From assembly GCA_902781705.1 (NCBI GenBank), contig CACZKE010000012.1, positions 24,151 to 88,150 on the forward strand: 64,000 nt of DNA, in the 5' to 3' direction. Shown one piece after another: positions 1 to 64,000 of the stretch. How positions within the stretch are numbered: position 1 is the stretch's first letter; the number at the start of each line of letters is the position of its first letter. Both the position numbers and the translations under genes were made by a program. The DNA is from an uncultured Bacteroidia bacterium. GTDB taxonomy: Bacteria > Bacteroidota > Bacteroidia > Bacteroidales > UBA932. The notes beneath the pieces were generated by a model, which saw only the letters and a program-made list of their open reading frames with translations, searched no databases and was not told where the DNA came from.

Positions 1-766
1 GGATATGGCAGGCCATGTCGCCGAGAGCGCCGGTGCCGAAGTCCCACCAGCCGCGGAAGTTCCACGGGGTATAGATGGAATGGTACGGACGGTACGGGGC
101 CGGTCCCAGGAAGAGATCCCAGTCGAGGGTCTTGGGGACTTTCTCCGCCTTGGCGGGACGCTCCAGGCCCTGGGGCCAGATGGGACGGTCGGTGAAGGCC
201 TCCACGCGGGTGACTTCGCCGATTTCGCCGTTCCAGATCCAGTCGCAGATCTTGCGGACGCCTTCGCCGGAAGCACCCTGGTTGCCCATCTGGGTGGCCA
301 CGCGGTACTTCGCCGCCAGCTTCGTCAGGAGGCGGGACTCATAGACCGTCCGGGTGAGCGGCTTCTCGCAATAGACGTGCTTGCCGGCCTGGATGGCCGC
401 GGCGGCGATGATGGCGTGCGTGTGGTCGGCGGTGGCGACCATCACGGCATCGGCCTCATCCAGCAGTTCGTCGAACATGACCCGCCAGTCCTTGTAGCGC
501 TTGGCCTGGGGATAGCGTTCGAACACGTGGGCGGCGTATTTCCAGTCCACGTCGCAGAGGCCGATGATGTCCTCGGTCTCGAGTTCCCTCAGGACGGATG
601 CGCCACGGCCGCCGATGCCGACGCCGAGGATCTTGAGTTTGCGGTCAAGCGGTGCCGGGGCTTCGTTCTCGTCCTTGGCGAACACTTTGCCGGGCATCAT
701 GGACAGCCCGAGGGCCGCTGCCGTTCCTGTCTTCAGGAAGGATCTTCTTGAAATCTCTTTTGCCAT
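1..766 (-). CDS. Gfo/Idh/MocA-family oxidoreductase, Tat-exported (3' part outside window)
   Basis: The reading frame is open from an ATG at 766 to the left edge, so only about 255 N-terminal residues are visible. Residues 5-13 carry a textbook twin-arginine signal (SRRSFLKTG) followed by a hydrophobic stretch, so the protein should be exported folded. A Rossmann nucleotide-binding loop lies at about 48-55 (GVGIGGRG) and the family's EKP motif at 134-136. In Bacteroidota such secreted members act as NAD(P)-dependent sugar dehydrogenases or glycosidases on glycans; the substrate cannot be told. The start is supported by a TATATTTG box about 36 bases upstream. It is transcribed away from the patatin gene. 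Confidence 0.9.
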
Positions 767-801
767 ATCAGTTTTTGTGTTAAGTGTGTGCGATATTTCC
801 T

Positions 802-809
802 CAAATATA
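802..809 (-). promoter_or_regulatory. Bacteroidota -7 box for the Gfo/Idh/MocA gene
   Basis: The minus strand reads TATATTTG, a full match to TAnnTTTG, about 36 bases before the ATG. No convincing TTTG -33 box is seen 19 bases upstream. Confidence 0.5.
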
Positions 810-901
810 ATGAAAATATGCGGATTTGTCCTCTTTTTTTGCAATAACCGTGGAATTCTCAGTATCTTGAGCACATAAAACGACTTCCTTTATAAAAATG
901 A

Positions 902-1081
902 AAACCATGCTGGCGGCGCATCATCCTCGGGAAGTGCTATCCGTCCTGGTATGACGGCGGCTGGCCCCGCCAGGAGTCCTTCTTCAACCAGCGCTACTTC
1001 TGGGTGAACAGCGAATTCACCCCGCGCGAAACCATGCGGGGGAAGATGGCCCTGCTGGGCTATCTGTACGGCATCCGCTAG
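902..1081 (+). pseudogene. 3' remnant of an unrecognised gene
   Basis: The plus-strand frame ending at TAG 1079-1081 is open from 902 and reads as ordinary protein with GC-rich third positions (it ends [10 protein letters not shown]). It starts directly after an in-frame TGA at 899-901. There is no upstream coding sequence and no start codon in a plausible place, and the flank at 780-900 is AT-rich intergenic DNA. It therefore looks like the C-terminal ~59 codons of a truncated gene. Its stop overlaps the patatin stop on the other strand. I do not recognise the family. Confidence 0.4.
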
Positions 1082-3495
1082 AAGTCGTATCCGAAGGAGA
1101 AATAGCCGTTGAAATGGCTGTTCCTGTCCCAGACCACGCCTACCTTGAGCGGTCCGGCGATGGTCTTGCGGCCATATTCCAGTCCGAAGGCATAGGCGGG
1201 CGGAGTTAATTCGTCCCGGAATATCTGCGAGAATTTCAGGTTGTCGCCAAGCAAGGCTCCCCGGGCTGTCAGGAAGTTTTTCCGATTGAGACGGAACCGG
1301 ATGTCCGCTTGCGGGGAGAGAATGAAACCGGTGTAGGTACGGCATCCCCGGACCGTTCCGAAATAAGGAATCTGGTTGTCGTAATACCGGCCGCCCACCA
1401 GGCCGCCCGCCGCCAGCCTGTGCATCGGATGGATCGCGTTCGGAGTAGCGTCGGTGAACCCGAAATAGAGGCACGGGACGAAGGTGAAGCGGCCGGAAGT
1501 CATGGCGCCGGAGAGGGATGACAGACCCACGAAATAGGGCTTGATCGGGGTGTCCTCCGCGGTCGACGCCTCCTCGTTCCATCCTTCCTGCTTTCCGTAG
1601 AACATGTACCGGGCATTGACGGACAGCCGGAATCCCTTCGTCGGGAAATAGCTTTCGTCGAAGGTGTCCAGGCACAGGGTCGCAAAAGCGGACAGCCGGC
1701 CGTGTTTCGAGTCCCAGTGAAGGGTGCGCCCATCATAGGAATTATAACCCATGATGGAGTTCGTCTCGGCGGAGATGCCGGCCCGCATTTTTCCATACAC
1801 CAGGCGCGCGTCCTCGATGAAAAGGTCCAGACGGGGATAGGTCTCGCTCCGGGTGACTTCGGCTCCGTTTTCCTGGATCATCCGGGCGTTGAGGCCCAGG
1901 CCGATGACCGGAAGGCGGCCGAGCGGCTTGTAGGCGCCCTCGACATTCAGGACGGGGTTGTTCCCGACCTTCAGGGCGGTGGCGAGCTGCCAGCCGCTGA
2001 GTTTCCGCGTGTTCAGCCCCAGGAAGAGGCTGGCATACACGATTTCGTCATTGTCCACATGGACGCCCGCGCTCAGGTCATGGGTCTGTCCCTTCCGGCA
2101 GTCGAAGATGAGGGCGTAGGGCTCTTCTTCTCCCTGGATCCGGTAAGTCACGGACTCGAAGGCGCGCGTCCCGTACAGGTAGGAGATGAGGGCTTCGATC
2201 TCGCGCCGTCCGTACGCTCCGCTCTTCGGAATGAACCGGGATCTCAGGAGCATGTCCTCTTCCTCGTCCGAGATACCCTCGACATCGATGCTCCGGATGT
2301 CGATCTTTTTCTGTCCGAGGTCATGAGCGCGCGGGTGCATAACCTTCCGGGGCCGGGGAGCCCCGACTTTCCGGGCGATCCCGTCGAACTTCTCTCTGTT
2401 CGCTGCAGCCAGGTCATAGCCCTGCCGGATGATGTCCCGGACGCTCTCCGCATCGAAGGAAAGCATGTTGTAGCCGGGAAGCTCGTGCTGGAGCAGGATG
2501 TCCGTACGCTGGCGGTTCACCCGGGCGGCGTCGGAGGACATCATGGAGATGTTCTGCATCACCAGGCTCACCAGGGAACTGAGTTCCATCAGGGAGCGGG
2601 GGACGGGCATTTCCGAGCCGATGACGATGTCGGCCCCCATCGCCCGGGCGACGTCCACCGGGAAGTTGTTCCGGGTGCCGCCGTCGGAGAGGACCATCCC
2701 CTGCGTACGGACGGGACGGAAGTAGAACGGGATGGACATCGTGGAACGGAGGGCGTCCACCAGGGACCCGGACGTCCAGTTCTTCTCGCTCATGGAATAC
2801 ATGTCCGTCGCGACGCAGTAGAAGGGAATGGGCAGGTCCCGGAAGGAGATGGAGTCCTGGTATCCCACGGAGACGGAGCTCAGCGTGTTCCGGATGTTGT
2901 ACCCGAACAGGAAGCCGTCGGGAAGGCCCATGCCCAGTTTGGTGATCACCTCGGAACCCATGTCCGAGGAACGGGTCTTGGTCCCTTCCAGCACCTTGTC
3001 CAGGTCCATCTCCTTGTTCAGCCGCGCCAGCGCGTCCTCCGTCTCATAGTGGAAAGGGAGGTTCAGGGCAAACCGTTCGTTGTGTTTCCGCCGCTTGTAG
3101 CTCTGGTAGGAATCCGGCACCTTGTCGGACATCATGACGGTCCAGTCGATGGCATTCACCAGGGAATCCAGGTAAGGTGCGTCATAACCCAAGGCGTACA
3201 GGCCGCTCACCAGGCCGCCCATGCTGGTCCCGCCCACGAGGTCCACGGGGATTCCCCGTTCCTCCAGGTACTTGAGCACGCCGATGTGCGCCATGCCGCG
3301 GGCACCGCCGCCGCCCAGGACGACGGCCACCGTGGGCCGGTGCTGGCGGATGGAGTCCATCCGTGCCCGGACGACCGAGATGGCGATGGAGTCGGCTTCG
3401 GGGTCCACGCTGGGCATCACGAGCCCGTTGGCGTTCTGGGCAAAGGCGGCCGCAGAGACGAACAGGGCCGCCAGGGAAAGAAACCAGGATTTCAT
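1078..3495 (-). CDS. Patatin-like phospholipase with C-terminal outer-membrane barrel
   Basis: The protein has 805 residues. A signal peptide (1-19, ending AFA-Q) precedes a patatin domain with the glycine-rich oxyanion loop GGGGARG at 61-67, the nucleophile elbow GTSMG (Ser91) and the Asp of a DGG motif near 270. The catalytic Ser-Asp dyad is therefore intact. The second half has a POTRA-like segment and alternating aromatic strands ending in a terminal Phe (FSFGYDF), typical of an Omp85/BamA-type barrel. This matches the PlpD-like two-domain architecture: a lipase tethered to or delivered through the outer membrane. It is preceded by its own -7 box at 3514-3521 and lies downstream of the membrane-protein/GT4 pair on the same strand. 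Confidence 0.88.
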
Positions 3496-3513
3496 TCAAC
3501 AGGTATGTTTTCA

Positions 3514-3521
3514 CAAAATTA
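3514..3521 (-). promoter_or_regulatory. -7 box for the patatin gene
   Basis: The minus strand reads TAATTTTG 18 bases before the ATG at 3495, so this gene can be transcribed separately from its upstream neighbours. Confidence 0.5.
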
Positions 3522-3538
3522 GTGAAAAATACCGAAAC

Positions 3539-4567
3539 TTATGCCTCTTCCAGCAGTCTCGCGCCCGCCTGTTCGCCGATGGCCTGGGTGCGGTTCATGA
3601 CCGTGGTGAGCATGAGCATGTTGCCGGCGATTTCCTGGACGGTCCGGTCGGTGCTGGCCTTGAGGGAGTACCAGGTCTTGTCCCGGTGCTCTTCGATGGA
3701 ATCGACAAACTCCACCCGGTCGCCGAAGCGGCTCCGGATACTCTCCTGGAGGGCGGCAGTGTACTGGCTGCACAGGGCGCCCACTTCTTCCTCCATCCCG
3801 GTCTTCACTTCCTTGGCCTGGGCCTGGCGGTACTGGGCCTTGAATCCTTCGTACTCCTTGCCGGAGCGGATTTCGGTCTTGTCGCCGGTGACTTTGAGGA
3901 TGTCGCAGCGGTCGATGTCCCCGTGTTCCGGAAGCATCTCGCTGGAGATGTCGTGGAGTTTCTCGAACCGGGCGCCCCAGAACAGGACGCGTCCGCCGTC
4001 AATGGCGTACATCATCTTGCTGAAGTCCATGCCCAGGGAGACCTTGTAGTAGAACTTGTGGATATACAGGATCTTGCGGATGGCGGCATCCCGGATCATG
4101 CTGTCCTCCAGGAGGACGTCCAGGAACTTCCGGCCGGGGATGTCGAACTTTTCGGGATCCAGGTTGTCCAGCGCCTCCTCTTTCACGACATAGCCCTGCT
4201 TGGCGTACTGCATCTGCTCCACCTTGAAGGTGTAGTCGATGTGGGAGGGGAGAGTGACGGTCTGGCTGCGGGTGTCCAACCTGGAGGAAAGTTCGCGGTT
4301 CTCGGTTTCCAGGGCCTGGACTTTCTGCTCCAGCTCCCGGTCCTTCTCCAGTTTTGCGATGAGCTGTTCCTGCCGCTCCACGAGATCCGCCTGCAACCAG
4401 TCGTTGATGGGCTTGAAGGCGAGGAAGGTAAGCAGCACCGTAATCACGTTGGACAGGACGATGGCGATGCCCGACGCCAGGTGCGGGAAAAGCAGGAAGA
4501 AGGCGACGTTCACTCCGACGAGCAGGAAGCATCCCGAAATCCAGAGGGTATTCTTGATCTTTTTCAT
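3539..4567 (-). CDS. Membrane-anchored coiled-coil protein of unknown function
   Basis: The protein has 342 residues. Two hydrophobic segments (about 8-28 and 32-53) form an N-terminal hairpin, followed by a charged heptad-rich coiled coil (about 60-98). The rest is a mixed alpha/beta region with no motif I recognise. Only 8 bases separate it from the GT4 gene upstream, so the two are probably cotranscribed and may act together at the inner membrane. Translation starts at ATG 4567 with MKKIKN, a normal positive n-region. I do not assign a family. Confidence 0.75.
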   Translation of the reverse strand: MKKIKNTLWISGCFLLVGVNVAFFLLFPHLASGIAIVLSNVITVLLTFLAFKPINDWLQADLVERQEQLIAKLEKDRELEQKVQALETENRELSSRLDTRSQTVTLPSHIDYTFKVEQMQYAKQGYVVKEEALDNLDPEKFDIPGRKFLDVLLEDSMIRDAAIRKILYIHKFYYKVSLGMDFSKMMYAIDGGRVLFWGARFEKLHDISSEMLPEHGDIDRCDILKVTGDKTEIRSGKEYEGFKAQYRQAQAKEVKTGMEEEVGALCSQYTAALQESIRSRFGDRVEFVDSIEEHRDKTWYSLKASTDRTVQEIAGNMLMLTTVMNRTQAIGEQAGARLLEEA

Positions 4568-4575
4568 TTCCGCGC

Positions 4576-5745
4576 TTATTTGATGGGAATCAGGAACTTG
4601 CGTCCGATGATATGGTTGTACCGGTCCAGCACCTCGCCCACGACGTCTTCCCAGCTGCGCACCAGAGTGCGGGATGCCTGGAGGCCCACCCGGCGCACAC
4701 GCTCCGGATCTCCCGCCAGCGCCCGGATCCGGGCCGTAAAGGCCTCGAGACTGTCCGGAACCACGAACCCGTTGTCGTCATTGCGCAGGATGGATGCCGC
4801 CGTCGCCGTTTCCAGCATGACGGAAGGGGTATGCAGGGCGGCGGCCTCCTTGACCACGATGCCGTCCGTGTCGTACAGGGAAGGGAACAGGAAGAGGTCC
4901 GCCGCGGCGTAATACTGCTTCAGGGCCTCCCGGTCCTTGATGACGCCGGCGAAGGTCACCCGGTCCTCCAGCCCTTTTTCGCTGACCAGTTTCTTCATGT
5001 CGGAGGCCGCATAGCCGGTTCCGACGAAGAACATCCGGAAACGGATGTCCTTCAACTGCTCCAGCGCGTCGATGATCATGCGGACGTTCTTTTCCCAGAT
5101 ATGCTGTCCCACAAAGAGGAGGGCGAATTCGTCCGGGGCGATTCCCAACTGGTTGCGGGCATCGGCAAAATAGGCGTCGGGATAGTCGGCGACCAGGTCG
5201 CTGCCGTTCATCACCACTTCCACCGGCCCCTTGTAGCCGTATCCCCGGAGGACGTCGATGACGGACTCCTGGGGGACCCAGACTTCGTCGGCACGCTCAT
5301 AGAATTCCACGACGAGTTTGATGGCCTGGTTGACCAGCATGTCGGAGGGGATGACCCGGGAGAAGTCCTCCCGGTACTTGCTGTGGAACGTCGCGACGAG
5401 CGGGATATTCCTGAGTGAGGCGACATGCGAGGCGATCCGGCCGGCGATGAAGGGGGAATGGGCATGGACAATCTTGAAAGGACGCTTGACGATCTTCGCG
5501 AGGAAGGTCGGGTCCACTTCGCCGATCCCGGTTACGTACGGTTTCCGGAAAGGAACCGGGATGGAAAAATAGTCCAGTACCTCGAAATCATACTTGGAAT
5601 AATCCGCGCCGGAGACGCTGGGCGTGATGACCGACACACCGCCTGCCATCTTCTGCATCCACTTGGCGTAATTTTCCACACAGATGGCGACGCCGTCCAT
5701 GATAGGCGGGAAAGATTCGTTGAAAAGGCCGATATTCGTTTCCAT
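4576..5745 (-). CDS. GT4-family glycosyltransferase (diacylglycerol glucosyltransferase-like)
   Basis: The protein has 389 residues with a GT-B fold. The N-terminal half has the GT4 acceptor pattern (NESFPPIMDGV near the start and HAHSPF around 95). The C-terminal half has the donor site with FPSLYDTDGIVVKEAAA, containing the conserved glycine and the first glutamate of the EX7E motif. The order and spacing resemble bacterial 1,2-diacylglycerol 3-glucosyltransferases and PimB-like enzymes, so a glycolipid product is plausible but not proven. It has its own promoter (5763-5770), divergent from the LolA-like gene, and leads into the coiled-coil membrane protein. Confidence 0.85.
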   Translation of the reverse strand: METNIGLFNESFPPIMDGVAICVENYAKWMQKMAGGVSVITPSVSGADYSKYDFEVLDYFSIPVPFRKPYVTGIGEVDPTFLAKIVKRPFKIVHAHSPFIAGRIASHVASLRNIPLVATFHSKYREDFSRVIPSDMLVNQAIKLVVEFYERADEVWVPQESVIDVLRGYGYKGPVEVVMNGSDLVADYPDAYFADARNQLGIAPDEFALLFVGQHIWEKNVRMIIDALEQLKDIRFRMFFVGTGYAASDMKKLVSEKGLEDRVTFAGVIKDREALKQYYAAADLFLFPSLYDTDGIVVKEAAALHTPSVMLETATAASILRNDDNGFVVPDSLEAFTARIRALAGDPERVRRVGLQASRTLVRSWEDVVGEVLDRYNHIIGRKFLIPIK

Positions 5746-5762
5746 AGTTCTGTCTTATCGTA

Positions 5763-5770
5763 CAAAGGTA
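5763..5770 (-). promoter_or_regulatory. -7 box for the GT4 gene
   Basis: The minus strand reads TACCTTTG 17 bases before the ATG. A TTGG at 5791-5794 (20-base spacer) is a candidate -33 box. Confidence 0.55.
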
Positions 5771-5808
5771 CGTTTTTTGCTGCACATTGGCCAATTTGAA
5801 TGAAAGAA

Positions 5809-6327
5809 ATGAAGAAGATTTTTGTCCTTTTTTGCCTGGGACTCCTCGCCCTCAGCGCCGGCGCCCAGGACCTGAGTTGCACGTTTACCCAGAAAAAGAC
5901 CCTCAAGGCGGTCCATAAAGTGATTCCCGGCTCCGGAAAGGTTACCTTCACGGCTCCGGACCATCTGTCCATGATCTATGACGAGCCGGAAGGGGAATAC
6001 CTCATCATCGAAGGCAACCAACTGAAGAACGCCGTCAAGGGAAAGGCCATCACGGTGGACACATCCAAGAACGCCTATATGCGGAATCTCCGCAATACGC
6101 TCCTCAACTGCATCACCGGCAACTACGAAGCGGCCGCGAAAGACAATGACGCGAGCCTCATCGTGAGCGAGAAGGACGGCATCAAGACCGTCACGCTCCT
6201 CGCCCGGAAGCAGGCCGTGAAGGGGTACTCCCGGATCGTGATGGACTATAACAGGAAAGGACTTCCCGTCCGGATGGTCCTGGACGAGTTCACCGGTATC
6301 GAGACCGAATACACGTTCCAGTATTAA
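5809..6327 (+). CDS. LolA-like periplasmic lipoprotein-carrier-fold protein
   Basis: The protein has 172 residues from the ATG at 5809; an ATG at 5800 in the same frame adds only three residues, and the choice between them is not decided by an RBS. A signal peptide (MKKIFVLFCLGLLALSAGA, cut before QD) precedes a LolA/LppX-type half-barrel pattern: FTQKKTLKAVHKVIPGSG, then alternating strands ending in TGIETEYTFQY. Such proteins bind acyl chains of lipoproteins or lipids in the periplasm. It is convergent with, and overlaps by 4 bases, the acyl carrier protein gene of the acyl-phosphate operon. A lipid-related role with that operon's MMPL exporter is plausible but inferred. Confidence 0.8.
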   Translation: MKKIFVLFCLGLLALSAGAQDLSCTFTQKKTLKAVHKVIPGSGKVTFTAPDHLSMIYDEPEGEYLIIEGNQLKNAVKGKAITVDTSKNAYMRNLRNTLLNCITGNYEAAAKDNDASLIVSEKDGIKTVTLLARKQAVKGYSRIVMDYNRKGLPVRMVLDEFTGIETEYTFQY

Positions 6328-6563
6328 AGGACTGTGCCTTCCTCCTCCAGGTAGGTGACGACGTCCCGGACGGTCGTGAACGTAGCGAGCGCCTTGTCCG
6401 GGATGACGATGCCGTACTGGTCTTCGATGCGCATCAGAAGTTGGAGGATGTCCAGCGAATCGGCGCCGAGGTCCTTCTTGATCTGGGCGTCCAGCGTGAC
6501 TTTCGCGGGGTCCAGCCGCAGTTGTTTGGCGAGGATCGCCTGGACTTTCTCAAACATTTCCAT
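6324..6563 (-). CDS. acpP: Acyl carrier protein
   Basis: The protein has 79 residues, the usual ACP length. The phosphopantetheine attachment motif GADSLDILQLLMRIED sits in the middle with Ser36 as carrier residue. It has the acidic four-helix pattern and a C-terminal extension EEEGTVL. Its ATG overlaps the plsX stop (TAATG), so it is translationally coupled as the last gene of the operon. It may be a dedicated carrier for this cluster; whether the genome has another housekeeping ACP cannot be seen here. Confidence 0.93.
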   Translation of the reverse strand: MEMFEKVQAILAKQLRLDPAKVTLDAQIKKDLGADSLDILQLLMRIEDQYGIVIPDKALATFTTVRDVVTYLEEEGTVL

Positions 6564-7582
6564 TATTCTTCGTAGTGTTCATAGCGGCCTACGGCCTCTT
6601 CGATCTTCCCGGAGAGCCGGCTCACTTCCATCCGGTAGGCCTGTCCGATGCATTTCTCCACGGCGACGGCCTTGCTGCTGCCGTGTCCCTTGACCACGAC
6701 CTTGGAGGTCCCGAGGAGGACGGAGCCGCCGTAATTCTGGTAATTCATGAATTCCTTCTCCTCGAGGAACATCCGTTTCATCAGGAGGGCGCCCAACTTG
6801 TACAGGGTGCGGGAATAGATATCTTTCCTGAGTTTCTTGAGCAGTTCCAGCGCCGTCCCTTCCGTCGTCTTGACGAGGACGTTCCCGGAAAAACCGTCGG
6901 CCACGACCACGTCATAGGAGCCCGACAGCAGGTCGCGGCTTTCCATGTTGCCGACGAAGTTCACGCAGTCCGTCTCCTGCAGGAGCCGGTACGTCTCCTT
7001 CCGCAGGTCATCGCCCTTTTCGGCTTCCTTGCCCACGTTCAGGAGCGCCGTGCGGGGATTCTTCACCCCGTACACTTCCTGCATGTACAGACTGGCCATG
7101 ATGGCGAACTGACGCAGGTGGGCCGGCGTGACCTCCACGTTCGCCCCGCTGTCGCAGATGCCCACCAGACCGCCGTCCATCGTGGGAAGGATGGGGCAGA
7201 AGGCTGGCCGGATGACGCCTTTGATGCGGCCCAGGCGCACGAGGGCCCCGGTCACGAGTGCCCCGGTGGAGCCCGTGGACACCATGCCGGCGATGTCGTC
7301 CTCGTCCCGCAGCAGGATGATGGCCTTCATCATGGAACTGTTGCGCTTGAGTCGGACGACGTCGGTGGGTTTTTCGTCACAGCCGATGACCTCCGGCGCG
7401 TGGATGATTTCCAGACGGGAGGCGTCGTAGGCCTTCCCCTCCAGTTCTTTCCGGAGGATCGTTTCGTCCCCGGTGAGCAGCAGATGCAGGTCCGGGTTCT
7501 TCGCCAGGGCGGCGAGGGCTCCCGCTACGGGCGCCTCGGGCGAATGGTCGCCGCCGAAACAGTCGACAAGGAGTTTGATCAT
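6563..7582 (-). CDS. plsX: Phosphate acyltransferase PlsX
   Basis: The protein has 339 residues, normal for PlsX. The N-terminus MIKLLVDCFGGDHSPEAPV matches the family's DxxGGDxxP signature, and later blocks (STGSTGALVTGAL, DGFSGNVLVKTTEGTA) are diagnostic. The enzyme interconverts acyl-ACP and acyl-phosphate for phospholipid synthesis. Its placement after FakA and DegV/FakB is meaningful, because the Fak system makes acyl-phosphate from free fatty acids and PlsX can convert it to acyl-ACP, here with the ACP gene next. It starts 17 bases after the GNAT gene, directly beyond a 29-bp dispersed repeat. Confidence 0.96.
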   Translation of the reverse strand: MIKLLVDCFGGDHSPEAPVAGALAALAKNPDLHLLLTGDETILRKELEGKAYDASRLEIIHAPEVIGCDEKPTDVVRLKRNSSMMKAIILLRDEDDIAGMVSTGSTGALVTGALVRLGRIKGVIRPAFCPILPTMDGGLVGICDSGANVEVTPAHLRQFAIMASLYMQEVYGVKNPRTALLNVGKEAEKGDDLRKETYRLLQETDCVNFVGNMESRDLLSGSYDVVVADGFSGNVLVKTTEGTALELLKKLRKDIYSRTLYKLGALLMKRMFLEEKEFMNYQNYGGSVLLGTSKVVVKGHGSSKAVAVEKCIGQAYRMEVSRLSGKIEEAVGRYEHYEE

Positions 7583-7611
7583 AGATTCTTTCGCTTCGCT
7601 CAGAATGACAG
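7583..7611. repeat. 29-bp dispersed element (family C, copy 1)
   Basis: Reads AGATTCTTTCGC at the left end and AATGACAG at the right, with the core CTTCGCTC. It has the same length and pattern as copies at 23779-23807 and 62554-62581. It overlaps the 3' end of the GNAT gene and supplies its TGA stop codon. Confidence 0.7.
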
Positions 7612-8733
7612 ATGTTTAACGTAGGAGCGGTAGCGCTTCACCTGTTCGTGGCGGAAGCGGCGCCACTGGTTCAGGATGGCGTAGTTGTCTTCGAGGTTCA
7701 GGTTCGTGTCGGCAAAGCGGAGGGCGGGGTTGTCCCGCAGCATCTCCATGATGGCCACGGAGAAGGCGGCCGACACGCCACGGTTCAGGTATTCGGGTTC
7801 CACGCCCACCAGGCACAGGTCCAGGGCGTCGGGGTGCCGGATCGCTTTCAGAAGCCGCAGCAGGGTCCGGGGTGTCAGTTTTCCGCTGCCGCCGGCCAGT
7901 GCGCCGGCTAGGGCCGGGAAGGCGATGCCGAAGCAGACGACGCGGTCGTCCTCGTCCAGGATGACGGCGGAATACTTCGGATTCACCACGAGGGAGAAGT
8001 TCTCCAGCATCAGTTTCCGCATCCCTTCTGTGAAAGGGACGGTCCCGTACAGCCCCTCATAGGATTTGTCGATGAGGGCGAAGATCCCGTCGGCATAGCG
8101 GCGCAGGAAGTCCTTTGCGCCGTCGGACGGACCGAGGCGCAGTTTGTAGCGCCGGAAAATGAAATCCCGGGTCTTCTGCATGTCTTCCAGCGTCCCGTCG
8201 CTCTCGGCCCCGTAGAGCCGGAAGCCCAGCCAATCCACTTCCTTCACGTACCCCAGGTGCTCGAGATGGTCGGCGTAGTAGGGGGCGTTGTAGTTCTCTT
8301 CGAACGTGGCCTGCTGGTCAAATCCTTCTACGAGAAGCCCTTCCCGTTCCAGGTCGGAGAAACTCAGCGGGCCGCACACCGTGTCCATGCCGCGTTCGGC
8401 CGCCCATTTCTCGGCCGCCCCGAACAGGGCCCGGGAGACTTCGAAATCGTCGATGACGTCGAACCGCGTGAAGCGGGCGCGCCGCTCCCCGTTCTTTTCG
8501 TTGGCTGCCTTCTGGATGATGGCCTGGATCCGGCCGGCGACGGCCCCGTCCTTCCAGGCGAGGAAGCACACGGAGTCGCAGCAGTCGTTGTACACGTAAT
8601 CGGCCCGGAAGATCTTCTTCTCGTCCATGTACAGCGGCGGCACGAAACAGGGATTCCCCGCATACAGCCGGAGCGGGAACTCCAGGAACGCCTTCTGCTC
8701 CTTCCTGGTGACAACGGGTTTGACGGTGATCAT
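7600..8733 (-). CDS. GNAT-fold acyltransferase-like protein
   Basis: The protein has 377 residues. The N-terminal part (about 1-130) looks like a GNAT domain (KEQKAFLEFPLRLYAGNPCFVPPL), and a second half also carries acetyltransferase-like strands (CLVGVEPEYLNRGVSAAFSVAIMEML). Such proteins are often found beside lipid genes in Bacteroidota. The acceptor is unknown; an acyl-CoA/acyl-ACP-dependent transfer fits the neighbours. It lies 3 bases after the DegV/FakB gene. Its last four residues and stop codon (HLSF, TGA) lie inside a 29-bp dispersed repeat, so its natural C-terminus may have been replaced. Confidence 0.7.
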   Translation of the reverse strand: MITVKPVVTRKEQKAFLEFPLRLYAGNPCFVPPLYMDEKKIFRADYVYNDCCDSVCFLAWKDGAVAGRIQAIIQKAANEKNGERRARFTRFDVIDDFEVSRALFGAAEKWAAERGMDTVCGPLSFSDLEREGLLVEGFDQQATFEENYNAPYYADHLEHLGYVKEVDWLGFRLYGAESDGTLEDMQKTRDFIFRRYKLRLGPSDGAKDFLRRYADGIFALIDKSYEGLYGTVPFTEGMRKLMLENFSLVVNPKYSAVILDEDDRVVCFGIAFPALAGALAGGSGKLTPRTLLRLLKAIRHPDALDLCLVGVEPEYLNRGVSAAFSVAIMEMLRDNPALRFADTNLNLEDNYAILNQWRRFRHEQVKRYRSYVKHLSF

Positions 8734-8736
8734 GGT

Positions 8737-9606
8737 TTACCGGTGTTTTGCATGGAAACACACGCTGACTCCGTTCGGTCCGGCGTGGGAGCCGGCCGTG
8801 GGGTTGCATACGACATATTCGATGGGGAAGTCGTCGCCGAAGCGTTCCCGGATCATCCGGCCCACTTCCTGCGCCAGTTCCGGCGCGTCGGTGTGGCCGA
8901 TGACGAAGTGGTGGGACTTGAAGCCGTCGCCGAGGTCCGCCACTTCCTGGACCAGGCGTTCCATGGCCTTCAGGCGGCCCTTCTCCTTTCCGCAGGAGAC
9001 CATCTTGCCTTCCTGGGACATGTAGATGATGGGCCGGATGCCGATGAGGGTGCCCATCGTGGCGGCGAGCCCGCTCACGCGGCCGCTGCGGCGGAAGAAC
9101 TTCAGGTCGTCGGCAAAGAAATACATCGCGAACCGGTCCACTTCCGTCTCCGCCCATTCGAGGACTTCCTCCACGGTCTTTCCGGCCTTCAGGAGGTCGC
9201 CGATCTCGCGGACAAGGGTGTAACTGATGGTCGTGATGCCCTTGGTGTCGATCTCATGGAAGTTGCGCGCGGGATACTGGGCCTTGAGTTCCGCCACGGC
9301 CTCGTCCATCGCGTTGAAGGTGATGGTCATGGCGCGGGAGAAATGGACATACAGGATGTCGTTTCCGGCGGCGAATTCGGGCTCGAAGTACTCGATGTAG
9401 CGCTCCTTGGAGATGGCGCTCGTCGTGGGGAGGACGCCGCTGCGGAGCATGTCGTAGAACTCCCGGGCGTCGAAGGTGTCGAAGTCCACGTAGGGATAGA
9501 CGGTCTTCGCGTCCACGCTGTAGGGCATGCTGATGAGCCGGCAGCCGTATTCGGCCGCGACGGCGGGGGTGATGTCGGTGTCGGTATCGGTGAAAAACGT
9601 AAGCAT
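8737..9606 (-). CDS. fakB: DegV-family fatty-acid-binding protein (FakB-type)
   Basis: The protein has 289 residues. The DegV pattern is complete: an N-terminal FFTDTDTDITP strand-loop, the substrate loop PTTSAIS around 60-66, and the second-domain block FFADDLKFFRRSGRVSGLAATMG that closes over the acyl chain, followed by IGIRPII. FakB proteins hold a fatty acid while FakA phosphorylates its carboxylate. It sits 11 bases downstream of fakA in the same operon, which supports the pairing. The chain preference (saturated or unsaturated) cannot be read from the sequence. Confidence 0.88.
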   Translation of the reverse strand: MLTFFTDTDTDITPAVAAEYGCRLISMPYSVDAKTVYPYVDFDTFDAREFYDMLRSGVLPTTSAISKERYIEYFEPEFAAGNDILYVHFSRAMTITFNAMDEAVAELKAQYPARNFHEIDTKGITTISYTLVREIGDLLKAGKTVEEVLEWAETEVDRFAMYFFADDLKFFRRSGRVSGLAATMGTLIGIRPIIYMSQEGKMVSCGKEKGRLKAMERLVQEVADLGDGFKSHHFVIGHTDAPELAQEVGRMIRERFGDDFPIEYVVCNPTAGSHAGPNGVSVCFHAKHR

Positions 9607-9617
9607 GGGTCTGAGGG

Positions 9618-11219
9618 TTAAAACAGGACGAGGATATAGTCATAGACCGGCTGGCCGCCGGAGGAGAGGATCACTTCGGCGCGGGGATACTTCCGCGCCA
9701 GGTCTTCCTGCAGTCTCTTGGAGTGCGTCCCGCCGGCGCCGGCGAAGACCAGGAGGACGTCGCTGGAGGCGGCTCCCATGGACTCGGCCAGGGCGAGGAG
9801 GGCTTCCTCCGGTGTGGGACCGGCGGCGAGGATGTCCTTCCCCGAGATTCCGATGTATTCACCCTCGTGCACCGTCCCGCTGTCGCGGATGGCACGGGAG
9901 ACGAGGCCGGTCTTCACTTCCGAAACGGCCTCCGTGAGGGCGGCTTCGATGGCGTCGGCGTCGCCGGATTCCGTGTCCAGGTTCGCCAGGGCGTAATAGC
10001 CTTCGCCGAGGGTCTTGCAGGGGATGACCCGGATGTCGGATTTGTCATACAGGTCCGCGGCCTGCCGGGCCGTCAGGAGGATGTTCGAATTGTCCGGGAG
10101 GACGAAGACGGTGTCCGCATCGACCGCGTCGAATGCCCGGAGGAAGCGCTCCACGGGCGGATTCATCGTCTGGCCGCCCTCGATGACCACATCGGCTCCC
10201 AGTTCCTTGAAGGTGTCGGTCAGGCCGGTCCCGGAAGCGACGGCGACCACGCCGAAGGCCTTCCGGCCCTGCCGGAAACGCTCCTCCATGTGGTTCTCAT
10301 GGTGCTGCAGGGTCATGTTCTCCACCTTGACGGTCAGGAACTCGCCGTACAGCTGGCAGTGGTTCAGGATTTCGCCGGGGGTGCGGGTGTGGACATGGAC
10401 CTTGATGACGGAGCCGTCGCGGAAGAAGACGAGGGATTCCCCGTTTTGGGAGAGCCAGTCGGAGAGGACCGTTTCATCGAAGGTCTCCAGGTCCACCTTG
10501 GCGCGCTGCAGCCGCAGGAGGAACTCCGTGCAGTAGCCGAATTCCAGGACGCTGTCCTCCGTGAAGGCGTCGAGGTCCACTTTCTGGACCGCCGGAGCGT
10601 CGTCAGCCGGCATTTCGGCCGCCTCCCCGTGCAGGGCGGCGCGCATTCCTTCCGCGATATACAGGAGTCCGGCTCCGCCGCTGTCCACGACCCCCGCCTT
10701 TTTCAGGACGTCCAGGAGTTCCGGCGTGTGCTGGAGCGACAGGTCCATCGCACCGGTCAGCAGGTCGAAGTATTCGTCCAGGTCCCGGCTTCCCGCCGCC
10801 GCTTCCACGGCCTCCCGGAAAACGGTGAGGATGGTCCCTTCCACGGGTTCGGGAACGGCATGATAGGATTCCTCCACGCCGGCCTGCATGGCGCGGGCGA
10901 AGGCGTCGGCATCGGCCTCGCGCTGCCCGGCAAGGCCCTTGGCGATGCCGGCGAAGATGCGGGACAGGATGACCCCGGAATTGCCCCGGGCCCCCGTGAG
11001 CATGCCGTCCGAGACGGCCTTGGCCATCTCGCCGATCCCGGATCCTGAGCTTGTCGAAGGACGGGTCCCGGCCTGGATGGTCATGTACATGTTGTCCCCC
11101 GTATCCCCGTCCGGGATGGGAAAGACGTTGAGGTCGTTCACGGTTTGGCGGTGTGCGGCCAGGGCGGCGGCACCTCCGCGGATCAGGTTTAAGTACAGGT
11201 TTGCGTCGATGCGGTCCAT
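9618..11219 (-). CDS. fakA: Fatty acid kinase FakA (DAK2-domain)
   Basis: The protein has 533 residues with the full FakA layout. The N-terminal DAK2 kinase domain has DGDTGDN at 37-43 (Mg-ATP site) and GARGNSG at 77-83, a middle domain begins near 200, and a C-terminal DegV-like domain has LPDNSNI and IGISGKDI. It phosphorylates FakB-bound fatty acids to acyl-phosphate. It starts directly after the MMPL stop (TAA then ATG). Residues 53-60 (RPSTSSGS) are encoded by a short dispersed palindromic repeat (11043-11061) inserted in frame into a loop between the two ATP-binding motifs, where the family normally varies. Confidence 0.93.
   Translation of the reverse strand: MDRIDANLYLNLIRGGAAALAAHRQTVNDLNVFPIPDGDTGDNMYMTIQAGTRPSTSSGSGIGEMAKAVSDGMLTGARGNSGVILSRIFAGIAKGLAGQREADADAFARAMQAGVEESYHAVPEPVEGTILTVFREAVEAAAGSRDLDEYFDLLTGAMDLSLQHTPELLDVLKKAGVVDSGGAGLLYIAEGMRAALHGEAAEMPADDAPAVQKVDLDAFTEDSVLEFGYCTEFLLRLQRAKVDLETFDETVLSDWLSQNGESLVFFRDGSVIKVHVHTRTPGEILNHCQLYGEFLTVKVENMTLQHHENHMEERFRQGRKAFGVVAVASGTGLTDTFKELGADVVIEGGQTMNPPVERFLRAFDAVDADTVFVLPDNSNILLTARQAADLYDKSDIRVIPCKTLGEGYYALANLDTESGDADAIEAALTEAVSEVKTGLVSRAIRDSGTVHEGEYIGISGKDILAAGPTPEEALLALAESMGAASSDVLLVFAGAGGTHSKRLQEDLARKYPRAEVILSSGGQPVYDYILVLF
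11043..11061. repeat. 19-bp dispersed palindromic element inside fakA (family A, copy 1)
   Basis: Core CCTGAGCTTGTCGAAGG, an imperfect palindrome, is read in frame within fakA. The same core occurs at 15082-15098 inside metH. Confidence 0.75.
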
Positions 11220-13697
11220 TTATGCGCGGATGCTCTTCCGGTACCGGTCCCATTTGAGTAACTGCCGGAAGATGAAAGGTTCGAGGGAATAGGTGAGGAG
11301 GATCGTGATGGCCATGCCGATCAGGGTGATGATGCCGATGGACCGGATGGCCGGATGGCGGGCGAAGATCAGCGACAGGACTACGATGGCGAGTACCAGG
11401 GCGGAGAAGACGATGGCCACCTTGTGGTATTCCAACTTGTCCCGCTGCCCGGTCCGGGCCTCCGTGAGCAGTCCCTCCATCACGAAAATGCTGTAGTCCA
11501 CCCCGATACCGAAGATGAATGTGGAGATGACGATGTTGATCAGGTTGAACTCCAGGCCCAGGAGGGCCATGATTCCCTGCAGGACATACCAACTCAGGAA
11601 CATGGGCAGGAAGGCGATGAGGGCCGTGATGAGGTTCCGGAAGGCGAAGAGCAGTACCAGGAACACGAACAGGGAGGAGATCCACTGCGTGGTATTGAAG
11701 TCTTCATGGACGATCTCCACCATGTCCCGGCAGTAGTAGAAGGGCTCCAGGACGAGGGCGCCGGGACCGGCGACGAGGGCGTCCGAGACGGCGTCCGTGT
11801 CCTCCGGCCGGAAGGCGACGTTGGTGAAGACCATGTACCGGCCGCTTTCCTGCAGTTCGATGTAGTTGTTTACCAGTTCCGTCGGGAATACCTCGGCCGC
11901 ATACAGGTCCCCGGGCTCATAATCGGCCTCCAGGAGGGCCTGGAAGGGGAGGAACAGCGACGGACGGAGACCGCACCGGCGGGCGGCGTCGGCGAGCCGG
12001 TCGGCGGCGAGGGCCTTGCGCTCCTTCGTCCAGAAGGCATTCCAGGCGGCGATGCGCGCCTCCTGGTCCTCCTGCGGCTGGAACAGCAGCGGGACGAGGG
12101 ACGTGTAACTTTGCACAAGGCCGGCGTCGGACAGCGAATCCAACTTGTGCATCAACACCTTGTTGTTCCGCAGCGCCTGGTCCAGGTCTTCGTCGTATGC
12201 GGCGAAATAGAGGTTCATGAACCCGTTGGCATTCTTCTCGTTGTACAGGTTCTGGCTCTCGGTGAGCAGCGGCTCGTCGTAGTCGAGGTTCCTCAGGTCG
12301 CTGTCGAACTTCACCCGGTGGCTCAGGGCGATGCCCACGACGACCAGGACCGCCAGCCCTGCGAGGACCCAGCGGTTCCGGTCCCAGGGAAGGTCGTTGA
12401 TCCGGTCGATGATGTGGAATCCCTTGTATTTCTTGAACTTCACCTGTTCCGGCTTCATGAAGTGCGGCAGGAACACGAGGGCGAAGAAAGTATTGCCCAG
12501 GAGGGCGAAAGTGGCGAAGAGGCCGAAGTCCCGGAGCAGGTCGCTCTCCGTGAAGAGCAGGCCCAGGAAGGCACCCACCGTGGTGATGCACCCCAGGGTG
12601 ACGGGCGTGGATTCCTCCAGGAGCATCTGTTCCACGTCACCCACGTAGTAGTGGTGGATGAGCACGTGCAGGCAGTAACTGATGGCGACGCCCAGGACGA
12701 TGGCGCCGAGGCCCAGGGCCATCAGGGACATGTACCCCTTGATCCAGTACATGCAGGCCAGGGAGAAGACGGTCCCGTAGATGATGGGCACGACCTGCTG
12801 CCAGATGAAGGTCCAACTGTGGAAACTCAGGAGCAGGATGACGAGGATGATGAGGAGGGAAATGCCCACGGTCATCATCAGGTCTCCGCGGATGGTGCTG
12901 GCGTTGGAAACGCTCCCGAGGGGCGTTCCGTGCACGAGGACGCGGACTTCCGGATGGGCGGCCTCGAAGGTCTTCCGCTCCTTGGACAGAAGGTTGTAGA
13001 ACCGCTGTGCGGCCCAGGAATCCAGCGTGGGGAAACTCGGGGACAGGAAGGCCAGCGCCACGGTCTTGTCGGGGCAGAAGAAATGCCCGTCTTCGATGGT
13101 GTAGCCCCCGGCGGAACCGCCTTCCTCACCGAGGAGGTCGCCGAGCATGAAGTTCCTCAGTCCCAGCGGGTCCATCGACACCAACTGCGTATTCTCGCCG
13201 GTCATGTCCTCTTCCAATAGCCGCAGGTTCTCTTCCATCTGCGCGAGGACGGCGTCCGGTTCCAGCGCCGCCTCGAAAGCGGCGTACAGGGACGTGTCGA
13301 TGAAGGACGGCAGGTGTTCGAACCCATAGTCCATCGCCCCGAGCATCGTGCCCATGTCGATGGAATGCAGAATTCCGGCGATGAACCGCCCGGCCGTGTC
13401 CCGCTGCAGGAGGGAGTCGGAGAATTCCGAGATGCATTCTCCGAGGACCGACGGGTCCACGGGATTCCCGGAATCGGCCGACGTGACCTGGATGAAGATC
13501 TTGTCCTTGAGTCCTATATCACTGAATGCCAGTTCATTGTCGGTGCTTGAACGCGGCAGGAGCTTGACGATGTCTTCCTCGTAACGGAGTTGGATGCCGA
13601 AGGCGGCGAACAGGAGGAAACTGACGGCCATGAGCGCATACAGGAGCGCCTTGTGCCGCTGGAAAAAGTGATAGATCGGAACGAATATCCGGTGCAT
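11220..13697 (-). CDS. MMPL/RND-superfamily exporter
   Basis: From the ATG at 13697 the protein has 825 residues. A first transmembrane helix (about 16-36) is followed by a large periplasmic domain and five helices, then the arrangement repeats, giving the 12-helix MMPL plan; the second half contains GIGVDYSIFVMEGLL, a typical RND helix-4 motif. Such exporters move lipids or hydrophobic products. The alternative TTG start 15 bases upstream lies almost on the expected transcription start, so ATG 13697 is preferred. It is first in the fak-plsX-acp operon, with its own promoter at 13723-13730. The substrate is unknown; an acyl lipid is inferred from context. Confidence 0.87.
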   Translation of the reverse strand: MHRIFVPIYHFFQRHKALLYALMAVSFLLFAAFGIQLRYEEDIVKLLPRSSTDNELAFSDIGLKDKIFIQVTSADSGNPVDPSVLGECISEFSDSLLQRDTAGRFIAGILHSIDMGTMLGAMDYGFEHLPSFIDTSLYAAFEAALEPDAVLAQMEENLRLLEEDMTGENTQLVSMDPLGLRNFMLGDLLGEEGGSAGGYTIEDGHFFCPDKTVALAFLSPSFPTLDSWAAQRFYNLLSKERKTFEAAHPEVRVLVHGTPLGSVSNASTIRGDLMMTVGISLLIILVILLLSFHSWTFIWQQVVPIIYGTVFSLACMYWIKGYMSLMALGLGAIVLGVAISYCLHVLIHHYYVGDVEQMLLEESTPVTLGCITTVGAFLGLLFTESDLLRDFGLFATFALLGNTFFALVFLPHFMKPEQVKFKKYKGFHIIDRINDLPWDRNRWVLAGLAVLVVVGIALSHRVKFDSDLRNLDYDEPLLTESQNLYNEKNANGFMNLYFAAYDEDLDQALRNNKVLMHKLDSLSDAGLVQSYTSLVPLLFQPQEDQEARIAAWNAFWTKERKALAADRLADAARRCGLRPSLFLPFQALLEADYEPGDLYAAEVFPTELVNNYIELQESGRYMVFTNVAFRPEDTDAVSDALVAGPGALVLEPFYYCRDMVEIVHEDFNTTQWISSLFVFLVLLFAFRNLITALIAFLPMFLSWYVLQGIMALLGLEFNLINIVISTFIFGIGVDYSIFVMEGLLTEARTGQRDKLEYHKVAIVFSALVLAIVVLSLIFARHPAIRSIGIITLIGMAITILLTYSLEPFIFRQLLKWDRYRKSIRA

Positions 13698-13722
13698 GCT
13701 TGGGAATTTCAATTAAATCCCA

Positions 13723-13730
13723 CAAATGTA
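13723..13730 (-). promoter_or_regulatory. -7 box of the MMPL-fakA-fakB-GNAT-plsX-acp operon
   Basis: The minus strand reads TACATTTG 25 bases before the ATG at 13697. The 45-bp gap to metF also holds a GAGAATT/AATTCTC hairpin (13743-13759) overlapping the metF stop. Confidence 0.55.
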
Positions 13731-13757
13731 CGGTTAATTCGTGAGAATTGAAAATTC

Positions 13758-14675
13758 TCAGAAGCAGTTCCGGAGCACTTCCACGACGCTCGTGGACTTG
13801 CCCATGGTATAGAAATGGACGGCGGGGACGCCTTCGTACAGGAGTCCGCGGCACTGGGCGGTACACCATTCGACGCCGATGCGGCGGACGGCCTCCCGGT
13901 CGTCCCCGGCTTTCCGGACGGCCTCGGTGAGGTCCACCGGCAGGTCGATGGAGAAGGACTCCGGCAGCAGTTGCACCTGCCTGGCCGTGGTCAGCGGCTT
14001 CAGTCCGGGAATGATGGGAACCGAGATGCCGGCGTTCCGGCAGCGGTCCACGAAGCGGAAGAAGACCTCGTTGTCGAAGAACATCTGGGTGATGATGCAG
14101 TCCGCCCCCGCATCGACTTTCTGCTTCAGATAAGCGATGTCCGTCTCCAGGTTCGCCGCCTCGAAATGCTTCTCCGGATAGGCGCCGACGCCGATGCAGA
14201 AACGGTCCCCGCCTTCCATCCCGCGGATGGCGCGGACCAGTTCGTCGGCATGGGAGTACCCGCCCGGGGTGGGGGTGAAACGCTTTTCTCCCGTCAGGGA
14301 ATCCCCCCGCAGGGCCATGACATTGTCGATGCCCAGGTACTGGAAGTCCTGGATGAGCCATTCGATTTCCGATGCCGTATTCCCCGCGCAGATGACATGC
14401 GGGACCACCTCCACCTGGAACCGGGCCTGGATGCTGCCGCACACGGCGACGGGGGAGACGCGGCTGCGCGTAACCTCCCGGCGGAAGGTTCCGTCGGCGA
14501 GGGGAACGAAACGAACCTCGTCCCGGTGGGTCGTGACGTTGATGTAGCGGGGCTTGAACTCCATCAGGGGAGCGATGTTCCCCAGGAGTTCGTCCTTGGT
14601 GATGCCGCCGAGGGGCGGGACGATCTCCAGCGAGGGAAAAGGATGGCTGGGATCCAGCAGGTCGGTGATTCTCAT
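13758..14675 (-). CDS. metF: 5,10-methylenetetrahydrofolate reductase
   Basis: The protein has 305 residues. The N-terminus SLEIVPPLGG carries the catalytic Glu of the (beta/alpha)8 barrel, and the internal blocks NVTTHRDE and ALRGDS bind FAD and folate. It reduces methylene-THF to 5-methyl-THF, the methyl donor for MetH. Its ATG overlaps the metH stop by four bases (ATGA), so both enzymes of the methionine-forming step are translationally coupled. The reading frame ends in a small hairpin that overlaps the stop codon. Confidence 0.96.
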   Translation of the reverse strand: MRITDLLDPSHPFPSLEIVPPLGGITKDELLGNIAPLMEFKPRYINVTTHRDEVRFVPLADGTFRREVTRSRVSPVAVCGSIQARFQVEVVPHVICAGNTASEIEWLIQDFQYLGIDNVMALRGDSLTGEKRFTPTPGGYSHADELVRAIRGMEGGDRFCIGVGAYPEKHFEAANLETDIAYLKQKVDAGADCIITQMFFDNEVFFRFVDRCRNAGISVPIIPGLKPLTTARQVQLLPESFSIDLPVDLTEAVRKAGDDREAVRRIGVEWCTAQCRGLLYEGVPAVHFYTMGKSTSVVEVLRNCF

Positions 14676-17600
14676 AGCAGATGGGAAAGGAAGGTCCGAG
14701 CCTCGTCGGGGGAGAGACCGCGGGCCGCAGCGTACTGTTCGTATTGGGCGGGGCCGATGTGCCGGATTTCCGGATATCCGGCCTCGGGATGAAGGACGAC
14801 GAAGCCGCAGATGGCGGCATCGGGCTTCATCGCACAGCTTTCTGTGAGGGTGATGCCGATTCCCTCCGGAAGCAGCCGGAGGATGTCCCGCTTGAGGCTG
14901 TGGTCGGGACAGGAGGCGTAGCCGGCGGCCGGCTTGGCGATGCGGACGCCCTCGGGCACCCAGGCTTCCAGCCGGCGGTCCAGCCAGGAGGAAGCCGCCT
15001 CGGCGAGGGTGACGCGGACGGCGCGTTCCATCATGGAGTCGTAGTCGGAGTGGCAGGCGTCGCAGTCGCAGCCGACCGGTCCCTGAGCTTGTCGAAGGGC
15101 CGGCTGGTGGACACTGACGGCGAAAAGACCGAAGGGACCGGTGCCGTCCGAAGGGACGAAATCGGCCAGGGAGCGGCCGGGGGCCTCTTCCTGCCGGAGC
15201 ATGGGCAGTTTCACGGGACCGAGGTCGATGAGGTCGCCTTTCCGCCGGGCGGCGAAGAAGCGGGCGGCGATCCGGACGGTGACGCCGCCGCTGCGGACCA
15301 TCCGGTCCAGGACGGCCTGTCCTTCGGCGGTGAGTTCCGCCGATTCGCGGACGCCCCAGACGAGCCGGAACATCGGCCAGTCGAAAAGGGGAACGAGTCC
15401 TTCCAACGGGATTTCCGTGAGGGGGATATCCTCCGGGACGGTGCGCAGGTACGATCCCGGGTCGAAACCGGCTCCGGGGGCGGCCGGTACGCTCTTCCGC
15501 CCCTCGTGCAGGGCCCGGATCCGGGCTTGCTCCGCGTGCTGCTCCGCCTCGAAGGCCTCCCGGTCACGCAGGCATTTCTTAGCCAAGACAGCCCCGGCCG
15601 AGGCGTCCGGCGCGTAGAAGACATGGTCGTAGAGCGGAGCCAGTTTCACGGCCGTATGCAGGGCCGATGTCGTGGCGCCGCCGATGAAAAGGGGCGTATC
15701 CAGCCCGCGCGCGTGCATTTCCCGGCACAGTTCCTCCATCTGGAACAGCGACGGGGTGATGAGTCCGCTTACGCCGATGAGGGCGGCGTGATGCTTTTCC
15801 GCGGCCTCCAGGATGGTCTCCTTGTCCACCATCACGCCCAGGTCCACCACCTCGAATCCGTTGCAGCGGAGGACGATGCCGGCGATGTTCTTGCCGATGT
15901 CATGGACATCCCCCTTGACCGTGGCGTGGATGACGACGGGCCGCTGCGCGGCATGCTCGCCTTCCAGCATGTACGGTTCCAGGATGGCGACGGCGTCTTT
16001 CATCACCTTGGCCGACTTGACGACCTGCGGAAGGAACATCTTTCCCTCGCCGAAGCGCTTCCCGACTTCCTCCATCCCGGCCATCAGCGGCCCCTCGATG
16101 ACCGCTACGGCGCTCCCCAGCCGCTCCAGGGCGGCCATGAGCGCCTCCTGCAAATGCTCGGTCCGGCCGGTGACCAGCATCTGGGCGAGAGATTTCTCGA
16201 CTCCGCCTCCGGCTTCGCTCGAAATGACAGGATTGTCACTTCGACCAAGCCCCGCAGGGGCGCGTGGAGAAGTCTCGTTTTCGTTCGCCAGCATCGCCGT
16301 CAACCGTTCCGTTGCATGCGGATCGCGGCAGAGGATGAGGTCCTCTACGGCCGTCCGCAGTTCCGGTTCGATGTCGTCGTACTGCAGGACCATTCCCGGA
16401 TTGACGATGGCCATGTCCAGCCCGGCGCGGATGGCGTGGTACAGGAAAACGGCGTGCATCGCGCTCCGGACGGGGTTGTTGCCCCGGAAGGCGAAGGACA
16501 GGTTGGAGATGCCGCCGGAGGTATGGACCCCGGGCAGGTTCTGTTTGATCCAGCGGACCGCTTCGATGAAATCGATCCCGTAGCGGTCGTGTTCCGGAAT
16601 GCCTGTCCCAATGGACAATACATTGACATCCAGGATGATATCCTCAGCCGGAATGCCGATGCCGGTGAGGAGCCGGTACGCCCGCTCCGCGACGGCGACC
16701 TTCTTCTCATAGGTGGTCGCCTGTCCCTCCTCGTCGAAGGCCATGACGACCATGGCGGCGCCCAGGCGGTGGATTTCCGCGGCCTTTTCCAGGAAGGCCG
16801 CCTCCCCATCCTTGAGACTGATGGAGTTGACGATACACTTGCCCTGGGCGTTCTTGAGTCCCGCGAGGATGCAGTCCCAATGGGACGAGTCGATCATGAG
16901 GGCGGCCTTGGCGACGGCCGGATCGTTTTCCAGGGTACGGACGAAGGTCTCCATGCACCGGGGCCCGTCCAGCATGCCGTCGTCCATGTTGATGTCGATG
17001 ATGCTGGCTCCGCCCTCGATCTGCCCGGCCGCCACTTCCAGGGCCGCGTCGTAGTTCCCCTCGGCGATGAGCCGGGCGAACTTCCGGGAGCCGGCGACGT
17101 TGGTCCGTTCGCCGATGAGGGTGAAGTTCCGCTTCTCCGTGTCGATGAGATAGGCCTCCAAGCCGCTGACTGTCAATGAGCCGGACGGCTCTTTCAGCGG
17201 GGCGGGGGAGAGCGTCGGGAAGGCGGCGATATGCTCCGGCGTGGTGCCGCAGCATCCGCCGGCGATATTCACGAGACCGTCCAGCCGGGCCATCTGGGTC
17301 GCCATCTGCTGCGGTGTCTGGTCGTAGCCGCCCAACTCGTTGGGAAGGCCCGCATTCGGATAGCAGATGACCGGTACGTCGCTGAAGGCGGCGATGTCCT
17401 TCACGAGCGGAAGGAGCCCGTCGGCCCCGAGCGAGCAGTTCACGCCGAAGGCAGTCAGGGGATAGTGCCGGACTGCGGTATAGAACGCCTCCAGCGTCTG
17501 CCCGGTCAGCGTCCGCCCGCTCCGGTCCCCCACGCTCACCGACACGATCACCGGGAATCCATCCTTTACCTGCTGCACGGCATACAGCGCCGCCTTGACA

Positions 17601-18178
17601 TTCAGGGCGTCGAAAGCCGTCTCGATCAGCAGCACGTCCACGCCCCCCTCGATAAGGGCTTCCGCCTGCTCGCGGTAACTCTCCGCCATGTCGTCGAAAC
17701 TGTACGGCCTTTCAGCCGGGCGGGCGATGTCCGGGGCGAGCGTCAGCGACTTGGACGTCGGCCCCATGCTGCCGGCCACCCAGACCTTCCGGGGGGCGCC
17801 GGTCCCGTCATGCCCGGCCTGACCGGGCATCTGCATCGCACGGTCCGCACACGTCCGGGCGATCCGGGCCCCCGCGAGGGCCATTTCCCGCGCCCGGGCC
17901 GCCAGCCCGTACTCCTTCTGGGAGATCCGGTTAGCGCTGAAGGTGTTCGTTTCGATGATATCGGCTCCGGCATCGATATAGGCCTCATGGACGGCCGCGA
18001 TGACGTCCGGCCGCGTCAGGTTCAGGCACTCGTTGTTCCCTTTCAGTGGCGTGGGGACATCTTCGAAGGCGCCCCGGCGGAAGTCTTCTTCCGTCAGGGA
18101 ATACTGTTGGATCTGGGTCCCGGTCGCCCCGTCCAGGCGGAGCACCCGTTCCCGAAGGGCTTGCTGTAAGTTCGTCAT
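14672..18178 (-). CDS. metH: Cobalamin-dependent methionine synthase
   Basis: The protein has 1168 residues with all four modules: homocysteine-binding barrel with Zn ligands (GVNCS and AGGCCG), pterin-binding barrel (NFTLIGERTNVAGS), cobalamin domain with the axial-histidine motif DVHDIGKN, and the C-terminal reactivation domain (KPAAGYASCPDHS). It transfers methyl from 5-methyl-THF to homocysteine. The start is the ATG at 18178; the frame runs further upstream but only through the opposite-strand-like reading of GH43. A TACCTTTG box ends five bases before the ATG, implying leaderless transcription, and there is no room for a B12 riboswitch. Three dispersed repeats are inserted in frame (15081-15099, 16190-16277, 17807-17832). 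Confidence 0.96.
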   Translation of the reverse strand: MTNLQQALRERVLRLDGATGTQIQQYSLTEEDFRRGAFEDVPTPLKGNNECLNLTRPDVIAAVHEAYIDAGADIIETNTFSANRISQKEYGLAARAREMALAGARIARTCADRAMQMPGQAGHDGTGAPRKVWVAGSMGPTSKSLTLAPDIARPAERPYSFDDMAESYREQAEALIEGGVDVLLIETAFDALNVKAALYAVQQVKDGFPVIVSVSVGDRSGRTLTGQTLEAFYTAVRHYPLTAFGVNCSLGADGLLPLVKDIAAFSDVPVICYPNAGLPNELGGYDQTPQQMATQMARLDGLVNIAGGCCGTTPEHIAAFPTLSPAPLKEPSGSLTVSGLEAYLIDTEKRNFTLIGERTNVAGSRKFARLIAEGNYDAALEVAAGQIEGGASIIDINMDDGMLDGPRCMETFVRTLENDPAVAKAALMIDSSHWDCILAGLKNAQGKCIVNSISLKDGEAAFLEKAAEIHRLGAAMVVMAFDEEGQATTYEKKVAVAERAYRLLTGIGIPAEDIILDVNVLSIGTGIPEHDRYGIDFIEAVRWIKQNLPGVHTSGGISNLSFAFRGNNPVRSAMHAVFLYHAIRAGLDMAIVNPGMVLQYDDIEPELRTAVEDLILCRDPHATERLTAMLANENETSPRAPAGLGRSDNPVISSEAGGGVEKSLAQMLVTGRTEHLQEALMAALERLGSAVAVIEGPLMAGMEEVGKRFGEGKMFLPQVVKSAKVMKDAVAILEPYMLEGEHAAQRPVVIHATVKGDVHDIGKNIAGIVLRCNGFEVVDLGVMVDKETILEAAEKHHAALIGVSGLITPSLFQMEELCREMHARGLDTPLFIGGATTSALHTAVKLAPLYDHVFYAPDASAGAVLAKKCLRDREAFEAEQHAEQARIRALHEGRKSVPAAPGAGFDPGSYLRTVPEDIPLTEIPLEGLVPLFDWPMFRLVWGVRESAELTAEGQAVLDRMVRSGGVTVRIAARFFAARRKGDLIDLGPVKLPMLRQEEAPGRSLADFVPSDGTGPFGLFAVSVHQPALRQAQGPVGCDCDACHSDYDSMMERAVRVTLAEAASSWLDRRLEAWVPEGVRIAKPAAGYASCPDHSLKRDILRLLPEGIGITLTESCAMKPDAAICGFVVLHPEAGYPEIRHIGPAQYEQYAAARGLSPDEARTFLSHLL
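15081..15099. repeat. 19-bp dispersed palindromic element inside metH (family A, copy 2)
   Basis: CCCTGAGCTTGTCGAAGGG, an imperfect palindrome sharing the 17-base core with the fakA copy. On the minus strand it encodes LRQAQGP within the reactivation domain. Confidence 0.75.
16190..16277. repeat. Composite inverted element inside metH
   Basis: Starts with AGATTTCTCGACT, contains the family C core CTTCGCTCGAAATGACAG (16213-16230), then a second arm beginning GTCACTTCGACC (16235) and ending GGAGAAGTCTCG. The ends are roughly inverted copies of each other. It encodes about 29 in-frame residues between the pterin-binding and cobalamin-binding modules of MetH. Confidence 0.65.
17807..17832. repeat. 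26-bp palindromic element inside metH (family B, copy 1)
   Basis: Reads GTCATGCCCGGC, then CTGACCGGGCATCT. The arms ATGCCCGG and CCGGGCAT are a perfect inverted repeat. In the MetH protein it gives the in-frame insertion MPGQAGHD. A second copy lies in uvrA. Confidence 0.75.
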
Positions 18179-18183
18179 TGGGG

Positions 18184-18191
18184 CAAAGGTA
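18184..18191 (-). promoter_or_regulatory. -7 box of metH-metF
   Basis: TACCTTTG on the minus strand ends five bases before the metH ATG. With transcription starting about six bases past the box, the mRNA would begin at or next to the start codon. Confidence 0.6.
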
Positions 18192-18225
18192 CGGAAAATC
18201 GCTGAAAAACAGCGGGAGGAAACCG

Positions 18226-19830
18226 TCAGGAGCCGAAGCGGAAGTACCGGACGGACAGCGGAGCGCGGGATGCCACCAGATAGAGGTCCTCCCGATCCAG
18301 GACGGCGTCCTGGACGGGGATGGTGATTTCCTTCCACTTCCAACCCGTGTCCGGGAGGGTGGCGGAGGCGATGAGCGGCCCGTCCGGAGAGCCCTTCCTT
18401 ACTTCCAACACGCCTCCGGGACTGCCCGTAAAGATGCTGAGCGTCAGACTCTTCGGCGCTTCGGGGAAACTGAAATAGCGGTAGCAGGCCCATTGTCCGT
18501 CCTCCTGGAAGGAGACGTAGGAATAGGCCCCCTTCTTCAACTGGTAGATGCCTGGTTTCCGCCCGGTGGAATACTCCACGGCGCCGCCCGCCTGGACCGT
18601 ATCGCCGGTCCCGAAAGCGCCGCGCACGCCGGAGGTGCTCATCTTCACTTCCGGGATGGTCCCGTCTTCGTTGAAAACCATCGGCTCCAGGTTGGGCACC
18701 CGCGTCAGCCGAAGCCCCGGAACGCTCTTGTGATACTGCAGCCAGTATTTTCCCTGGAACGGCTCGAAACTGCCGTGGACATTGCCCGCGTTCGGGTAAT
18801 TGTGATTGGTCACGATGAGCCCCTGGTATGTATAGGGACCGAGCGGCTGCTTCGCGGTCAGGTAGGCCATCCGGGTGGGTACGGCGCCGTTTTCGGCAAC
18901 CTTTCCCGTGTTCTGGATGTAGATGTAGTAGTAGGTGTCGCCCCGTTTCCGGAGGGAAGGGCCTTCGAAGGGCTCGTTGTCCGTGGGCATGAAAGGAGTC
19001 ATGTCCCGCACGGTCTCCGGCAGGATGCGGGCATAGTCGTCCGGATCCAACTGAGCCACGATGAAACTGGGGAGGGCCAGATAGACCTTCCCGTCGTCGT
19101 CCACCAGGATGCCCGGGTCGATGTGCCCGAGTTCCTGGCCGTTCAGCGTGATGGTCCGGGCGTTCGAATAGGGCCCTTCCGGCCGGTCGGCATCCAGCAG
19201 GAAGACCTTCCCGTTGTTGGTACAGGTGGCCATGTGATACTTGCCCGTCCGGGGATCGCGGAACACGTCTGGAGCCCACAGCCGGATGCCGTCACCCTTA
19301 ACCTCTTCCGGGACATCCTTCAGGTTCAGGGCCTCCCCGGCATCGGTCCAGTGGAGCAGGTCGTCGGACCAGATGACATGGTAATTGTCCGAACACCACT
19401 CCACGCGGCCGTCGCTTCCCAGTCCGTCATAATTGTCCCGGGAACCGAAGATGTACATCCTTCCGTCGAAGACATGGGGCTCGCCGTCAGCGATATACAG
19501 GTCCCAGGTGGGCGGAAGGATGGGATTCTGGGCCTCGTAGCCCACGGTGACGAGGCAACTGTCCTTCGCCCCGGTGTGCGGGTTGCTTGCCATGATCCAG
19601 GCGTCGCCGTTTGCCATGGCCAGGACTTCGCCCCGGTCGTCTACCTGCGCCACTTTCCCGTCGGTCGATGTCCAGACAAGGCCGCGGGGAACCGTTCCGC
19701 TTACGTTGATCCGGACCCGGTCTCCGGCGTCCAGCATCGTGGCATCCCGGTCCAGGGACCAGGGCTCGTTCCCCGTCCCGCAGGAAACCAGGACGGACAG
19801 GGCGGTCAGAAGGGAAATGGCTCTTTTCAT
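18226..19830 (-). CDS. GH43-family glycoside hydrolase lipoprotein with BIG2-like domain
   Basis: The protein has 534 residues. A lipoprotein signal with lipobox LVSC (Cys17) is followed by a bacterial Ig-like domain (WTSTDGKVAQVDDRGEVLA), then a five-bladed beta-propeller with GH43 catalytic markers: the N-terminal Asp in IADGEPHVFDGR, the middle Asp in WAPDV and the general-acid Glu in FEGPSL. The C-terminal ~130 residues look like a CBM6-type jelly roll. Likely activity is alpha-arabinofuranosidase or beta-xylosidase on plant glycans at the cell surface. It overlaps the thioesterase gene by four bases (ATGA), an unexpected operon partner. Confidence 0.88.
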   Translation of the reverse strand: MKRAISLLTALSVLVSCGTGNEPWSLDRDATMLDAGDRVRINVSGTVPRGLVWTSTDGKVAQVDDRGEVLAMANGDAWIMASNPHTGAKDSCLVTVGYEAQNPILPPTWDLYIADGEPHVFDGRMYIFGSRDNYDGLGSDGRVEWCSDNYHVIWSDDLLHWTDAGEALNLKDVPEEVKGDGIRLWAPDVFRDPRTGKYHMATCTNNGKVFLLDADRPEGPYSNARTITLNGQELGHIDPGILVDDDGKVYLALPSFIVAQLDPDDYARILPETVRDMTPFMPTDNEPFEGPSLRKRGDTYYYIYIQNTGKVAENGAVPTRMAYLTAKQPLGPYTYQGLIVTNHNYPNAGNVHGSFEPFQGKYWLQYHKSVPGLRLTRVPNLEPMVFNEDGTIPEVKMSTSGVRGAFGTGDTVQAGGAVEYSTGRKPGIYQLKKGAYSYVSFQEDGQWACYRYFSFPEAPKSLTLSIFTGSPGGVLEVRKGSPDGPLIASATLPDTGWKWKEITIPVQDAVLDREDLYLVASRAPLSVRYFRFGS

Positions 19831-20225
19831 TGGGATAGTTGTGCGTATGTTTTCTGGATGAAACGTTCCTTGTCGATGATGAACCGCTCATGGGTCCCTT
19901 CGCCGATCAGGCCCTGCTCATCGTAGGCCGCCACCCGGAAGACGAGCCTCCGGCGGTCTATTTCGACGAGTTCGCTCTCGCACCGGACCTTCATGCCCAC
20001 GGGCGTGGCCTTGCAGTGTGAGACATCGACCCGGGTCCCCACGGTGTCCTGCCCGGGCTCCAGGTACGGCAGCACGCTCTCCAGGCAGGTCTTCTCCATG
20101 AGCCCGACCATCATGACAGTCGCATAGACGGGCACGTTGCCGGTACCGATCGCTTCCGCCGAGCGCTCTTCCGTGGAGAAAGACTCCAACTTATTCTTGA
20201 TCCCTGTCGTCAGCATAATGGGCAT
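19827..20225 (-). CDS. Hot-dog-fold thioesterase (FlK-like)
   Basis: The protein has 132 residues. The layout matches fluoroacetyl-CoA thioesterase-like proteins: VPVYATVMMVGLMEKTC carries the Thr and Glu positions and VSHCKATPVGMKV the conserved His. It should hydrolyse a small acyl-CoA thioester in the cytoplasm; the physiological substrate is unknown. A second in-frame ATG lies three codons in. It is separated by one base from the macro-like gene and overlaps GH43, so the three form one operon. Confidence 0.85.
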   Translation of the reverse strand: MPIMLTTGIKNKLESFSTEERSAEAIGTGNVPVYATVMMVGLMEKTCLESVLPYLEPGQDTVGTRVDVSHCKATPVGMKVRCESELVEIDRRRLVFRVAAYDEQGLIGEGTHERFIIDKERFIQKTYAQLSQ

Positions 20226-20226
20226 A

Positions 20227-20625
20227 TCAATGGGTGAAAGATTCCGGCAGGCAGATGTTCTCCACGGCCGTTGCGGCGGCGAACAGCGGCGCGATCTCGC
20301 TGTCCCGGAACCCGGCGATCCCGCAGCCGATCCGAGTCACGTAGAAGAACAGTTCGGGATGGGCCTTGGCAAAGTCGATGAAGGCATCCACGTAAGGTTT
20401 GATGGTCTCGACCCCGCCCTGCATCGTCGGGATGGCGTACGACTGGCCGCGCAGCCCCACTCCGCAGCCCATGACGGCTCCGAAGTTGCGGAACGCCTGG
20501 TACGCGGCCCCGCCCCCGTGCATCCCTGCCAGGTTGCTTCCGAAGACGAAGATCTCATCGGCCCGGAGTTCCGTAATCCTTTCCGGCGTAAACTCCGGCC
20601 TGGGTATGTCGTGATAGATTCTCAT
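20227..20625 (-). CDS. Macro-domain-like conserved hypothetical protein
   Basis: From the ATG at 20625 the protein has 132 residues. A TTG eight codons upstream is in frame but lies inside the -7 box, so it is rejected. The centre (IFVFGSNLAGMHGGGAAYQAF, then GVGLRGQSYAIPT) is a glycine-rich, macro-like ADP-ribose/nucleotide-binding pattern seen in a conserved family often found in phages and bacteria. Catalysis is unproven; ADP-ribose or nucleotide-metabolite binding is the likely role. It heads the operon with the thioesterase and GH43. Confidence 0.7.
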   Translation of the reverse strand: MRIYHDIPRPEFTPERITELRADEIFVFGSNLAGMHGGGAAYQAFRNFGAVMGCGVGLRGQSYAIPTMQGGVETIKPYVDAFIDFAKAHPELFFYVTRIGCGIAGFRDSEIAPLFAAATAVENICLPESFTH

Positions 20626-20646
20626 ATCGATGGTGCTAATGTTTTT

Positions 20647-20678
20647 CAAAAATACAAAATCCTGCTTTTTCCTGCAAA
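20647..20678 (-). promoter_or_regulatory. Promoter of the macro-like/thioesterase/GH43 operon
   Basis: The minus strand has TTTG (20675-20678), a 20-base spacer and TATTTTTG (20647-20654), close to the Bacteroidota consensus. It leaves a leader of about 15 bases before ATG 20625. Confidence 0.65.
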
Positions 20679-20730
20679 CGCGGGATTTCCTGCCCTGTCA
20701 AATTCGGTGCCTCTGCCCACACCCCTGCAT

Positions 20731-20876
20731 CCCAAAATTCGCAGCGCATCTTCCAGCGCTCCCTGCGTTCTGCAGCGAGCCCTCCGATGCTTTGCCCGCC
20801 AAAATTGCCGCACAGAGCATCTCGTTAAGGCGCCGAAGCGCTAGGGAGTTGTTTCCGCTGCTTTGCGAATTTTGGG
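20731..20876. repeat. 146-bp structured repeat downstream of the RAYT gene
   Basis: Bounded by a perfect 13-bp inverted repeat: CCCAAAATTCGCA at 20731-20743 and TGCGAATTTTGGG at 20864-20876. The interior shares blocks with the repeat on the other side of the transposase (CGATGCT.TGCC, AAAATGCCG-like, GCGAATTT.GGGTTGG) in the same orientation, so the transposase lies between direct copies of one imperfect element. Confidence 0.75.
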
Positions 20877-20882
20877 TTGGAA

Positions 20883-21848
20883 CTACATCCGGTCTTTCAC
20901 CTCATCGTACACCAGACCCGCCAGGCGTGCGATCTGCTTGATGGAACTGTTGTAGCGGCTCCGCAGGGTGCGGGCCAGCCGGAGTCGTTGCGGCATGCTG
21001 AGCTGCCTGACACTCGGGGTGCCGAACAGTTCCCGGCAGACTTCGTTTTTATGCTGGCGCATCTCCTGCATGGGAATCGACAGGAGCGAGATCGAGCCGC
21101 CGCGGGCGTCCACGTCCTCCTCCTTCGTGATGCTGAGGAAGAAATTGAAACTCTTACAGGTCTTGAAGATACGTTCCACGACCTCGTAGGCGACATACTC
21201 GCCCGGGAACACCAGCGGACCGATCATCCGGGGAGCGCGCCGGGCCAGTTCATCTTTCCGGGTACGCAGGGCTTTCCGGTGATCGACAACGCCCATGGAC
21301 CCGGCCTCTTTCGTTTCGTCCATCCACCGTGGTGAACTCCAATACCCGGGCCTTTTGAAATAGAGCGGACCGCTGGACCAGGGATAGTCGAGTGCGTTGA
21401 ACATGATACCGCCTGCGGGAGCGTTTTTCACGGTGTAGCAGATGACGGTCTTCAGGTAGGAATCAGTGTCCACCGCCTGGTGGTTGATGGGAACTCCATC
21501 CAGCTTGTTGCTTTCATGATGCGTCACGGATATGTACCAGGAGGTTCTGCGGACATATTCATGCATGAACCGGTTACATGCTTCGAAAGTGCCGTACAGG
21601 ATGAAATGCACATGGGTGTCCATCAGGGAAAAAGCCAGAATGACCACGTTGTAGTCCTGGATCACCATGTAAATCCGGTTCATCCCGGCGATGAAGTCAT
21701 CGTCGTCTTCGAACATGGCATCGACGGCGTTTCCGTCCGTGCTGAAATGCCAGCAGTTCTTGATTTTGATTTGACGTCCCTTGACGAACGGGACATGGAG
21801 CCCGAGATCGGCTTCGATCTGCGCGAGCAGTTTCTGATCTATCTTCAC
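20883..21848 (-). CDS. REP-associated tyrosine transposase (RAYT, Y1/HUH family)
   Basis: The protein has 321 residues. The HUH motif appears as THVHFILYG (His79, His81) with upstream IYMVIQDYNVVILAFSLMD, typical of TnpA_REP/IS200-like Y1 transposases. Tyr105 in the helix RRTSWYISVTH is the probable nucleophile. A C-terminal helix-turn-helix-like tail (IKQIARLAGLVYDEVKDRM) is longer than in IS200 and fits RAYTs. It starts at GTG 21848; no better ATG is present. It is flanked by two related structured repeats and has its own promoter. RAYTs mobilise or maintain REP palindromes as single-copy domesticated genes. Confidence 0.85.
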   Translation of the reverse strand: MKIDQKLLAQIEADLGLHVPFVKGRQIKIKNCWHFSTDGNAVDAMFEDDDDFIAGMNRIYMVIQDYNVVILAFSLMDTHVHFILYGTFEACNRFMHEYVRRTSWYISVTHHESNKLDGVPINHQAVDTDSYLKTVICYTVKNAPAGGIMFNALDYPWSSGPLYFKRPGYWSSPRWMDETKEAGSMGVVDHRKALRTRKDELARRAPRMIGPLVFPGEYVAYEVVERIFKTCKSFNFFLSITKEEDVDARGGSISLLSIPMQEMRQHKNEVCRELFGTPSVRQLSMPQRLRLARTLRSRYNSSIKQIARLAGLVYDEVKDRM

Positions 21849-21883
21849 GTTCTTTTCCGGCGCCTCTTGTGGCTGCTCTTTTA

Positions 21884-21914
21884 CAAAGATAGGTCAATCC
21901 TCCCGTTTTTGCAA
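21884..21914 (-). promoter_or_regulatory. Promoter of the RAYT gene
   Basis: TTGC (21911-21914), a 19-base spacer, then TATCTTTG (21884-21891) on the minus strand. The -33 box touches the edge of the upstream repeat, so the repeat may influence transposase expression. Confidence 0.65.
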
Positions 21915-22064
21915 CCCGATTTTTGCAGAGCATCCCAACCTGCGAATCCTGCGCTGTATGAGGCCTCCCGATGCTCTGCCAGGCAAAAATGCCGTGCAAA
22001 GCATCGTATAGTGGTGCCTATGCTATACAAAGCGGTTGACAATGCTTTACGAATTTCGGGTTGG
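21912..22064. repeat. 153-bp structured repeat upstream of the RAYT gene
   Basis: Ends are imperfect inverted repeats: CAACCCGATTTTTGCAGAGC at 21912 and its partner AATGCTTTACGAATTTCGGG ending in TTGG at 22064. It is homologous to the repeat at 20731-20876 and lies in the same orientation. It fills most of the gap between the transposase and iorA. Confidence 0.7.
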
Positions 22065-22174
22065 GGTGGTAGGGGAACAAGGAGCCGGGGCGGAGGGCTG
22101 AAGGAAATGGGGATGTGAGGAACGAAAGCCGTTATGAAATGGCTGCTTCCTGCGGATTTTCGCGGGAGAATCGT

Positions 22175-22182
22175 TATATTTG
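22175..22182 (+). promoter_or_regulatory. -7 box of the iorAB operon
   Basis: TATATTTG, 20 bases before the ATG at 22203. Earlier in-frame starts at 22134 lie upstream of this box and are rejected. Confidence 0.6.
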
Positions 22183-22202
22183 TCCGATTGGATAAAACGA
22201 AC

Positions 22203-23804
22203 ATGACAATGAAACGATTGCTGCTCGGGGACGAGGCGATTGCCTTGGGAGCGCTGTATGCCGGACTGTCCGGCGTGTATGCCTATCCGGGGACGCCGTC
22301 CACCGAGATTACGGAATTCATCCAGAACGATCCGCTCGCCCGGGAAAGGGGCGTGCGCAGCCGCTGGTGTACGAACGAGAAAACGGCCATGGAGGCGGCT
22401 CTGGGCATGTCCTATGCCGGGAAGCGCGCCCTGGTGTGCATGAAGCATGTGGGCATGAATGTCTGTGCCGATGCCTTCGTCAATGCCGCCATCACCGGCG
22501 TGAAGGGCGGCCTGGTGGTCGTCGCGGCCGACGATCCGTCGATGCACTCTTCCCAGAATGAGCAGGATTCCCGCTTCTACGGGAAGTTCGCCCTGATTCC
22601 CATCCTGGAACCTTCCGACCAGCAGGAGTGCTTCGACATGATGGCCGATGCCTTCCGCCTCTCGGAGGCGGTGAGGCTGCCGGTCCTTGTACGCATCGTC
22701 ACTCGCCTGGCGCATTCCCGCGCCGGGGTGGCAGTGGGGGAACCGGCTGTCGAGAATGCCCTGGTGCCCGACAATGAGCGCACCCGCTGGGTCCTCCTGC
22801 CCGGTAATGCCAAACGGCAATACGCCGCCCTTGTGGACAAGCAGCCGGAACTGCTCCTTCGGGCGCAGGATTCCCGCTGGAACGCTTTGGAGGATGCGGG
22901 CTCGCCCCTCGGTGTCATCGCCTGCGGGATTGCCTGCAATTATGTACGGGAGGCCCTTCCCGACGAAGTGTCCGTCCTGAAAGTCTCCCAGTATCCGCTT
23001 CCGGAGAGTCTTGTCCGGGAACTCGCCGCTTCCTGTGAGGAGATCCTCGTGGTGGAAGACGGCCAGCCCTTCGCCGAGGAGCAAGTACGGGGGCTGCTGG
23101 ACCCGGAGTATCCGGTCCATGGCCGCCTGGACGGCCACCTTCCCCGCACCGGCGAACTCACGCCGGACAGCGTGGCGGAGGCCCTGGGCCAGCCCGCCGG
23201 ACAAGTGCATCTGCCGGCCCGGAACCTGGCCCCGCGTCCGCCGCAACTCTGCCAGGGATGCGGCCACCGGGATGTCTATGCGGCCCTGAACGCCGTCCTG
23301 AAAGGTTTCCCTGAGGCCCGGGTGTTCGGCGACATCGGCTGCTACACCCTGGGTGCCCTTCCGCCGTACCGGGCCATCGACACCTGCGTGGACATGGGCG
23401 CTTCCATCACCATGGCGAAGGGCGCTGCCGACGCGGGCGTCCATCCCGCCGTCGCGGTCATCGGCGACTCCACCTTCACCCACAGCGGCATGACCAGTCT
23501 CCTGGATGCGGTCAATGACAAAGCCGCCATCACCGTCATCCTCTCCGACAACCTGACGACGGCCATGACCGGCGGCCAGGATTCCGCGGGCACGCACAAG
23601 TTCGAGGCCATCTGCCTGGCCCTCGGCGTGGAACGGGAGCACCTCCATGTGGTCGTCCCGCTTCCGAAGAATATGGAGGAGATTACCCGCATCATCCGCG
23701 AAGAACTTGAGTATAAGGGCGTTTCTGTCATTATTCCCCAGCGGGAATGCATGCAGACGCTGGCGCGGAAGAACCGGCAGATTTCTCGACTTCGCTCGAA
23801 ATGA
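22203..23804 (+). CDS. iorA: Indolepyruvate ferredoxin oxidoreductase, alpha subunit
   Basis: The protein has 533 residues from ATG 22203 (MTMKRLLLGDEAIALGAL); a second ATG two codons later is also possible. It has the IorA order: pyrimidine domain with YPGTPSTEITEF, then the thiamine-diphosphate domain with CQGCGHRDVY, GDIGCYTLG and the Mg/TPP motif GDSTFTHSG. It oxidatively decarboxylates aryl-2-oxo acids to aryl-acetyl-CoA with ferredoxin. No C-terminal CxxCxxCxxxC ferredoxin domain, present in archaeal IorA, is seen. The last residues and the TGA stop are encoded by a dispersed family C repeat (23779-23807). Confidence 0.93.
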   Translation: MTMKRLLLGDEAIALGALYAGLSGVYAYPGTPSTEITEFIQNDPLARERGVRSRWCTNEKTAMEAALGMSYAGKRALVCMKHVGMNVCADAFVNAAITGVKGGLVVVAADDPSMHSSQNEQDSRFYGKFALIPILEPSDQQECFDMMADAFRLSEAVRLPVLVRIVTRLAHSRAGVAVGEPAVENALVPDNERTRWVLLPGNAKRQYAALVDKQPELLLRAQDSRWNALEDAGSPLGVIACGIACNYVREALPDEVSVLKVSQYPLPESLVRELAASCEEILVVEDGQPFAEEQVRGLLDPEYPVHGRLDGHLPRTGELTPDSVAEALGQPAGQVHLPARNLAPRPPQLCQGCGHRDVYAALNAVLKGFPEARVFGDIGCYTLGALPPYRAIDTCVDMGASITMAKGAADAGVHPAVAVIGDSTFTHSGMTSLLDAVNDKAAITVILSDNLTTAMTGGQDSAGTHKFEAICLALGVEREHLHVVVPLPKNMEEITRIIREELEYKGVSVIIPQRECMQTLARKNRQISRLRSK

Positions 23805-23853
23805 CAGAGGGCACTTCGCTTGAAATGACAGAGGGCACTTCGCTCGAAATGAC
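23779..23853. repeat. Family C element followed by two tandem partial copies at the iorA-iorB junction
   Basis: A full 29-bp copy (23779-23807) starts AGATTTCTCGACT and ends AATGACAG. Two partial copies with the core CACTTCGCTCGAAATGACA follow at a 24-base period (starting at about 23812 and 23836). It supplies the iorA stop codon and forms the whole iorA-iorB spacer. Confidence 0.75.
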
Positions 23854-23860
23854 AAGGAAC

Positions 23861-24436
23861 ATGAAAACAGATATCAAATTAGCCGGTGTGGGAGGGCAGG
23901 GGATCCTGTCCATCGCAACGGTGCTCGGCGAGGCCGCGACGGCCGCCGGCCTGTATCTCAAGCAGGCCGAAGTACACGGCATGAGCCAGCGGGGCGGGGA
24001 CGTGCAAAGCGACCTGCGCCTCTCGACGGAACCCATTTTCAGCGACCTCATCCCCCAGGGCGGGGCCGACCTGATCCTGTCCATGGAGCCCATGGAGGCG
24101 CTCCGTTACCTGCCCTACCTGGCTGAGGGTGGTGCGGTCGTCACATCCTCCAAACCTTTTGTCAATATCCCCGACTATCCCGCCGAGACGGAACTCCTCT
24201 CGGAACTGGACGCCCTTCCGAAGGTGGTCAGGATGGACATCGAGGCCGTTGCCAAGGGGTTGCTGGCCCCCCGCAGCGCGAACATGGTGCTCCTGGGCAT
24301 GGCGGCGCCGCATATCGGCATCCTCTCTCCGGAGGATCTCCGGCAGGCCATCCGCACCGTTTTCGCCCGCAAGGGAGAGAAGGTCGTGGAAGACAATCTG
24401 AAAGCATTCGACGCAGGACATGAAGGTATTCAGTGA
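23861..24436 (+). CDS. iorB: Indolepyruvate ferredoxin oxidoreductase, beta subunit
   Basis: The protein has 191 residues from ATG 23861; the longer frame only reads the repeat and is rejected. KLAGVGGQGILSIATVLGEAA is the conserved nucleotide/CoA-site start of the gamma/beta-type subunit of 2-oxoacid oxidoreductases, and HGMSQRGGDVQSDLR is diagnostic. It pairs with IorA. It overlaps the aminotransferase gene by 17 bases. Confidence 0.93.
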   Translation: MKTDIKLAGVGGQGILSIATVLGEAATAAGLYLKQAEVHGMSQRGGDVQSDLRLSTEPIFSDLIPQGGADLILSMEPMEALRYLPYLAEGGAVVTSSKPFVNIPDYPAETELLSELDALPKVVRMDIEAVAKGLLAPRSANMVLLGMAAPHIGILSPEDLRQAIRTVFARKGEKVVEDNLKAFDAGHEGIQ

Positions 24437-25727
24437 GGCATTGGTGGAGGAGGCGCGCGTCGCTTCCCGCGTCGCCGACCTGTCACAGGCGACCATCGGC
24501 GAGGTCCTGCTTGTCGCCCAGTACCTGGAGCGCAAGACGGGGATTCCCTTCATCCGCATGGACCAGGGCTCCCCGGGCCTTCCGCCCAACCGGTACGGCG
24601 TGGAGGCCGAGAAGGAAGCGCTGGACCGCGGCGTCGGTTCCCAGTATCCGCCGGCCGACGGCGTGCCCGAACTCAAGAAGGCGGCCAGCCGTTTCGTGAA
24701 GGCCTTCGTCGACATAGACATCGACCCGGCCGGCTGTGTGCCCACCACCGGCTCCGTGGCCGGTTCCTTCGGCGCTTTCATTGCCTGCACGCAGCGGATT
24801 CCGGGGAAGGACAAGGTCCTGTTCATCGACCCGGGTTTCCCCATCCAGAAATCCCAGTTGCGGGTGCTCGGCATCGGCTGGAAGGAGTTCGACATCTACC
24901 GTTTCCGGGGCGAGGGGCTCCGCGCGAAACTGGAGGAGGAACTCGCGGCCGGCGATGTCGCGGCCATCGTGTATTCGAATCCCAACAACCCGGCATGGAT
25001 CTGTCTGGAAGAAAGTGAGTTACAGGTAATCGGCGAACTGGCGACGAAATACGACGCCATCGTCATGGAGGACCTGGCGTACTTCTGCATGGACTACCGG
25101 CGCGACCTCGGCCGTCCTTTCGAGCCGCCTTTCGTCCCCACGGTGGCACGCTACACGGACAATTATATCCTGATGCTGTCCTCGTCCAAGATTTTCAGCT
25201 ACGCCGGCCAGCGGATGGCCCTCGTGTGCATCGGCGACAACCTGTTCGGGAAGCATTATCCAGCCCTGGCGCAGCGGTATCACGACGCCGGCATCTTCGG
25301 ACAGACGCTCACGGCTTCCATCCTGTATATGATTACAAGCGGTTGCACCGCATCCACGCAGTACGGTTATGCGCGGATGCTGGACTTCTCCTGCGACGGC
25401 GTGATCGACTTCGTGGAAGACACCCGGGAGTACGAGCGCCGGGCGGCCCGGATGAAGGAAATCTTCTGCCGGAACGGATTCCGCGTGGTATATGACCGTG
25501 ACGTCACGCAGCCCGTGGGCGACGGCTTCTTCTTCACCCTGGGTTACGGGAACCTGACGGGCGGCGAACTGCTCCGGGAACTCCTGTATTACGGGGTGAG
25601 CTGCATTTCCCTGTCCACGACCGGAAGCCTCCAGAACGGTGTCCGGGGCTGCACGAGCCGGATGCGGGAGGAATTGTACCCGGTCCTGGAGGAACGGATG
25701 AAGGCCTTCCGGGAAGACCATCCCTGA
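24420..25727 (+). CDS. Class I/II PLP-dependent aminotransferase
   Basis: The protein has 435 residues. It has the fold-type I pattern: TTGSVAGSFGAF (cofactor phosphate loop), YSNPNNPAW (the NNP motif), DLAYFCMDY and the Schiff-base lysine in SSSKIFSYAGQRMA. Its overlap with iorB and the paaK gene after it suggest that it deaminates an aromatic (or branched) amino acid to the 2-oxo acid consumed by IorAB. The reverse, biosynthetic direction is also possible in anaerobes. Substrate specificity cannot be read directly. Confidence 0.85.
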   Translation: MKVFSEALVEEARVASRVADLSQATIGEVLLVAQYLERKTGIPFIRMDQGSPGLPPNRYGVEAEKEALDRGVGSQYPPADGVPELKKAASRFVKAFVDIDIDPAGCVPTTGSVAGSFGAFIACTQRIPGKDKVLFIDPGFPIQKSQLRVLGIGWKEFDIYRFRGEGLRAKLEEELAAGDVAAIVYSNPNNPAWICLEESELQVIGELATKYDAIVMEDLAYFCMDYRRDLGRPFEPPFVPTVARYTDNYILMLSSSKIFSYAGQRMALVCIGDNLFGKHYPALAQRYHDAGIFGQTLTASILYMITSGCTASTQYGYARMLDFSCDGVIDFVEDTREYERRAARMKEIFCRNGFRVVYDRDVTQPVGDGFFFTLGYGNLTGGELLRELLYYGVSCISLSTTGSLQNGVRGCTSRMREELYPVLEERMKAFREDHP

Positions 25728-25754
25728 CAAGAGAACGAAACGAACCTGACAAAT

Positions 25755-27065
25755 ATGATCTGGAATCCCAACAAAGAATGCATGAGCCGCGACGAAATGA
25801 GCGCGCTCCAGGGCAAACGGCTCCACAAGATCGTGGAGTACGTGTATCACAACGTCCCTTTCTACCGCCACAAACTGCAGGAGATGGACCTCACCCCGGA
25901 TGACATCCGTACCATCGACGACATCGTGAAACTCCCCTTCACGACCAAGAAGGACCTCCGGGACAACTATCCCTTCGGCCTGCAGGCGGCCCCGCAGAGC
26001 GAAATCATCCGCATCCACGCCTCGTCCGGCACGACCGGCAATCCCACCATCGTGGGCTATACCCGGAAGGACATCGGCGTCTGGAGCGAGTGCATGGCCC
26101 GGTGCCTGACGGCCTATGGCGTGGGCCGGGACGACATTTTCTCTGTTTCCTACGGCTATGGCCTTTTTACCGGCGGCCTGGGAGCGCACAACGGCGTGGA
26201 GATGGTGGGCGCCTCGGTGGTCCCGGCATCGACCGGCAATACCGAGAAGCACGCGAAACTGATCCGGGACCTCGGCATCACCGGCATCGCCTGTACGCCT
26301 TCGTACGCCCTGTATCTTGCCGAGACGATGGAACAGATCGGCATCACCAAGGACCAGATCAAACTCCGCGTTGGTGCGTTCGGGGCCGAGCCCTGGACCG
26401 AGAAGATGCGGGAGGAGATCGAGGAAAGACTGGGGCTCAAGGGCTTCAACCTCTACGGCCTGTCCGAGATCATGGGCCCGAGTGTGAGTTATGAATGCCA
26501 GGAGCAGAATGGTTCCCATATCAACGAAGACCACTTCTATCCCGAAATCATCAATCCTGTCACGCTGGAACCGCTGCCCAAGGGACAGCCCGGCGAACTG
26601 GTGTTCACCACCCTCACCAAGGAGGGAATGCCGGTCCTGAGGTACCGGACGCGCGACTTGTGTTCGCTCATGCCGGGCGAATGCGGCTGCGGCCGTACCA
26701 GTGTGCGCATGACCCCGATCACCGGCCGTAGCGACGACATGCTCATCATCCGCGGAATCAATGTGTTCCCGTCCCAGGTGGAGAGCGTCGTCCTGAGCAT
26801 GCCGGAGTTCGCTCCGCGCTATCTCCTCGTCGTGGACCGGATCAACAACCTGGACACCCTGGAGGTGCAGGTGGAACTGCGGCAGGAGTACTTCACCGCC
26901 ACGTTCGACACCCCGGCCGCCATCGACCAACTGAAAAAGCGGCTATCCGACAAACTCCGCAGCGTCCTGTCCATCAGCGCGAAAGTCCAGCTCAAGGCCC
27001 CGAACGCCATCGAGCGCAGCCAGGGCAAGAGCGTCCGTGTCATCGATCTCAGAAACCAGAAATAA
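25755..27065 (+). CDS. paaK: Phenylacetate-CoA ligase family protein
   Basis: The protein has 436 residues, the usual PaaK length. The AMP-binding motif HASSGTTGNPTIVGYT lies at about 89-104, with NLYGLSEIMGPSV and the C-terminal hinge TGRSDDMLIIRGINVFPSQVE. It converts an aryl acid, ATP and CoA to the aryl-CoA. Together with IorAB it interconverts aryl-acetates and aryl-2-oxo acids, so this operon may either ferment aromatic amino acids or rebuild them from aryl acids. An ACT-domain gene follows after nine bases. Confidence 0.94.
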   Translation: MIWNPNKECMSRDEMSALQGKRLHKIVEYVYHNVPFYRHKLQEMDLTPDDIRTIDDIVKLPFTTKKDLRDNYPFGLQAAPQSEIIRIHASSGTTGNPTIVGYTRKDIGVWSECMARCLTAYGVGRDDIFSVSYGYGLFTGGLGAHNGVEMVGASVVPASTGNTEKHAKLIRDLGITGIACTPSYALYLAETMEQIGITKDQIKLRVGAFGAEPWTEKMREEIEERLGLKGFNLYGLSEIMGPSVSYECQEQNGSHINEDHFYPEIINPVTLEPLPKGQPGELVFTTLTKEGMPVLRYRTRDLCSLMPGECGCGRTSVRMTPITGRSDDMLIIRGINVFPSQVESVVLSMPEFAPRYLLVVDRINNLDTLEVQVELRQEYFTATFDTPAAIDQLKKRLSDKLRSVLSISAKVQLKAPNAIERSQGKSVRVIDLRNQK

Positions 27066-27074
27066 CACGATACC

Positions 27075-27503
27075 ATGACCATCAATCAGCTTTCCATCTT
27101 TCTCGAGAACCGCGCCGGAACCCTGACGAAGGTCCTCGACCTGTTCAAGGAGGCCGGTATCCGGATCGTTGCCTCTTCCATCGCCGACACGGCCCAGTAC
27201 GGGCTGCTCCGGATCATCTGCGTGGATCCCCAGCGGGCCTATCACGAACTGGAACGGGCCGGCGTGGCCGTCGCCCTGTCCGACGTGTTCGCCATCGAAC
27301 TGGACGAGCGCCCGGGCCAGATCGCCGAGGTCGTCCGCGGCCTCAGCGAGGCCGAAATCGGCATCGTGTACATGTACTCCTTCTTCATCCAGGGGAAGGG
27401 GCTCCTCATCATCCGGGCCGATAAAACGGAAGAAGCGCGGGATGTGATCCTGCGCTCCTCGCTGCGTTGCGTCCCTGAAAAGGAACTCGTCGACTGGAAA
27501 TAA
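27075..27503 (+). CDS. Tandem ACT-domain protein
   Basis: The protein has 142 residues with two ACT domains (about 1-65 and 68-140): LSIFLENRAGTLTKVLDLF and ELDERPGQIAEVVRGLSEA. ACT domains bind amino acids. Stand-alone members of this type commonly follow paaK and iorAB and probably sense the amino acid or act as an allosteric partner of the ligase or aminotransferase. It is the last gene of the operon and is convergent, without a gap, with the lipoprotein gene. Confidence 0.88.
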   Translation: MTINQLSIFLENRAGTLTKVLDLFKEAGIRIVASSIADTAQYGLLRIICVDPQRAYHELERAGVAVALSDVFAIELDERPGQIAEVVRGLSEAEIGIVYMYSFFIQGKGLLIIRADKTEEARDVILRSSLRCVPEKELVDWK

Positions 27504-27986
27504 CTATTTCTGCTTGTGGTAGGTGAAGATTGTCTTCACCCCCAGGACTTCCTGCTGGATGACGAACTTGGAGTCCGTCAGTTCCAGTACGTCGTATGTT
27601 CCTGACAGGCGCATGTGGTAAAGCAGTCCTTCCGAGAGCCAGAGCGTCTTGAGGAAACTGATCTGCTTCTTGTCGGCGTTGTAGGTGAAACGGACGGCAT
27701 CGACATCCACGTCATCCAGGTCGAAATCGGTGAAACTCCCTTTCTTGGCGATGGCGTGCGGGAACGGGAACTCGCCCAGGGCCAGGTAGAAATGGAAACT
27801 GCCGTAATCCGTCTCGTTCTTGATTTCCTCTCCGCTGGAGTTCTTGGAAATCTCGGTCTTGGAATCCATGACCCAGACTCCGTACAGGGTTCCGGTCTGG
27901 TCGCCGGTGTGGTTGACTCCCGCTTTTTCGCAGGAAGTGAAAAGGGCGAGGCAGGCGATGGCCGCCGCAAAAAGTAACTTTTTCAT
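27504..27986 (-). CDS. Small lipoprotein, lipocalin-like, unknown function
   Basis: The protein has 160 residues from ATG 27986 (MKKLLFAAAIACLALFTSC); the longer frame to 28022 has a poor signal sequence. Lipobox FTSC (Cys19). The mature part has a GVWVMDSKTEI start and alternating beta-strands ending IFTYHKQK, resembling the lipocalin-like family common in Bacteroidota. Function unknown. No confident -7 box is seen. Confidence 0.72.
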   Translation of the reverse strand: MKKLLFAAAIACLALFTSCEKAGVNHTGDQTGTLYGVWVMDSKTEISKNSSGEEIKNETDYGSFHFYLALGEFPFPHAIAKKGSFTDFDLDDVDVDAVRFTYNADKKQISFLKTLWLSEGLLYHMRLSGTYDVLELTDSKFVIQQEVLGVKTIFTYHKQK

Positions 27987-28109
27987 AATATTCAAAGTAT
28001 GTTGCCGGCTTTCTCGCTTCAATTATCGTTCCAAACCGGAGGCTCGGGGCACTGCCTGATGGCCAGGGCGGGAGGAATGCTGTTTTTTGTGAAAAAAGTT
28101 TTCAAAATG

Positions 28110-28140
28110 TTTGCAGAATCAAAATAAGTTCGTACCTTTG
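28110..28140 (+). promoter_or_regulatory. Promoter of tRNA-Asp
   Basis: TTTG (28110-28113), exactly 19 bases, TACCTTTG (28133-28140): a perfect Bacteroidota promoter about 31 bases before the mature tRNA. Confidence 0.85.
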
Positions 28141-28171
28141 CAATCCCGAAAGGGAAGATCACTGACAAATT

Positions 28172-28246
28172 GGTGCGGTAGTTCAGTCGGTTTAGAATAC
28201 CGGCCTGTCACGCCGGGGGTCGCGAGTTCGAGCCTCGTCCGCACCG
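28172..28246 (+). tRNA. tRNA-Asp (anticodon GTC)
   Basis: A cloverleaf can be drawn. The acceptor stem GGTGCGG pairs with CCGCACC, the anticodon arm CCGGC/GCCGG holds the loop CTGTCAC (anticodon GTC), and the T-arm contains GTTCGAGCC. CCA is not encoded. Confidence 0.95.
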
Positions 28247-28249
28247 CTT

Positions 28250-28284
28250 AAAGCGCCTTGCAGATTCTGCGAGGCGCTTTTTGT
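28250..28284 (+). terminator. Intrinsic terminator after tRNA-Asp
   Basis: Stem AAGCGCCT/AGGCGCTT with a short loop, followed by TTTTTGTTT. Confidence 0.8.
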
Positions 28285-28336
28285 TTATCCAGTCCTTTCC
28301 GGCGGCAGTAGGCACGGGAATGTAGGAAGAAATTCG

Positions 28337-28344
28337 TATATTTG
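28337..28344 (+). promoter_or_regulatory. -7 box of the secreted amidotransferase-like gene
   Basis: TATATTTG, 18 bases before ATG 28363. The in-frame TTG at 28342 lies inside the box and cannot be the start. Confidence 0.6.
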
Positions 28345-28362
28345 ACGGAAACAGAGGAACCT

Positions 28363-29664
28363 ATGAAGCGTTTTATTCTTTTCGCCGGCCTGGTGGCGGC
28401 GATGCTGCCGGCCCGGGCGCAGGACAATACCAAGGGGTACTACAAGGATGTGTTCATGGACAGCGGGATCATGCTTACGTCCTACCGGGAACTTCCGGTG
28501 ACGGAGATGCTGGGGCTGTCCCTGGAGATGTTCGTCTCCACGAAGCACAGTTATACGGAGAAATATAAGTTCACGCCCACCGATACGCTGCGGCAGCGGG
28601 AACTCATCGCCGGGTCGCCCATCGACGAGAACGGCATCCTCCTGTATCCGGACGGCGCTCCGCGTTTCCGGATGATCTACATGAACGGGGGCCGGGCGGG
28701 AAGTCACGGCAAGTCCCTGGAGGAAGGCGGAAGGCAGGCCATCCGGGATTATATCCGGGCGGGCGGCAGTTACCTGGGCTCCTGTGCGGGCGCATTCGTC
28801 GCCAGTGCCGGTTCCCGCAATGCGGAGGGCAAGATCAGCAATACGAAGACCTACCTGGGCATCTGGCCCGGAAACACCATGGGCACCAAACTGGAGAAGT
28901 CCTACACGGCCGTGGACATCGTCAAGGACGGTCCGCTGACGCGGTATTTCGACTTCGACGACCGGATGCACATCGACAGCGTCCGCCACAACGGCGGCTG
29001 CTTCGCCTTTATGGAGACGGCGCCGGAAGGGACGGAAATCCTTGCCACTTACAGCACCAAGGGACGGGAACTGGAACGGGATATCGACGGGCTTCCCGTG
29101 GTATGGGCCCATAAAGCCTCGCCGGAAGCCGGCCGCGTGGTCATGTGCGGTTCCCATCCGGAAATGGCCCGGATCCATCCCGACAACCTGGGCCTGATGG
29201 CCGCGATGGTCCGTTACGCCCTCGCCGGCAACGGCACGCCGCAACTCAAGGCCGTCCTGACCCCGGGCGAGCCCCGGGAAATGAAAGCCCGGACCTCCCA
29301 GCACGATCCGGCCCATACCCGCATTGGCGACCGGCAGTACCATCACTTCGCCATCGACGTCCCGGCTGGAGTCAAGACTTTGACCATCAGTCTGGAAGGG
29401 GTCCTTGACGCCGATGATTTCGACCTTCATCTTTACGCCTCCCGGAAGGGCTTTGCCTATGCGGGCGAGGCCACCTGGTGCAACATCGGCACGAACGTGG
29501 ACAAGCAGTTGGAAATCACCGCCCCCAAACCCGGCCGGTACTACATTTCCGTATACTGTGCGACCACCGTCACTGCCACGGAAGGTAAGTTCGGCGTGGA
29601 GTACGGTGGTCGTACGGATGTCTTGAACGGTGTCCCTTACACCATTCGGGCGGATTTCGAGTAG
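28363..29664 (+). CDS. Secreted glutamine-amidotransferase-like (BPL_N-type) protein with PPC-like domain
   Basis: The protein has 433 residues. A signal peptide (MKRFILFAGLVAAMLPARA) is cut before QD. The middle part has a class I glutamine-amidotransferase-like elbow, GGSYLGSCAGAFVAS (candidate nucleophile Cys141), with a later CGSHPE that could supply His/Glu. This matches the BPL_N-type domain. The C-terminal ~110 residues (HHFAIDVPAGVKTLTISLEG) look like a pre-peptidase C-terminal beta-sandwich. It is presumably an exported hydrolase or binding protein; the substrate is unknown. It lies alone between the tRNA and Hsp20. Confidence 0.72.
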   Translation: MKRFILFAGLVAAMLPARAQDNTKGYYKDVFMDSGIMLTSYRELPVTEMLGLSLEMFVSTKHSYTEKYKFTPTDTLRQRELIAGSPIDENGILLYPDGAPRFRMIYMNGGRAGSHGKSLEEGGRQAIRDYIRAGGSYLGSCAGAFVASAGSRNAEGKISNTKTYLGIWPGNTMGTKLEKSYTAVDIVKDGPLTRYFDFDDRMHIDSVRHNGGCFAFMETAPEGTEILATYSTKGRELERDIDGLPVVWAHKASPEAGRVVMCGSHPEMARIHPDNLGLMAAMVRYALAGNGTPQLKAVLTPGEPREMKARTSQHDPAHTRIGDRQYHHFAIDVPAGVKTLTISLEGVLDADDFDLHLYASRKGFAYAGEATWCNIGTNVDKQLEITAPKPGRYYISVYCATTVTATEGKFGVEYGGRTDVLNGVPYTIRADFE

Positions 29665-29668
29665 GTCC

Positions 29669-30091
29669 TTACTTGACCTCGATCTGCTTCTTGGCTTTCT
29701 CTACCTCGACCTTGCGGATCTTGGGGATGTTCACCGTGAGGACGCCGTTCTCGACCTTGGCCTCGATGGCCTCGCGGTCGGCGTCTTCCGGAAGCAGCAT
29801 CGTCTGCTGGAACTTGGTGTAGGAGAATTCGCGGCGCAGGTAGTGGCCCTTGTGGCCTTCCTTGTTCTCGGCCTTCTTCTCCATGTTGATCACCAGGTCT
29901 CCTTCTTCGTCCAGATGGACGTTGAAGTCTTCCTTGGTCATGCCCGGGGCGGCGAGTTCCAGTTCATAGGCCTCCGGCGTCTCGATCACGTTGATGGCCG
30001 GTGCAGTCGCTTTCGGACGGTCCATCCAGTTGTTGTCGAAGAAATCGTTGAAGATGTCGGGCATCCAGCCATTGTGTCTTGCGGGTAACAT
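29669..30091 (-). CDS. Small heat-shock protein, Hsp20/alpha-crystallin
   Basis: The protein has 140 residues. The alpha-crystallin domain (about 35-130) includes YELELAAPGMTKEDFNVHL and the conserved ENGVLTVNIPK near the end; the expected I-x-I-type tail is present as IEV. It is an ATP-independent holdase chaperone. Unlike most genes here it has a clear Shine-Dalgarno (GGAGGT, seven bases before ATG). The upstream 100 bases contain a GTTCCC/GGGAAC hairpin (30132-30148) that could act in the leader. Confidence 0.94.
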   Translation of the reverse strand: MLPARHNGWMPDIFNDFFDNNWMDRPKATAPAINVIETPEAYELELAAPGMTKEDFNVHLDEEGDLVINMEKKAENKEGHKGHYLRREFSYTKFQQTMLLPEDADREAIEAKVENGVLTVNIPKIRKVEVEKAKKQIEVK

Positions 30092-30253
30092 AGTAACCTC
30101 CTATTTTTATTCGTTTAACTTTCCATTTCACGTTCCCTCGGTGGGAACCGTGTTCGCCGCAAGAAAGGCAAATCCGGGACCAAGCCCCGAAAATGGACAA
30201 AATGGCAGATATAACTGACTAAATGTCAATTAGTTATGACAAATTGGCTGGTT

Positions 30254-30285
30254 TTTGGCCATTTCGTCCGAAAAGCGTACCTTTG
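30254..30285 (+). promoter_or_regulatory. Promoter of the UpxY-like gene
   Basis: TTTGG (30254-30258) and TACCTTTG (30278-30285), spacer 19-20. The box ends eight bases before the ATG, so the leader is almost absent. Confidence 0.65.
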
Positions 30286-30293
30286 CAAAAGCG

Positions 30294-30902
30294 ATGGAAC
30301 AACAGCCCGAACTGCACTGGTACGCCCTCAAGGTTTTCTACAACAAGGTCTTCGAGATGGAGGCCCTGACGGATTCCATGGGCCTGGAGAGTTTCATCCC
30401 GGTCCGGAGGGAGCAGGTCAAGGGGGATGAGCACCTGAGAGTTGCGAAAAGACTGGCCACGCCGGACGACCGCCGGCTGGATAACCAGTTCCAGAAAGTA
30501 GGTCCTGTGATCTACAAGCGGATCCCTGTGGTGAATTCCCTGTTCTTCGTCCATGCGCCCGAGGAGCGCATCCCCGAACTCGAGCATGCCATCCAGGGCC
30601 AGGGCTTCGTCTATCGCATGACGGACCACCAGCGCCCGTCCGTCATCCCGGACAAGGAAATGGGGATTTTCAAACTGGTCTGCACCTCGGGCGCGGAAGG
30701 GTTGGAATTCTTTGCCGACGAGGACATGACCCGCTATAAGCAAGGGGACAGGGTCCGCGTGCTGGAAGGTCCGTTGAAGGGGGCGGAAGGCTATATCCGG
30801 CGGATCCGGAAGGACCGCCGCCTGCTCGTCGCCATCGAAGGATTCATCGCCGTGGCGACATCCTTCATTCCACCTCAATTTCTTGCCAAGGCAGAAGATT
30901 GA
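30294..30902 (+). CDS. UpxY-family NusG-like transcription antiterminator
   Basis: The protein has 202 residues from ATG 30294. The N-terminal NGN domain (about 7-120, beginning LHWYALKVFYNKVFEMEAL) and C-terminal KOW domain (YKQGDRVRVLEGPLKGAEGYI) match the specialised NusG paralogues that let capsular-polysaccharide operons of Bacteroides be read through. Such genes are normally first in the operon they control, but the next gene is on the opposite strand and overlaps this one by 38 bases. It is therefore an orphan that may act in trans, for example on the glycosyltransferases at 36-40 kb, which is inference. Confidence 0.85.
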   Translation: MEQQPELHWYALKVFYNKVFEMEALTDSMGLESFIPVRREQVKGDEHLRVAKRLATPDDRRLDNQFQKVGPVIYKRIPVVNSLFFVHAPEERIPELEHAIQGQGFVYRMTDHQRPSVIPDKEMGIFKLVCTSGAEGLEFFADEDMTRYKQGDRVRVLEGPLKGAEGYIRRIRKDRRLLVAIEGFIAVATSFIPPQFLAKAED

Positions 30903-31866
30903 GCCAGTCGTAGAAGAATCCGAAGGAGAACGGGACTGCGAGGCAGAGGAGTTTCCACCAGCCCGGCAGCACGATCAGCCACAGCAGGACCATGACCGGC
31001 AGACCGAACATCCGGATCATGGACCGGACGGTATTGCGCCAGGCCGGATCCTTCAACTTCTTTTGACACAGATATTCCGCAGCGGCCCAGAGGGGAAGGG
31101 TCAGGATGGCGCTGACGAGGGAAAGGGGCGACAGGATCACCGCCAGGGGGATGTTCGTCTTGTGCGGGGGCTTGACTTCCGCCAGGCGCGCCTCGTAGTT
31201 CTCATCGTCGGGAATGTACAGGATCAGTTCCTTCATCCGGTTGAAAAGCAGTTCCCGGAAGTCCTTGTAAGTCTCCGCCTCCGTACAGTCCTTATGCTTT
31301 GCCAGGAAGGCGTTCACGTCGATGGGTTCGCCGTACCGGATGTCGCAAGTCGTCCTGAAATGGAAGTAATCTCCGTACTCGATGCCGGTAGGGACCACCC
31401 AGGTCTGACGTTTCCCGGCGCTCGCGAAAGCGATGCGGGCGATGCCCTTCTGGATGGGCAGGAGGGAGTGCTTGGGCCGATGCCGCCCTTCGGCGAACAT
31501 GCAGAAGGGAGTGCCCTCGGCCAGGATGCCGTCCACTTCCCGGAAGGTCTCCAGGTTCTGAAGCACGGCGGCGGCGCCGTTGCGGATACGGGCCAGCGGC
31601 AGGATGTGCAGGAAGCGGAGGAACTTCTCCACGGCGGGTTTCTTGAACACGTCGGAACGGGCCCCGAAGGAGGTGGCGGTCTTCCGGCTGCGGAGGATCA
31701 CGAGCGGATCCATCAGCGTATTCGTATGGTTCGGGGCGATGAGGACGGCGCCGTCCTGCGGGATGGCCCCTTTTATGGTCGTCCGGGAGTAACTACGACC
31801 CGTATTGCAGTCGCACCAAAACTTCAGGATGCGATAGAGGAACTCTCTTTTGCGGTTTTTCTCCAT
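30865..31866 (-). CDS. PlsC-like lysophospholipid acyltransferase
   Basis: The protein has 333 residues. The acyltransferase block is NHTNTLMDP (His with Asp six positions on, a variant of HX4D common in this Bacteroidota subfamily), with FAEGRHRPKHSLLPIQKG as motif III. A C-terminal ~100-residue region has three or four hydrophobic segments. It likely acylates lysophosphatidate or another lysolipid at the inner membrane. It overlaps the BASS gene upstream by 43 bases and the UpxY gene convergently. Confidence 0.85.
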   Translation of the reverse strand: MEKNRKREFLYRILKFWCDCNTGRSYSRTTIKGAIPQDGAVLIAPNHTNTLMDPLVILRSRKTATSFGARSDVFKKPAVEKFLRFLHILPLARIRNGAAAVLQNLETFREVDGILAEGTPFCMFAEGRHRPKHSLLPIQKGIARIAFASAGKRQTWVVPTGIEYGDYFHFRTTCDIRYGEPIDVNAFLAKHKDCTEAETYKDFRELLFNRMKELILYIPDDENYEARLAEVKPPHKTNIPLAVILSPLSLVSAILTLPLWAAAEYLCQKKLKDPAWRNTVRSMIRMFGLPVMVLLWLIVLPGWWKLLCLAVPFSFGFFYDWLNLLPWQEIEVE

Positions 31867-32801
31867 GATTTACGGTTGAAGTAGAAGGCTGCGGCCAGCC
31901 CGGAAACGATGTGCCAGATACCCCACCAGGCCGTGATGACGAGCATGCCGCCGTGAGGCGGGAAATTCGCGAAGAGGGGCGTGCCCAGCAGGAGCACGAG
32001 GCCCAGTCCGGAATTCTGGATGCCGGTCTCGATGGTCAGGGTGCGCTTGTCGGCTTCGGGGAGCCGGAAGATGGCGGCGACGTTATAGCCGATGGTCAGG
32101 GCCAGGAGGTTGTGGACCAGCACGATCAGGAAGATGTATTTGATGCACTTCAGGAAGGCGTCCATGTTGCCGGCGAAGGACAGGATGACCATCGCGATGA
32201 AAAAGGCGATGGAGATATATTGGAGGGGCTTCTTGAGGAAGTCCGCCACCTTCGGGAGGTACCGGGCGGTCAGGATGCCTGCCGCGAGCGGAATGCCCAG
32301 CAGGATAAAGATGGTCCGGAACACGTCCATCAGCGGGATGGCCAGGGTGGGGATGTCGGCATGGACGGCAGCGAAATGCAGGTAGGCATTGCCCCAGAGC
32401 CAGAAGTTGAACGGGGTCATCACGACGGCAAGGGCCGTGGAGATGGCGGTGAGGCTCACGGAAAGTTCGACATTGGCCTTGGCCAGGGAGGACATGAAGT
32501 TGGAGATGTTCCCGCCGGGACAGGAGGCCACCAGGATCATGCCCAGGCCCATCATCGGGGAGATCCACCGGCTGATGAGGATGGCGAGCAGGCAGGTGAA
32601 GGCAGGCAGCAGGACGAGCTGGCACGTGGCGCCCAGGATGACGGACTTGGGCTTTTTGAACACGTCCACGAAGATGCCCGGCTTGATGCCCAGCGAGACG
32701 CCGTACATGACGAAGGCGAGCACGATGTTGATGGTGTTCATCCCACCGGCGTTCAGGGTTACCTGGATCTGGTCGATGGCGGCAGCGGTTTCAGGTGACA
32801 T
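31824..32801 (-). CDS. Bile acid:sodium symporter (BASS) family transporter
   Basis: The protein has 325 residues and about nine to ten hydrophobic helices. Family blocks ASCPGGNISNFMSSLAKANVELSV and TIETGIQNSGLGLVLL contain the crossover motifs that form the sodium and substrate sites. It probably imports an organic anion with Na+, which fits the Na+-pumping NQR operon in this window. The substrate (bile acid, pantothenate or another) is unknown. It follows msrA after 18 bases. Confidence 0.85.
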   Translation of the reverse strand: MSPETAAAIDQIQVTLNAGGMNTINIVLAFVMYGVSLGIKPGIFVDVFKKPKSVILGATCQLVLLPAFTCLLAILISRWISPMMGLGMILVASCPGGNISNFMSSLAKANVELSVSLTAISTALAVVMTPFNFWLWGNAYLHFAAVHADIPTLAIPLMDVFRTIFILLGIPLAAGILTARYLPKVADFLKKPLQYISIAFFIAMVILSFAGNMDAFLKCIKYIFLIVLVHNLLALTIGYNVAAIFRLPEADKRTLTIETGIQNSGLGLVLLLGTPLFANFPPHGGMLVITAWWGIWHIVSGLAAAFYFNRKSWRKTAKESSSIAS

Positions 32802-32819
32802 ATCGGTCTGGGGTTCTGG

Positions 32820-33320
32820 TTAACTGTCTTGGGCGATCTTGAAAATGGCGGGGGAGAGGTGGCAGTACCCGGTGGGGTTTTTCTCCAGGTACTCCTGGTG
32901 GTACTCCTCGGCCTTGTAGAAGTTCCTGAGGGGAAGGAGTTCCACGGCAAGGGGCTGTCCCAGGGCGGCGGCACAGCGGTCCAGGGCGGCCTTGATGGGC
33001 GGAACCTGCTCTTCGGAAACGAAGTAAACGCCTGTGCGGTAGCGCGTTCCTTCATCCTCGCCCTGCTTGTTCAGACTCAGCGGGTCGATGGCTTTCAGGA
33101 ACAGGTCGGTGAGCTTTTCCTCGCCGATGACCGCGGTGTCGTATCGCAGGTGGACGGTCTCGGCATAGCCGGTCTGGTCCGTATAGACTTCCTTGTACGT
33201 GGGGTTTTCGGTAAAGCCGTTGGCGAAGCCCACCTCGGTGAAGGTGACTCCCTTCACCAGGGAGAAGAATCTCTGGGCGCCCCAGAAGCAGCCGGCGGCG
33301 AAATAGAGGTCTTTGGTCAT
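32820..33320 (-). CDS. msrA: Peptide-methionine (S)-S-oxide reductase
   Basis: The protein has 166 residues from ATG 33320; the longer frame runs through the divergent promoter and is rejected. The catalytic motif GCFWG (Cys11) is near the N-terminus, with the expected Glu and Tyr in later blocks (GYAETVHLRYD). It repairs oxidised methionine. The C-terminus YCHLSPAIFKIA is typical. Confidence 0.95.
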   Translation of the reverse strand: MTKDLYFAAGCFWGAQRFFSLVKGVTFTEVGFANGFTENPTYKEVYTDQTGYAETVHLRYDTAVIGEEKLTDLFLKAIDPLSLNKQGEDEGTRYRTGVYFVSEEQVPPIKAALDRCAAALGQPLAVELLPLRNFYKAEEYHQEYLEKNPTGYCHLSPAIFKIAQDS

Positions 33321-33341
33321 GCCTTGTTTATAAACATCCTT

Positions 33342-33371
33342 CAAAAATACGCAAAAAAATCCGTAACTTTG
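33342..33371. promoter_or_regulatory. Divergent -7 boxes for msrA and uvrA
   Basis: The minus strand reads TATTTTTG at 33342-33349, serving msrA; the plus strand reads TAACTTTG at 33364-33371, 19 bases before the uvrA ATG. No clear -33 boxes. Confidence 0.6.
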
Positions 33372-33390
33372 CAATCTTATCGATTCGGAT

Positions 33391-36240
33391 ATGCCGGCAG
33401 AAGGAAATATCATCATCAGAAGGGCGAAAGTCAACAACCTCAAGGACATTACGGTAGAGATTCCGCGGAACCGCCTCGTCGTGGTCACGGGCATCTCCGG
33501 CAGCGGAAAATCCTCCCTGGCGTTCGACACCCTCTTCGCCGAGGGGCAGCGCCGTTTCGCCGAGAGTCTCTCCTCCTACGCCCGGCAGTTCCTGGGCCGG
33601 ATGTCCAAGCCCGACGTGGAGATGATCGAGGGCATTCCGCCCGCCATCGCCATCGAGCAGAAGGTCAATATCCGGAATCCCCGTTCCACCGTCGCCACCA
33701 CGACGGAAATCTACGATTACCTGCGCCTGCTGTTTGCGCGCATCGGCCGCACCTATTCGCCCGTGAGCGGGGAAGAGGTGAAGGCCCATACCGTTCAGGA
33801 CGTCCTCGGGGACATCTTCGACGGTGCCCCGCACATGGTCTATATCCTTTCGGACCTGCAATGGAAGGACCGGGAAGACCGGGTAGAACTGATGCTCTCC
33901 CTCAAGGAGGAAGGCTACGGCCGCCTGTTCCAGGTGGACGCGCAGCAGGTTTACGATATCGAAGAGGTCATGCAGATGGGCGCCGATGCCCCGGATGACC
34001 TGTTCCTGCTGGTGGACCGTGTGAAGATTCCCGGTCAAGCCGGGAATGACGAGGCCGTCATGACGGACCTGGCGGACCGGCTCGAAGACCTCCGGACCCG
34101 GCTCCACGCCTCCGTCCAGGCCGCCTTCGACAAGGGGAACGGCGACATGGCCATCATCAAGGACGGTATTCGGAAGGAATTCTGTTCGCGGTTCGAAAAG
34201 GACGGGCTGACCTTCCGGCAGCCGGACGAGTACCTGTTCAGCTTCAACAGCCCGCTGGGCGCCTGCCCGGTGTGCGGCGGCCTGGGGAAGATCATCGGCA
34301 TCAGCGAGGACCTCGTGGTCCCGGACAAGACCAAGAGCATCTACGACGGCGCCATCGCCTGCTGGCGGGGCGAGAAGATGAGTTGGTTCAAGGACCTTGT
34401 GGTGAAGAACGCCGAGAAGTACGGCATCCCCGTATTCGAACCCTACTGCAAACTCACGGAGAAGCAGAAACGCACCCTCTGGGAGTCCCGGGCCACGATG
34501 GACGACGAAACGACGATCGTGGGCATCGACGAATTCTTCGAGTGGGTCAACGCGAACCGTTACAAGATCCAGTACAAATACATGCTCAGCCGTTACTCCG
34601 GCCGGACCACCTGCCACGAATGCGGCGGGAGCCGGCTTCGGAAGGAGGCGCTGTACGTGAAAGTGGGCGGCAGGACCATCCACGAATATATGTCCATGAC
34701 CATCGACGACCTGGTCCGCTGCATCGACACGCTCGAACTGACGGAGTACGAACGCGGCGTTGCCGGCAAGGCGCTGGAGGAGATCTCCTACCGCCTCCGC
34801 TGCATCCAGGACGTGGGTCTGGGCTATCTGACCCTGAACCGGACCATGAACACGCTGTCCGGCGGCGAAAGCCAGCGGGTGAACCTCGTGACCGCCCTGG
34901 GAAGTTCCCTTGTGGGCTCCATGTACATCCTGGACGAGCCGTCGATCGGCCTGCATCCGCGGGACACCGACCGGCTGATCGAGGTCCTCAAGCGGCTTCG
35001 GGACATCGGCAATACCGTCGTCGTGGTGGAGCACGACCCGGAGATCATCCGGGCGGCGGACCTGCTGATCGACATGGGCCCCAAGGCGGGTGTCCATGGC
35101 GGCGAAGTCGTCTTCCAGGGCCTTTCCGACCACATTACGGAGGAGGAACTCAAGCGTTCCCTGACGCTGCAGTACCTGACCGGGGAGCGGAAACCCTATA
35201 TCCGGGAGAAGCGGCACTGGCAGTATTCCATCACGGTCAACGGGGCCATGCAGAACAACCTCAAGGACATCGACGTCCAGTTCCCGCTGGGCGTGCTGAC
35301 CGTCGTCACCGGCGTGTCCGGCAGCGGCAAGTCCTCCCTCGTGGGGGACATCCTGTACCCGGCCCTCAAGCGTCGGATCAACGAGACCGGCGACCTGCCG
35401 GGCACCTTCAAGGGCCTCTCTGGCAACCTGGACCGCGTCACCCGGGTGGAATACGTGGACCAGAACCCCATCGGCAAGAGTTCCCGGTCCAATGCCGTCA
35501 CCTACCTGAAGATCTACGACGACATCCGCAAACTCCTGAGCGACCAGCAGTTCGCGAAGATCAACGGTTTCACCCCGTCCTATTTCTCCTTCAACCAGGA
35601 CGGCGGCCGCTGCCCCGAGTGCCAGGGCGACGGCTTCGTGAAGATCGGCATGCAGTTCATGGCCGACGTGACGATGGTGTGCGAGTCCTGCGGCGGCAAG
35701 CGCTTCAAGCCCGAGATCCTGGAAGTCCGCTACAAAGACAAGAATGTCGATGACATCCTGAACATGAGCGTAGAGGAGGCCATCGCCTTCTTCGGCGCCC
35801 AGAAGGAGGACCTGGCGAAGGCCATCGCCGCCGACCTGCAGCCCCTCGTGGACGTGGGCCTGGGGTACATCAAGCTGGGACAGCCGTCCAGCACGCTCTC
35901 GGGCGGTGAAAGCCAGCGCATCAAACTCGCTTACTTCCTGAGCCTGAGCAAGGGAGAGGACCGTCCGCGGAAGGACCGGATCCTCTTCATCTTCGACGAG
36001 CCCACGACGGGCCTGCATTTCTACGACGTGGAGAAACTCCTGAAGGCCTTCGACGCCCTCCTTTCCCGCGGCCATTCGGTCGTGGTGGTGGAGCACAACC
36101 TGGACGTGATCCGGAGCGCCGACTGGGTGATCGACCTGGGTCCGGACGCCGGCGACCAGGGCGGGGAAGTGGTCTTCGCCGGCACGCCGGAGGACCTGGC
36201 AGCCAAGGGAGACACCTTCACGGCCCGATACTTGCGGTAA
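33391..36240 (+). CDS. uvrA: Excinuclease ABC subunit A
   Basis: The protein has 949 residues. It has two ABC ATPase modules, each with Walker A (GISGSGKSSL near 32; GVSGSGKSSL near 645), two zinc-binding clusters (CPVCGG and CHECGG region; CPECQGDG and CESCGG), and signature/Walker B pairs (LSGGESQRVNL with LDEPSIGLH; LSGGESQRIKL with FDEPTTGLH). It is the damage-recognition subunit of nucleotide excision repair. Residues about 212-219 (IPGQAGND) are encoded by a 26-bp palindromic element (34025-34050) inserted in frame. Confidence 0.98.
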   Translation: MPAEGNIIIRRAKVNNLKDITVEIPRNRLVVVTGISGSGKSSLAFDTLFAEGQRRFAESLSSYARQFLGRMSKPDVEMIEGIPPAIAIEQKVNIRNPRSTVATTTEIYDYLRLLFARIGRTYSPVSGEEVKAHTVQDVLGDIFDGAPHMVYILSDLQWKDREDRVELMLSLKEEGYGRLFQVDAQQVYDIEEVMQMGADAPDDLFLLVDRVKIPGQAGNDEAVMTDLADRLEDLRTRLHASVQAAFDKGNGDMAIIKDGIRKEFCSRFEKDGLTFRQPDEYLFSFNSPLGACPVCGGLGKIIGISEDLVVPDKTKSIYDGAIACWRGEKMSWFKDLVVKNAEKYGIPVFEPYCKLTEKQKRTLWESRATMDDETTIVGIDEFFEWVNANRYKIQYKYMLSRYSGRTTCHECGGSRLRKEALYVKVGGRTIHEYMSMTIDDLVRCIDTLELTEYERGVAGKALEEISYRLRCIQDVGLGYLTLNRTMNTLSGGESQRVNLVTALGSSLVGSMYILDEPSIGLHPRDTDRLIEVLKRLRDIGNTVVVVEHDPEIIRAADLLIDMGPKAGVHGGEVVFQGLSDHITEEELKRSLTLQYLTGERKPYIREKRHWQYSITVNGAMQNNLKDIDVQFPLGVLTVVTGVSGSGKSSLVGDILYPALKRRINETGDLPGTFKGLSGNLDRVTRVEYVDQNPIGKSSRSNAVTYLKIYDDIRKLLSDQQFAKINGFTPSYFSFNQDGGRCPECQGDGFVKIGMQFMADVTMVCESCGGKRFKPEILEVRYKDKNVDDILNMSVEEAIAFFGAQKEDLAKAIAADLQPLVDVGLGYIKLGQPSSTLSGGESQRIKLAYFLSLSKGEDRPRKDRILFIFDEPTTGLHFYDVEKLLKAFDALLSRGHSVVVVEHNLDVIRSADWVIDLGPDAGDQGGEVVFAGTPEDLAAKGDTFTARYLR
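34025..34050. repeat. 26-bp palindromic element inside uvrA (family B, copy 2)
   Basis: Read on the minus strand it is GTCATTCCCGGC, then TTGACCGGGAATCT. It is the same length as the metH copy and matches it at 23 of 26 positions; two of the three differences change both members of one stem pair, preserving the palindrome. Confidence 0.75.
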
Positions 36241-36255
36241 TTCGGCCGAATTCGC

Positions 36256-36263
36256 TATCTTTG
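36256..36263 (+). promoter_or_regulatory. -7 box of the two-gene glycosyltransferase operon
   Basis: TATCTTTG ends five bases before ATG 36269, implying a leaderless mRNA. TTGC at 36232-36235 (20-base spacer) is a possible -33 box. Confidence 0.6.
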
Positions 36264-36268
36264 CCCTT

Positions 36269-37108
36269 ATGAAGAGAATCGCCGCCCTCACGATGGCCCG
36301 CAACGACGACTTCTACCTGCGCAAGTGGGTGGAATACTACGGTGATCAACTCGGCCGGGAGAATCTGTACATCTTCCTGGACGGCCTGGACCAGGTGGTC
36401 GGGGATTTCTGTGCCGGCACGCATGCGCAGGCCGTGGAAAAGATCGGCTCCCAGGTCATCGAGGCGGAGAAAGGCCGGCTGCGCTTCCTCTCCGGCAAGG
36501 CCGCGGAACTGCTCGCCGGGGGATACGACCTCGTCATCGGGGTCGATGCCGACGAATTCATCGTCGTGGACCCGAAGCTGGGGATGTCCCTTCCCGAATA
36601 TCTCAGTTCCTTGAAGGTCAAGGATTCCGTGTCCGCCCTCGGCCTGGATTTCGGACAGAAGATCGGGGAAGAGGAGGAGATCCGGGAAGACGAACCCTTC
36701 CTGCACCAGCGGCATTATGCGCAGCTGGGAACGCGCTACACCAAACCTTCCATCATCGCGAAACCCCTTGTCTGGGGCAGTGGATTCCATCGGATCAAGG
36801 GGCATAACTTCCACATTGCCAAAGATTTATATTTGTTCCACTTCGGCTATTTCGACCTCGCCCGCATCCAGGCCCGTTATACGGACAAGGACCGGATGGA
36901 CCAGGGCTGGGGGGAACATATGCACAAGCGTTCCCGCACCATCCGCCTGGTGACGGAGAAGAAGGCCCTGGACTTCGACCGCTGGACCCGGTTTGCCCGC
37001 CGCTGCCAGACCATCTGCCGCCCGCCCTATGCCTGGAACAAGCCGGGGATGTTGGAACTGAAGATCGTGGTCCGCATTCCAGACCGCTTCTCCCAGATCA
37101 GCATATAA
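36269..37108 (+). CDS. Glycosyltransferase (PF13704/GT2-like)
   Basis: The protein has 279 residues. The N-terminus MKRIAALTMARNDDFYLRKW and the VDADEFIVVD block (DxD-type metal/nucleotide-sugar site near 92) match the Glyco_tranf_2_4 family of retained-anchor glycosyltransferases. No transmembrane segment is visible, so it is a cytoplasmic or peripheral enzyme for surface glycan assembly. Its stop overlaps the next gene's start (TAATG). Confidence 0.8.
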   Translation: MKRIAALTMARNDDFYLRKWVEYYGDQLGRENLYIFLDGLDQVVGDFCAGTHAQAVEKIGSQVIEAEKGRLRFLSGKAAELLAGGYDLVIGVDADEFIVVDPKLGMSLPEYLSSLKVKDSVSALGLDFGQKIGEEEEIREDEPFLHQRHYAQLGTRYTKPSIIAKPLVWGSGFHRIKGHNFHIAKDLYLFHFGYFDLARIQARYTDKDRMDQGWGEHMHKRSRTIRLVTEKKALDFDRWTRFARRCQTICRPPYAWNKPGMLELKIVVRIPDRFSQISI

Positions 37109-38049
37109 TGGATTCCTCTCTCTTTCCCCTCGTTTCGGTCATCGTACCGATGTACGGTGTCGAGGATTATATCGCCCGTTGTGCGGAGAGCCTTTTCGCC
37201 CAGACCTATCCGAACATCGAATTCCTCTTTGTCGATGACGGGGGAAAGGATGCGACGGTGTCCGTCCTGCAGGAGGTCATCCGGCGAAGAAGACCGGAGC
37301 GGGTGCAGGTCATCCGCCAGGAAAACGCTGGTTTGCCGGCCGCCCGGAAGACGGGTTTGGACGCTGCCGGCGGAGCGTATGTTCTCCATGTGGATTCGGA
37401 CGACTGGCTGGAAACGGATGCCGTGGAAAAACTCGTGAGGAAGGCCTTGGAAACGGATGCGGACATGGTCGTATTCGATTTCTGGAAAGAATATGCGCAC
37501 CGGCGCAAGCTGGACAGCGAAAAAGAGAGTTCGGTCGCGGACCCGGACCTTTTTCGCAAGCGTCTCTATACCTATGCTTCCTACGGTTATGTCTGGAACA
37601 AGTTCTGCCGCAGAAGCCTTTTTGAGGATGTCTTCGTACCGCGTTATGCGATGCACGAGGATATCGTATTCAGCACGCAGACCCTTTTCAAGACCCGGAA
37701 GGCAGTCCACCTCAAAGAGGGACTCTATCACTATGACCGGACCAATGCTTCCTCGGCCACGCGCTCGTCGAATGTCCTCCGGCGCGGCAATTCCTGCCGG
37801 AACATGTTGGATATGCTCCTTCATTTCCGGGACCGGCACCCTTCACCGGTCGATGGAGTGGAAGACGAAATCCTCCTTCGGGCGGCCTGGGTCGGCTTCA
37901 CGCTGGACCGGCGGCTTTTCGGGGAGTATCCTTTCCTGCTTGCCGAAGCGTCGGCCGTCCCGGTGAAAAGGGGCCGGTTCGTCCGGATCCCGCAGCAGCT
38001 GGTCCTGAAGCTTTTCCTGAACAGGAAACTGGCGGAACAGAACCGCTAA
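37108..38049 (+). CDS. Family 2 glycosyltransferase
   Basis: The protein has 313 residues. GT-A signature: VSVIVPMYGVEDYIARC at the start, VDDGGKDAT and HVDSDDWLE (DxD near 94). It transfers a sugar from a nucleotide donor in polysaccharide or glycolipid synthesis. It is translationally coupled to the upstream glycosyltransferase and convergent with a Caps_synth gene, overlapping it by four bases. Confidence 0.9.
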   Translation: MDSSLFPLVSVIVPMYGVEDYIARCAESLFAQTYPNIEFLFVDDGGKDATVSVLQEVIRRRRPERVQVIRQENAGLPAARKTGLDAAGGAYVLHVDSDDWLETDAVEKLVRKALETDADMVVFDFWKEYAHRRKLDSEKESSVADPDLFRKRLYTYASYGYVWNKFCRRSLFEDVFVPRYAMHEDIVFSTQTLFKTRKAVHLKEGLYHYDRTNASSATRSSNVLRRGNSCRNMLDMLLHFRDRHPSPVDGVEDEILLRAAWVGFTLDRRLFGEYPFLLAEASAVPVKRGRFVRIPQQLVLKLFLNRKLAEQNR

Positions 38050-38960
38050 TGGTCGTGGACCAGGTGGTCCGCGAAGGAGCCGGGTACGATGTCCTCCAGG
38101 TCCCGGTAGCTGGTCTTCTGATAGAAAAAGCCTTCCTCCGCCGCTTTCAGAAGCACCTTCTCGTCATACGGAAGATTCTTGTATTCATAGAGATACAGAT
38201 GTGTCGGGTACTGGTCCAACTGGGCCATCTCCCCAAACAGTTTCGAGGCGGTGGCGTTGTAGGTGACGAGGGTCCGGAACATGACCTGGTGCTGGAAATA
38301 GTCCACCCGCCGGTCCTCGTGCAGCCAGTAATCCAGGATCATCGCCCGCCAGGCCTCTAACAGGTAACTGCCCTTCCGGGCGCGGATGAAACAGTTCTGG
38401 ATGAAACTGTAGTTGCCATGGACCTTCTCTCCGGCCATGAATACGAAAAAATCATGTTCCGTGATCCAGGCCGGAATGGGGGCACTGACGTAGCAGGTGG
38501 AGTCCAGCCAGTAGCCGCCGTAGGTGTGGAGGAGTTCCACGCGGCAGATGTCCGCGAAATGGGCGGGCTTGATCTTTCCGGCCCGGTACTTTTCCACGAT
38601 GGCTTCCGGAAGCGTGATCCAGTCGAAGACGGTTTCTCCGTCCAGGATCACCAGCGGCTGCGTGCAGTGCTTCCGGATGCTGGCGAAGCAGGACTTGACG
38701 ATGTCCGGGGCCTGTTCCTCCCCTTGGAGCCAGAGGGTGAAGATTCGCTCCTCGCCGTCATTCCGGATCACCGGTGTCACGGGAACATCGGCGGCGGCCT
38801 GGAGCCAGTTCTTCCGCATATAGTCCGTGAGGATGCGGCCGAAGGCCTTGCAGCGGCGTGCGCGGCGCACCTCCTCCCCGTCCCAGACGGGATTGAGGAG
38901 ATGCCCTTCCACGAGAAGACGGAAGCGGGTCCGGCCCACGGATGAGGTATTTTTGCCCAT
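38046..38960 (-). CDS. Caps_synth-family glycosyltransferase (paralogue 1)
   Basis: The protein has 304 residues from ATG 38960; the longer frame lies inside the neighbouring gene and is rejected. The family core KPAHFADICRVELLHTYGGYWLDSTCY is present and agrees with capsular-polysaccharide synthesis proteins related to GT32. FTLWLQGEEQAPDIVKSCF is the nucleotide-sugar start block. It is about half identical by eye to the divergent gene at 39008, with which it shares a promoter region. Probably makes capsule or O-chain. Confidence 0.85.
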   Translation of the reverse strand: MGKNTSSVGRTRFRLLVEGHLLNPVWDGEEVRRARRCKAFGRILTDYMRKNWLQAAADVPVTPVIRNDGEERIFTLWLQGEEQAPDIVKSCFASIRKHCTQPLVILDGETVFDWITLPEAIVEKYRAGKIKPAHFADICRVELLHTYGGYWLDSTCYVSAPIPAWITEHDFFVFMAGEKVHGNYSFIQNCFIRARKGSYLLEAWRAMILDYWLHEDRRVDYFQHQVMFRTLVTYNATASKLFGEMAQLDQYPTHLYLYEYKNLPYDEKVLLKAAEEGFFYQKTSYRDLEDIVPGSFADHLVHDH

Positions 38961-38967
38961 ATCTGCA

Positions 38968-38985
38968 CAAAAATAGATAAATTTG
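38968..38985. promoter_or_regulatory. Overlapping divergent -7 boxes between two Caps_synth genes
   Basis: TATTTTTG on the minus strand (38968-38975), ending seven bases before the ATG at 38960, and TAAATTTG on the plus strand (38978-38985), 22 bases before the ATG at 39008. The boxes are two bases apart, so polymerase binding in one direction should exclude the other. Confidence 0.6.
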
Positions 38986-39007
38986 CGGAGAAAACCCGCT
39001 TTCAGAC

Positions 39008-39910
39008 ATGAGAAAGACCGATTTAATCCTGGCCAAGGCCTGGCTCCTCGCCGGAGCCCATCTGACGAACCCCCTCTGGTGGCCGCGGGAGCGGCGCCGG
39101 GAGCGGCGGCGCGATGTCCTTGCAGCATCCTTGCCTTGGTACTTCCGTCGCAATTTGCTGGACGGAGTCGTCGCTTTGCCGGAGGTCCCCGTTGTGAAGA
39201 ATGACGCATCCGACAAAGTCTTCACACTTTGGCTGCAGGGGGAAGATGCGGCTCCGGAGCTCGTGAAAGCGTGTTTCCGCAGCATGCGTCGGCATTTTTC
39301 GCAGGTGGTCCTCGTGTTGGATGAAAAGACGCTGTATGACTATGTGGACCTCCCGCCGGTCATTGTGGACAAGTTCCGGTGCGGGAAGATCAAGCCCGCC
39401 CATTTCGCCGATATCTGCCGCGTGGACCTGCTGTACCGGCACGGCGGGTACTGGATCGATTCCACCTGCTACGCCACCGCTCCCATTCCGGACTGGATTG
39501 CGGCGGAGGATTTCTTCATGTACCTGACAGAGAAGGAATATGGCAGCGTCTATAGTTTCTGCCAGAACTGCTTCATCCGGGCACGGAAAGGGGACTATCT
39601 CCTTGCGGCCTGGCGGGAGATGATCCTGGATTTCTGGACGCACCAGACTGTCCGGATGGATTATTTCCAACATCAACTCATGTTCAAGGCCCTGGTACAG
39701 AACGATCCGCGGGCGAAAGAGCATTTCGCGAGGATGCCGCATGTCGGGCAGGATGCGACGCATGTTCTCGGCGCCCAGCCGCTGGATACGCCGTATGACC
39801 CGGAGCGGTTCGCCCGGGATACGGAAGGAGCGTTTTTCCAGAAACTGACCTACCGCGGAACGGATGCGGCGCCCGTCGGTTCAGTCATCGACTTCATCAA
39901 GCGTTCCTGA
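39008..39910 (+). CDS. Caps_synth-family glycosyltransferase (paralogue 2)
   Basis: The protein has 300 residues. It contains the same core as its divergent partner: KVFTLWLQGEDAAPELVKACF, then KIKPAHFADICRVDLLYRHG and GYWIDSTCY, with the shared block FCQNCFIRARKGDYLLAAWR. The DST triplet takes the place of a DxD metal site. The two genes look like an inverted duplication that has diverged, especially at the N- and C-termini, suggesting two acceptor specificities in one glycan. Confidence 0.85.
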   Translation: MRKTDLILAKAWLLAGAHLTNPLWWPRERRRERRRDVLAASLPWYFRRNLLDGVVALPEVPVVKNDASDKVFTLWLQGEDAAPELVKACFRSMRRHFSQVVLVLDEKTLYDYVDLPPVIVDKFRCGKIKPAHFADICRVDLLYRHGGYWIDSTCYATAPIPDWIAAEDFFMYLTEKEYGSVYSFCQNCFIRARKGDYLLAAWREMILDFWTHQTVRMDYFQHQLMFKALVQNDPRAKEHFARMPHVGQDATHVLGAQPLDTPYDPERFARDTEGAFFQKLTYRGTDAAPVGSVIDFIKRS

Positions 39911-39922
39911 ACCCTTTGCCTT

Positions 39923-41191
39923 CTACGGACCGATGACCAGGAGGGCGAGGGTGTCGCGGTTGACGGGCGGGCCTGCCTTGAAGTAGACGAGGGCGGAACC
40001 GCCTTTCCAGGTGTGCAGGGTGATGCCGTGTCCATCCGGGTCGATGTCGTAGGTGTAGAGGTTGTGGACGCCTTCGTCGTCGTCCCAGGCGACCGGGTCG
40101 ATCTCGAAAGGGGTGTCTTCCGGAAATACGTCGCACCAGATGCGGTAGTCGTCCCCGGGCTGGCATTCGTTGTAGGCGGCCGGATGCAGGTCGAAGCGGG
40201 TTTCAGGCAGGAGTTCTCCCTTGTCCACGCGCCAGCCATCCTCGGACAGTCCGTCGCCCTCCAGGCATACGGTCACTTCGCAGGCCGTGTTCCGGTAGAT
40301 GTCGAAGTTGCCGGGGCCGTCTCCCAGGTAAAACCGATAGGAGACGGTTTCCCCGGGACGGGTGTGCCAGACGTCGGAATGGTAGGATCCCTTGATTTCC
40401 AGGTAGGAACAGACCTGCGGGTACCGGCCTTCGGAAAAGGTCTTTTCCCGTTCGTCCTCCGTATCCAGCAGGTCCCCTTGCAGATTCTCCAGGAGGTACA
40501 GGCTGACGGCGCCGCTCCGGCCTACGGTCTCGTCGATGTTGAGGGGCTGGACTTGCCGCCCGCTGAGCGTAAAACCGCCCTGGAAGACCTGGGAGGCCGA
40601 TTCGGCCCGGCTGTCCCCGAAAAGACACACCGATGACGGACCGTTGCCGATGCTCACGGACGTCACCTGGAAGGAGACGTCGCTGCGGAGTTTGCTCCGG
40701 TCCAGCCGGAGGTCGATGCGGGCCATCGTCCGGACGAGCGGGATGGTAACGGAGGGCTCCCCGTGGCTGATGAATCCGTCCAGGCGGGCGCACATGGGCA
40801 TTCCGCGGCTGTATTCGTCGGGGTAGGCCATGTGGAAACGGTAGGTTTCCACCTCTTCCCGGCTCAGGGCGGGAAGGGCGTGGCCCAGATTCGCGGCGAT
40901 GAAGATGTCGTAGGCTGCCTCGGTAAGGAGCGTGGTCCTGACCCGGGCGCTTCCGCTGGTCGCGGTAAAACTCCGGGCCGGAAAGTATCGGCGCTCTTCC
41001 AGGAACCCTTCTTCATTGTAAATCAATAAATTGATGTCAGAGACAAGCAAGGGGTCCGGCAGTGCGGACCGGACAGGCTCTCCCCAAACCAGATCCATGA
41101 CAAGCTCTCCCATTTCACGCTCGCCCGGACGGTCCCAACTATTGCATCCTATCACCAAGCTTAACACGAAGAGGACGCCGGTTCTTTTCAT
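39923..41191 (-). CDS. Fimbrillin-type lipoprotein (second gene of operon)
   Basis: The protein has 422 residues. Signal with lipobox VIGC (Cys16). The mature protein is rich in beta-strands, with SDINLLIYNEEGFL and LTEAAYDIFIAANLG near the N-terminus and MARIDLRLDRSKL in the middle, a pattern of Bacteroidota fimbrial subunits (FimA/Mfa-type and DUF4906-like). It is probably an accessory or tip fimbrillin exported as a lipoprotein and assembled by strand exchange. It follows the 346-residue gene by 19 bases. Confidence 0.6.
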   Translation of the reverse strand: MKRTGVLFVLSLVIGCNSWDRPGEREMGELVMDLVWGEPVRSALPDPLLVSDINLLIYNEEGFLEERRYFPARSFTATSGSARVRTTLLTEAAYDIFIAANLGHALPALSREEVETYRFHMAYPDEYSRGMPMCARLDGFISHGEPSVTIPLVRTMARIDLRLDRSKLRSDVSFQVTSVSIGNGPSSVCLFGDSRAESASQVFQGGFTLSGRQVQPLNIDETVGRSGAVSLYLLENLQGDLLDTEDEREKTFSEGRYPQVCSYLEIKGSYHSDVWHTRPGETVSYRFYLGDGPGNFDIYRNTACEVTVCLEGDGLSEDGWRVDKGELLPETRFDLHPAAYNECQPGDDYRIWCDVFPEDTPFEIDPVAWDDDEGVHNLYTYDIDPDGHGITLHTWKGGSALVYFKAGPPVNRDTLALLVIGP

Positions 41192-41210
41192 TGCTTGTCT
41201 CCTCCATCAA

Positions 41211-42251
41211 TCAACTGAAATGTACATCGTTCCACGTCCGGCCGTCCCAGTCCAGGACGTTACCTTCCAACTGGATGGTGCCGGCTGCGGCGGGAATGTC
41301 GGGGTCGGTGGTTCCGGCCCGGGTCAGAGTTACGTCCAACCGGTACTGCACGTCGGCCTCGAGGCCGGGCAGGTCGATGGGATAGTAGTAGGTGGTTCCC
41401 CGGAGTTTCCCCTCGATCACCAGGCGGGTGACCGGCTGGCCGAACTGTGTCCCGTCAGCCGGGTTTGGATAGCAGTAAAAGTCCAGGGAAGGGTATATGC
41501 GTCCGCCTACGGACGGGGCGACATCGCGGAGAACGGTTTCCGGATGGCTGAGCGCCTCCGTGCCGCTTTCGTCCAGTTTTCCGGCATTGACCCAGGAGGC
41601 GGGAACGGCCTCCGGATCGAAGGGATGGCATACGTCCACGGCATAGGTCAGGTAGGCCCGCACGTCCTGGAGCCGCTCTCCGGCATAGGAACGTCCCGTA
41701 AAATCGCAGGCGAGGGACCGGAGGGTGATCCGGGCCAGCATGGGCCTCAGGGTAACCCGGCAGGAGCGTCGGCTCCCTTCCGGAAGGCCGGCCGTCCCGA
41801 CGAGGACGGGCGCGGAGGGATCCTCGTCCGCCAGCCGGATGATCCGGTCCTTTAAAGATGTATAGGAACGGATATCGCTCCAAGTTCCGCCCGTTTCCGG
41901 ATGATTGCCGATGACGGCGAGTTTCCGGGCCTCCACGGAAGATACACCCTCCACGCGGGAGCCTGCAGGGGAGGGCAGATGCTGCCATGCGTCCAGTCTC
42001 TCAAGCGGTTCCTCCCCAAAAAATAACAGATCGATTCCCCGGACCGTTGTATTTCCCGACGGAAGTATATATATTTGCGCTTTCCGTGTCGCGGGGGTAA
42101 TATCCGGTGCGGCGTCCGGCAGCGGTGAACAGGCAAGCAGAAAGGCCGGCAAGTGCAAGAACGCACTCCGATGTGCCGCAGACCGACGGCGCCCGACGCG
42201 GGAGAAGAGACGATGAGGTGTGAAATGATATGTCCGGCCTTTGATGCTCAT
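41211..42251 (-). CDS. Fimbrillin/FimB-Mfa2-like lipoprotein (first gene of operon)
   Basis: The protein has 346 residues. PAFLLAC (Cys41) is a plausible lipobox but the n-region before it is unusually long and arginine-rich; no later start is available, so the start is uncertain. The mature part (AQIYILPSGNTTVRGIDLLFF, then TLRPMLARITLRSLACDF and a C-terminal block YYYPIDLPGLEADVQYRLDVTLTRAG) matches Mfa2/FimB-like anchor or FimA-like subunits. It has its own -7 box (42280-42287). Confidence 0.55.
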   Translation of the reverse strand: MSIKGRTYHFTPHRLFSRVGRRRSAAHRSAFLHLPAFLLACSPLPDAAPDITPATRKAQIYILPSGNTTVRGIDLLFFGEEPLERLDAWQHLPSPAGSRVEGVSSVEARKLAVIGNHPETGGTWSDIRSYTSLKDRIIRLADEDPSAPVLVGTAGLPEGSRRSCRVTLRPMLARITLRSLACDFTGRSYAGERLQDVRAYLTYAVDVCHPFDPEAVPASWVNAGKLDESGTEALSHPETVLRDVAPSVGGRIYPSLDFYCYPNPADGTQFGQPVTRLVIEGKLRGTTYYYPIDLPGLEADVQYRLDVTLTRAGTTDPDIPAAAGTIQLEGNVLDWDGRTWNDVHFS

Positions 42252-42279
42252 ATTCGGTTTCCAAGCGTTTGTCCTGTTG

Positions 42280-42287
42280 CAAAGCTA
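42280..42287 (-). promoter_or_regulatory. -7 box of the fimbrillin-like operon
   Basis: TAGCTTTG on the minus strand, 28 bases before ATG 42251. No -33 match. Confidence 0.5.
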
Positions 42288-42413
42288 CGCAAGGGAAACT
42301 GAAAAAGGCCCGGACGGGATGCGCCGGAATGCATTTTTTTATGTTTTCGGTTCATTTTATCGGTTTCTTATCCTTTTTTGAACGGAAAAAAATGAACGAT
42401 TAATTTTTTTCTT

Positions 42414-43070
42414 ATGCATATTTCGCGGACTTTGCGTCATCTTTTCCACCCGAAACGGGACTTGACTCCCGTCTTTACGCAGCAGGCTGCCTACCTGTGC
42501 CGCTGCTCCGAAACCCTCGTACGGATGCTTTCCACGCTGGACAAAGAGGAATGGAAACGCTGCCACCGGGAGATCCATACCCTGGAAGTGCAGGGCGACG
42601 CCCTCCTGACGGAGTTCCGGGAAATGCTTGCCGAGCGCCTGATGGGCTCCCTGGGACGGACGGAACTGACCACCGTGGCTATGTCCATGGACGACTGCAT
42701 GGATGTCATCAAGGACGCCTCCAAGGCGGTCCTCATCTACAATCCCCGGAAGATCGATTCCCAACTCCGGGACCTGGCGATGATCATCCAGGCCGAGGCG
42801 AATGCCCTCCGGGACCTCCTTCCCCTCCTCTGGGACATCAAGCACAAGGCCACGGAGATCTCCCTCCAGTGCGACCGCGTCGCCGAGATGGAACACGCCG
42901 CCGACGATGCCTACGAGGAATACATCGGCTACATCTTCTCCGAGGAGGAGGACTTCCGCGAAATGACCAAGTACAAGAATCTGGCGGAACTCTTCGAGAA
43001 AGCCACCGACAGCGAAAAGCACGTCGCCGACTGCGTCCGCCTCATGGTCCTGAAATTCCTCCACGAATAG
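42414..43070 (+). CDS. DUF47/PhoU-like phosphate-transport-associated protein
   Basis: The protein has 218 residues, all alpha-helical. MSMDDCMDVIKDASKAVLIYNP and CDRVAEMEHAADDAYEEYIGYIF contain the acidic metal-binding helices of the DUF47 (PhoU-like) family. These proteins usually sit beside a PiT phosphate permease and modulate it; here none is adjacent, so the partner must lie elsewhere. The start codon is the ATG at 42414 in an AT-rich leader with no SD. A terminator follows at 43101-43132. Confidence 0.85.
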   Translation: MHISRTLRHLFHPKRDLTPVFTQQAAYLCRCSETLVRMLSTLDKEEWKRCHREIHTLEVQGDALLTEFREMLAERLMGSLGRTELTTVAMSMDDCMDVIKDASKAVLIYNPRKIDSQLRDLAMIIQAEANALRDLLPLLWDIKHKATEISLQCDRVAEMEHAADDAYEEYIGYIFSEEEDFREMTKYKNLAELFEKATDSEKHVADCVRLMVLKFLHE

Positions 43071-43100
43071 TCCCTCCGACTTCCTCTGAAAGACAATGAA

Positions 43101-43132
43101 AGAGATCAACCCAAGTGGTCGGTCTCTTTTTT
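43101..43132 (+). terminator. Intrinsic terminator of the DUF47 gene
   Basis: AGAGATCAACC and GGTCGGTCTCT pair with two G-U pairs around a five-base loop, followed by a run of six T. Confidence 0.75.
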
Positions 43133-43298
43133 ATGGTCTGGGTATGGGGTGTCCGGGGGACTCCGTTCCGCTTCGCTCCACTCCGGCCCCTCCCAACGTC
43201 TCCTGCGTCCCGCTTCGCGGAACTTGTATCCGTCGGGCCCCTCCCCCTATATTTGTCCGGGGGTGGACAAACCCCCGGACACCCCATACCCAGACCAT
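43133..43298. repeat. 166-bp element with 27-bp perfect terminal inverted repeats
   Basis: The left arm 43133-43159 (begins ATGGTCTGGGTATGGGG) is the exact reverse complement of 43272-43298. An inner arm GTCCGGGGGT (43255-43264) can pair instead with ACCCCCGGAC (43271-43280), so two folds compete for the right arm. It lies exactly between the terminators of DUF47 and the nqr operon and carries no credible gene. This covers the gene-free stretch 43071-43355. Confidence 0.8.
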
Positions 43299-43332
43299 TA
43301 AAAAAAGAGCCGACTCGCGGTTGAGTCAGCTC
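43299..43332 (-). terminator. Intrinsic terminator of the nqr operon
   Basis: On the minus strand GAGCTGACTC pairs with GAGTCGGCTC (one G-U) around a six-base loop and is followed by seven T. Confidence 0.8.
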
Positions 43333-43355
43333 TTTTCTCATTGATGGAGCGGAGA

Positions 43356-44630
43356 TTAACCTCCGAAGTTGTCGTAGAGGATGCTCTCGGGGGCGACGCC
43401 CAGGGAGTCGAGGAGTTCGTTCACGCACTTGGTCATCATGGGCGGACCGCACATGAAGTACTTGATGTCCTCGGGCGCCTCGTGATTCTTGAGGTAGGTC
43501 TCGTACATCACGTTGTGGACGAAGCCAGGGGTGTACTTCACGCCGGCGGCATCGGCGGCCGGATCCGGACGGTCGAGGGCCAGGTGGAAGTGGAAGTTCG
43601 GGAACTCCTTCTCGATCTCGGCGAAGTCCTCCAGGTAGAAGGCCTCGACAAGGGCGCGGGCGCCGTAGAAGAAATGAACCTGCCGCTTGGTCTTGAGCGT
43701 CTTGAACAGGTGCATGATGTGGCTGCGGAGCGGAGCCATGCCGGCGCCGCCGCCTACGAAGATGTATTCCATGTCCTCCGGATCGTCCTTCGGAAGGAGG
43801 AACTCGCCGTAAGGGCCGCTGATCATGACCTTGTCACCCGGCTTGCGGGAGAAGACATAGGTGGAGGCGATTCCCGGAGGAACGCCCGGGACGAACTTGA
43901 ACACGCCCTTCGGCTGGGTGCGGTCGAACGGAGGGGTAGCGATACGCACGTTCAGTTTGATGACGTCCTTCTCGGCCGGATACGAGGCCATGGAGTAGGC
44001 GCGGATCGTGGGGACCGTGTTCTTGAACTTCAGGGAGGTGATGCCGTACTTCTCCCAGTCGCCCATGTAGATGGGAGCGACACCCATGTCGGAGAAATCA
44101 GCCTCGTACTCCGGAATGTCGATCTGGATGTACTCGCCGGACTTGAAGTCGATGTGCTCGCCTTCCGGAAGACGTACGGTGAATTCCTTGATGAAGGTCG
44201 CGACGTTCTCGTTGGAGATGACTTCGCACTCGAGCTTCTTCACGCTGAGGGCGGATTCCGGAACGGCGATCTGGAGGTTGTCCTTGACCTTGACCTGGCA
44301 GCCGAGGCGCCAGCCGTCCTTGATCTGCTTGCGGGAGAAGAAACCGGTCTCGGTGGGGAGGATGGTTCCGCCGCCTTCGAGGACCTGCAGTTTGCACTGT
44401 CCGCAGTTGGCCTTGCCGCCGCAGGCGGAAGGAAGGAAGATGCCGTGGTCGGCGAGGGTGTGCATCAGGTCGCCGCCGGGGGTGACCTCCAGTTCCTTGG
44501 TGCCTCCGTTGATGGAGACCTTGACGGAGCCGGACGGGGTGAGGGCGCTCTTGATCCAGAGGAGCAGGGCCACGAGGATGATCGTGACCACAAACATCAC
44601 GAGGATGGCGAAAAGAATGGTATTTGTCAT
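43356..44630 (-). CDS. nqrF: Na+-translocating NADH:quinone reductase subunit F
   Basis: The protein has 424 residues. One N-terminal helix (about 1-25) is followed by a plant-type 2Fe-2S domain with CGGKANCGQC near 71-80 and a further Cys, then an FAD domain (RAYSMAS) and an NADH domain (FVGGGAGMAPLRSH; CGPPMM at the end). It is the electron entry point: it oxidises NADH and passes electrons through FAD and 2Fe-2S. It is the last gene of the nqrABCDEF operon, followed by the terminator. Confidence 0.98.
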   Translation of the reverse strand: MTNTILFAILVMFVVTIILVALLLWIKSALTPSGSVKVSINGGTKELEVTPGGDLMHTLADHGIFLPSACGGKANCGQCKLQVLEGGGTILPTETGFFSRKQIKDGWRLGCQVKVKDNLQIAVPESALSVKKLECEVISNENVATFIKEFTVRLPEGEHIDFKSGEYIQIDIPEYEADFSDMGVAPIYMGDWEKYGITSLKFKNTVPTIRAYSMASYPAEKDVIKLNVRIATPPFDRTQPKGVFKFVPGVPPGIASTYVFSRKPGDKVMISGPYGEFLLPKDDPEDMEYIFVGGGAGMAPLRSHIMHLFKTLKTKRQVHFFYGARALVEAFYLEDFAEIEKEFPNFHFHLALDRPDPAADAAGVKYTPGFVHNVMYETYLKNHEAPEDIKYFMCGPPMMTKCVNELLDSLGVAPESILYDNFGG

Positions 44631-44646
44631 AACGCGTTCCTCCGGA

Positions 44647-45243
44647 TTACAGTGAAATACCCATGAAGGTCATGAAGGCGATGCCCATCAGACCCACCGT
44701 GATGAAGGTGATGCCCAGGCCCTTGAGTGCCGGCGGCACGTTGGAGTAGGCCATCTTCTCGCGGATCGCCGCGAGGGAGACGATGGCGAGGAACCAGCCG
44801 ATACCGGAACCGAGGGAATAGACGACGGCTTCACCGATGTTCAGGAAGTCCTTCTGCTGCATGAACAGGGAACCGCCCAGGATGGCGCAGTTCACCGCGA
44901 TCAGCGGCAGGAAGATACCGAGGGAGGAGTACAGTTCCGGGGAGAATTTCTCCACGACCATCTCCACGACCTGCACGATGGCGGCGATGACCGCGATGAA
45001 GACGATGAAGCTGAGGAAGCTCAGGTCCACCCCTTCGATCAGGGCGTCGGGGGCCAGCACATAGGTATTGAGGAGATAGTTGACCGGAAGGGTGATCAGA
45101 AGGACGGCGATCACGGCGAGACCCAGGCCCGCAGCCGTCTTCACATTCTTCGATACCGCCAGGAATGAGCACATTCCCAGGAAGTATGCGAAGATCATAT
45201 TGTCCACGAAGATGGACTTGACGAATAAGCTGAGATATTCCAT
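44647..45243 (-). CDS. nqrE: Na+-translocating NADH:quinone reductase subunit E
   Basis: The protein has 198 residues with six transmembrane helices. The first helix has the conserved cysteine in [14 protein letters not shown], and the NCAILGG block in helix 4 holds the second; in NqrDE these ligate the intramembrane 2Fe-2S cluster. Subunit D lies 12 bases upstream. Confidence 0.97.
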
Positions 45244-45255
45244 AGGGCGTCGTCG

Positions 45256-45870
45256 TTATTTTTCCTGGAGGTCTTTCTGGATGCTCCGCTGGACCCAGAC
45301 GATGCATCCCAGGAGGATGAGGGCGAACGGAGGCAGGATCACGAGGTTGTTCGGAACATAGCCGAAGCGGTTCAGGATGTCGATCCCGAAGAGGGTGCCG
45401 CTTCCGAGAAGCTCGCGGAAGAAGGCGACGATCAGGAGGATCATGCCGTAGCCGGCTCCGTTGGCCACGCCGTCGAGGAAGGAAGGCCAGGGCTTGTTGC
45501 CCAGGGCGAACGCCTCGATGCGGCCCATCACGATGCAGTTCGTGATGATGAGGCCGATGTACACGGACAACTGCTTGTCAATGGCGTAGGTGGCTTCGAA
45601 ACTCTTGAGGATCTGGTCCACCAGGATCACCATCATGGCGACCACCACGAGCTGGACGATGATACGTACGCGGCCCGGGATGGTGTTGCGCAGCAGGGAG
45701 AGGATCAGGCTGGAAATGCCCGTGACCACGATGACGGAGAGGGCCATGACGAGCGCACCCTTCATCGTGACGGTCACCGCGAGGGAAGAGCAGATGCCCA
45801 GCACCAGGACGGTGATCGGATTACCCTTGAAAATCGGGTTGAGAATGGTTTCTTTGAGTTTGGCGTCCAT
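45256..45870 (-). CDS. nqrD: Na+-translocating NADH:quinone reductase subunit D
   Basis: The protein has 204 residues with six transmembrane helices, homologous in layout to NqrE in inverted topology. VLGICSSLAVT and TNCIVMGRIEAFALG carry the cluster-ligating cysteines. It is three bases downstream of nqrC. Confidence 0.97.
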   Translation of the reverse strand: MDAKLKETILNPIFKGNPITVLVLGICSSLAVTVTMKGALVMALSVIVVTGISSLILSLLRNTIPGRVRIIVQLVVVAMMVILVDQILKSFEATYAIDKQLSVYIGLIITNCIVMGRIEAFALGNKPWPSFLDGVANGAGYGMILLIVAFFRELLGSGTLFGIDILNRFGYVPNNLVILPPFALILLGCIVWVQRSIQKDLQEK

Positions 45871-45873
45871 AGC

Positions 45874-46713
45874 TTATTCCTCCACTTCTTTGTTTTCGCA
45901 GTCTTTGTCACCTTCGCAATCGCCCTCGCCGCCTTCCTGGCAGCAAGCCTTTTCGCATGCGGGCGCAGCGCTGGTGAAATACTTGGCATAGGCGCCGAGC
46001 CAGGTGTCGATCGCGGCGTCCAGACCGTTGGAGGTCATGGTCGCACCGGTGATGGCGTCGATCTTGTTGTCCATGATTTCGGCATCGCCTTCCTTCGGGG
46101 AGCCGCCCTTGACGATGTCAAAGACATTGGCTTCGGTGAAAGCGGGCTTCTCGCCGACGAACTCCGCCTGGAAGGCGGGATCGTCCTTGATCTTGGCGCC
46201 GAGGCCGGCGGTTTCGGACTCATGGTCGAAGTAGGCGCCGGCGATGGTCTTCAGGTCCTTCTCGAAGGCGATGTAGCCCCAGACCGGACCCCACAGGCCG
46301 GCACCGTAGATGGGAACCACGGTCTTGCCGTTCTTGAACACGAAGACGGGAATCTCGGGTTCGCCGGTCTTGTTGGCGCCGCCCTTGATGTTGTAGTTCT
46401 GGCGTTTGAGTTCCTTCGGGCTGTACACCTTGGTGAGGTCCAGGTCCTTGACTTTCTCGCCATTGACATTGACCGTGAAGGCCTGGCCGATCTCCTCGGC
46501 GTACTTGGCGAGGACGGCGGCGTTCCCGATCTTCTGGAACTCGGCCTTGGTCCCGAACTGGGCGGCGGTGAGCATCTGGGAAATCGTGTCGGCCTTTTCA
46601 TTCGCATCCTGCTTGCCCTTGAGGGACTGGGAGACGAAGGCGAGGAGCGCGGCTACGACGACCACGATGAGGGTCGTATAGATGACCGTATAAAGATTGT
46701 TGTTGGTATTCAT
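45874..46713 (-). CDS. nqrC: Na+-translocating NADH:quinone reductase subunit C with Cys-rich tail
   Basis: The protein has 279 residues. One N-terminal helix (about 7-28) anchors a periplasmic FMN domain; DAITGATMTSNG holds the threonine that takes covalent FMN. The last ~30 residues are unusual: after YAKYFTS comes a hydrophilic tail with five cysteines (253, 257, 258, 266, 272) among Glu, Asp and Gly. This is beyond the normal end of the FMN domain and would face the periplasm. It is cotranscribed with nqrB upstream (12-base gap). Confidence 0.95.
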   Translation of the reverse strand: MNTNNNLYTVIYTTLIVVVVAALLAFVSQSLKGKQDANEKADTISQMLTAAQFGTKAEFQKIGNAAVLAKYAEEIGQAFTVNVNGEKVKDLDLTKVYSPKELKRQNYNIKGGANKTGEPEIPVFVFKNGKTVVPIYGAGLWGPVWGYIAFEKDLKTIAGAYFDHESETAGLGAKIKDDPAFQAEFVGEKPAFTEANVFDIVKGGSPKEGDAEIMDNKIDAITGATMTSNGLDAAIDTWLGAYAKYFTSAAPACEKACCQEGGEGDCEGDKDCENKEVEE

Positions 46714-46725
46714 AGCGCGTATCCT

Positions 46726-47871
46726 TTAGGCAGTTTTCACTTTTTTCGCGCGGCGGTTCACATGGGCCGTCACGACGCAGTGGTCGATGAGCGGGGCCAT
46801 CGTGTTCATGAACAGGATGGCGAGCATCATGCCTTCCATGTAGCCCGGGTTCCACAGGCGGACGACGACAGCGAGGGCGCCGACGAGGAAGCCGTAGATC
46901 CACTTGCCGGTCTCGGTCTGGGCCGCGGTCACCGGGTCGGTGGCCATGAAGACGGAACCGAACAGGAAGCCGCCCATCACGAGCTGGTAGTAGCAGGGAA
47001 GTTCCGTGGCGCCGCCGATCTGGCCCAGCCAGCCGACGAGAAGGCCGCCGGCGATGGAGGAGACCATGATCTTCCAGGAAGCCACGCCCGTCCACACGAG
47101 GATGAGGGCGCCGATGAGGATGGCGATGACGCTGGTCTCACCGGTGGAGCCGGGGATGAAGCCGTAGAACATGTCCATGAAGGAATACTTCGCCTCCAGG
47201 GCCGCGAGGCCGCCGTCATGCGCGATGGCGAGCGGGGTGGCGGCGGAGACCGCATCCACGTCCTTCAGGGCGCCGACCCAGGTCTTGGACACCCACACGG
47301 AGGAGCCGGACATGGAGGACGGGTAGGAGAAGAACAGGAAGGCGCGGGCCACCAGGGCCGGGTTCCAGATGTTCATGCCGGTGCCGCCGAACACTTCCTT
47401 CACGAAGATGACGGAGAAGGCGACGGCGAGGGCGAGCATCCACAGGGGAACGTCCACCGGGACGATGAGCGGGATGAGGAAGCCGGTGACGAGGTAACCC
47501 TCGTTCACTTCCTCGCCGCGGATCTGGGAGGAGCCGAACTCGATGGCGAGGCCGACGATGTAGGAGACGATGAACAGCGGGAGCATCCGGAGGAGTCCGT
47601 ACCAGAACATCTGCCAGAAGCCCCAGTCGAGGCCGTAGGTGAGGGAGGTCTGCAGACCCACGTTGTACATGCCGAAGAGGGCTGCCGGAACGAGGGCGAT
47701 GACGACCATGATCATCACGCGCTTGAGGTCGATACCGTCACGCACGTGGGCACCCTTCGCGGTCACGGTTCCCGGGACGCGGAGGAAGGTGTCGAACGCA
47801 TCGATGGTAGAGTGAAGCCAGTAGAGCTTGCCGCCTTTTTCGAAGAGGCCGGGTTTCTTTTCGTCTGCCAT
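46726..47871 (-). CDS. nqrB: Na+-translocating NADH:quinone reductase subunit B
   Basis: The protein has 381 residues with about ten transmembrane helices. The FMN-linked threonine is expected in VDAVSAATPLAIA; the usual SGAT reads SAAT here. FGGTGMNIWNPALVARAF is a conserved family block. This subunit carries riboflavin/FMN and the sodium pathway. It follows nqrA after three bases. Confidence 0.97.
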   Translation of the reverse strand: MADEKKPGLFEKGGKLYWLHSTIDAFDTFLRVPGTVTAKGAHVRDGIDLKRVMIMVVIALVPAALFGMYNVGLQTSLTYGLDWGFWQMFWYGLLRMLPLFIVSYIVGLAIEFGSSQIRGEEVNEGYLVTGFLIPLIVPVDVPLWMLALAVAFSVIFVKEVFGGTGMNIWNPALVARAFLFFSYPSSMSGSSVWVSKTWVGALKDVDAVSAATPLAIAHDGGLAALEAKYSFMDMFYGFIPGSTGETSVIAILIGALILVWTGVASWKIMVSSIAGGLLVGWLGQIGGATELPCYYQLVMGGFLFGSVFMATDPVTAAQTETGKWIYGFLVGALAVVVRLWNPGYMEGMMLAILFMNTMAPLIDHCVVTAHVNRRAKKVKTA

Positions 47872-47874
47872 AAC

Positions 47875-49215
47875 TTATGCCATTTCTTTAATCATCAGGT
47901 CGATGCCCTTCTGGATCATGGCCTGGATGTCGTTCTTGGAAGGATCCACGTAGTCGCACAGGGCGAGGTCTTCGGGAAGGACTTCGTAGATGCCGAACTT
48001 CTCCATCTTCTCGATGTCGCCCGCGAGGCAGGCCTTGATCAGGTAGATGGGGAAGATGTCCATCGGAGTCACGTCCTCGAAGCACTTGGTCTCGACGAAG
48101 GCGCGGGGACCGCCGTGCAGGTTCGTGTCCATGTCGTACTGCTTGCCCGGGGTGAGCCAGGAGAAGTAGCACCAGGAGGAACTGTGTACTTTGGGACGGA
48201 AGGGCTTCGCCCAGCCGAACCATTCGCGCTCGGTGCCCTCGTGCAGGAGGGTGACCTGGTCCTGGAAGAAGCCGAGGCAGCCGTCGGCGCCGAGGCATTC
48301 GCCGGTGAGGACGTCACCGCCGATGACGCGGGTGTCCGCGGGAATGTCGGTGATTTCCTTGACGGGCGTGCCCGGGAGGCAGACCACATAGGCCGGGTCG
48401 GCCACGACGGGGCCGGTGACCGCCACCTTGCGGGTGAGGTCCAGTTTGCCGGTGTTGATGACATGGCCGAGGGCGGCCACCATCAGCGGGGACATCGTCC
48501 ACACGGTCTCACCCTTGAGGATGGGGCTGATGTGGCTGATCTGGACGCCCACGTTGCCGGCGGGGTGCTTGCCGCTCACCACGTGGGTGATGGCGTTCTC
48601 CACCTTGTGGAACGGCGTGCTGGAATAGACCGCCTTGTTCACGCCGATGTGGACGCCGCCGTCGGTCAGTTTGGCGAGGGCGTTCACGCCGGCCTGGAAG
48701 TCGGCGAGCCGGTCGCCGAGGGTGAACTCGGTGTCGGCCGCGAGCGGGGCGGTGCTGAACGTGGAGATGAAGATGGCCTTGGGCTTCAGGTCCGGATTGG
48801 CCTGGATGCCGTAGGGACGCTGGATGAGGGCGTTCCAGAGGCCGGTTTTCAGGAGGAGGTCCTTGACGGCGTCCGCATCGGCGGGGACCTTCGTGCCGAA
48901 GTCCGCGTAGGACTGCTCGGCGTCGGCCTCGACCAGGACGGCCAGGAGCTTTCTCTTCTCACCCCGGACGATGCCGCTCACCGTACCGCTGACCGGCGCG
49001 GTGACGAGGATCCGGGGATTCTGCTTGTCGGCCATGACCGGGGAACCGGCGAGAACACGGTCGCCCTCCTTCACGAGGAGTCTCGGAAGGAACCCTTTGA
49101 AATCAGTGGGCTTTACGGCGATGGTTCCCGGTTTGACGGTCTTGGCGACTTTCCGGGCGGCGGCACCCTTTACAGGGATGTCGAGGCCCTTTTTCAAATC
49201 GAGATGGTTGGACAT
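47875..49215 (-). CDS. nqrA: Na+-translocating NADH:quinone reductase subunit A
   Basis: The protein has 446 residues from ATG 49215 (MSNHLDLKKGLDIPVKGAA); the longer frame runs through the promoter into pcrA and is rejected. The RnfC/NqrA Rossmann and SLBB-like regions are present (VKEGDRVLAGSPVMADK; VSGTVSGIVRGEKR). It is the soluble quinone-site subunit and first gene of the operon. Na+ pumping here can drive the BASS symporter and other secondary transport. Confidence 0.97.
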   Translation of the reverse strand: MSNHLDLKKGLDIPVKGAAARKVAKTVKPGTIAVKPTDFKGFLPRLLVKEGDRVLAGSPVMADKQNPRILVTAPVSGTVSGIVRGEKRKLLAVLVEADAEQSYADFGTKVPADADAVKDLLLKTGLWNALIQRPYGIQANPDLKPKAIFISTFSTAPLAADTEFTLGDRLADFQAGVNALAKLTDGGVHIGVNKAVYSSTPFHKVENAITHVVSGKHPAGNVGVQISHISPILKGETVWTMSPLMVAALGHVINTGKLDLTRKVAVTGPVVADPAYVVCLPGTPVKEITDIPADTRVIGGDVLTGECLGADGCLGFFQDQVTLLHEGTEREWFGWAKPFRPKVHSSSWCYFSWLTPGKQYDMDTNLHGGPRAFVETKCFEDVTPMDIFPIYLIKACLAGDIEKMEKFGIYEVLPEDLALCDYVDPSKNDIQAMIQKGIDLMIKEMA

Positions 49216-49253
49216 TATGATAACAGTTATTTGTGTATTTCTGTAAATACCCG

Positions 49254-49282
49254 CGAATTTACGCATTTTTTTGCTATTTTCG
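49254..49282. promoter_or_regulatory. Divergent near-consensus -7 boxes for nqr and pcrA
   Basis: TAAATTCG on the minus strand (49254-49261) and TATTTTCG on the plus strand (49275-49282); both match TAnnTTTG except for one C. No -33 boxes recognised. Confidence 0.4.
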
Positions 49283-49301
49283 TGCAAAATTTGGAGGAAG
49301 T

Positions 49302-51671
49302 ATGAGCACGAAGATTCTTGAGGATTTGAACAGTGAGCAGAGGAAAGCGGTGGAATGCTTGGAGGGGCCGGTGCTGATCGTGGCGGGAGCGGGGTCCGGC
49401 AAGACCCGCGTATTGACATCCAGGATAGCATACATGATCGACAGGGGGACGGACCCGTCCCGGATCCTCGCCCTGACCTTTACGAAAAAGGCGGCCGGGG
49501 AGATGAAGGAGCGCATCGCGCAGATGGTGGGGGACCGGAAGGCCCGGCGCATCTACATGGGCACGTTCCACTCGGTTTTCATCCGGTTCCTGCGGGAGTT
49601 CGCCGACGCCATCGGCTTTCCCCCGACCTTTACCATCTATGATACGTCCGACTCGGTGAGCGCCCTGAAGGACTGCATCCGGCGGCTCGGCCTGGACGAC
49701 AAGACCTACAAGCCCAAGGAGGTCCTCGCCCGCATTTCCAAGGCGAAGAACGACCTGGTCACTCCGACACCCTATTCCCAGGGAGCCGGCGGTTTCCTGG
49801 AGGAGGACCGGCTGCACAAGAAGCCGGATATCCATAAGGTATATACGTTGTACTGCCAGTTGTGCCGGCAGGCGGGGGTGATGGATTTCGACGACATCCT
49901 CCTGTACATGAACATCCTGCTGCGCGGGAATCCGGACGCCCTCGCCTCCATCGCCGGGCGCTTCGACGCCATCATGGTGGACGAGTACCAGGATACGAAC
50001 ATGGCGCAGTACCTGATCCTGAAGAAGTTGGCCTCCGGGCACCGGAACCTGTGCGTGGTAGGCGACGACTCCCAGTCCATCTACGCTTTCCGGGGTGCCA
50101 AGATCGAGAACATCCTGAATTTCCGGAAGGACTTTCCCGAGGCCAAGGTGTTCCGCCTGGAGCGGAATTACCGGTCCACGCGGAACATCGTGAACGCGGC
50201 GAACACCCTGATCGCCAAGAACGAGAACCGTCTGCCCAAGGAGTGCGTGTCCATGGGCGAGGAAGGGGAGAAGATCCGGCTGATCCGGGCCTACACGGCC
50301 GAGGAAGAGGGTGCCCTCGTGGCCTCCGCCATCCTCCAGCGGATGCATTCCGAACACGCGGAATATGACGATTTCGCCGTCCTGTACCGTACGAACGCCC
50401 AGTCCCGTGCCCTGGAGGAGCAGCTCCGCAAGCGGAACATCCCCTATATGATCTATTCCGGGAACTCCTTCTTCGACCGGGCCGAGGTCAAGGACATGAT
50501 GGCCTATTTCAAACTTGCCGCCAATGTCAACGACGACGAGTCCTTCAAGCGGATCGTGAACAAGCCGGCCCGCGGCATCGGCGACACCTCTTTGAACGCC
50601 TTGGCCGCTGCGGCCGCCGCCAAGGGCATCTCCCTGTTCAAGGCGGCCTGGGCGGAGGATCTCGAGACCTTCGGCCTCCGCGGCGCCGCCGTGTCGAAGA
50701 TCCGCGCCTTCTGCACGATGGTGGACAAGGTGGCGGCCGTCCTGGACCGGACCGATGCCTACGAAGCGGCGCATGGCCTGGCCCTGGAATCCGGCCTGTA
50801 CCTGTTCTACAAGGGCGACAACTCCATCGAAGGACAGGCCCGGGCGGCCAACGTGCAGGAACTCCTGGACAGCGTGAAGGGGTTCGTGGAGGAGGTTCAG
50901 GGCGATTACCGGAACGAACGGATGGAAGACGGGGCCGTCGAGGTGCCCGATTCCGAACTGCCGCTCGTGACCCTTCCGGAGTTCCTGGAGAGCATCTCCC
51001 TGCTGTCCAATGTGGACGTGGCCGAGGATGAGGTCTCCAACAAGGTGGCCCTGATGACGGCCCACTCCGCCAAGGGTCTGGAGTTTCCTTACGTATTCGT
51101 GTGCGGCATGGAGGAGAACCTGTTCCCCTCCGGTGGCTGGTCCCTGACGGAAAAGGACCTGGAGGAGGAGCGGCGCCTGTTCTACGTGGCCCTCACCCGG
51201 GCCAAGAAGGCCGTCGCCCTCACCTTCGCCCAGACGCGCATGCGCAACGGCAAGCACGAGTCCAATGCGCCGAGCCGCTTCCTCCGGGAGATTGCGCCGC
51301 AGTACATCCAGAACCCTTTGCGGAAGGACGATTTCATGACCGCGCCGGATCCGGAAGACGACCATCCGGGCTTCCGGTTCGGCCGGCGGCCGGAGTCGAA
51401 AAATCTGATTACTCCCGTCCGGCCCACCCGTCCCACGACCCGGGAGGCCGTTCTGAACCGGCCGCTGCCCCCCAAGGTCCCGGATGCGGAATTCGTCCCG
51501 GACCCGATGTCCAGTTTCCATCCCGGCGACCGGATTGAGCACAATCGTTTTGGGGTTGGAAAAGTCCTAGAAATTACCGGAACTATCCCGGAATTAAAGG
51601 CTAAAGTCGTATTTGACCGGTATGGTGAAAAACTTTTATTATTGAAATATGCTAAGATTCGCCATCTTTAA
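49302..51671 (+). CDS. pcrA: UvrD/PcrA-type DNA helicase
   Basis: The protein has 789 residues from ATG 49302, preceded by a GGAGGA Shine-Dalgarno. SF1A motifs in order: GAGSGKTRV (Walker A, 29-37), TFTKKAAGEM (Ia), DEYQDTN (II), GDDSQSIYAFRGA (III), YRS (IV), TAHSAKGLEF (V) and VALTRAKK (VI). The C-terminus ends with the Tudor-like block HNRFGVGKVLEI found in PcrA. It acts in repair and in removing RecA or polymerase. The last ~45 codons switch to AT-rich codon use. Confidence 0.95.
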   Translation: MSTKILEDLNSEQRKAVECLEGPVLIVAGAGSGKTRVLTSRIAYMIDRGTDPSRILALTFTKKAAGEMKERIAQMVGDRKARRIYMGTFHSVFIRFLREFADAIGFPPTFTIYDTSDSVSALKDCIRRLGLDDKTYKPKEVLARISKAKNDLVTPTPYSQGAGGFLEEDRLHKKPDIHKVYTLYCQLCRQAGVMDFDDILLYMNILLRGNPDALASIAGRFDAIMVDEYQDTNMAQYLILKKLASGHRNLCVVGDDSQSIYAFRGAKIENILNFRKDFPEAKVFRLERNYRSTRNIVNAANTLIAKNENRLPKECVSMGEEGEKIRLIRAYTAEEEGALVASAILQRMHSEHAEYDDFAVLYRTNAQSRALEEQLRKRNIPYMIYSGNSFFDRAEVKDMMAYFKLAANVNDDESFKRIVNKPARGIGDTSLNALAAAAAAKGISLFKAAWAEDLETFGLRGAAVSKIRAFCTMVDKVAAVLDRTDAYEAAHGLALESGLYLFYKGDNSIEGQARAANVQELLDSVKGFVEEVQGDYRNERMEDGAVEVPDSELPLVTLPEFLESISLLSNVDVAEDEVSNKVALMTAHSAKGLEFPYVFVCGMEENLFPSGGWSLTEKDLEEERRLFYVALTRAKKAVALTFAQTRMRNGKHESNAPSRFLREIAPQYIQNPLRKDDFMTAPDPEDDHPGFRFGRRPESKNLITPVRPTRPTTREAVLNRPLPPKVPDAEFVPDPMSSFHPGDRIEHNRFGVGKVLEITGTIPELKAKVVFDRYGEKLLLLKYAKIRHL

Positions 51672-51672
51672 T

Positions 51673-51780
51673 TTGTTTGGATGAAAATTTTTGTATATTT
51701 GCACTGAAGTTTTTCATAGTTTAAGTTTAGGTTAAGTAGCGGGCCCGTCGCAGTGATGCAACGGGCCCGTGAAAAATTTG
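51673..51780 (+). ncRNA. Candidate small RNA between pcrA and glnA
   Basis: TTTG (51673-51676), an 18-base spacer and TATATTTG (51695-51702) form a strong promoter with no downstream gene on this strand. Twenty-seven to 67 bases past the predicted start lies a strong hairpin, CGGGCCCGT (51740-51748) with ACGGGCCCG (51761-51769), followed by GTGAAAAATTTG. The hairpin lacks a long T run, so the end is uncertain. It may instead end the convergent glnA transcript. This is a prediction from sequence only. Confidence 0.35.
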
Positions 51781-51797
51781 TACCGATAAGTGCTGTT

Positions 51798-53312
51798 TTA
51801 TCCGCAGTAGAAGTACTGGTCCACCAGTTTCCGCATGAGGGCCGGATCCTTCTTCGCGTCGGCGTGGAGGTGCTTGTCGTGATGGGCCTTCAGGGACTGG
51901 ACGATGCCGTCGATCATCCGCGGGTTGAACACGCCGGCTTCTTCATAGACGGCGCGGTCGGCCTTCAGGCACTCCGCCGATTCCGAGCAGCAGGTGGGCA
52001 GGGATGCCAGCGTAGCGAGCCGGGCGGCGTTCTCTCCCTTGTGGATGTCCATATCGACATAGGTCTCCCGGGCGATCTTCAACGCTTCCTCCACCGGCAT
52101 TTCGAGTCCCTTGCGGGCGGCGACGCACAGGCCGGCCATGAGTTGGTAGATGTCGGCCGAGCAGTCGGGGCTGCGCATCTCGAAGGTCTGCTTTTCGGTC
52201 GTGTCCATGGGCACGGGCCTCTGGTGCGGGTTGGCCTTGGTGCACATGTCCTTTCCGGAGGACCATCCCAGCGGGACGCGGACGAGGGCGGAGCGGTTGC
52301 AGTCGCCCCAGCAGACGTTCGTGGGTGCTTCCTGGTGGGGGACCAGGCGGAAGTAGGAAGTAGGATTCTTGTTGCCGAAGGCCGTGATGGACGGGGCCAT
52401 CACCATCAGGCCGGCGATGGCGCGGCGGGCGGCCTCGGACAGGTTGCCGTCGGCCCCGAGGGTGACGTTGCGGCCGTCCTTCATCAGGCGCATGTGGATG
52501 TGCATGCCGGATCCGGCCTTGCCGGTGGTGATCTTCGGGGCGAAGGAGACGTCCAGGTTCCACTGGTAGGCGAGGTTCCGGATGACCCATTTCGCCAGCA
52601 GAAGCTGGTCGGCGGCCGTTTCCACGGGATTGGGCAGGAATTCGATCTCGTTCTGCTCATAGATCTTCCCGTCCAGGGTGAAGTTACCCACCTCGGAATG
52701 GCCGTACTTGATTTGGCCACCGGTCTTGGCCACATGGACCATGCAGGCACGGCGGAAATCGTTCAGTTTGGCGAAGGGCTCAGTCTCGTGGTAGCCCTTC
52801 TGGTCGGTGGCGGGGAAGAGCGGGTCGGCATCCGTGATCACGTAGTACTCCAGTTCGCCCATGGCTTCGAAGGTCATGCCCGTGGACTGGTAGAAGGCGT
52901 CTTCCGCCCGCATGAGCGTGGCATAGGGGGCGCAGTCGAAGGGCTCGCCGTCCTTGTTGAAGAAACTGCACAGGAGGCACAGCGTGGGAATCTCGTTGAA
53001 GGGATCCACGAAAGCGGTCCGGTAGCGGGGTATCACGTACAGGTCGCTGTTCCCGGCTTCGATGAAGGAAGGGAACAGGCTGGAGCCGTCCACCCGTTCG
53101 CCTTCGGTGAGGATGGTCTCCGCGTAGGCGAGGCTGTTCACGGTGAAGTTCAGGGTCTTGACGCGCCCGTCCTCGGCCGGGTACATGAAGTCCACCATCT
53201 GTATCTTCTTCTCGCGGATGAAAGCGAGCAGGTCCTCCCGGGTGAATTCCTCCGGCGACTTGCCGAGGAACGCCACCACTTCGTTGGGATTGAGTTCAAG
53301 GTTCGGGTTCAT
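51798..53312 (-). CDS. glnA: Glutamine synthetase, type I-like
   Basis: The protein has 504 residues from ATG 53312, somewhat longer than bacterial GSI (about 440-470). The beta-grasp start VDFMYPAEDGRVKTLNF, metal/Glu site GELEYYV, ATP block KAGSGMHIHMRLMKDG and substrate block NKNPTSYFRLVPHQEAPT are present, as is the Glu-Arg region RSPDCSADIY. No NLYDLPP-type adenylylation tyrosine motif is seen. It assimilates ammonium. A perfect promoter precedes it (53338-53368). Confidence 0.95.
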   Translation of the reverse strand: MNPNLELNPNEVVAFLGKSPEEFTREDLLAFIREKKIQMVDFMYPAEDGRVKTLNFTVNSLAYAETILTEGERVDGSSLFPSFIEAGNSDLYVIPRYRTAFVDPFNEIPTLCLLCSFFNKDGEPFDCAPYATLMRAEDAFYQSTGMTFEAMGELEYYVITDADPLFPATDQKGYHETEPFAKLNDFRRACMVHVAKTGGQIKYGHSEVGNFTLDGKIYEQNEIEFLPNPVETAADQLLLAKWVIRNLAYQWNLDVSFAPKITTGKAGSGMHIHMRLMKDGRNVTLGADGNLSEAARRAIAGLMVMAPSITAFGNKNPTSYFRLVPHQEAPTNVCWGDCNRSALVRVPLGWSSGKDMCTKANPHQRPVPMDTTEKQTFEMRSPDCSADIYQLMAGLCVAARKGLEMPVEEALKIARETYVDMDIHKGENAARLATLASLPTCCSESAECLKADRAVYEEAGVFNPRMIDGIVQSLKAHHDKHLHADAKKDPALMRKLVDQYFYCG

Positions 53313-53337
53313 TACTAATCCTGTGTTTTTTGTCAGA

Positions 53338-53368
53338 CAAAGATAATGAATCGTTACCGAAAAGCAAA
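53338..53368 (-). promoter_or_regulatory. Promoter of glnA
   Basis: Minus strand TTTG (53365-53368), exactly 19 bases, TATCTTTG (53338-53345): full consensus, 26 bases before the ATG. Confidence 0.85.
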
Positions 53369-53405
53369 TCTTTCCTCTTATAAATAGGAATGATTGCTCC
53401 GGGGC

Positions 53406-53437
53406 TTTGGATTTTCGGGAAACTTTCCATAACTTTG
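53406..53437 (+). promoter_or_regulatory. Promoter of tRNA-Gly
   Basis: TTTGG at 53406-53410 and TAACTTTG at 53430-53437 with a 19-20 base spacer, ten bases before the tRNA. Confidence 0.75.
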
Positions 53438-53447
53438 TCATCCCGAT

Positions 53448-53523
53448 GCGGAATTAGCTCAGTTGGTAGAGCGTTGGCTTCCCAAGCCGAAGGTCGCGAG
53501 TTCGAGCCTCGTATTCCGCTCCA
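53448..53523 (+). tRNA. tRNA-Gly (anticodon CCC)
   Basis: The acceptor stem GCGGAAT pairs with ATTCCGC, followed by discriminator T and encoded CCA. The D-arm is GCTCAGTTGGTAGAGC. The anticodon arm TTGGC/GCCGA encloses the seven-base loop TTCCCAA, so the anticodon is CCC. The T-arm contains GTTCGAGCC. Confidence 0.93.
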
Positions 53524-53524
53524 G

Positions 53525-53552
53525 ACGCCTCTCTCCGGAGAGGCGTTTCCGT
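53525..53552 (+). terminator. Terminator after tRNA-Gly
   Basis: ACGCCTCTC pairs with GAGAGGCGT around TCCG, followed by TTCCGTTTCC. Confidence 0.7.
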
Positions 53553-53645
53553 TTCCTCAAACAATATCGGGTGCGCATGCTGATTGTCAGTCAGTTATCG
53601 GTCATGCACTAAAACTTGTTTTTTTATTACATGGACGTAAAACCG

Positions 53646-53653
53646 TAACTTTG
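53646..53653 (+). promoter_or_regulatory. -7 box of the membrane-bound LuxR-type regulator
   Basis: TAACTTTG, 23 bases before ATG 53677. The in-frame GTG at 53656 lies two bases past the box and is rejected as start. Confidence 0.55.
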
Positions 53654-53676
53654 CAGTGCAAACAAAACAAGACACT

Positions 53677-54705
53677 ATGGACTCCCGTTTATTGAAAAAA
53701 GCAATCGATCTGCTGTATTTTCTGGCATTTGACTATTTGGCGTCAGCCTTTGTCTATGACGGTGGCCATCCGGTGGCAGCCGGTATCGTTGCCGCTGTTC
53801 TGGTAATCGTTTCCGTGTTCAGTGTATTCGCCGACAAGAAATTTTCGGTCCCGGACTTTCCGGAAAGCACCTTGGCATTGGATGTCTTGTTCATGGTACT
53901 GGCCGTATTGTATATCTTTATGGCCGATGCGGAGAGAGATTATTTGTTTCTGCCCGTCATGGTCCTTGGTTTTGCGGGCTCCTTCCTGGATGTCGTACGT
54001 ATGTTCAAGTCAGGCGAGTTCAAGGGTAAAACCTTCAGGGCGTTTTTCGATGACCATCTCCGTTTGCCGGTCTGGCTGAATCTCATTTTCCTGTTTTGGC
54101 CCATATACTCCGGATTTACTGACGGGTGGGATACACTCGGGGGCGTCGGCTATGTCTCGATGGTACTTCTTACCCTCGACCTGATTCACAATGTGGTTAT
54201 TCTTCCATCGACGATCCGCAGGGAGAAAGAACGGTATTCCGAGTATCTGCAAGAGTTGGAGAAGGAGAAAGAGGCCTTGGCCAGCGTCGATACCGATGCT
54301 CCGGTCTTTGACGAAGAGGCGAGGCAACTGTTGCTTGAGCGTATCGATCTCATCGACCGTATCCTGATCGGCAAAATGTCCGGCAATGCCGTTTTCAGCC
54401 GGAAGGCGGAAAAGGAAGTGGAAAAAGTCGTGGCCGACAGATCGTCCTTTATCGAAAGTCTCGCCTTGCATTTTGCCGTAAGCCACCCGCAGGTGATCGA
54501 GCAGTTGCAACAGCATGGCCTTTCCCGGTACGAAATCGGGTTGTGCTGTCTGTACTATATGGGTTATAGCGGTAAGGAGATCAAGGATATTTCCGATACT
54601 TCCATGGTCTACCATGTAAACAGTGCGATTCGGCAGAAACTTGGTTTGAACTCCAACGACGTCAATCTCTCCACCTACATCCGGGATCTGTTCGCTTCTG
54701 CGTGA
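53677..54705 (+). CDS. Membrane-bound regulator with C-terminal LuxR-type HTH
   Basis: The protein has 342 residues. The first ~170 contain about six hydrophobic segments (for example LLYFLAFDYLASAFVYDGG, TLALDVLFMVLAVLYIFMAD, LPVWLNLIFLFWPIYSGF). A charged coiled coil (about 175-235) links to a C-terminal helix-turn-helix: LSRYEIGLCCLYYMGYSGKEI followed by NSAIRQKLGLNSND, which is the DNA-binding part of LuxR/GerE-type domains. It has no receiver or kinase domain, so it appears to be a one-component membrane sensor. GC content is lower than in its neighbours, suggesting transfer. The target is unknown; paired GGGAAC/GTTCCC repeats lie immediately downstream. Confidence 0.65.
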   Translation: MDSRLLKKAIDLLYFLAFDYLASAFVYDGGHPVAAGIVAAVLVIVSVFSVFADKKFSVPDFPESTLALDVLFMVLAVLYIFMADAERDYLFLPVMVLGFAGSFLDVVRMFKSGEFKGKTFRAFFDDHLRLPVWLNLIFLFWPIYSGFTDGWDTLGGVGYVSMVLLTLDLIHNVVILPSTIRREKERYSEYLQELEKEKEALASVDTDAPVFDEEARQLLLERIDLIDRILIGKMSGNAVFSRKAEKEVEKVVADRSSFIESLALHFAVSHPQVIEQLQQHGLSRYEIGLCCLYYMGYSGKEIKDISDTSMVYHVNSAIRQKLGLNSNDVNLSTYIRDLFASA

Positions 54706-54750
54706 TTGTTTTTCCAGGAGGGTGTTTTTCCCATGCCTTTGGCACGGCTC

Positions 54751-54832
54751 AGGGAACGTTTTGGAGCATTTTTGTTCCCTGGTGCATGCTGCAGCATTGC
54801 AGAGGGAACAGTGTAGGCCCAAAACGTTCCCT
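54751..54832. repeat. Two GGGAAC-N16-GTTCCC inverted repeats in one 82-bp block
   Basis: GGGAAC at 54752 and 54804, GTTCCC at 54774 and 54826, each pair separated by exactly 16 bases. The outer arms extend to 14 perfectly complementary bases (AGGGAACGTTTTGG at 54751-54764 with 54819-54832), and the inner arms TGTTCCCT/AGGGAACA can form a second hairpin. It lies between convergent genes. Confidence 0.75.
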
Positions 54833-54912
54833 CAGGCGTGCTGCTCCAGTATTGGAACTTGCAATAAAGAGGGGTCACATCTTTTCGAGGACTTCTCTGT
54901 TTTTGTTTCGTT

Positions 54913-56037
54913 TTATTTCAAGATATACTCCGACGTCCCTTTGAGGCCGGTGGTGCCGAAGTAGGAGGTGACGAGGCTGCCTTTCAGGTAGACGCGGGTG
55001 CCGATGAGGTCGGGATGGTCCACGAGGTTGAGGGCGTTCCGGATCTTTCCCTTGGGCAGTTCCACGGCGACGCAGGATGCCTTGGCCGTGACGGTGGAGC
55101 GGGTGGCGATGGCAAGGTGGGTGGCCTTCGTGACCTTGGAGGTCTTGACGGTCGTTCCGGCCGTGGAGAGGTCTCCGCCCACGATGTAGCCGAACACCCA
55201 GACGCCGTCTTCGCCTGCGTGGGATGGGGCCTGGGCAACGGAATAGGCTCCGTCGATCTCGTCGTCTCCGCCGGAACCGCCGCTGCCGGAGCCGCCGGAA
55301 GAGGAGGATCCTCCGGAAGACCCGCCTCCGCCGATGATGTAGGATTCGCTGTTCCAGACCTTGGCCGTGTCCACGGCGACGGAGATGGAACTGGCCATGG
55401 CCGATCCGCCTCCGTGCGGAGCCGATATGTTGAGGGTGAGGATGGTGCGGGCGTCCAGCGTCCGGGAAAGGAGCGTCTCGTCCTTCCCCTGGTTATACAG
55501 GAGGAGCGAGACGGGTCCGGGCGGGAAGTAGGCGATGCGTTTTTCCGAATAACTGTACATCAGGCGCGTCTCTCCCGCCTTGAGATAAAGCACGCCGTCC
55601 GGGTAGGAGGTGAGGAAGTCCGGGGCTACCTGGAGCCGGACGCCTGCGTTCTGCAGCGTGCAGTTGAGCCGGACCGTCACGACCGCGCCACCCTTGACCA
55701 CGACCACCTGTTCGTCCCCGTAAAGCGGCCTGGAGAAGCCCGGGGCCGTGAATTCGATGGAACGGATGCCCACCGTGTAACTGCCTGCATCCACCAGCAG
55801 GGATTCGGGCGATTCCCCGTAAGGTCCCTCGTAGAGTACCTTCCCGTCCGCGTTGCTCACGCGGAGGATGAAGTCGTTCGTGTCCGGGATTTCGGCCGAT
55901 GCCCGGGTCCCCGCCCCCTCGCTTTCGATGATCCAGCGGAGTTCCCCCTGTCCTTGGAGGAAGCCCAGGCCGAAGTCGTCGCACGCACTGACGGCCGCTG
56001 CCAGCGGCACCAGTGCCCAAAGAAATTTGAGTCGCAT
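54913..56037 (-). CDS. DUF4493-type surface lipoprotein with Gly/Ser linker
   Basis: The protein has 374 residues. Lipobox VSAC (Cys19) after a clean signal. The N-terminal half (FILRVSNADGKVLYEGPYGESPESLLVDAGSYTVGI region) matches DUF4493. A low-complexity Gly/Ser linker (about 237-260) leads to a C-terminal OB-like domain (DUF6359-like: DGVWVFGYIVGGDLSTAG). This kind of two-domain protein is common as a putative cell-surface or adhesion lipoprotein in Bacteroidota; its ligand is unknown. A strong hairpin lies in its leader. Confidence 0.75.
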   Translation of the reverse strand: MRLKFLWALVPLAAAVSACDDFGLGFLQGQGELRWIIESEGAGTRASAEIPDTNDFILRVSNADGKVLYEGPYGESPESLLVDAGSYTVGIRSIEFTAPGFSRPLYGDEQVVVVKGGAVVTVRLNCTLQNAGVRLQVAPDFLTSYPDGVLYLKAGETRLMYSYSEKRIAYFPPGPVSLLLYNQGKDETLLSRTLDARTILTLNISAPHGGGSAMASSISVAVDTAKVWNSESYIIGGGGSSGGSSSSGGSGSGGSGGDDEIDGAYSVAQAPSHAGEDGVWVFGYIVGGDLSTAGTTVKTSKVTKATHLAIATRSTVTAKASCVAVELPKGKIRNALNLVDHPDLIGTRVYLKGSLVTSYFGTTGLKGTSEYILK

Positions 56038-56052
56038 AGCTATGAACCGTTA

Positions 56053-56077
56053 ACGGCCGGGCACCGCGCCCGGCCGT
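56053..56077 (-). promoter_or_regulatory. Leader hairpin of the DUF4493 gene
   Basis: A perfect 10-bp GC stem (ACGGCCGGGC with GCCCGGCCGT, loop of five) ends 16 bases before ATG 56037. Upstream TAATTTCG (minus, near 56083-56090) is a weak -7 box. The hairpin would be in the mRNA leader, where it could shield or stabilise the start. Confidence 0.5.
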
Positions 56078-56167
56078 CACGAAATTAAGCGGCTCGTCAG
56101 GGAAACAGGACCGGAAACATAAAAATGTGGCGAAATTTTTTCCGGTTGTTTCAAAGAAAAATGTTTC

Positions 56168-57178
56168 TTATCGTGTCGAGGCGACGATTCCGTCGATCTC
56201 CGCAAGTTCCTCGGCCGTGAAGGAAACGTTCTCCAGGGCCTTGAAATCGTCTTCCAGCTGGGAGACGCGGCTCGCACCCACGATGACGCTCGTCACCCGG
56301 TCGTCCTTGAGGCACCAGGCGAGGGCCATTTCCGCGAGGGTCTGGCCGCGGCGGGCGGCGACCTCGCTGAGTTTCACCAGGGCGGCGTGCATCTGCGGGG
56401 TCAGGGCCGACGGTTTCAGGAACTTGCCCTTTGCCATCCGGGAATCGGCCGGGATGCCGTCCAGGTAGCGTCCGGTGAGGAGACCCTGCGCCAGCGGGGA
56501 GAAGGCGATGAACCCGACACCTCCCTCCTTCGCCTGGTCCAGGATCCCTTCGGTCTCCGGCTCCCGGTTCAGCATGTTGTATCGGCCCTGGTAAATCAGG
56601 CAGGGGACGTCCCGGTCCTTCAGGTACCGGTAGGCGAAAGCCGCGGCCTCCTCCGGGTAGTTGGAGATGCCCACATAGAGGGCCTTGCCGGCCCGGACGA
56701 TGTCCACGAGGGCCTGCATCGTCTCTTCCAGCGGAGTCTTTGGATCGAACCGATGCGAATAGAAAAGGTCCACATAGTCGAGGTTCATCCGCTTCAGGCT
56801 CTGGTCCAGGCTCGCCATCAGGTACTTCCGGGAGCCCCATTCGCCGTAGGGACCGGGCCACATGTCGTAGCCGGCCTTGGAGGAGATGAACAGTTCGTCG
56901 CGGTAGGGCGCGAAGGATTTCTTCATGATCTGCCCGAAGGTTTCCTCCGCCGACCCGTAGGAGGGACCGTAGTTGTTCGCAAGATCGAAGTGGACGATGC
57001 CGTGGTCGAAGGCGTAGTGGGTCATCTCCAGGGAGTTTGCAAACGGATTCACGTCGCCGAAGTTGTGCCACAGGCCCAGGGCGATTTCTGGTAGCAGGAT
57101 GCCGCTGCGGCCGCACCGGCGGAAGCGGATGCCGCTCTCATAGCGGCCGGGGGCGGGGGAATAGATGGGGTTGATCAT
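56168..57178 (-). CDS. Aldo/keto reductase (YghZ-like)
   Basis: The protein has 336 residues from ATG 57178; a TTG at 57196 extends the frame but lies at the expected transcription start. The catalytic tetrad is visible: Asp and Tyr in FDLANNYGPSYG, Lys in ISSKAGYD and His in LFYSHRFDP. The C-terminal NADPH block TSVIVGASRVSQLEDD is typical. It resembles YghZ/Kv-beta-like reductases acting on aldehydes such as methylglyoxal; the true substrate is unknown. Confidence 0.92.
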   Translation of the reverse strand: MINPIYSPAPGRYESGIRFRRCGRSGILLPEIALGLWHNFGDVNPFANSLEMTHYAFDHGIVHFDLANNYGPSYGSAEETFGQIMKKSFAPYRDELFISSKAGYDMWPGPYGEWGSRKYLMASLDQSLKRMNLDYVDLFYSHRFDPKTPLEETMQALVDIVRAGKALYVGISNYPEEAAAFAYRYLKDRDVPCLIYQGRYNMLNREPETEGILDQAKEGGVGFIAFSPLAQGLLTGRYLDGIPADSRMAKGKFLKPSALTPQMHAALVKLSEVAARRGQTLAEMALAWCLKDDRVTSVIVGASRVSQLEDDFKALENVSFTAEELAEIDGIVASTR

Positions 57179-57203
57179 AAGGTATCTGTCTGTCAATGAT
57201 TCA

Positions 57204-57211
57204 CAAAGATA
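57204..57211 (-). promoter_or_regulatory. -7 box of the aldo/keto reductase
   Basis: TATCTTTG on the minus strand, 25 bases before ATG 57178. Confidence 0.6.
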
Positions 57212-57265
57212 CCCTTTTTTGGCGGAAAGACAACGGCGCCGGTTGGCCGTTTCCCGATCGTTGTG

Positions 57266-57273
57266 TATTTTTG
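57266..57273 (+). promoter_or_regulatory. -7 box of the tandem ABC ATPase
   Basis: TATTTTTG, 18 bases before ATG 57292. The longer frame upstream crosses this box and is rejected. Confidence 0.6.
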
Positions 57274-57291
57274 CAGGAAATTGATCGGCCC

Positions 57292-58440
57292 ATGGATACT
57301 TTGGACATCCGTCCCGGGGAGCAGGTCGCCCTGGTCGGGGAGAACGCTTCCGGGAAAAGCCGTCTCGCGGCCGCCTTCGCGGCCCGCAGCGGCGCCCAGT
57401 ACATCGCCTTCCGGGATTCGTACGGCAGTTACGGCGACCGGACTTTCTTCATGCAACAGCGCTGGAACCTGTCCTCGATGGACGGGGAACCGGACAATCC
57501 GCTCGTCACCCTGTCTTCCGGGGAACTGCGCCGGCACCGGCTGATGCGGGCCCTGGAGGCGGAGCCGGAGATTCTCGTGATCGACAATCCGTACATCGGC
57601 CTGGACCCGGGGAACCGGGACCACCTGACCCGGAGTCTGGAGGAACTGTCCGGAAAGGCGACGGTGGTGCTGGTCCTGTCCCGCCCGGCGGAGATTCCGC
57701 CTTTCATCACGCACGTCATCCCTGTCCGGGACGGGGTTCCCGGGGAGAAAATGACGCGCGAGGCCTATCTGGACGCAGTCCTTCCTCCGGCGGTCATCCG
57801 GCTTCGCAACGTGTCCGTCCGCTATGGGGACCGCATCATCCTCAAACCCTTGACCTGGACTGTCCGGGAAGGGGAACACTGGGCGCTGACCGGAGCGAAT
57901 GGCAGCGGCAAGAGCACCCTCCTGAGCCTGATCTGTGCCGACAATCCCCAGGCCTATGCCCATGACATCGAACTCTTCGGCCGTCCGCGGGGGAGCGGGG
58001 AGAGCATCTGGGACATCAAGCGCCGCATCGGGTTCGTGAGTCCGGAACTGCACCGGGCCTTCCGGGTGGATGCGCCGGCGCTGGATATCGTGACGAGCGG
58101 TCATTTCGATACGGAAGGATTGTACCGTCGTCCGTCGGAGGAGCAGAGGGTGTCGGCCCGACGGTGGATGGAGGAGTTCGGGATCGGCGACTTGGCCGAA
58201 AGACCGTTCCTGCGCCTTTCCAGCGGGGAGCAGCGACTGTGCCTCGTCGCCCGGGCCTTTGTCAAGGACCCGCCGCTGTATATCCTGGACGAACCCCTGC
58301 AGGGTATCGACGAGCAGCATCGCCGCCATGTGAAGGCCCTGCTGGACCGCTTCTGCGCCGCTCCCGGCAAAACCCTCGTCATGGTCACCCACTATCCCGA
58401 GGAATACCCCGCCTGTATCGACCACAGTCTTTGCCTGTAA
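57292..58440 (+). CDS. Tandem ABC ATPase (ModF-like)
   Basis: The protein has 382 residues from ATG 57292 with two ABC domains. The first is short: Walker A GENASGKS at 16-23, signature LSSGELRRH, but Walker B reads VIDNP, with Asn in place of the catalytic Glu. The second is complete: GANGSGKST, LSSGEQRL and LDEPLQGID. No membrane segment is present. The layout matches ModF-type proteins, which are not tied to a permease. The first site is probably non-hydrolytic. A 103-residue unknown gene follows after two bases. Confidence 0.8.
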   Translation: MDTLDIRPGEQVALVGENASGKSRLAAAFAARSGAQYIAFRDSYGSYGDRTFFMQQRWNLSSMDGEPDNPLVTLSSGELRRHRLMRALEAEPEILVIDNPYIGLDPGNRDHLTRSLEELSGKATVVLVLSRPAEIPPFITHVIPVRDGVPGEKMTREAYLDAVLPPAVIRLRNVSVRYGDRIILKPLTWTVREGEHWALTGANGSGKSTLLSLICADNPQAYAHDIELFGRPRGSGESIWDIKRRIGFVSPELHRAFRVDAPALDIVTSGHFDTEGLYRRPSEEQRVSARRWMEEFGIGDLAERPFLRLSSGEQRLCLVARAFVKDPPLYILDEPLQGIDEQHRRHVKALLDRFCAAPGKTLVMVTHYPEEYPACIDHSLCL

Positions 58441-58442
58441 TT

Positions 58443-58754
58443 ATGTCACATCCGAAATTCATCCTCGTCTCCGATCCCGCGACACCCCTCGTGGGCACTT
58501 TCGTCTATGGCATGGTGGACCAGCACCGCGACCTGGTCCGGGGCTATGTCAAGGTCCATGGTGGCGGCTGGTACCTCAAGGACGACGCCAGGCGCACGAT
58601 GACCCTGTACGGAAGTTCCGGAGACTACGGCGATCCCCGCCTCTCCTTCCTGAACCGCATCCCCCGGGAACTCGAAGGCTACACCTTCATCTTCACCCCG
58701 GGCTGGAACCTCCCCGGCAACGTGCTGGATCTCAGCGGAGTGGAATGGTTCTGA
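58443..58754 (+). CDS. Conserved hypothetical protein, 103 residues
   Basis: The protein has 103 residues from ATG 58443, two bases after the ABC stop, hence probably coupled. It begins MSHPKFILVSDPATPLVGTF and reads like a small alpha/beta protein (VDQHRDLVRGYVKVHGGGWY; FTPGWNLPGNVLDLSG). I do not recognise the family; the link with the ABC protein is only positional. A strong terminator follows. Confidence 0.65.
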   Translation: MSHPKFILVSDPATPLVGTFVYGMVDQHRDLVRGYVKVHGGGWYLKDDARRTMTLYGSSGDYGDPRLSFLNRIPRELEGYTFIFTPGWNLPGNVLDLSGVEWF

Positions 58755-58785
58755 CCCGGTGGTACGCCGGTGGTACATGTAAATA

Positions 58786-58822
58786 GAAAAACCCCGCTGG
58801 AGGTATCTCCAACGGGGTTTTT
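58786..58822. terminator. Bidirectional-looking terminator
   Basis: AAAAACCCCG pairs with CGGGGTTTTT, with an inner GGAG/CTCC stem. It closes the ABC operon and separates it from the AT-rich island that begins here. Confidence 0.8.
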
Positions 58823-58954
58823 CAGTGACTCCTACAGGATAATGATAATGAAATTCTACTTACTCGAAAAAGGGATATTTTGCAACGCATCAATAAGTTA
58901 GCAAATGCCATATTTCCAGCGAATTACATCCTCTTTTCATTCAATTCAAAATCA

Positions 58955-59004
58955 TTCGGGCAAATCCTTGGAAATTGCCCGAAAACTTTTTAATTTTGCC
59001 CGAA
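58955..59004 (+). promoter_or_regulatory. Recombinase promoter with three TTCGGGCAA-type sites
   Basis: TTCGGGCAA at 58955-58963 and its reverse complement TTGCCCGAA at 58975-58983 and 58996-59004, starts 20 and 21 bases apart. The promoter TTGG (58968-58971), 19 bases, TAATTTTG (58991-58998) lies among them, so a bound protein would block it. They may be operator or recombinase arm sites. Confidence 0.6.
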
Positions 59005-59030
59005 ATGAATCCTAAACGAGTTCAAACCTT

Positions 59031-60455
59031 ATGGAACGTATCATCATTGTGAACAGGAGTACCAAGACCGACGGGACCATCAAGCTGAGGTTCCGCCTGA
59101 TGGACAGCGGCAAGCTAGAACTCTTTTATAGCCCAGGAGACAAAGTCCCCGTCAAGGACCTGTCAAAGTTCGAACCTACGGGAGAGCTGAAACCCAAGGT
59201 CTCTGTATATAACAAGGAACTCCACGCCACCATTTCCAAGCATATTGCTGCTATGCATAAGGCTTACGAGGCTATGAAACAGAAGGGGCTCGATATGACG
59301 TCGGCTGTTTTTGAGGAACAAATCCATTCGATCCTGAATCCAATCAAAGAAACGCGAGCCAATGCCGGAGAGAATATTCACGACCGATTTGTACGATTTG
59401 CCAAATCAGCCCACAGAGATGGCGTAATTGGCGATGCCCGCTACAAGCAGTTTATGGTTCAAATGGGTAAGATAGAACGTTTCCTCACCATTAAAGGCCT
59501 ATCGGAACTCACAGCACAGGAATTCGATAGCGAAATACTTATGCAGTTCCGACAGTTCATCATGGAGGAGTATAAATATGTTCCTCGCTTCAAGAGAATC
59601 TACAAGGGGATGAAGAAATCGGCCATCCCTACCGAGAAGCTGAGTATTAATACATTGACATCGCAACTCAAAATATGGCAGACCTTCTTTAATGAGCTGG
59701 AGCGCCAGGACGAGATTATCAAATCTCCCTTTAAACGTCTGGGAACAGAAAAGAAGAAATCCATTATGCATACTATGTATGACGATCCCGTCTTCCTGCG
59801 TTTGGACGAACTGAAAAAACTGATTGTGGCCGATGTCCCCGAGAAGTACGAGACCACCCGAGACGCTTTTGTCCTACAATGTGCCCTTGGATGCCGGATT
59901 GGTGATTTTCAGAGAATGTCAATGAAAAAGGTTGCTGTATCTCCGGATGGAATACCTTATGTCCATTATATCCCATCAAAGACGGCCGGCAGTCAGGAAA
60001 CCAACTCTGAGATAGAAACTCCCCTTGTGAGATACGCGTTTGACATTGTGAAGAAAACAGAGTTCAATCTTCCCATCCTGAACTATCCCTATGGTGTGAA
60101 TGGCTACAATGTCAAAATCAAGGAACTCCTGAAGATCTGCGGGGTTGACCGGGAAGTTAAAACCTTCAATGAGGAGACTCGCGACAACGAGTACCTTCCC
60201 CTCTACGAGGCCGCTAGCACCAAACTTGCCCGCAAAACCCACGTGGATATCATGAACAAGGTCCAGGTGAACATCTACGCCGCCGGTCTACATCGCCAAG
60301 GAAGCGCAGCCGTACACCGCTACACCATGATGGAACTTGCCGACAGATTTGCCCTCATGAACGTTGCTTTTGATCAGGAGGATTATAGAGTTAACGAGAA
60401 TTTGGAGGTCATATTCCGGGATTCTTCTTGTCACAACTCCAAATCCCCACATTAG
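59031..60455 (+). CDS. Tyrosine recombinase/integrase
   Basis: The protein has 474 residues. The N-terminal part holds an SAM-like core-binding domain (about 115-235) and the C-terminal catalytic domain has the first Arg in ALGCRIGDFQRM, a second basic block KLARKTHVDIM and the nucleophile Tyr431 in AAVHRYTMMEL. The family HxxR box is not canonical (LARKTH), so activity is likely but the motif is diverged. GC content is well below the neighbourhood. It is followed by fragments of itself and by AbiE, which suggests a small acquired island. It may be an integrase or an invertase. Confidence 0.82.
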   Translation: MERIIIVNRSTKTDGTIKLRFRLMDSGKLELFYSPGDKVPVKDLSKFEPTGELKPKVSVYNKELHATISKHIAAMHKAYEAMKQKGLDMTSAVFEEQIHSILNPIKETRANAGENIHDRFVRFAKSAHRDGVIGDARYKQFMVQMGKIERFLTIKGLSELTAQEFDSEILMQFRQFIMEEYKYVPRFKRIYKGMKKSAIPTEKLSINTLTSQLKIWQTFFNELERQDEIIKSPFKRLGTEKKKSIMHTMYDDPVFLRLDELKKLIVADVPEKYETTRDAFVLQCALGCRIGDFQRMSMKKVAVSPDGIPYVHYIPSKTAGSQETNSEIETPLVRYAFDIVKKTEFNLPILNYPYGVNGYNVKIKELLKICGVDREVKTFNEETRDNEYLPLYEAASTKLARKTHVDIMNKVQVNIYAAGLHRQGSAAVHRYTMMELADRFALMNVAFDQEDYRVNENLEVIFRDSSCHNSKSPH

Positions 60456-60467
60456 GCTAGGCATTTT

Positions 60468-60683
60468 CTATTTAAAAGAGGAATAATACTCCTTATACTT
60501 ATCATACAATTCGATTCCGGCATCTTCGCCCACTTGAGGATGGAGACTTAGGTTATTGAAGACACCAGGATACTGATAGCAGAATATTTTTTCAAAATTA
60601 TCGAACATCGTCAGATCGGTCATAATCCCATCGAAAGGTCTGGGATATAGGGACCCATCGGGGTAGAAAAGAAACGCTGATGG
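60468..60683 (-). pseudogene. C-terminal fragment of an unrecognised gene
   Basis: The minus-strand frame from 60683 to TAG 60468-60470 reads as protein (PDGSLYPRPFDGIMTDLTMF, ending KEYYSSFK) but is cut upstream by a TGA at 60684-60686. Its 5' part overlaps the integrase fragment on the other strand at 60667-60683. It is a truncated gene at a recombination junction. Family unknown. Confidence 0.45.
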
Positions 60684-60819
60684 TCAGGACTCCAATAAGC
60701 AAGGAAGCCAGGCGGTGATGCGCTACACCGCCCTGGAACTCAAAGATCACTTCACTATGATGAACCTTGCCTTCGGCCAGGAGCCGTACAAGGTCAACAA
60801 AAAACTGAAGGTTATTTGA
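60667..60819 (+). pseudogene. C-terminal fragment of a second tyrosine recombinase
   Basis: The fragment QGSQAVMRYTALELKDHF and FGQEPYKVNKKLKVI matches the C-terminus of the intact recombinase (QGSAAVHRYTMMELADRF...), including the catalytic Tyr context. It ends at TGA 60817-60819 and is open only from 60667. It is more GC-rich than the intact gene, so it is a diverged relative rather than a recent copy. Its end overlaps the abiEii stop region. Confidence 0.6.
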
Positions 60820-61615
60820 AAAGCGCCCGGAAATGCTTCCCCAACTCGCGCTGTACCTGCTCAAACGGCGGAAGCTCTGCAATCTGGTCCTTCATGGAAG
60901 ACTCCCACCTGGACTTGAAGATACCCACCTTCCCCTCCAGTTTCTCTTGCAGGGAATCCGGATCAAGGCCTTTGTGTCTGGCCTTTACCTCGAACTCATA
61001 GCGGTGGTCGGCCATTTCCATCCCTTCCATTTCTGAAAGGTACCAAAGGTCATAATAGTCACGCGGCTGGGTCCTGGATAGGAGTGATCTCATCTTCTCC
61101 GCCATCACCTCATCCAGCGAATAGCACTGCACCGTGCAATCCTCCTGGTCGGTATACGACTCGAACATCGGCCGGCTCTCCAGCGGAAAGCAAAGTTTCT
61201 CCGTCCTGGAAATGTCCACCTTCACCCGTTTGTTTGCACCAACGCCGCCCAGCGGCCCCACGTATGTGATGTAGAAATTGACGTTCCCCGTCTCGTGGAT
61301 GCCGAAATCCTCCATCGCCAGCGGGATGTTGGCTTCCTCCCGGACATACCGGAACACCTCCTTTAACGCATCCTGGATGGTTTCGTTGGAGATGCCGTCA
61401 TCAACGAGAGTAAAGTCCAGGTCCTCGGAATAGCGGTAATCTTTGAAGTAGAACTTCTTCAGCACTGTTCCGCCTTTGAAGGCCAGAGCCTTTGACAGCA
61501 CCTCATTGTTCGCAACACCGGAGAGAATCCACGTCAGGATATAATCCTTCTCTATCTGAGTGTCCCTCACACGTTCCTTGTTCGCTTTCTTCTGAATCTC
61601 AGCAGGCCGTATCAT
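60812..61615 (-). CDS. abiEii: AbiEii toxin (nucleotidyltransferase)
   Basis: The protein has 267 residues. It has the nucleotidyltransferase-fold signature of AbiEii/AbiGii: KALAFKGGTVLKKFY (GGT at 48-50), then RYSEDLDFTL (metal-binding acidic pair, 65-67), and DEVMAEKMRSLLSR further on. AbiEii toxins reversibly stop growth, classically as phage defence. The cognate antitoxin gene lies four bases upstream. The 3' end overlaps recombinase debris. Confidence 0.9.
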   Translation of the reverse strand: MIRPAEIQKKANKERVRDTQIEKDYILTWILSGVANNEVLSKALAFKGGTVLKKFYFKDYRYSEDLDFTLVDDGISNETIQDALKEVFRYVREEANIPLAMEDFGIHETGNVNFYITYVGPLGGVGANKRVKVDISRTEKLCFPLESRPMFESYTDQEDCTVQCYSLDEVMAEKMRSLLSRTQPRDYYDLWYLSEMEGMEMADHRYEFEVKARHKGLDPDSLQEKLEGKVGIFKSRWESSMKDQIAELPPFEQVQRELGKHFRALFK

Positions 61616-61619
61616 AAAA

Positions 61620-62447
61620 TCAATTGTTTATTGCGTTAATGATCGTTTCAATGTCAACATTCTGGCGGATGCTCCACTTTGTGCAAATCTTCCCCTCATT
61701 CGGGACCTCCGTGTCCAGCGGGGACACCGCAGCAGTCCGCAAGGCCCGCAACTCCGCCACAATCTCCGTCCCAATTCCCAGTTTATCCAGCAGGTAGCCC
61801 AGGCGCTTAATCACTACCTGGCTGTCAAACTGCCTGGCATAGGAGAGCAGCTTCCCGTAGTCCAGTTTCTCCCGGGCCGTCCAGAGTGCCTTCGCCACCT
61901 CGATGATTCCCCCGGCATAAGCCGGCATATACAGGCAGTCAATTATCGTCTTCTCCAGGTCCGAGCACGGCACCTTGTTGTACGAGTCAATCCACACCTT
62001 TTTCACCCCGAAGAAATGCGTCTCATTATGGTAGATGAACTGGAACTCCACGCCTTTCAGGACCACCGTTTCCGTCTTGCGCTTCTCCCTCACCACCTGT
62101 TCCTTCAGCGACGGCTGCGTAATGAGCCCGTGGATCTGCAAGGCCGAATAATAACCGATATAATACCGGCCGCCTCCGGAAAGCGGCTCCGCAAGCAGAT
62201 GCCAGTCCGGCAGGAACTCCCCGGCATTTTGATCGAAAGGCACCACCCAGTAAACCTTCTTGGAAACTTTGATCAGCAATCCCTTGTCCAGCATCCGCAT
62301 CAACATAAAGCGCACCGCTCCCTCCGACTTATCCGGAAAAGCCGAATACGCATCCTCGATGCTGAACCACTGCTTTCCCTCCCCGGTCAGATAACTGAGG
62401 AAAACGCTCTCTGCAGGAGAAACTGTTTTATTAGATTTTGTATCCAC
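61620..62447 (-). CDS. abiEi: AbiEi antitoxin
   Basis: The protein has 275 residues starting at GTG 62447. The N-terminal winged helix (about 10-65, FSIEDAYSAFPDKSEGAVRFML) matches the DNA-binding domain of AbiEi, which represses its own operon; the C-terminal domain (DLEKTIIDCLYMPAYAGG) is needed for antitoxin action. It is first in the operon, so the antitoxin is made before the toxin. A palindrome lies between its promoter and start. Confidence 0.9.
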   Translation of the reverse strand: MDTKSNKTVSPAESVFLSYLTGEGKQWFSIEDAYSAFPDKSEGAVRFMLMRMLDKGLLIKVSKKVYWVVPFDQNAGEFLPDWHLLAEPLSGGGRYYIGYYSALQIHGLITQPSLKEQVVREKRKTETVVLKGVEFQFIYHNETHFFGVKKVWIDSYNKVPCSDLEKTIIDCLYMPAYAGGIIEVAKALWTAREKLDYGKLLSYARQFDSQVVIKRLGYLLDKLGIGTEIVAELRALRTAAVSPLDTEVPNEGKICTKWSIRQNVDIETIINAINN

Positions 62448-62450
62448 TCT

Positions 62451-62500
62451 GTTAGTATATTTCTAACTGCAAAGATACAAAATATATTTATTCCATCAAA
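62451..62500 (-). promoter_or_regulatory. Promoter and operator of the abiE operon
   Basis: Minus strand TTTG (62497-62500), exactly 19 bases, TATCTTTG (62470-62477): a perfect promoter. GTTAG-N7-CTAAC (62451-62467) is a palindrome at the predicted start of transcription and just before GTG 62447, placed where a repressor would act. Confidence 0.75.
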
Positions 62501-62507
62501 TCTTTCC

Positions 62508-62546
62508 ACAAAAAAACCGCCGCCCTCTCTCCGAGATGACGGCAGT
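62508..62546 (-). terminator. Terminator of the small lipoprotein gene
   Basis: On the minus strand ACTGCCGTC pairs with GGCGGCGGT (two G-U pairs) and is followed by seven T. It insulates the lipoprotein gene from the abiE promoter just beyond. Confidence 0.65.
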
Positions 62547-62553
62547 TCTCATT

Positions 62554-62581
62554 GTCTTCCTGAGGCGAAGCCGAAGGATCT
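62554..62581. repeat. 28-bp dispersed element (family C-like copy)
   Basis: On the minus strand it starts AGATCCTTCGGCTTCGCC and ends AGGAAGAC, similar to the copy at 7583-7611. Its end overlaps the stop codon of the lipoprotein gene. Confidence 0.6.
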
Positions 62582-62912
62582 ACTTTCCCCTCACAAAATG
62601 CCGGTAATCAGAGCCCCAGGTCCCAACAGAATAGGTCGTACCTTCCTTCTGCCATTCCATCTCATTGATCAGGTCAATGGCATAGCTGCCGTTGTAGTCG
62701 TGAGACTCTCCGCTAAGAGCGTCATAGACATGCATCTGATAGTGGCCGTTTCCATCAAAGGTGTACTCCACTGAGCCATCCATCGCGAAAACCGTGGGGT
62801 CATACTGTTCGGTCCAAGTGCCTTCCAGCTTGTTCACGTCGATCTTCTCACAACCGCTCAGCCCTGCCACCAGCAGCGCCGCGCAAATCAATGTTCTCAG
62901 TATCTTCATCAT
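62580..62912 (-). CDS. Small lipoprotein, lipocalin-like, unknown function
   Basis: The protein has 110 residues; the ATG at 62912 is followed by a second ATG. Lipobox GLSGC (Cys21). Mature part KLEGTWTEQYDPTVFAMDGS, with VEYTFDGNGHY and a final GSDYRHF, resembles the lipocalin-like fold of many Bacteroidota lipoproteins. Function unknown. It lies between abiE and a broken permease, with its own promoter and terminator. Confidence 0.7.
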   Translation of the reverse strand: MMKILRTLICAALLVAGLSGCEKIDVNKLEGTWTEQYDPTVFAMDGSVEYTFDGNGHYQMHVYDALSGESHDYNGSYAIDLINEMEWQKEGTTYSVGTWGSDYRHFVRGK

Positions 62913-62934
62913 CGTCTTTTTCTTAGTAAACGTA

Positions 62935-62942
62935 CAAAAGTA
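62935..62942 (-). promoter_or_regulatory. -7 box of the small lipoprotein gene
   Basis: TACTTTTG on the minus strand, 23 bases before ATG 62912, inside a GTAC-aaaa-GTAC repeat. No clear -33. Confidence 0.5.
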
Positions 62943-63052
62943 CGAAATCTTGCCTGTAATATTTCATTATTTCTCCCTCCGCCAGGCGGAACCCTCCCAG
63001 GCCCCGCCCGGCATCAGGATAGAAAGTATTTATGTTTAACTGCTTATGAAGC

Positions 63053-64000
63053 CTACTCGAGATAGTGATACAGCACCACGGCCGAACACAGCACCCCCAC
63101 AATCACCAGCGCCAGCAGGAACACCGACGGCATGAAGCCCACCCGGTGTGCGAACTGCTGAAGGTAATACTTCACCACCAGCCAGCCGACGGGCGCTGCA
63201 ATCACGTAACAGATGGCCACCGTCCTCAGATACAGCATCAGGCCTTCGCTGGTAATCTGGCCCATATCGGCCCCGAACACCCGCTTTACGGAAATCTCCA
63301 TCCGCTTGTACTGCACGTCCATCAGCACCTGGCCCCAGATGCCCACCAGCGACAGCAGCACCGCCAGCAGGGAGAACAGCCACACGGCATCGTCGGATCC
63401 ATATCCCGGAGGATAGTCTGGATTTTCTCGGTAGCGGCCAAGCGGTCCGCCCCTTCCATCAGCCGGAGATAAGCGAACGGCATAGAATGTCCCTTCTCGG
63501 TATGCACCTGGAACGCCACCGGAGAATCGGCTTTGCGCATGGAAGTGATATTCACATTCTTGATGAATCCTACAATGGGCGCTCCGTCGCCGAATTCGTC
63601 AGCATATACCTCCATCTCAGCGCCATGCGCCTTGAGATCCTGCGTGAACAGGATCGGGCCGAACTCGCCTTCGTTGAAATCCCGTCCCTCGATGAGTTCC
63701 AGCCCCAGCACCTGCGGCAGATTCCAGCTGCAGTAAATCATGCTCATTGACACCTGGCCGTCTCCGAAATCCGCGCCCTCCGTCATATAAGTATCCGAGC
63801 CGCCAATGAGATCATTTGCGTAGGCCACGTCCTTCACCTCCGGAAGTGCGCATAGCCTCTCCCGCAACCAGTCGGCTTTCTCTCTGCCGTTCTCGCCGCC
63901 GATATTCACCACCGCCAGGTTATTCTTGTTGTAGCCGCATGGATACTCCTGCATGAACTTGCTCTGACGCTGGACGAACAGCACGAAGATGAGCAGCGCC
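63053..64000 (-). pseudogene. FtsX-like ABC permease, frameshifted and partial
   Basis: The frame open from the right edge encodes the last part of a MacB-type periplasmic domain (NKNNLAVVNIGGENG... FLPQVLGLELIEGRDF-like region) down to ILRDMDPT near 63395. There it runs off into nonsense, while a second frame continues the same protein from about 63390 (WLFSLLAVLLSLVGIWGQ, an FtsX transmembrane block) to TAG at 63053. A single shift between 63380 and 63400 explains both. Members are usually ~780 residues and are exporters for peptides or lipoproteins. This could be a true pseudogene or an assembly error. The 5' part is outside the window. Confidence 0.75.

Follow-up and report, generated by a model that had tools for sequence, protein, structure and literature searches.

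CGTC-tagged REP hairpins lying in frame within metH and uvrA of an uncultured Bacteroidales bacterium

Two in-frame palindromes in metH and uvrA

The window, that is, the whole stretch of 64,000 nucleotides analysed here (G000:C12:24151-88150), belongs to a draft genome of 3.07 Mb in 43 contigs, that of an uncultured gut bacterium. The sequences closest to its UvrA come from uncultured Bacteroidales, many of them ruminant-derived, with Candidatus Cryptobacteroides at about 72% identity. Pfam identified two conserved genes in open frames: metH, for a B12-dependent methionine synthase, at 14675..18115 on the minus strand (the frame used for comparisons, read from stop to stop), and uvrA, for the 949-aa excinuclease ABC subunit A, at 33391..36240 on the plus strand, which was compared with 80 relatives. 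Each gene contains a short hairpin unit. The metH unit occupies 17806..17832 on the plus strand, the gene being on the minus strand, and has the stem ATGCCCGG/CCGGGCAT and the loop CCTGA; the uvrA unit occupies 34025..34051 on the minus strand, the gene being on the plus strand, and has the stem ATTCCCGG/CCGGGAAT and the loop CTTGA.

A sequence-only reading of the window had described two palindromes of 26 bp that agree at 23 positions and differ at one stem pair, and these observations were reproduced as stated. Read in the same orientation, GTCATGCCCGGCCTGACCGGGCATCT (plus strand, 17807-17832) and GTCATTCCCGGCTTGACCGGGAATCT (minus strand, 34025-34050) are identical at 23 of 26 positions, with mismatches at positions 6, 13, and 22. 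Positions 6 and 22 form one stem pair (G-C versus T-A), and position 13 lies in the loop. The length had to be revised: a core of 26 bp is present in both genes, but an additional invariant 5' C (17806; 34051 on the minus strand) is part of the element, which is therefore 27 bp long, and the net gains of the two genes are 42 and 39 nt. Each unit consists of CGTC, stem, loop, and a tail up to the final T, and the A of GTCA is base 1 of the 8-bp stem. The metH unit encodes QMPGQAGHD (aa 95-103 of the frame used) and the uvrA unit KIPGQAGND (UvrA aa 212-220). PGQAG is thus read in frame in genes that are unbroken, as had been claimed, with frames open and Pfam matches kept.

Alignment with relatives, which the same reading had proposed, showed that the inserts were missing from nearly all relatives compared, for UvrA and MetH alike. 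The sister species G003 is collinear with the window over the metH region, and its metH (L131; 82-85% identity) lacks the insert, a net gain of 42 nt in the window. The insert was absent from all 24 aligned relative rows that cover the site; the same residues in relatives, named beforehand as the observation that would count against an insertion, were found in 0 of the 24. Two other kinds of REP accompany the CGTC unit in the window's MetH, one of TCGAGCGAAG type at 16189-16228, within the linker that precedes the B12-binding domains, and one of TTCGACAAGCTCAGG type at 15082-15098. The G003 gene shares the latter and carries inserts of its own, TRFLDSAR and a TTCGACAAGC unit, the second of these in the linker before the B12-binding domains.

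These additional palindromes also occur elsewhere. The TTCGACAAGCTCAGG type is a second in-frame palindrome family, present in the window both in metH (15082-15098) and at 11044-11060 on the minus strand, inside an ORF at 9618-11219; in the uvrA of relative L052 such palindromes adjoin a CGTC unit (L052:2666, 2702). A third family (GTCATTTCGAGCGAAGTCGAGAAATCT type) is represented by the MetH linker copy at 16189-16228 and by 23778-23805, which lies at the start of an ORF at 23747-24436 whose early residues include SLEMTEGTSLEMTEGTSLEMTRN.

At the uvrA site, IPGQAGNDEAVMTDLADRL in the window (57 nt) corresponds to TGREPD (18 nt) in the nearest relative (L050, 91% identity), a net difference of 39 nt. 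The REP is missing from seven of the eight nearest relatives (L050-L057); the exception, L052, carries it at that same junction, with two TTCGACA-type palindromes after it. L052 is the only one of the 80 relatives in which the window's site is occupied; a relative sharing these residues was therefore found here in one case, but it has them as the same REP. The two occupied sites, in the window and in L052, require two changes on the UvrA tree. In a structure model of UvrA (mean pLDDT 69.6), to be leaned on only lightly, most of the REP peptide falls in the turn that joins a strand (204-213) to a helix (221-248).

A second unit may lie immediately beside the first. The segment 34056..34082 on the plus strand fits the REP consensus at 19 of 27 positions, and it is among only four placements in the window, both strands included, that reach at least 19/27 besides the two true copies. 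Its orientation is that of the eight intact tag-to-tag pairs of this genome and its spacing falls inside their range. Judged by these sequence features, it is probably the decayed tag-to-tag partner of the uvrA REP.

Anatomy, hosts, and kinship of the CGTC family

The sequence-only reading had proposed collecting all genomic copies and building a covariance model, and had named a lack of further copies as evidence against a repeat family. Genome-wide, 19 matches were obtained with a degenerate pattern that tolerated up to 3 mismatches, and 0 with the reversed control. A covariance model built from those 19 matches found 31 copies at E 3.6e-6 or better, the next match appearing only at E 0.15, which rules out that the two palindromes stand alone. 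The 31 copies form 23 loci. An unpaired CGTC tag is present at one end of all 31. Eight of the 23 loci are opposed pairs with the tags facing each other, and in all eight the two stems are unlike. The stem has 8 bp; among 15 distinct copies, pair 1 is A-T in every one and pair 2 is T-A in 13 and C-G in 2. The loop has 5 nt in 24 of the 31 copies, and the short unpaired tail is CT plus one variable base, with CC in 2/31. The unit is therefore a 27-bp hairpin with an invariant CGTC tag, a loop that is usually CTTGA or CCTGA and ends in GA, a TCT tail, and a stem defined by its pairing only. At E 0.001 or better, the model matched 59 of 199 genomes of the bacterial family, with a patchy distribution even within the genus; 38 candidates per genome were scored, so that per-genome counts level off near 38 and are to be read as "at least". 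Eight of the 31 copies lie together on G000:C35 (L160:7101-17220, L161:2210-2271), as four pairs in four genes over about 15 kb; the genes encode two MacB/FtsX permeases, an outer-membrane efflux protein, and an NtrC-like regulator.

In the 19-copy set (15 distinct rows), 119 of 120 stem cells pair (99.2%), and cells changed on both sides number 13 against 3.8 expected from shuffles, affecting four of the eight stem pairs. Pairing was also examined without a bias towards paired stems, in a search of 28 genomes that specified just the tag, the loop, and the tail and left 12 inner stem positions free. Fifteen CGTC-bearing genomes gave 5-76 matches each and the other 13 gave 0 or 1; the reversed control gave 0 in the window's own genome and 0 or 1 in the 27 others. 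Stems were tallied by hand, and checked against the per-genome counts, for 150 matches listed, 148 of them from six CGTC-bearing genomes (all matches of G143, G234, G074, G092, and G189 plus 32 of the 76 of G211) and two from CGTC-poor genomes; among the matches listed, the other nine CGTC-bearing genomes contribute none. In the 148, 861 of 888 inner stem cells pair. Ten different perfect stems account for 119 of these listed copies, stems with G-U pairs for 6 (5 types), and broken stems for 23 (17 types), and the loop is CTTGA in 107. When distinct arms are compared, 171 of 192 cells pair, against a shuffled mean of 125.5 (sd 5.2), while in the two matches from CGTC-poor genomes only 2 of 12 cells do. 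These results show that the propagating family keeps its pairing, tag, and loop, and that the stem sequence is free.

The sequence-only reading had taken the G-C/T-A difference as a palindrome conserved by selection on structure while its sequence drifted. This explanation is not supported, since the TTCCCGG and TGCCCGG stems, which are the uvrA and metH stem types, are abundant subfamilies (29 and 28 perfect copies, respectively, among the 148 matches listed), and 23 of the 148 break pairs. Because both stems are abundant, the change is very likely older than both insertions and did not arise as compensatory drift in place. CGTC copies outside metH and uvrA do decay, as the broken pairs in those 23 listed copies show. 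The accompanying claim, that the hairpin implies either a function or a mobilisation mechanism that recognises it, is retained in its second half: the stem kept at family level fits mobilisation, but metH and uvrA gave no sign of a function.

Pfam-recognised frames contain 24 of the 31 copies, in 16 genes read from stop to stop. Besides metH and uvrA, the hosts are a PHP-domain gene (weak match, E 5.9e-6), dTDP-glucose dehydratase, an ABC ATPase, an amidohydrolase, a FabA-like gene, a PG_1098-type gene, a ketoacyl synthase (C-terminal tail only), an HI0933-like flavoprotein, two MacB/FtsX permeases, an outer-membrane efflux protein, an NtrC-like regulator, UDP-GlcNAc 2-epimerase, and an endonuclease/phosphatase. 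The remaining seven copies are intergenic or unclear, and one of them lies directly 5' of a uvrD frame. Nineteen intragenic copies have 26 nt; PGQAG is read in 10, VIPGLTGN in 7, RHSRLDRES in 2, and RFPVKPGM in none, all four of these frames being open. Five more intragenic copies are of a 27-nt type with 6-nt loops. If four frames were equal and independent, at least 17 of 19 copies in the two leading frames would be expected with p about 4 in 10,000, a value computed after the counts had been seen and from paired units that are not independent. Because the frames skew to PGQAG and VIPGLTGN though all four are open, the bias points to a filter at the protein level.

Comparison with solved homologues in five cases showed extra residues at the REP in UDP-GlcNAc 2-epimerase and in the NtrC linker, and no net extra length at the REP in the dehydratase and the HI0933-like protein; for the ABC ATPase the homologue was too distant to judge. 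Some units thus seem to replace native residues instead of adding to them. Since the gains of 42 and 39 nt exceed the unit, yet two copies add no length, insertion is not a plain addition of 27 bp, and native residues may be replaced or lost at some insertions. In the dehydratase (L192:1494-2846, minus strand), about 25 residues after the REP, within residues 218-242, have no counterpart in the solved homologue.

Small dispersed repeats of cyanobacteria are elements of similar size that spread within a genome; the units described here have about the same size, a likeness of general description. A closer match is found in the CGTC-tagged REPs of Di Nocera, De Gregorio and Rocco (2013; PMC3733652), who list Bacteroidetes among the phyla concerned. 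According to that paper, members of the superfamily have stems of 8-9 bp with AT-complementary positions 1-2, loops of 4-5 nt, and tails that are mostly CCA; families 1-2 have 8-bp stems and families 2-4 have 5-nt loops. Our units share with them the CGTC tag, the 8-bp stem starting with A-T pairs, the 5-nt loop, the opposed pairs with unlike stems, and intragenic copies, uvrA included. They differ in that the tail is CT plus a variable base rather than mostly CCA, that 7 of 31 copies have 6-nt loops, and that about three quarters of the copies are intragenic, while most of the REPs described there are intergenic. The elements are CGTC-tagged REPs, an already described kind.

The resemblance to Rickettsia palindromic elements noted in the sequence-only reading holds at the superfamily level: PMC3733652 identifies the intragenic RPE-4 and RPE-6 of R. 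conorii as CGTC-4 and CGTC-1 REPs and names the longer RPE-1 class as a different insertion. As expected of Rickettsia palindromic elements, the units described here lie in frame in conserved genes and are missing from nearly all relatives compared. The units differ from RPE-4/RPE-6 in host phylum and in REP family, the kinship being that drawn from the description in PMC3733652. With GTAG REPs and REPINs, as described in PMC3116915 and PMC6006769, they have in common short hairpins, an unpaired tag, opposed pairs, and RAYTs in the same genomes; in contrast, the tag here is CGTC and most RAYTs examined were unflanked.

Candidate enzymes for moving the units

We propose, with a probability of roughly 0.75, that the units are copies of CGTC-tagged REPs that were moved by a hairpin-recognising enzyme acting on single-stranded DNA and were then filtered by selection at the protein level. 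The enzyme would act in trans and be specific for single-stranded DNA; it may be a HUH transposase of RAYT type. It would recognise the tag and the hairpin, copy or move single units or opposed pairs through a single-stranded intermediate, and insert them blindly with respect to genes. Selection would retain only those in-frame insertions that fall in a flexible loop or an interdomain linker and whose reading frame is tolerable, in most cases one of the Pro/Gly-rich frames xPGQAGxD and VIPGLTGN. The differences among relatives would then be gains rather than losses, and the peptides would be neutral.

RAYTs are REP-associated tyrosine transposases. A more specific proposal is that they mobilise the CGTC units that flank their own genes, as with GTAG REPs; we regard this as possible yet doubtful. 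A RAYT profile matched 22 of 28 genomes, with a median of 8 match rows in the 15 CGTC-bearing genomes and 1 in the 13 CGTC-poor ones, medians that are not corrected for kinship. The strongest case is the RAYT of G211:C33 (L299), which has five CGTC units per side, 595-763 bp upstream and 30-196 bp downstream; these sit in a longer directly repeated stretch. Its orthologue in G189:C32 (L292) has one unit 73 bp downstream, and the RAYTs of G077:C22 (L277) and G003:C32 (L311) have units on both sides. Such double flanking of L299, L277, and L311 sets the present family apart from the CGTC REPs of PMC3733652, for which neither a dedicated transposase nor a RAYT flanked by CGTC units is reported there.

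Against this proposal, a CGTC hairpin lies less than 500 bp from only 7 of the 81 RAYTs scanned in 13 CGTC-bearing genomes. The 81 derive from 99 match rows, of which 12 belong to the window's own genome and are covered by a separate scan of 11 loci, five were excluded (four from G143, one from G189), and two represent one gene; the scanner allowed one mismatch, and the rows G234:C43 and G092:C26 look spurious yet are counted in the distance bins. RAYTs with near units are scattered over the RAYT tree, although the G189/G211 clade includes four whose units lie no more than 600 bp away. The other 8 of the 9 RAYTs of CGTC-rich G003 have no CGTC unit in the flanks scanned, nor have the seven of CGTC-free G136, a genome with 16 RAYT match rows and zero CGTC copies; conversely, the model finds at least 38 copies in G044, where the RAYT profile has no match. 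The window's own genome has at least 11 divergent RAYT-like loci (L028-L038), in which 12 loose hairpins were found, none with the loop and stem of the CGTC family in the flanks scanned. By eye, many of these loci carry other repeats at their ends, and the GTAG-type arrangement of a cognate RAYT flanked by its repeat was found at 0 of the 11. Three further RAYT matches of this genome were scanned, one of which has a CGTC unit 841 bp away, inside another gene. A role of RAYTs in CGTC mobility is possible.

Other candidates were set aside. The window itself has, at 20883-21848 on the minus strand, a RAYT-like HUH protein with a weak Y1_Tnp match (E 0.016), which was rejected as a partner; its ends carry other repeats and no CGTC-family hairpin. 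Inverted arms of 37 nt, 78% complementary, lie at 20785-20821 and 21970-22006, and G003 has a homologue at the same place with 80.5% DNA identity. Three PDDEXK_2 genes of G077 and G058 (L165, L167, L175) have a CGTC unit nearby, about 110-195 bp upstream of the PDDEXK_2 frame (L165:4641, L167:1846, L175:9768-10739); G077 has a further copy of the gene on C30. A search of 28 genomes excludes this nuclease-transposase as a general partner: it was found neither in the window's own genome nor in CGTC-bearing G044, G074, G092, G143, and G235, and was present in 10 of 11 genus genomes without a CGTC model match. A GNAT acetyltransferase gene between two directly repeated CGTC pairs in G077:C22 (L166:359-1428) is not a transposase and was likewise discarded.

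Recurrent units in a UvrA linker and the retention of hairpins

The uvrA loci of 80 relatives, including flanks (528,562 bases in total), were scanned for CGTC elements. Elements were present in 12 of the 80 relatives, all 12 inside uvrA and none in the scanned flanks. Ten of the 12 lie in a single linker before SLTLQYL, in one orientation and one frame, with several stems and junctions; the window's uvrA has no CGTC element in this linker. On a UvrA tree (FastTree, the two variable sites left out, 21 of 78 inner branches open), the ten linker copies require nine changes, which under parsimony are gains or losses alike. Five relatives (L061, L068, L072, L080, L115) have SLGMT-like peptides in the same linker, which require five changes on the tree and, read by eye, appear to represent another REP family; the sisters L099 and L115 differ in the kind of linker insert. 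Several relatives thus appear to have gained REPs independently in the same flexible stretch of UvrA.

One explanation is that REP DNA is recruited again and again as linker material: insertion would be random, but at certain linkers, the one before SLTLQYL among them, there would be positive selection for the REP peptide. The ten occupied linkers with nine tree changes in one orientation and frame, the five relatives with peptides resembling another REP family, and the confinement of all 12 matches to the gene would fit such recruitment. However, the linker is variable anyway, so that tolerance alone would suffice, and the metH genes of relatives L133 and L135 also hold CGTC units, uvrA and metH having both been chosen because the window copies carry a REP. 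We therefore consider positive recruitment unlikely, and uvrA as a unique target is rejected. Mobilisation followed by protein-level filtering remains our preferred reading.

A bolder version joins the two subjects: the CGTC REPs would still be mobile, moved by flanking RAYTs of the L299/L292 type, and would repeatedly supply in-frame linkers at the same UvrA and MetH positions. We hold this combination to be rather improbable. If it were true, protein linkers would have arisen repeatedly from a selfish hairpin, and a name could be put to the missing transposase of CGTC REPs. CGTC REPs and the coding palindromes of Rickettsia share the questions of what moves them and why proteins tolerate them. 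In the Bacteroidales family, many species have been sequenced in which a given site is occupied or empty, including sisters that differ by single insertions, and the few doubly flanked RAYT loci are concrete candidates for the mobilising enzyme. Because such sites, candidate RAYTs, and a uvrA linker with about nine changes are at hand, both questions are testable, by comparison and by simple in vitro assays. The gene uvrA is already listed among REP-bearing genes of other organisms in PMC3733652. Its recurrent linker insertion and the doubly flanked RAYTs were not found in print among open-licence PMC papers, and are the new parts of this work.

It is also conceivable that the hairpin is retained in metH and uvrA as a working mRNA structure or protein module, both under selection. 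Only 1 of 248 stem cells in the own-genome copies is unpaired, a figure to be read with the preference of the model search for paired copies, and opposed pairs occur in eight genes. Nevertheless, the inserts are absent from sister species, the 16 host genes are diverse in kind, both stems are subfamilies whose copies elsewhere break pairs, and the probable second uvrA unit has decayed, so that this explanation is very improbable. That the matches are chance palindromes or artefacts of a draft assembly in 43 contigs has a negligible probability and is refuted by the counts, by controls of 0 here and 0 or 1 in 27 other genomes, and by the presence of the family in 59 of 199 genomes and in uvrA of 12 of 80 relatives from other records.

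Pairs of another geometry were observed in G189 and G211: at many loci, units of the TTCCGGA and TCCTGAA stem subfamilies stand tail to tail, as in a REPIN, with 41 bp between their starts.
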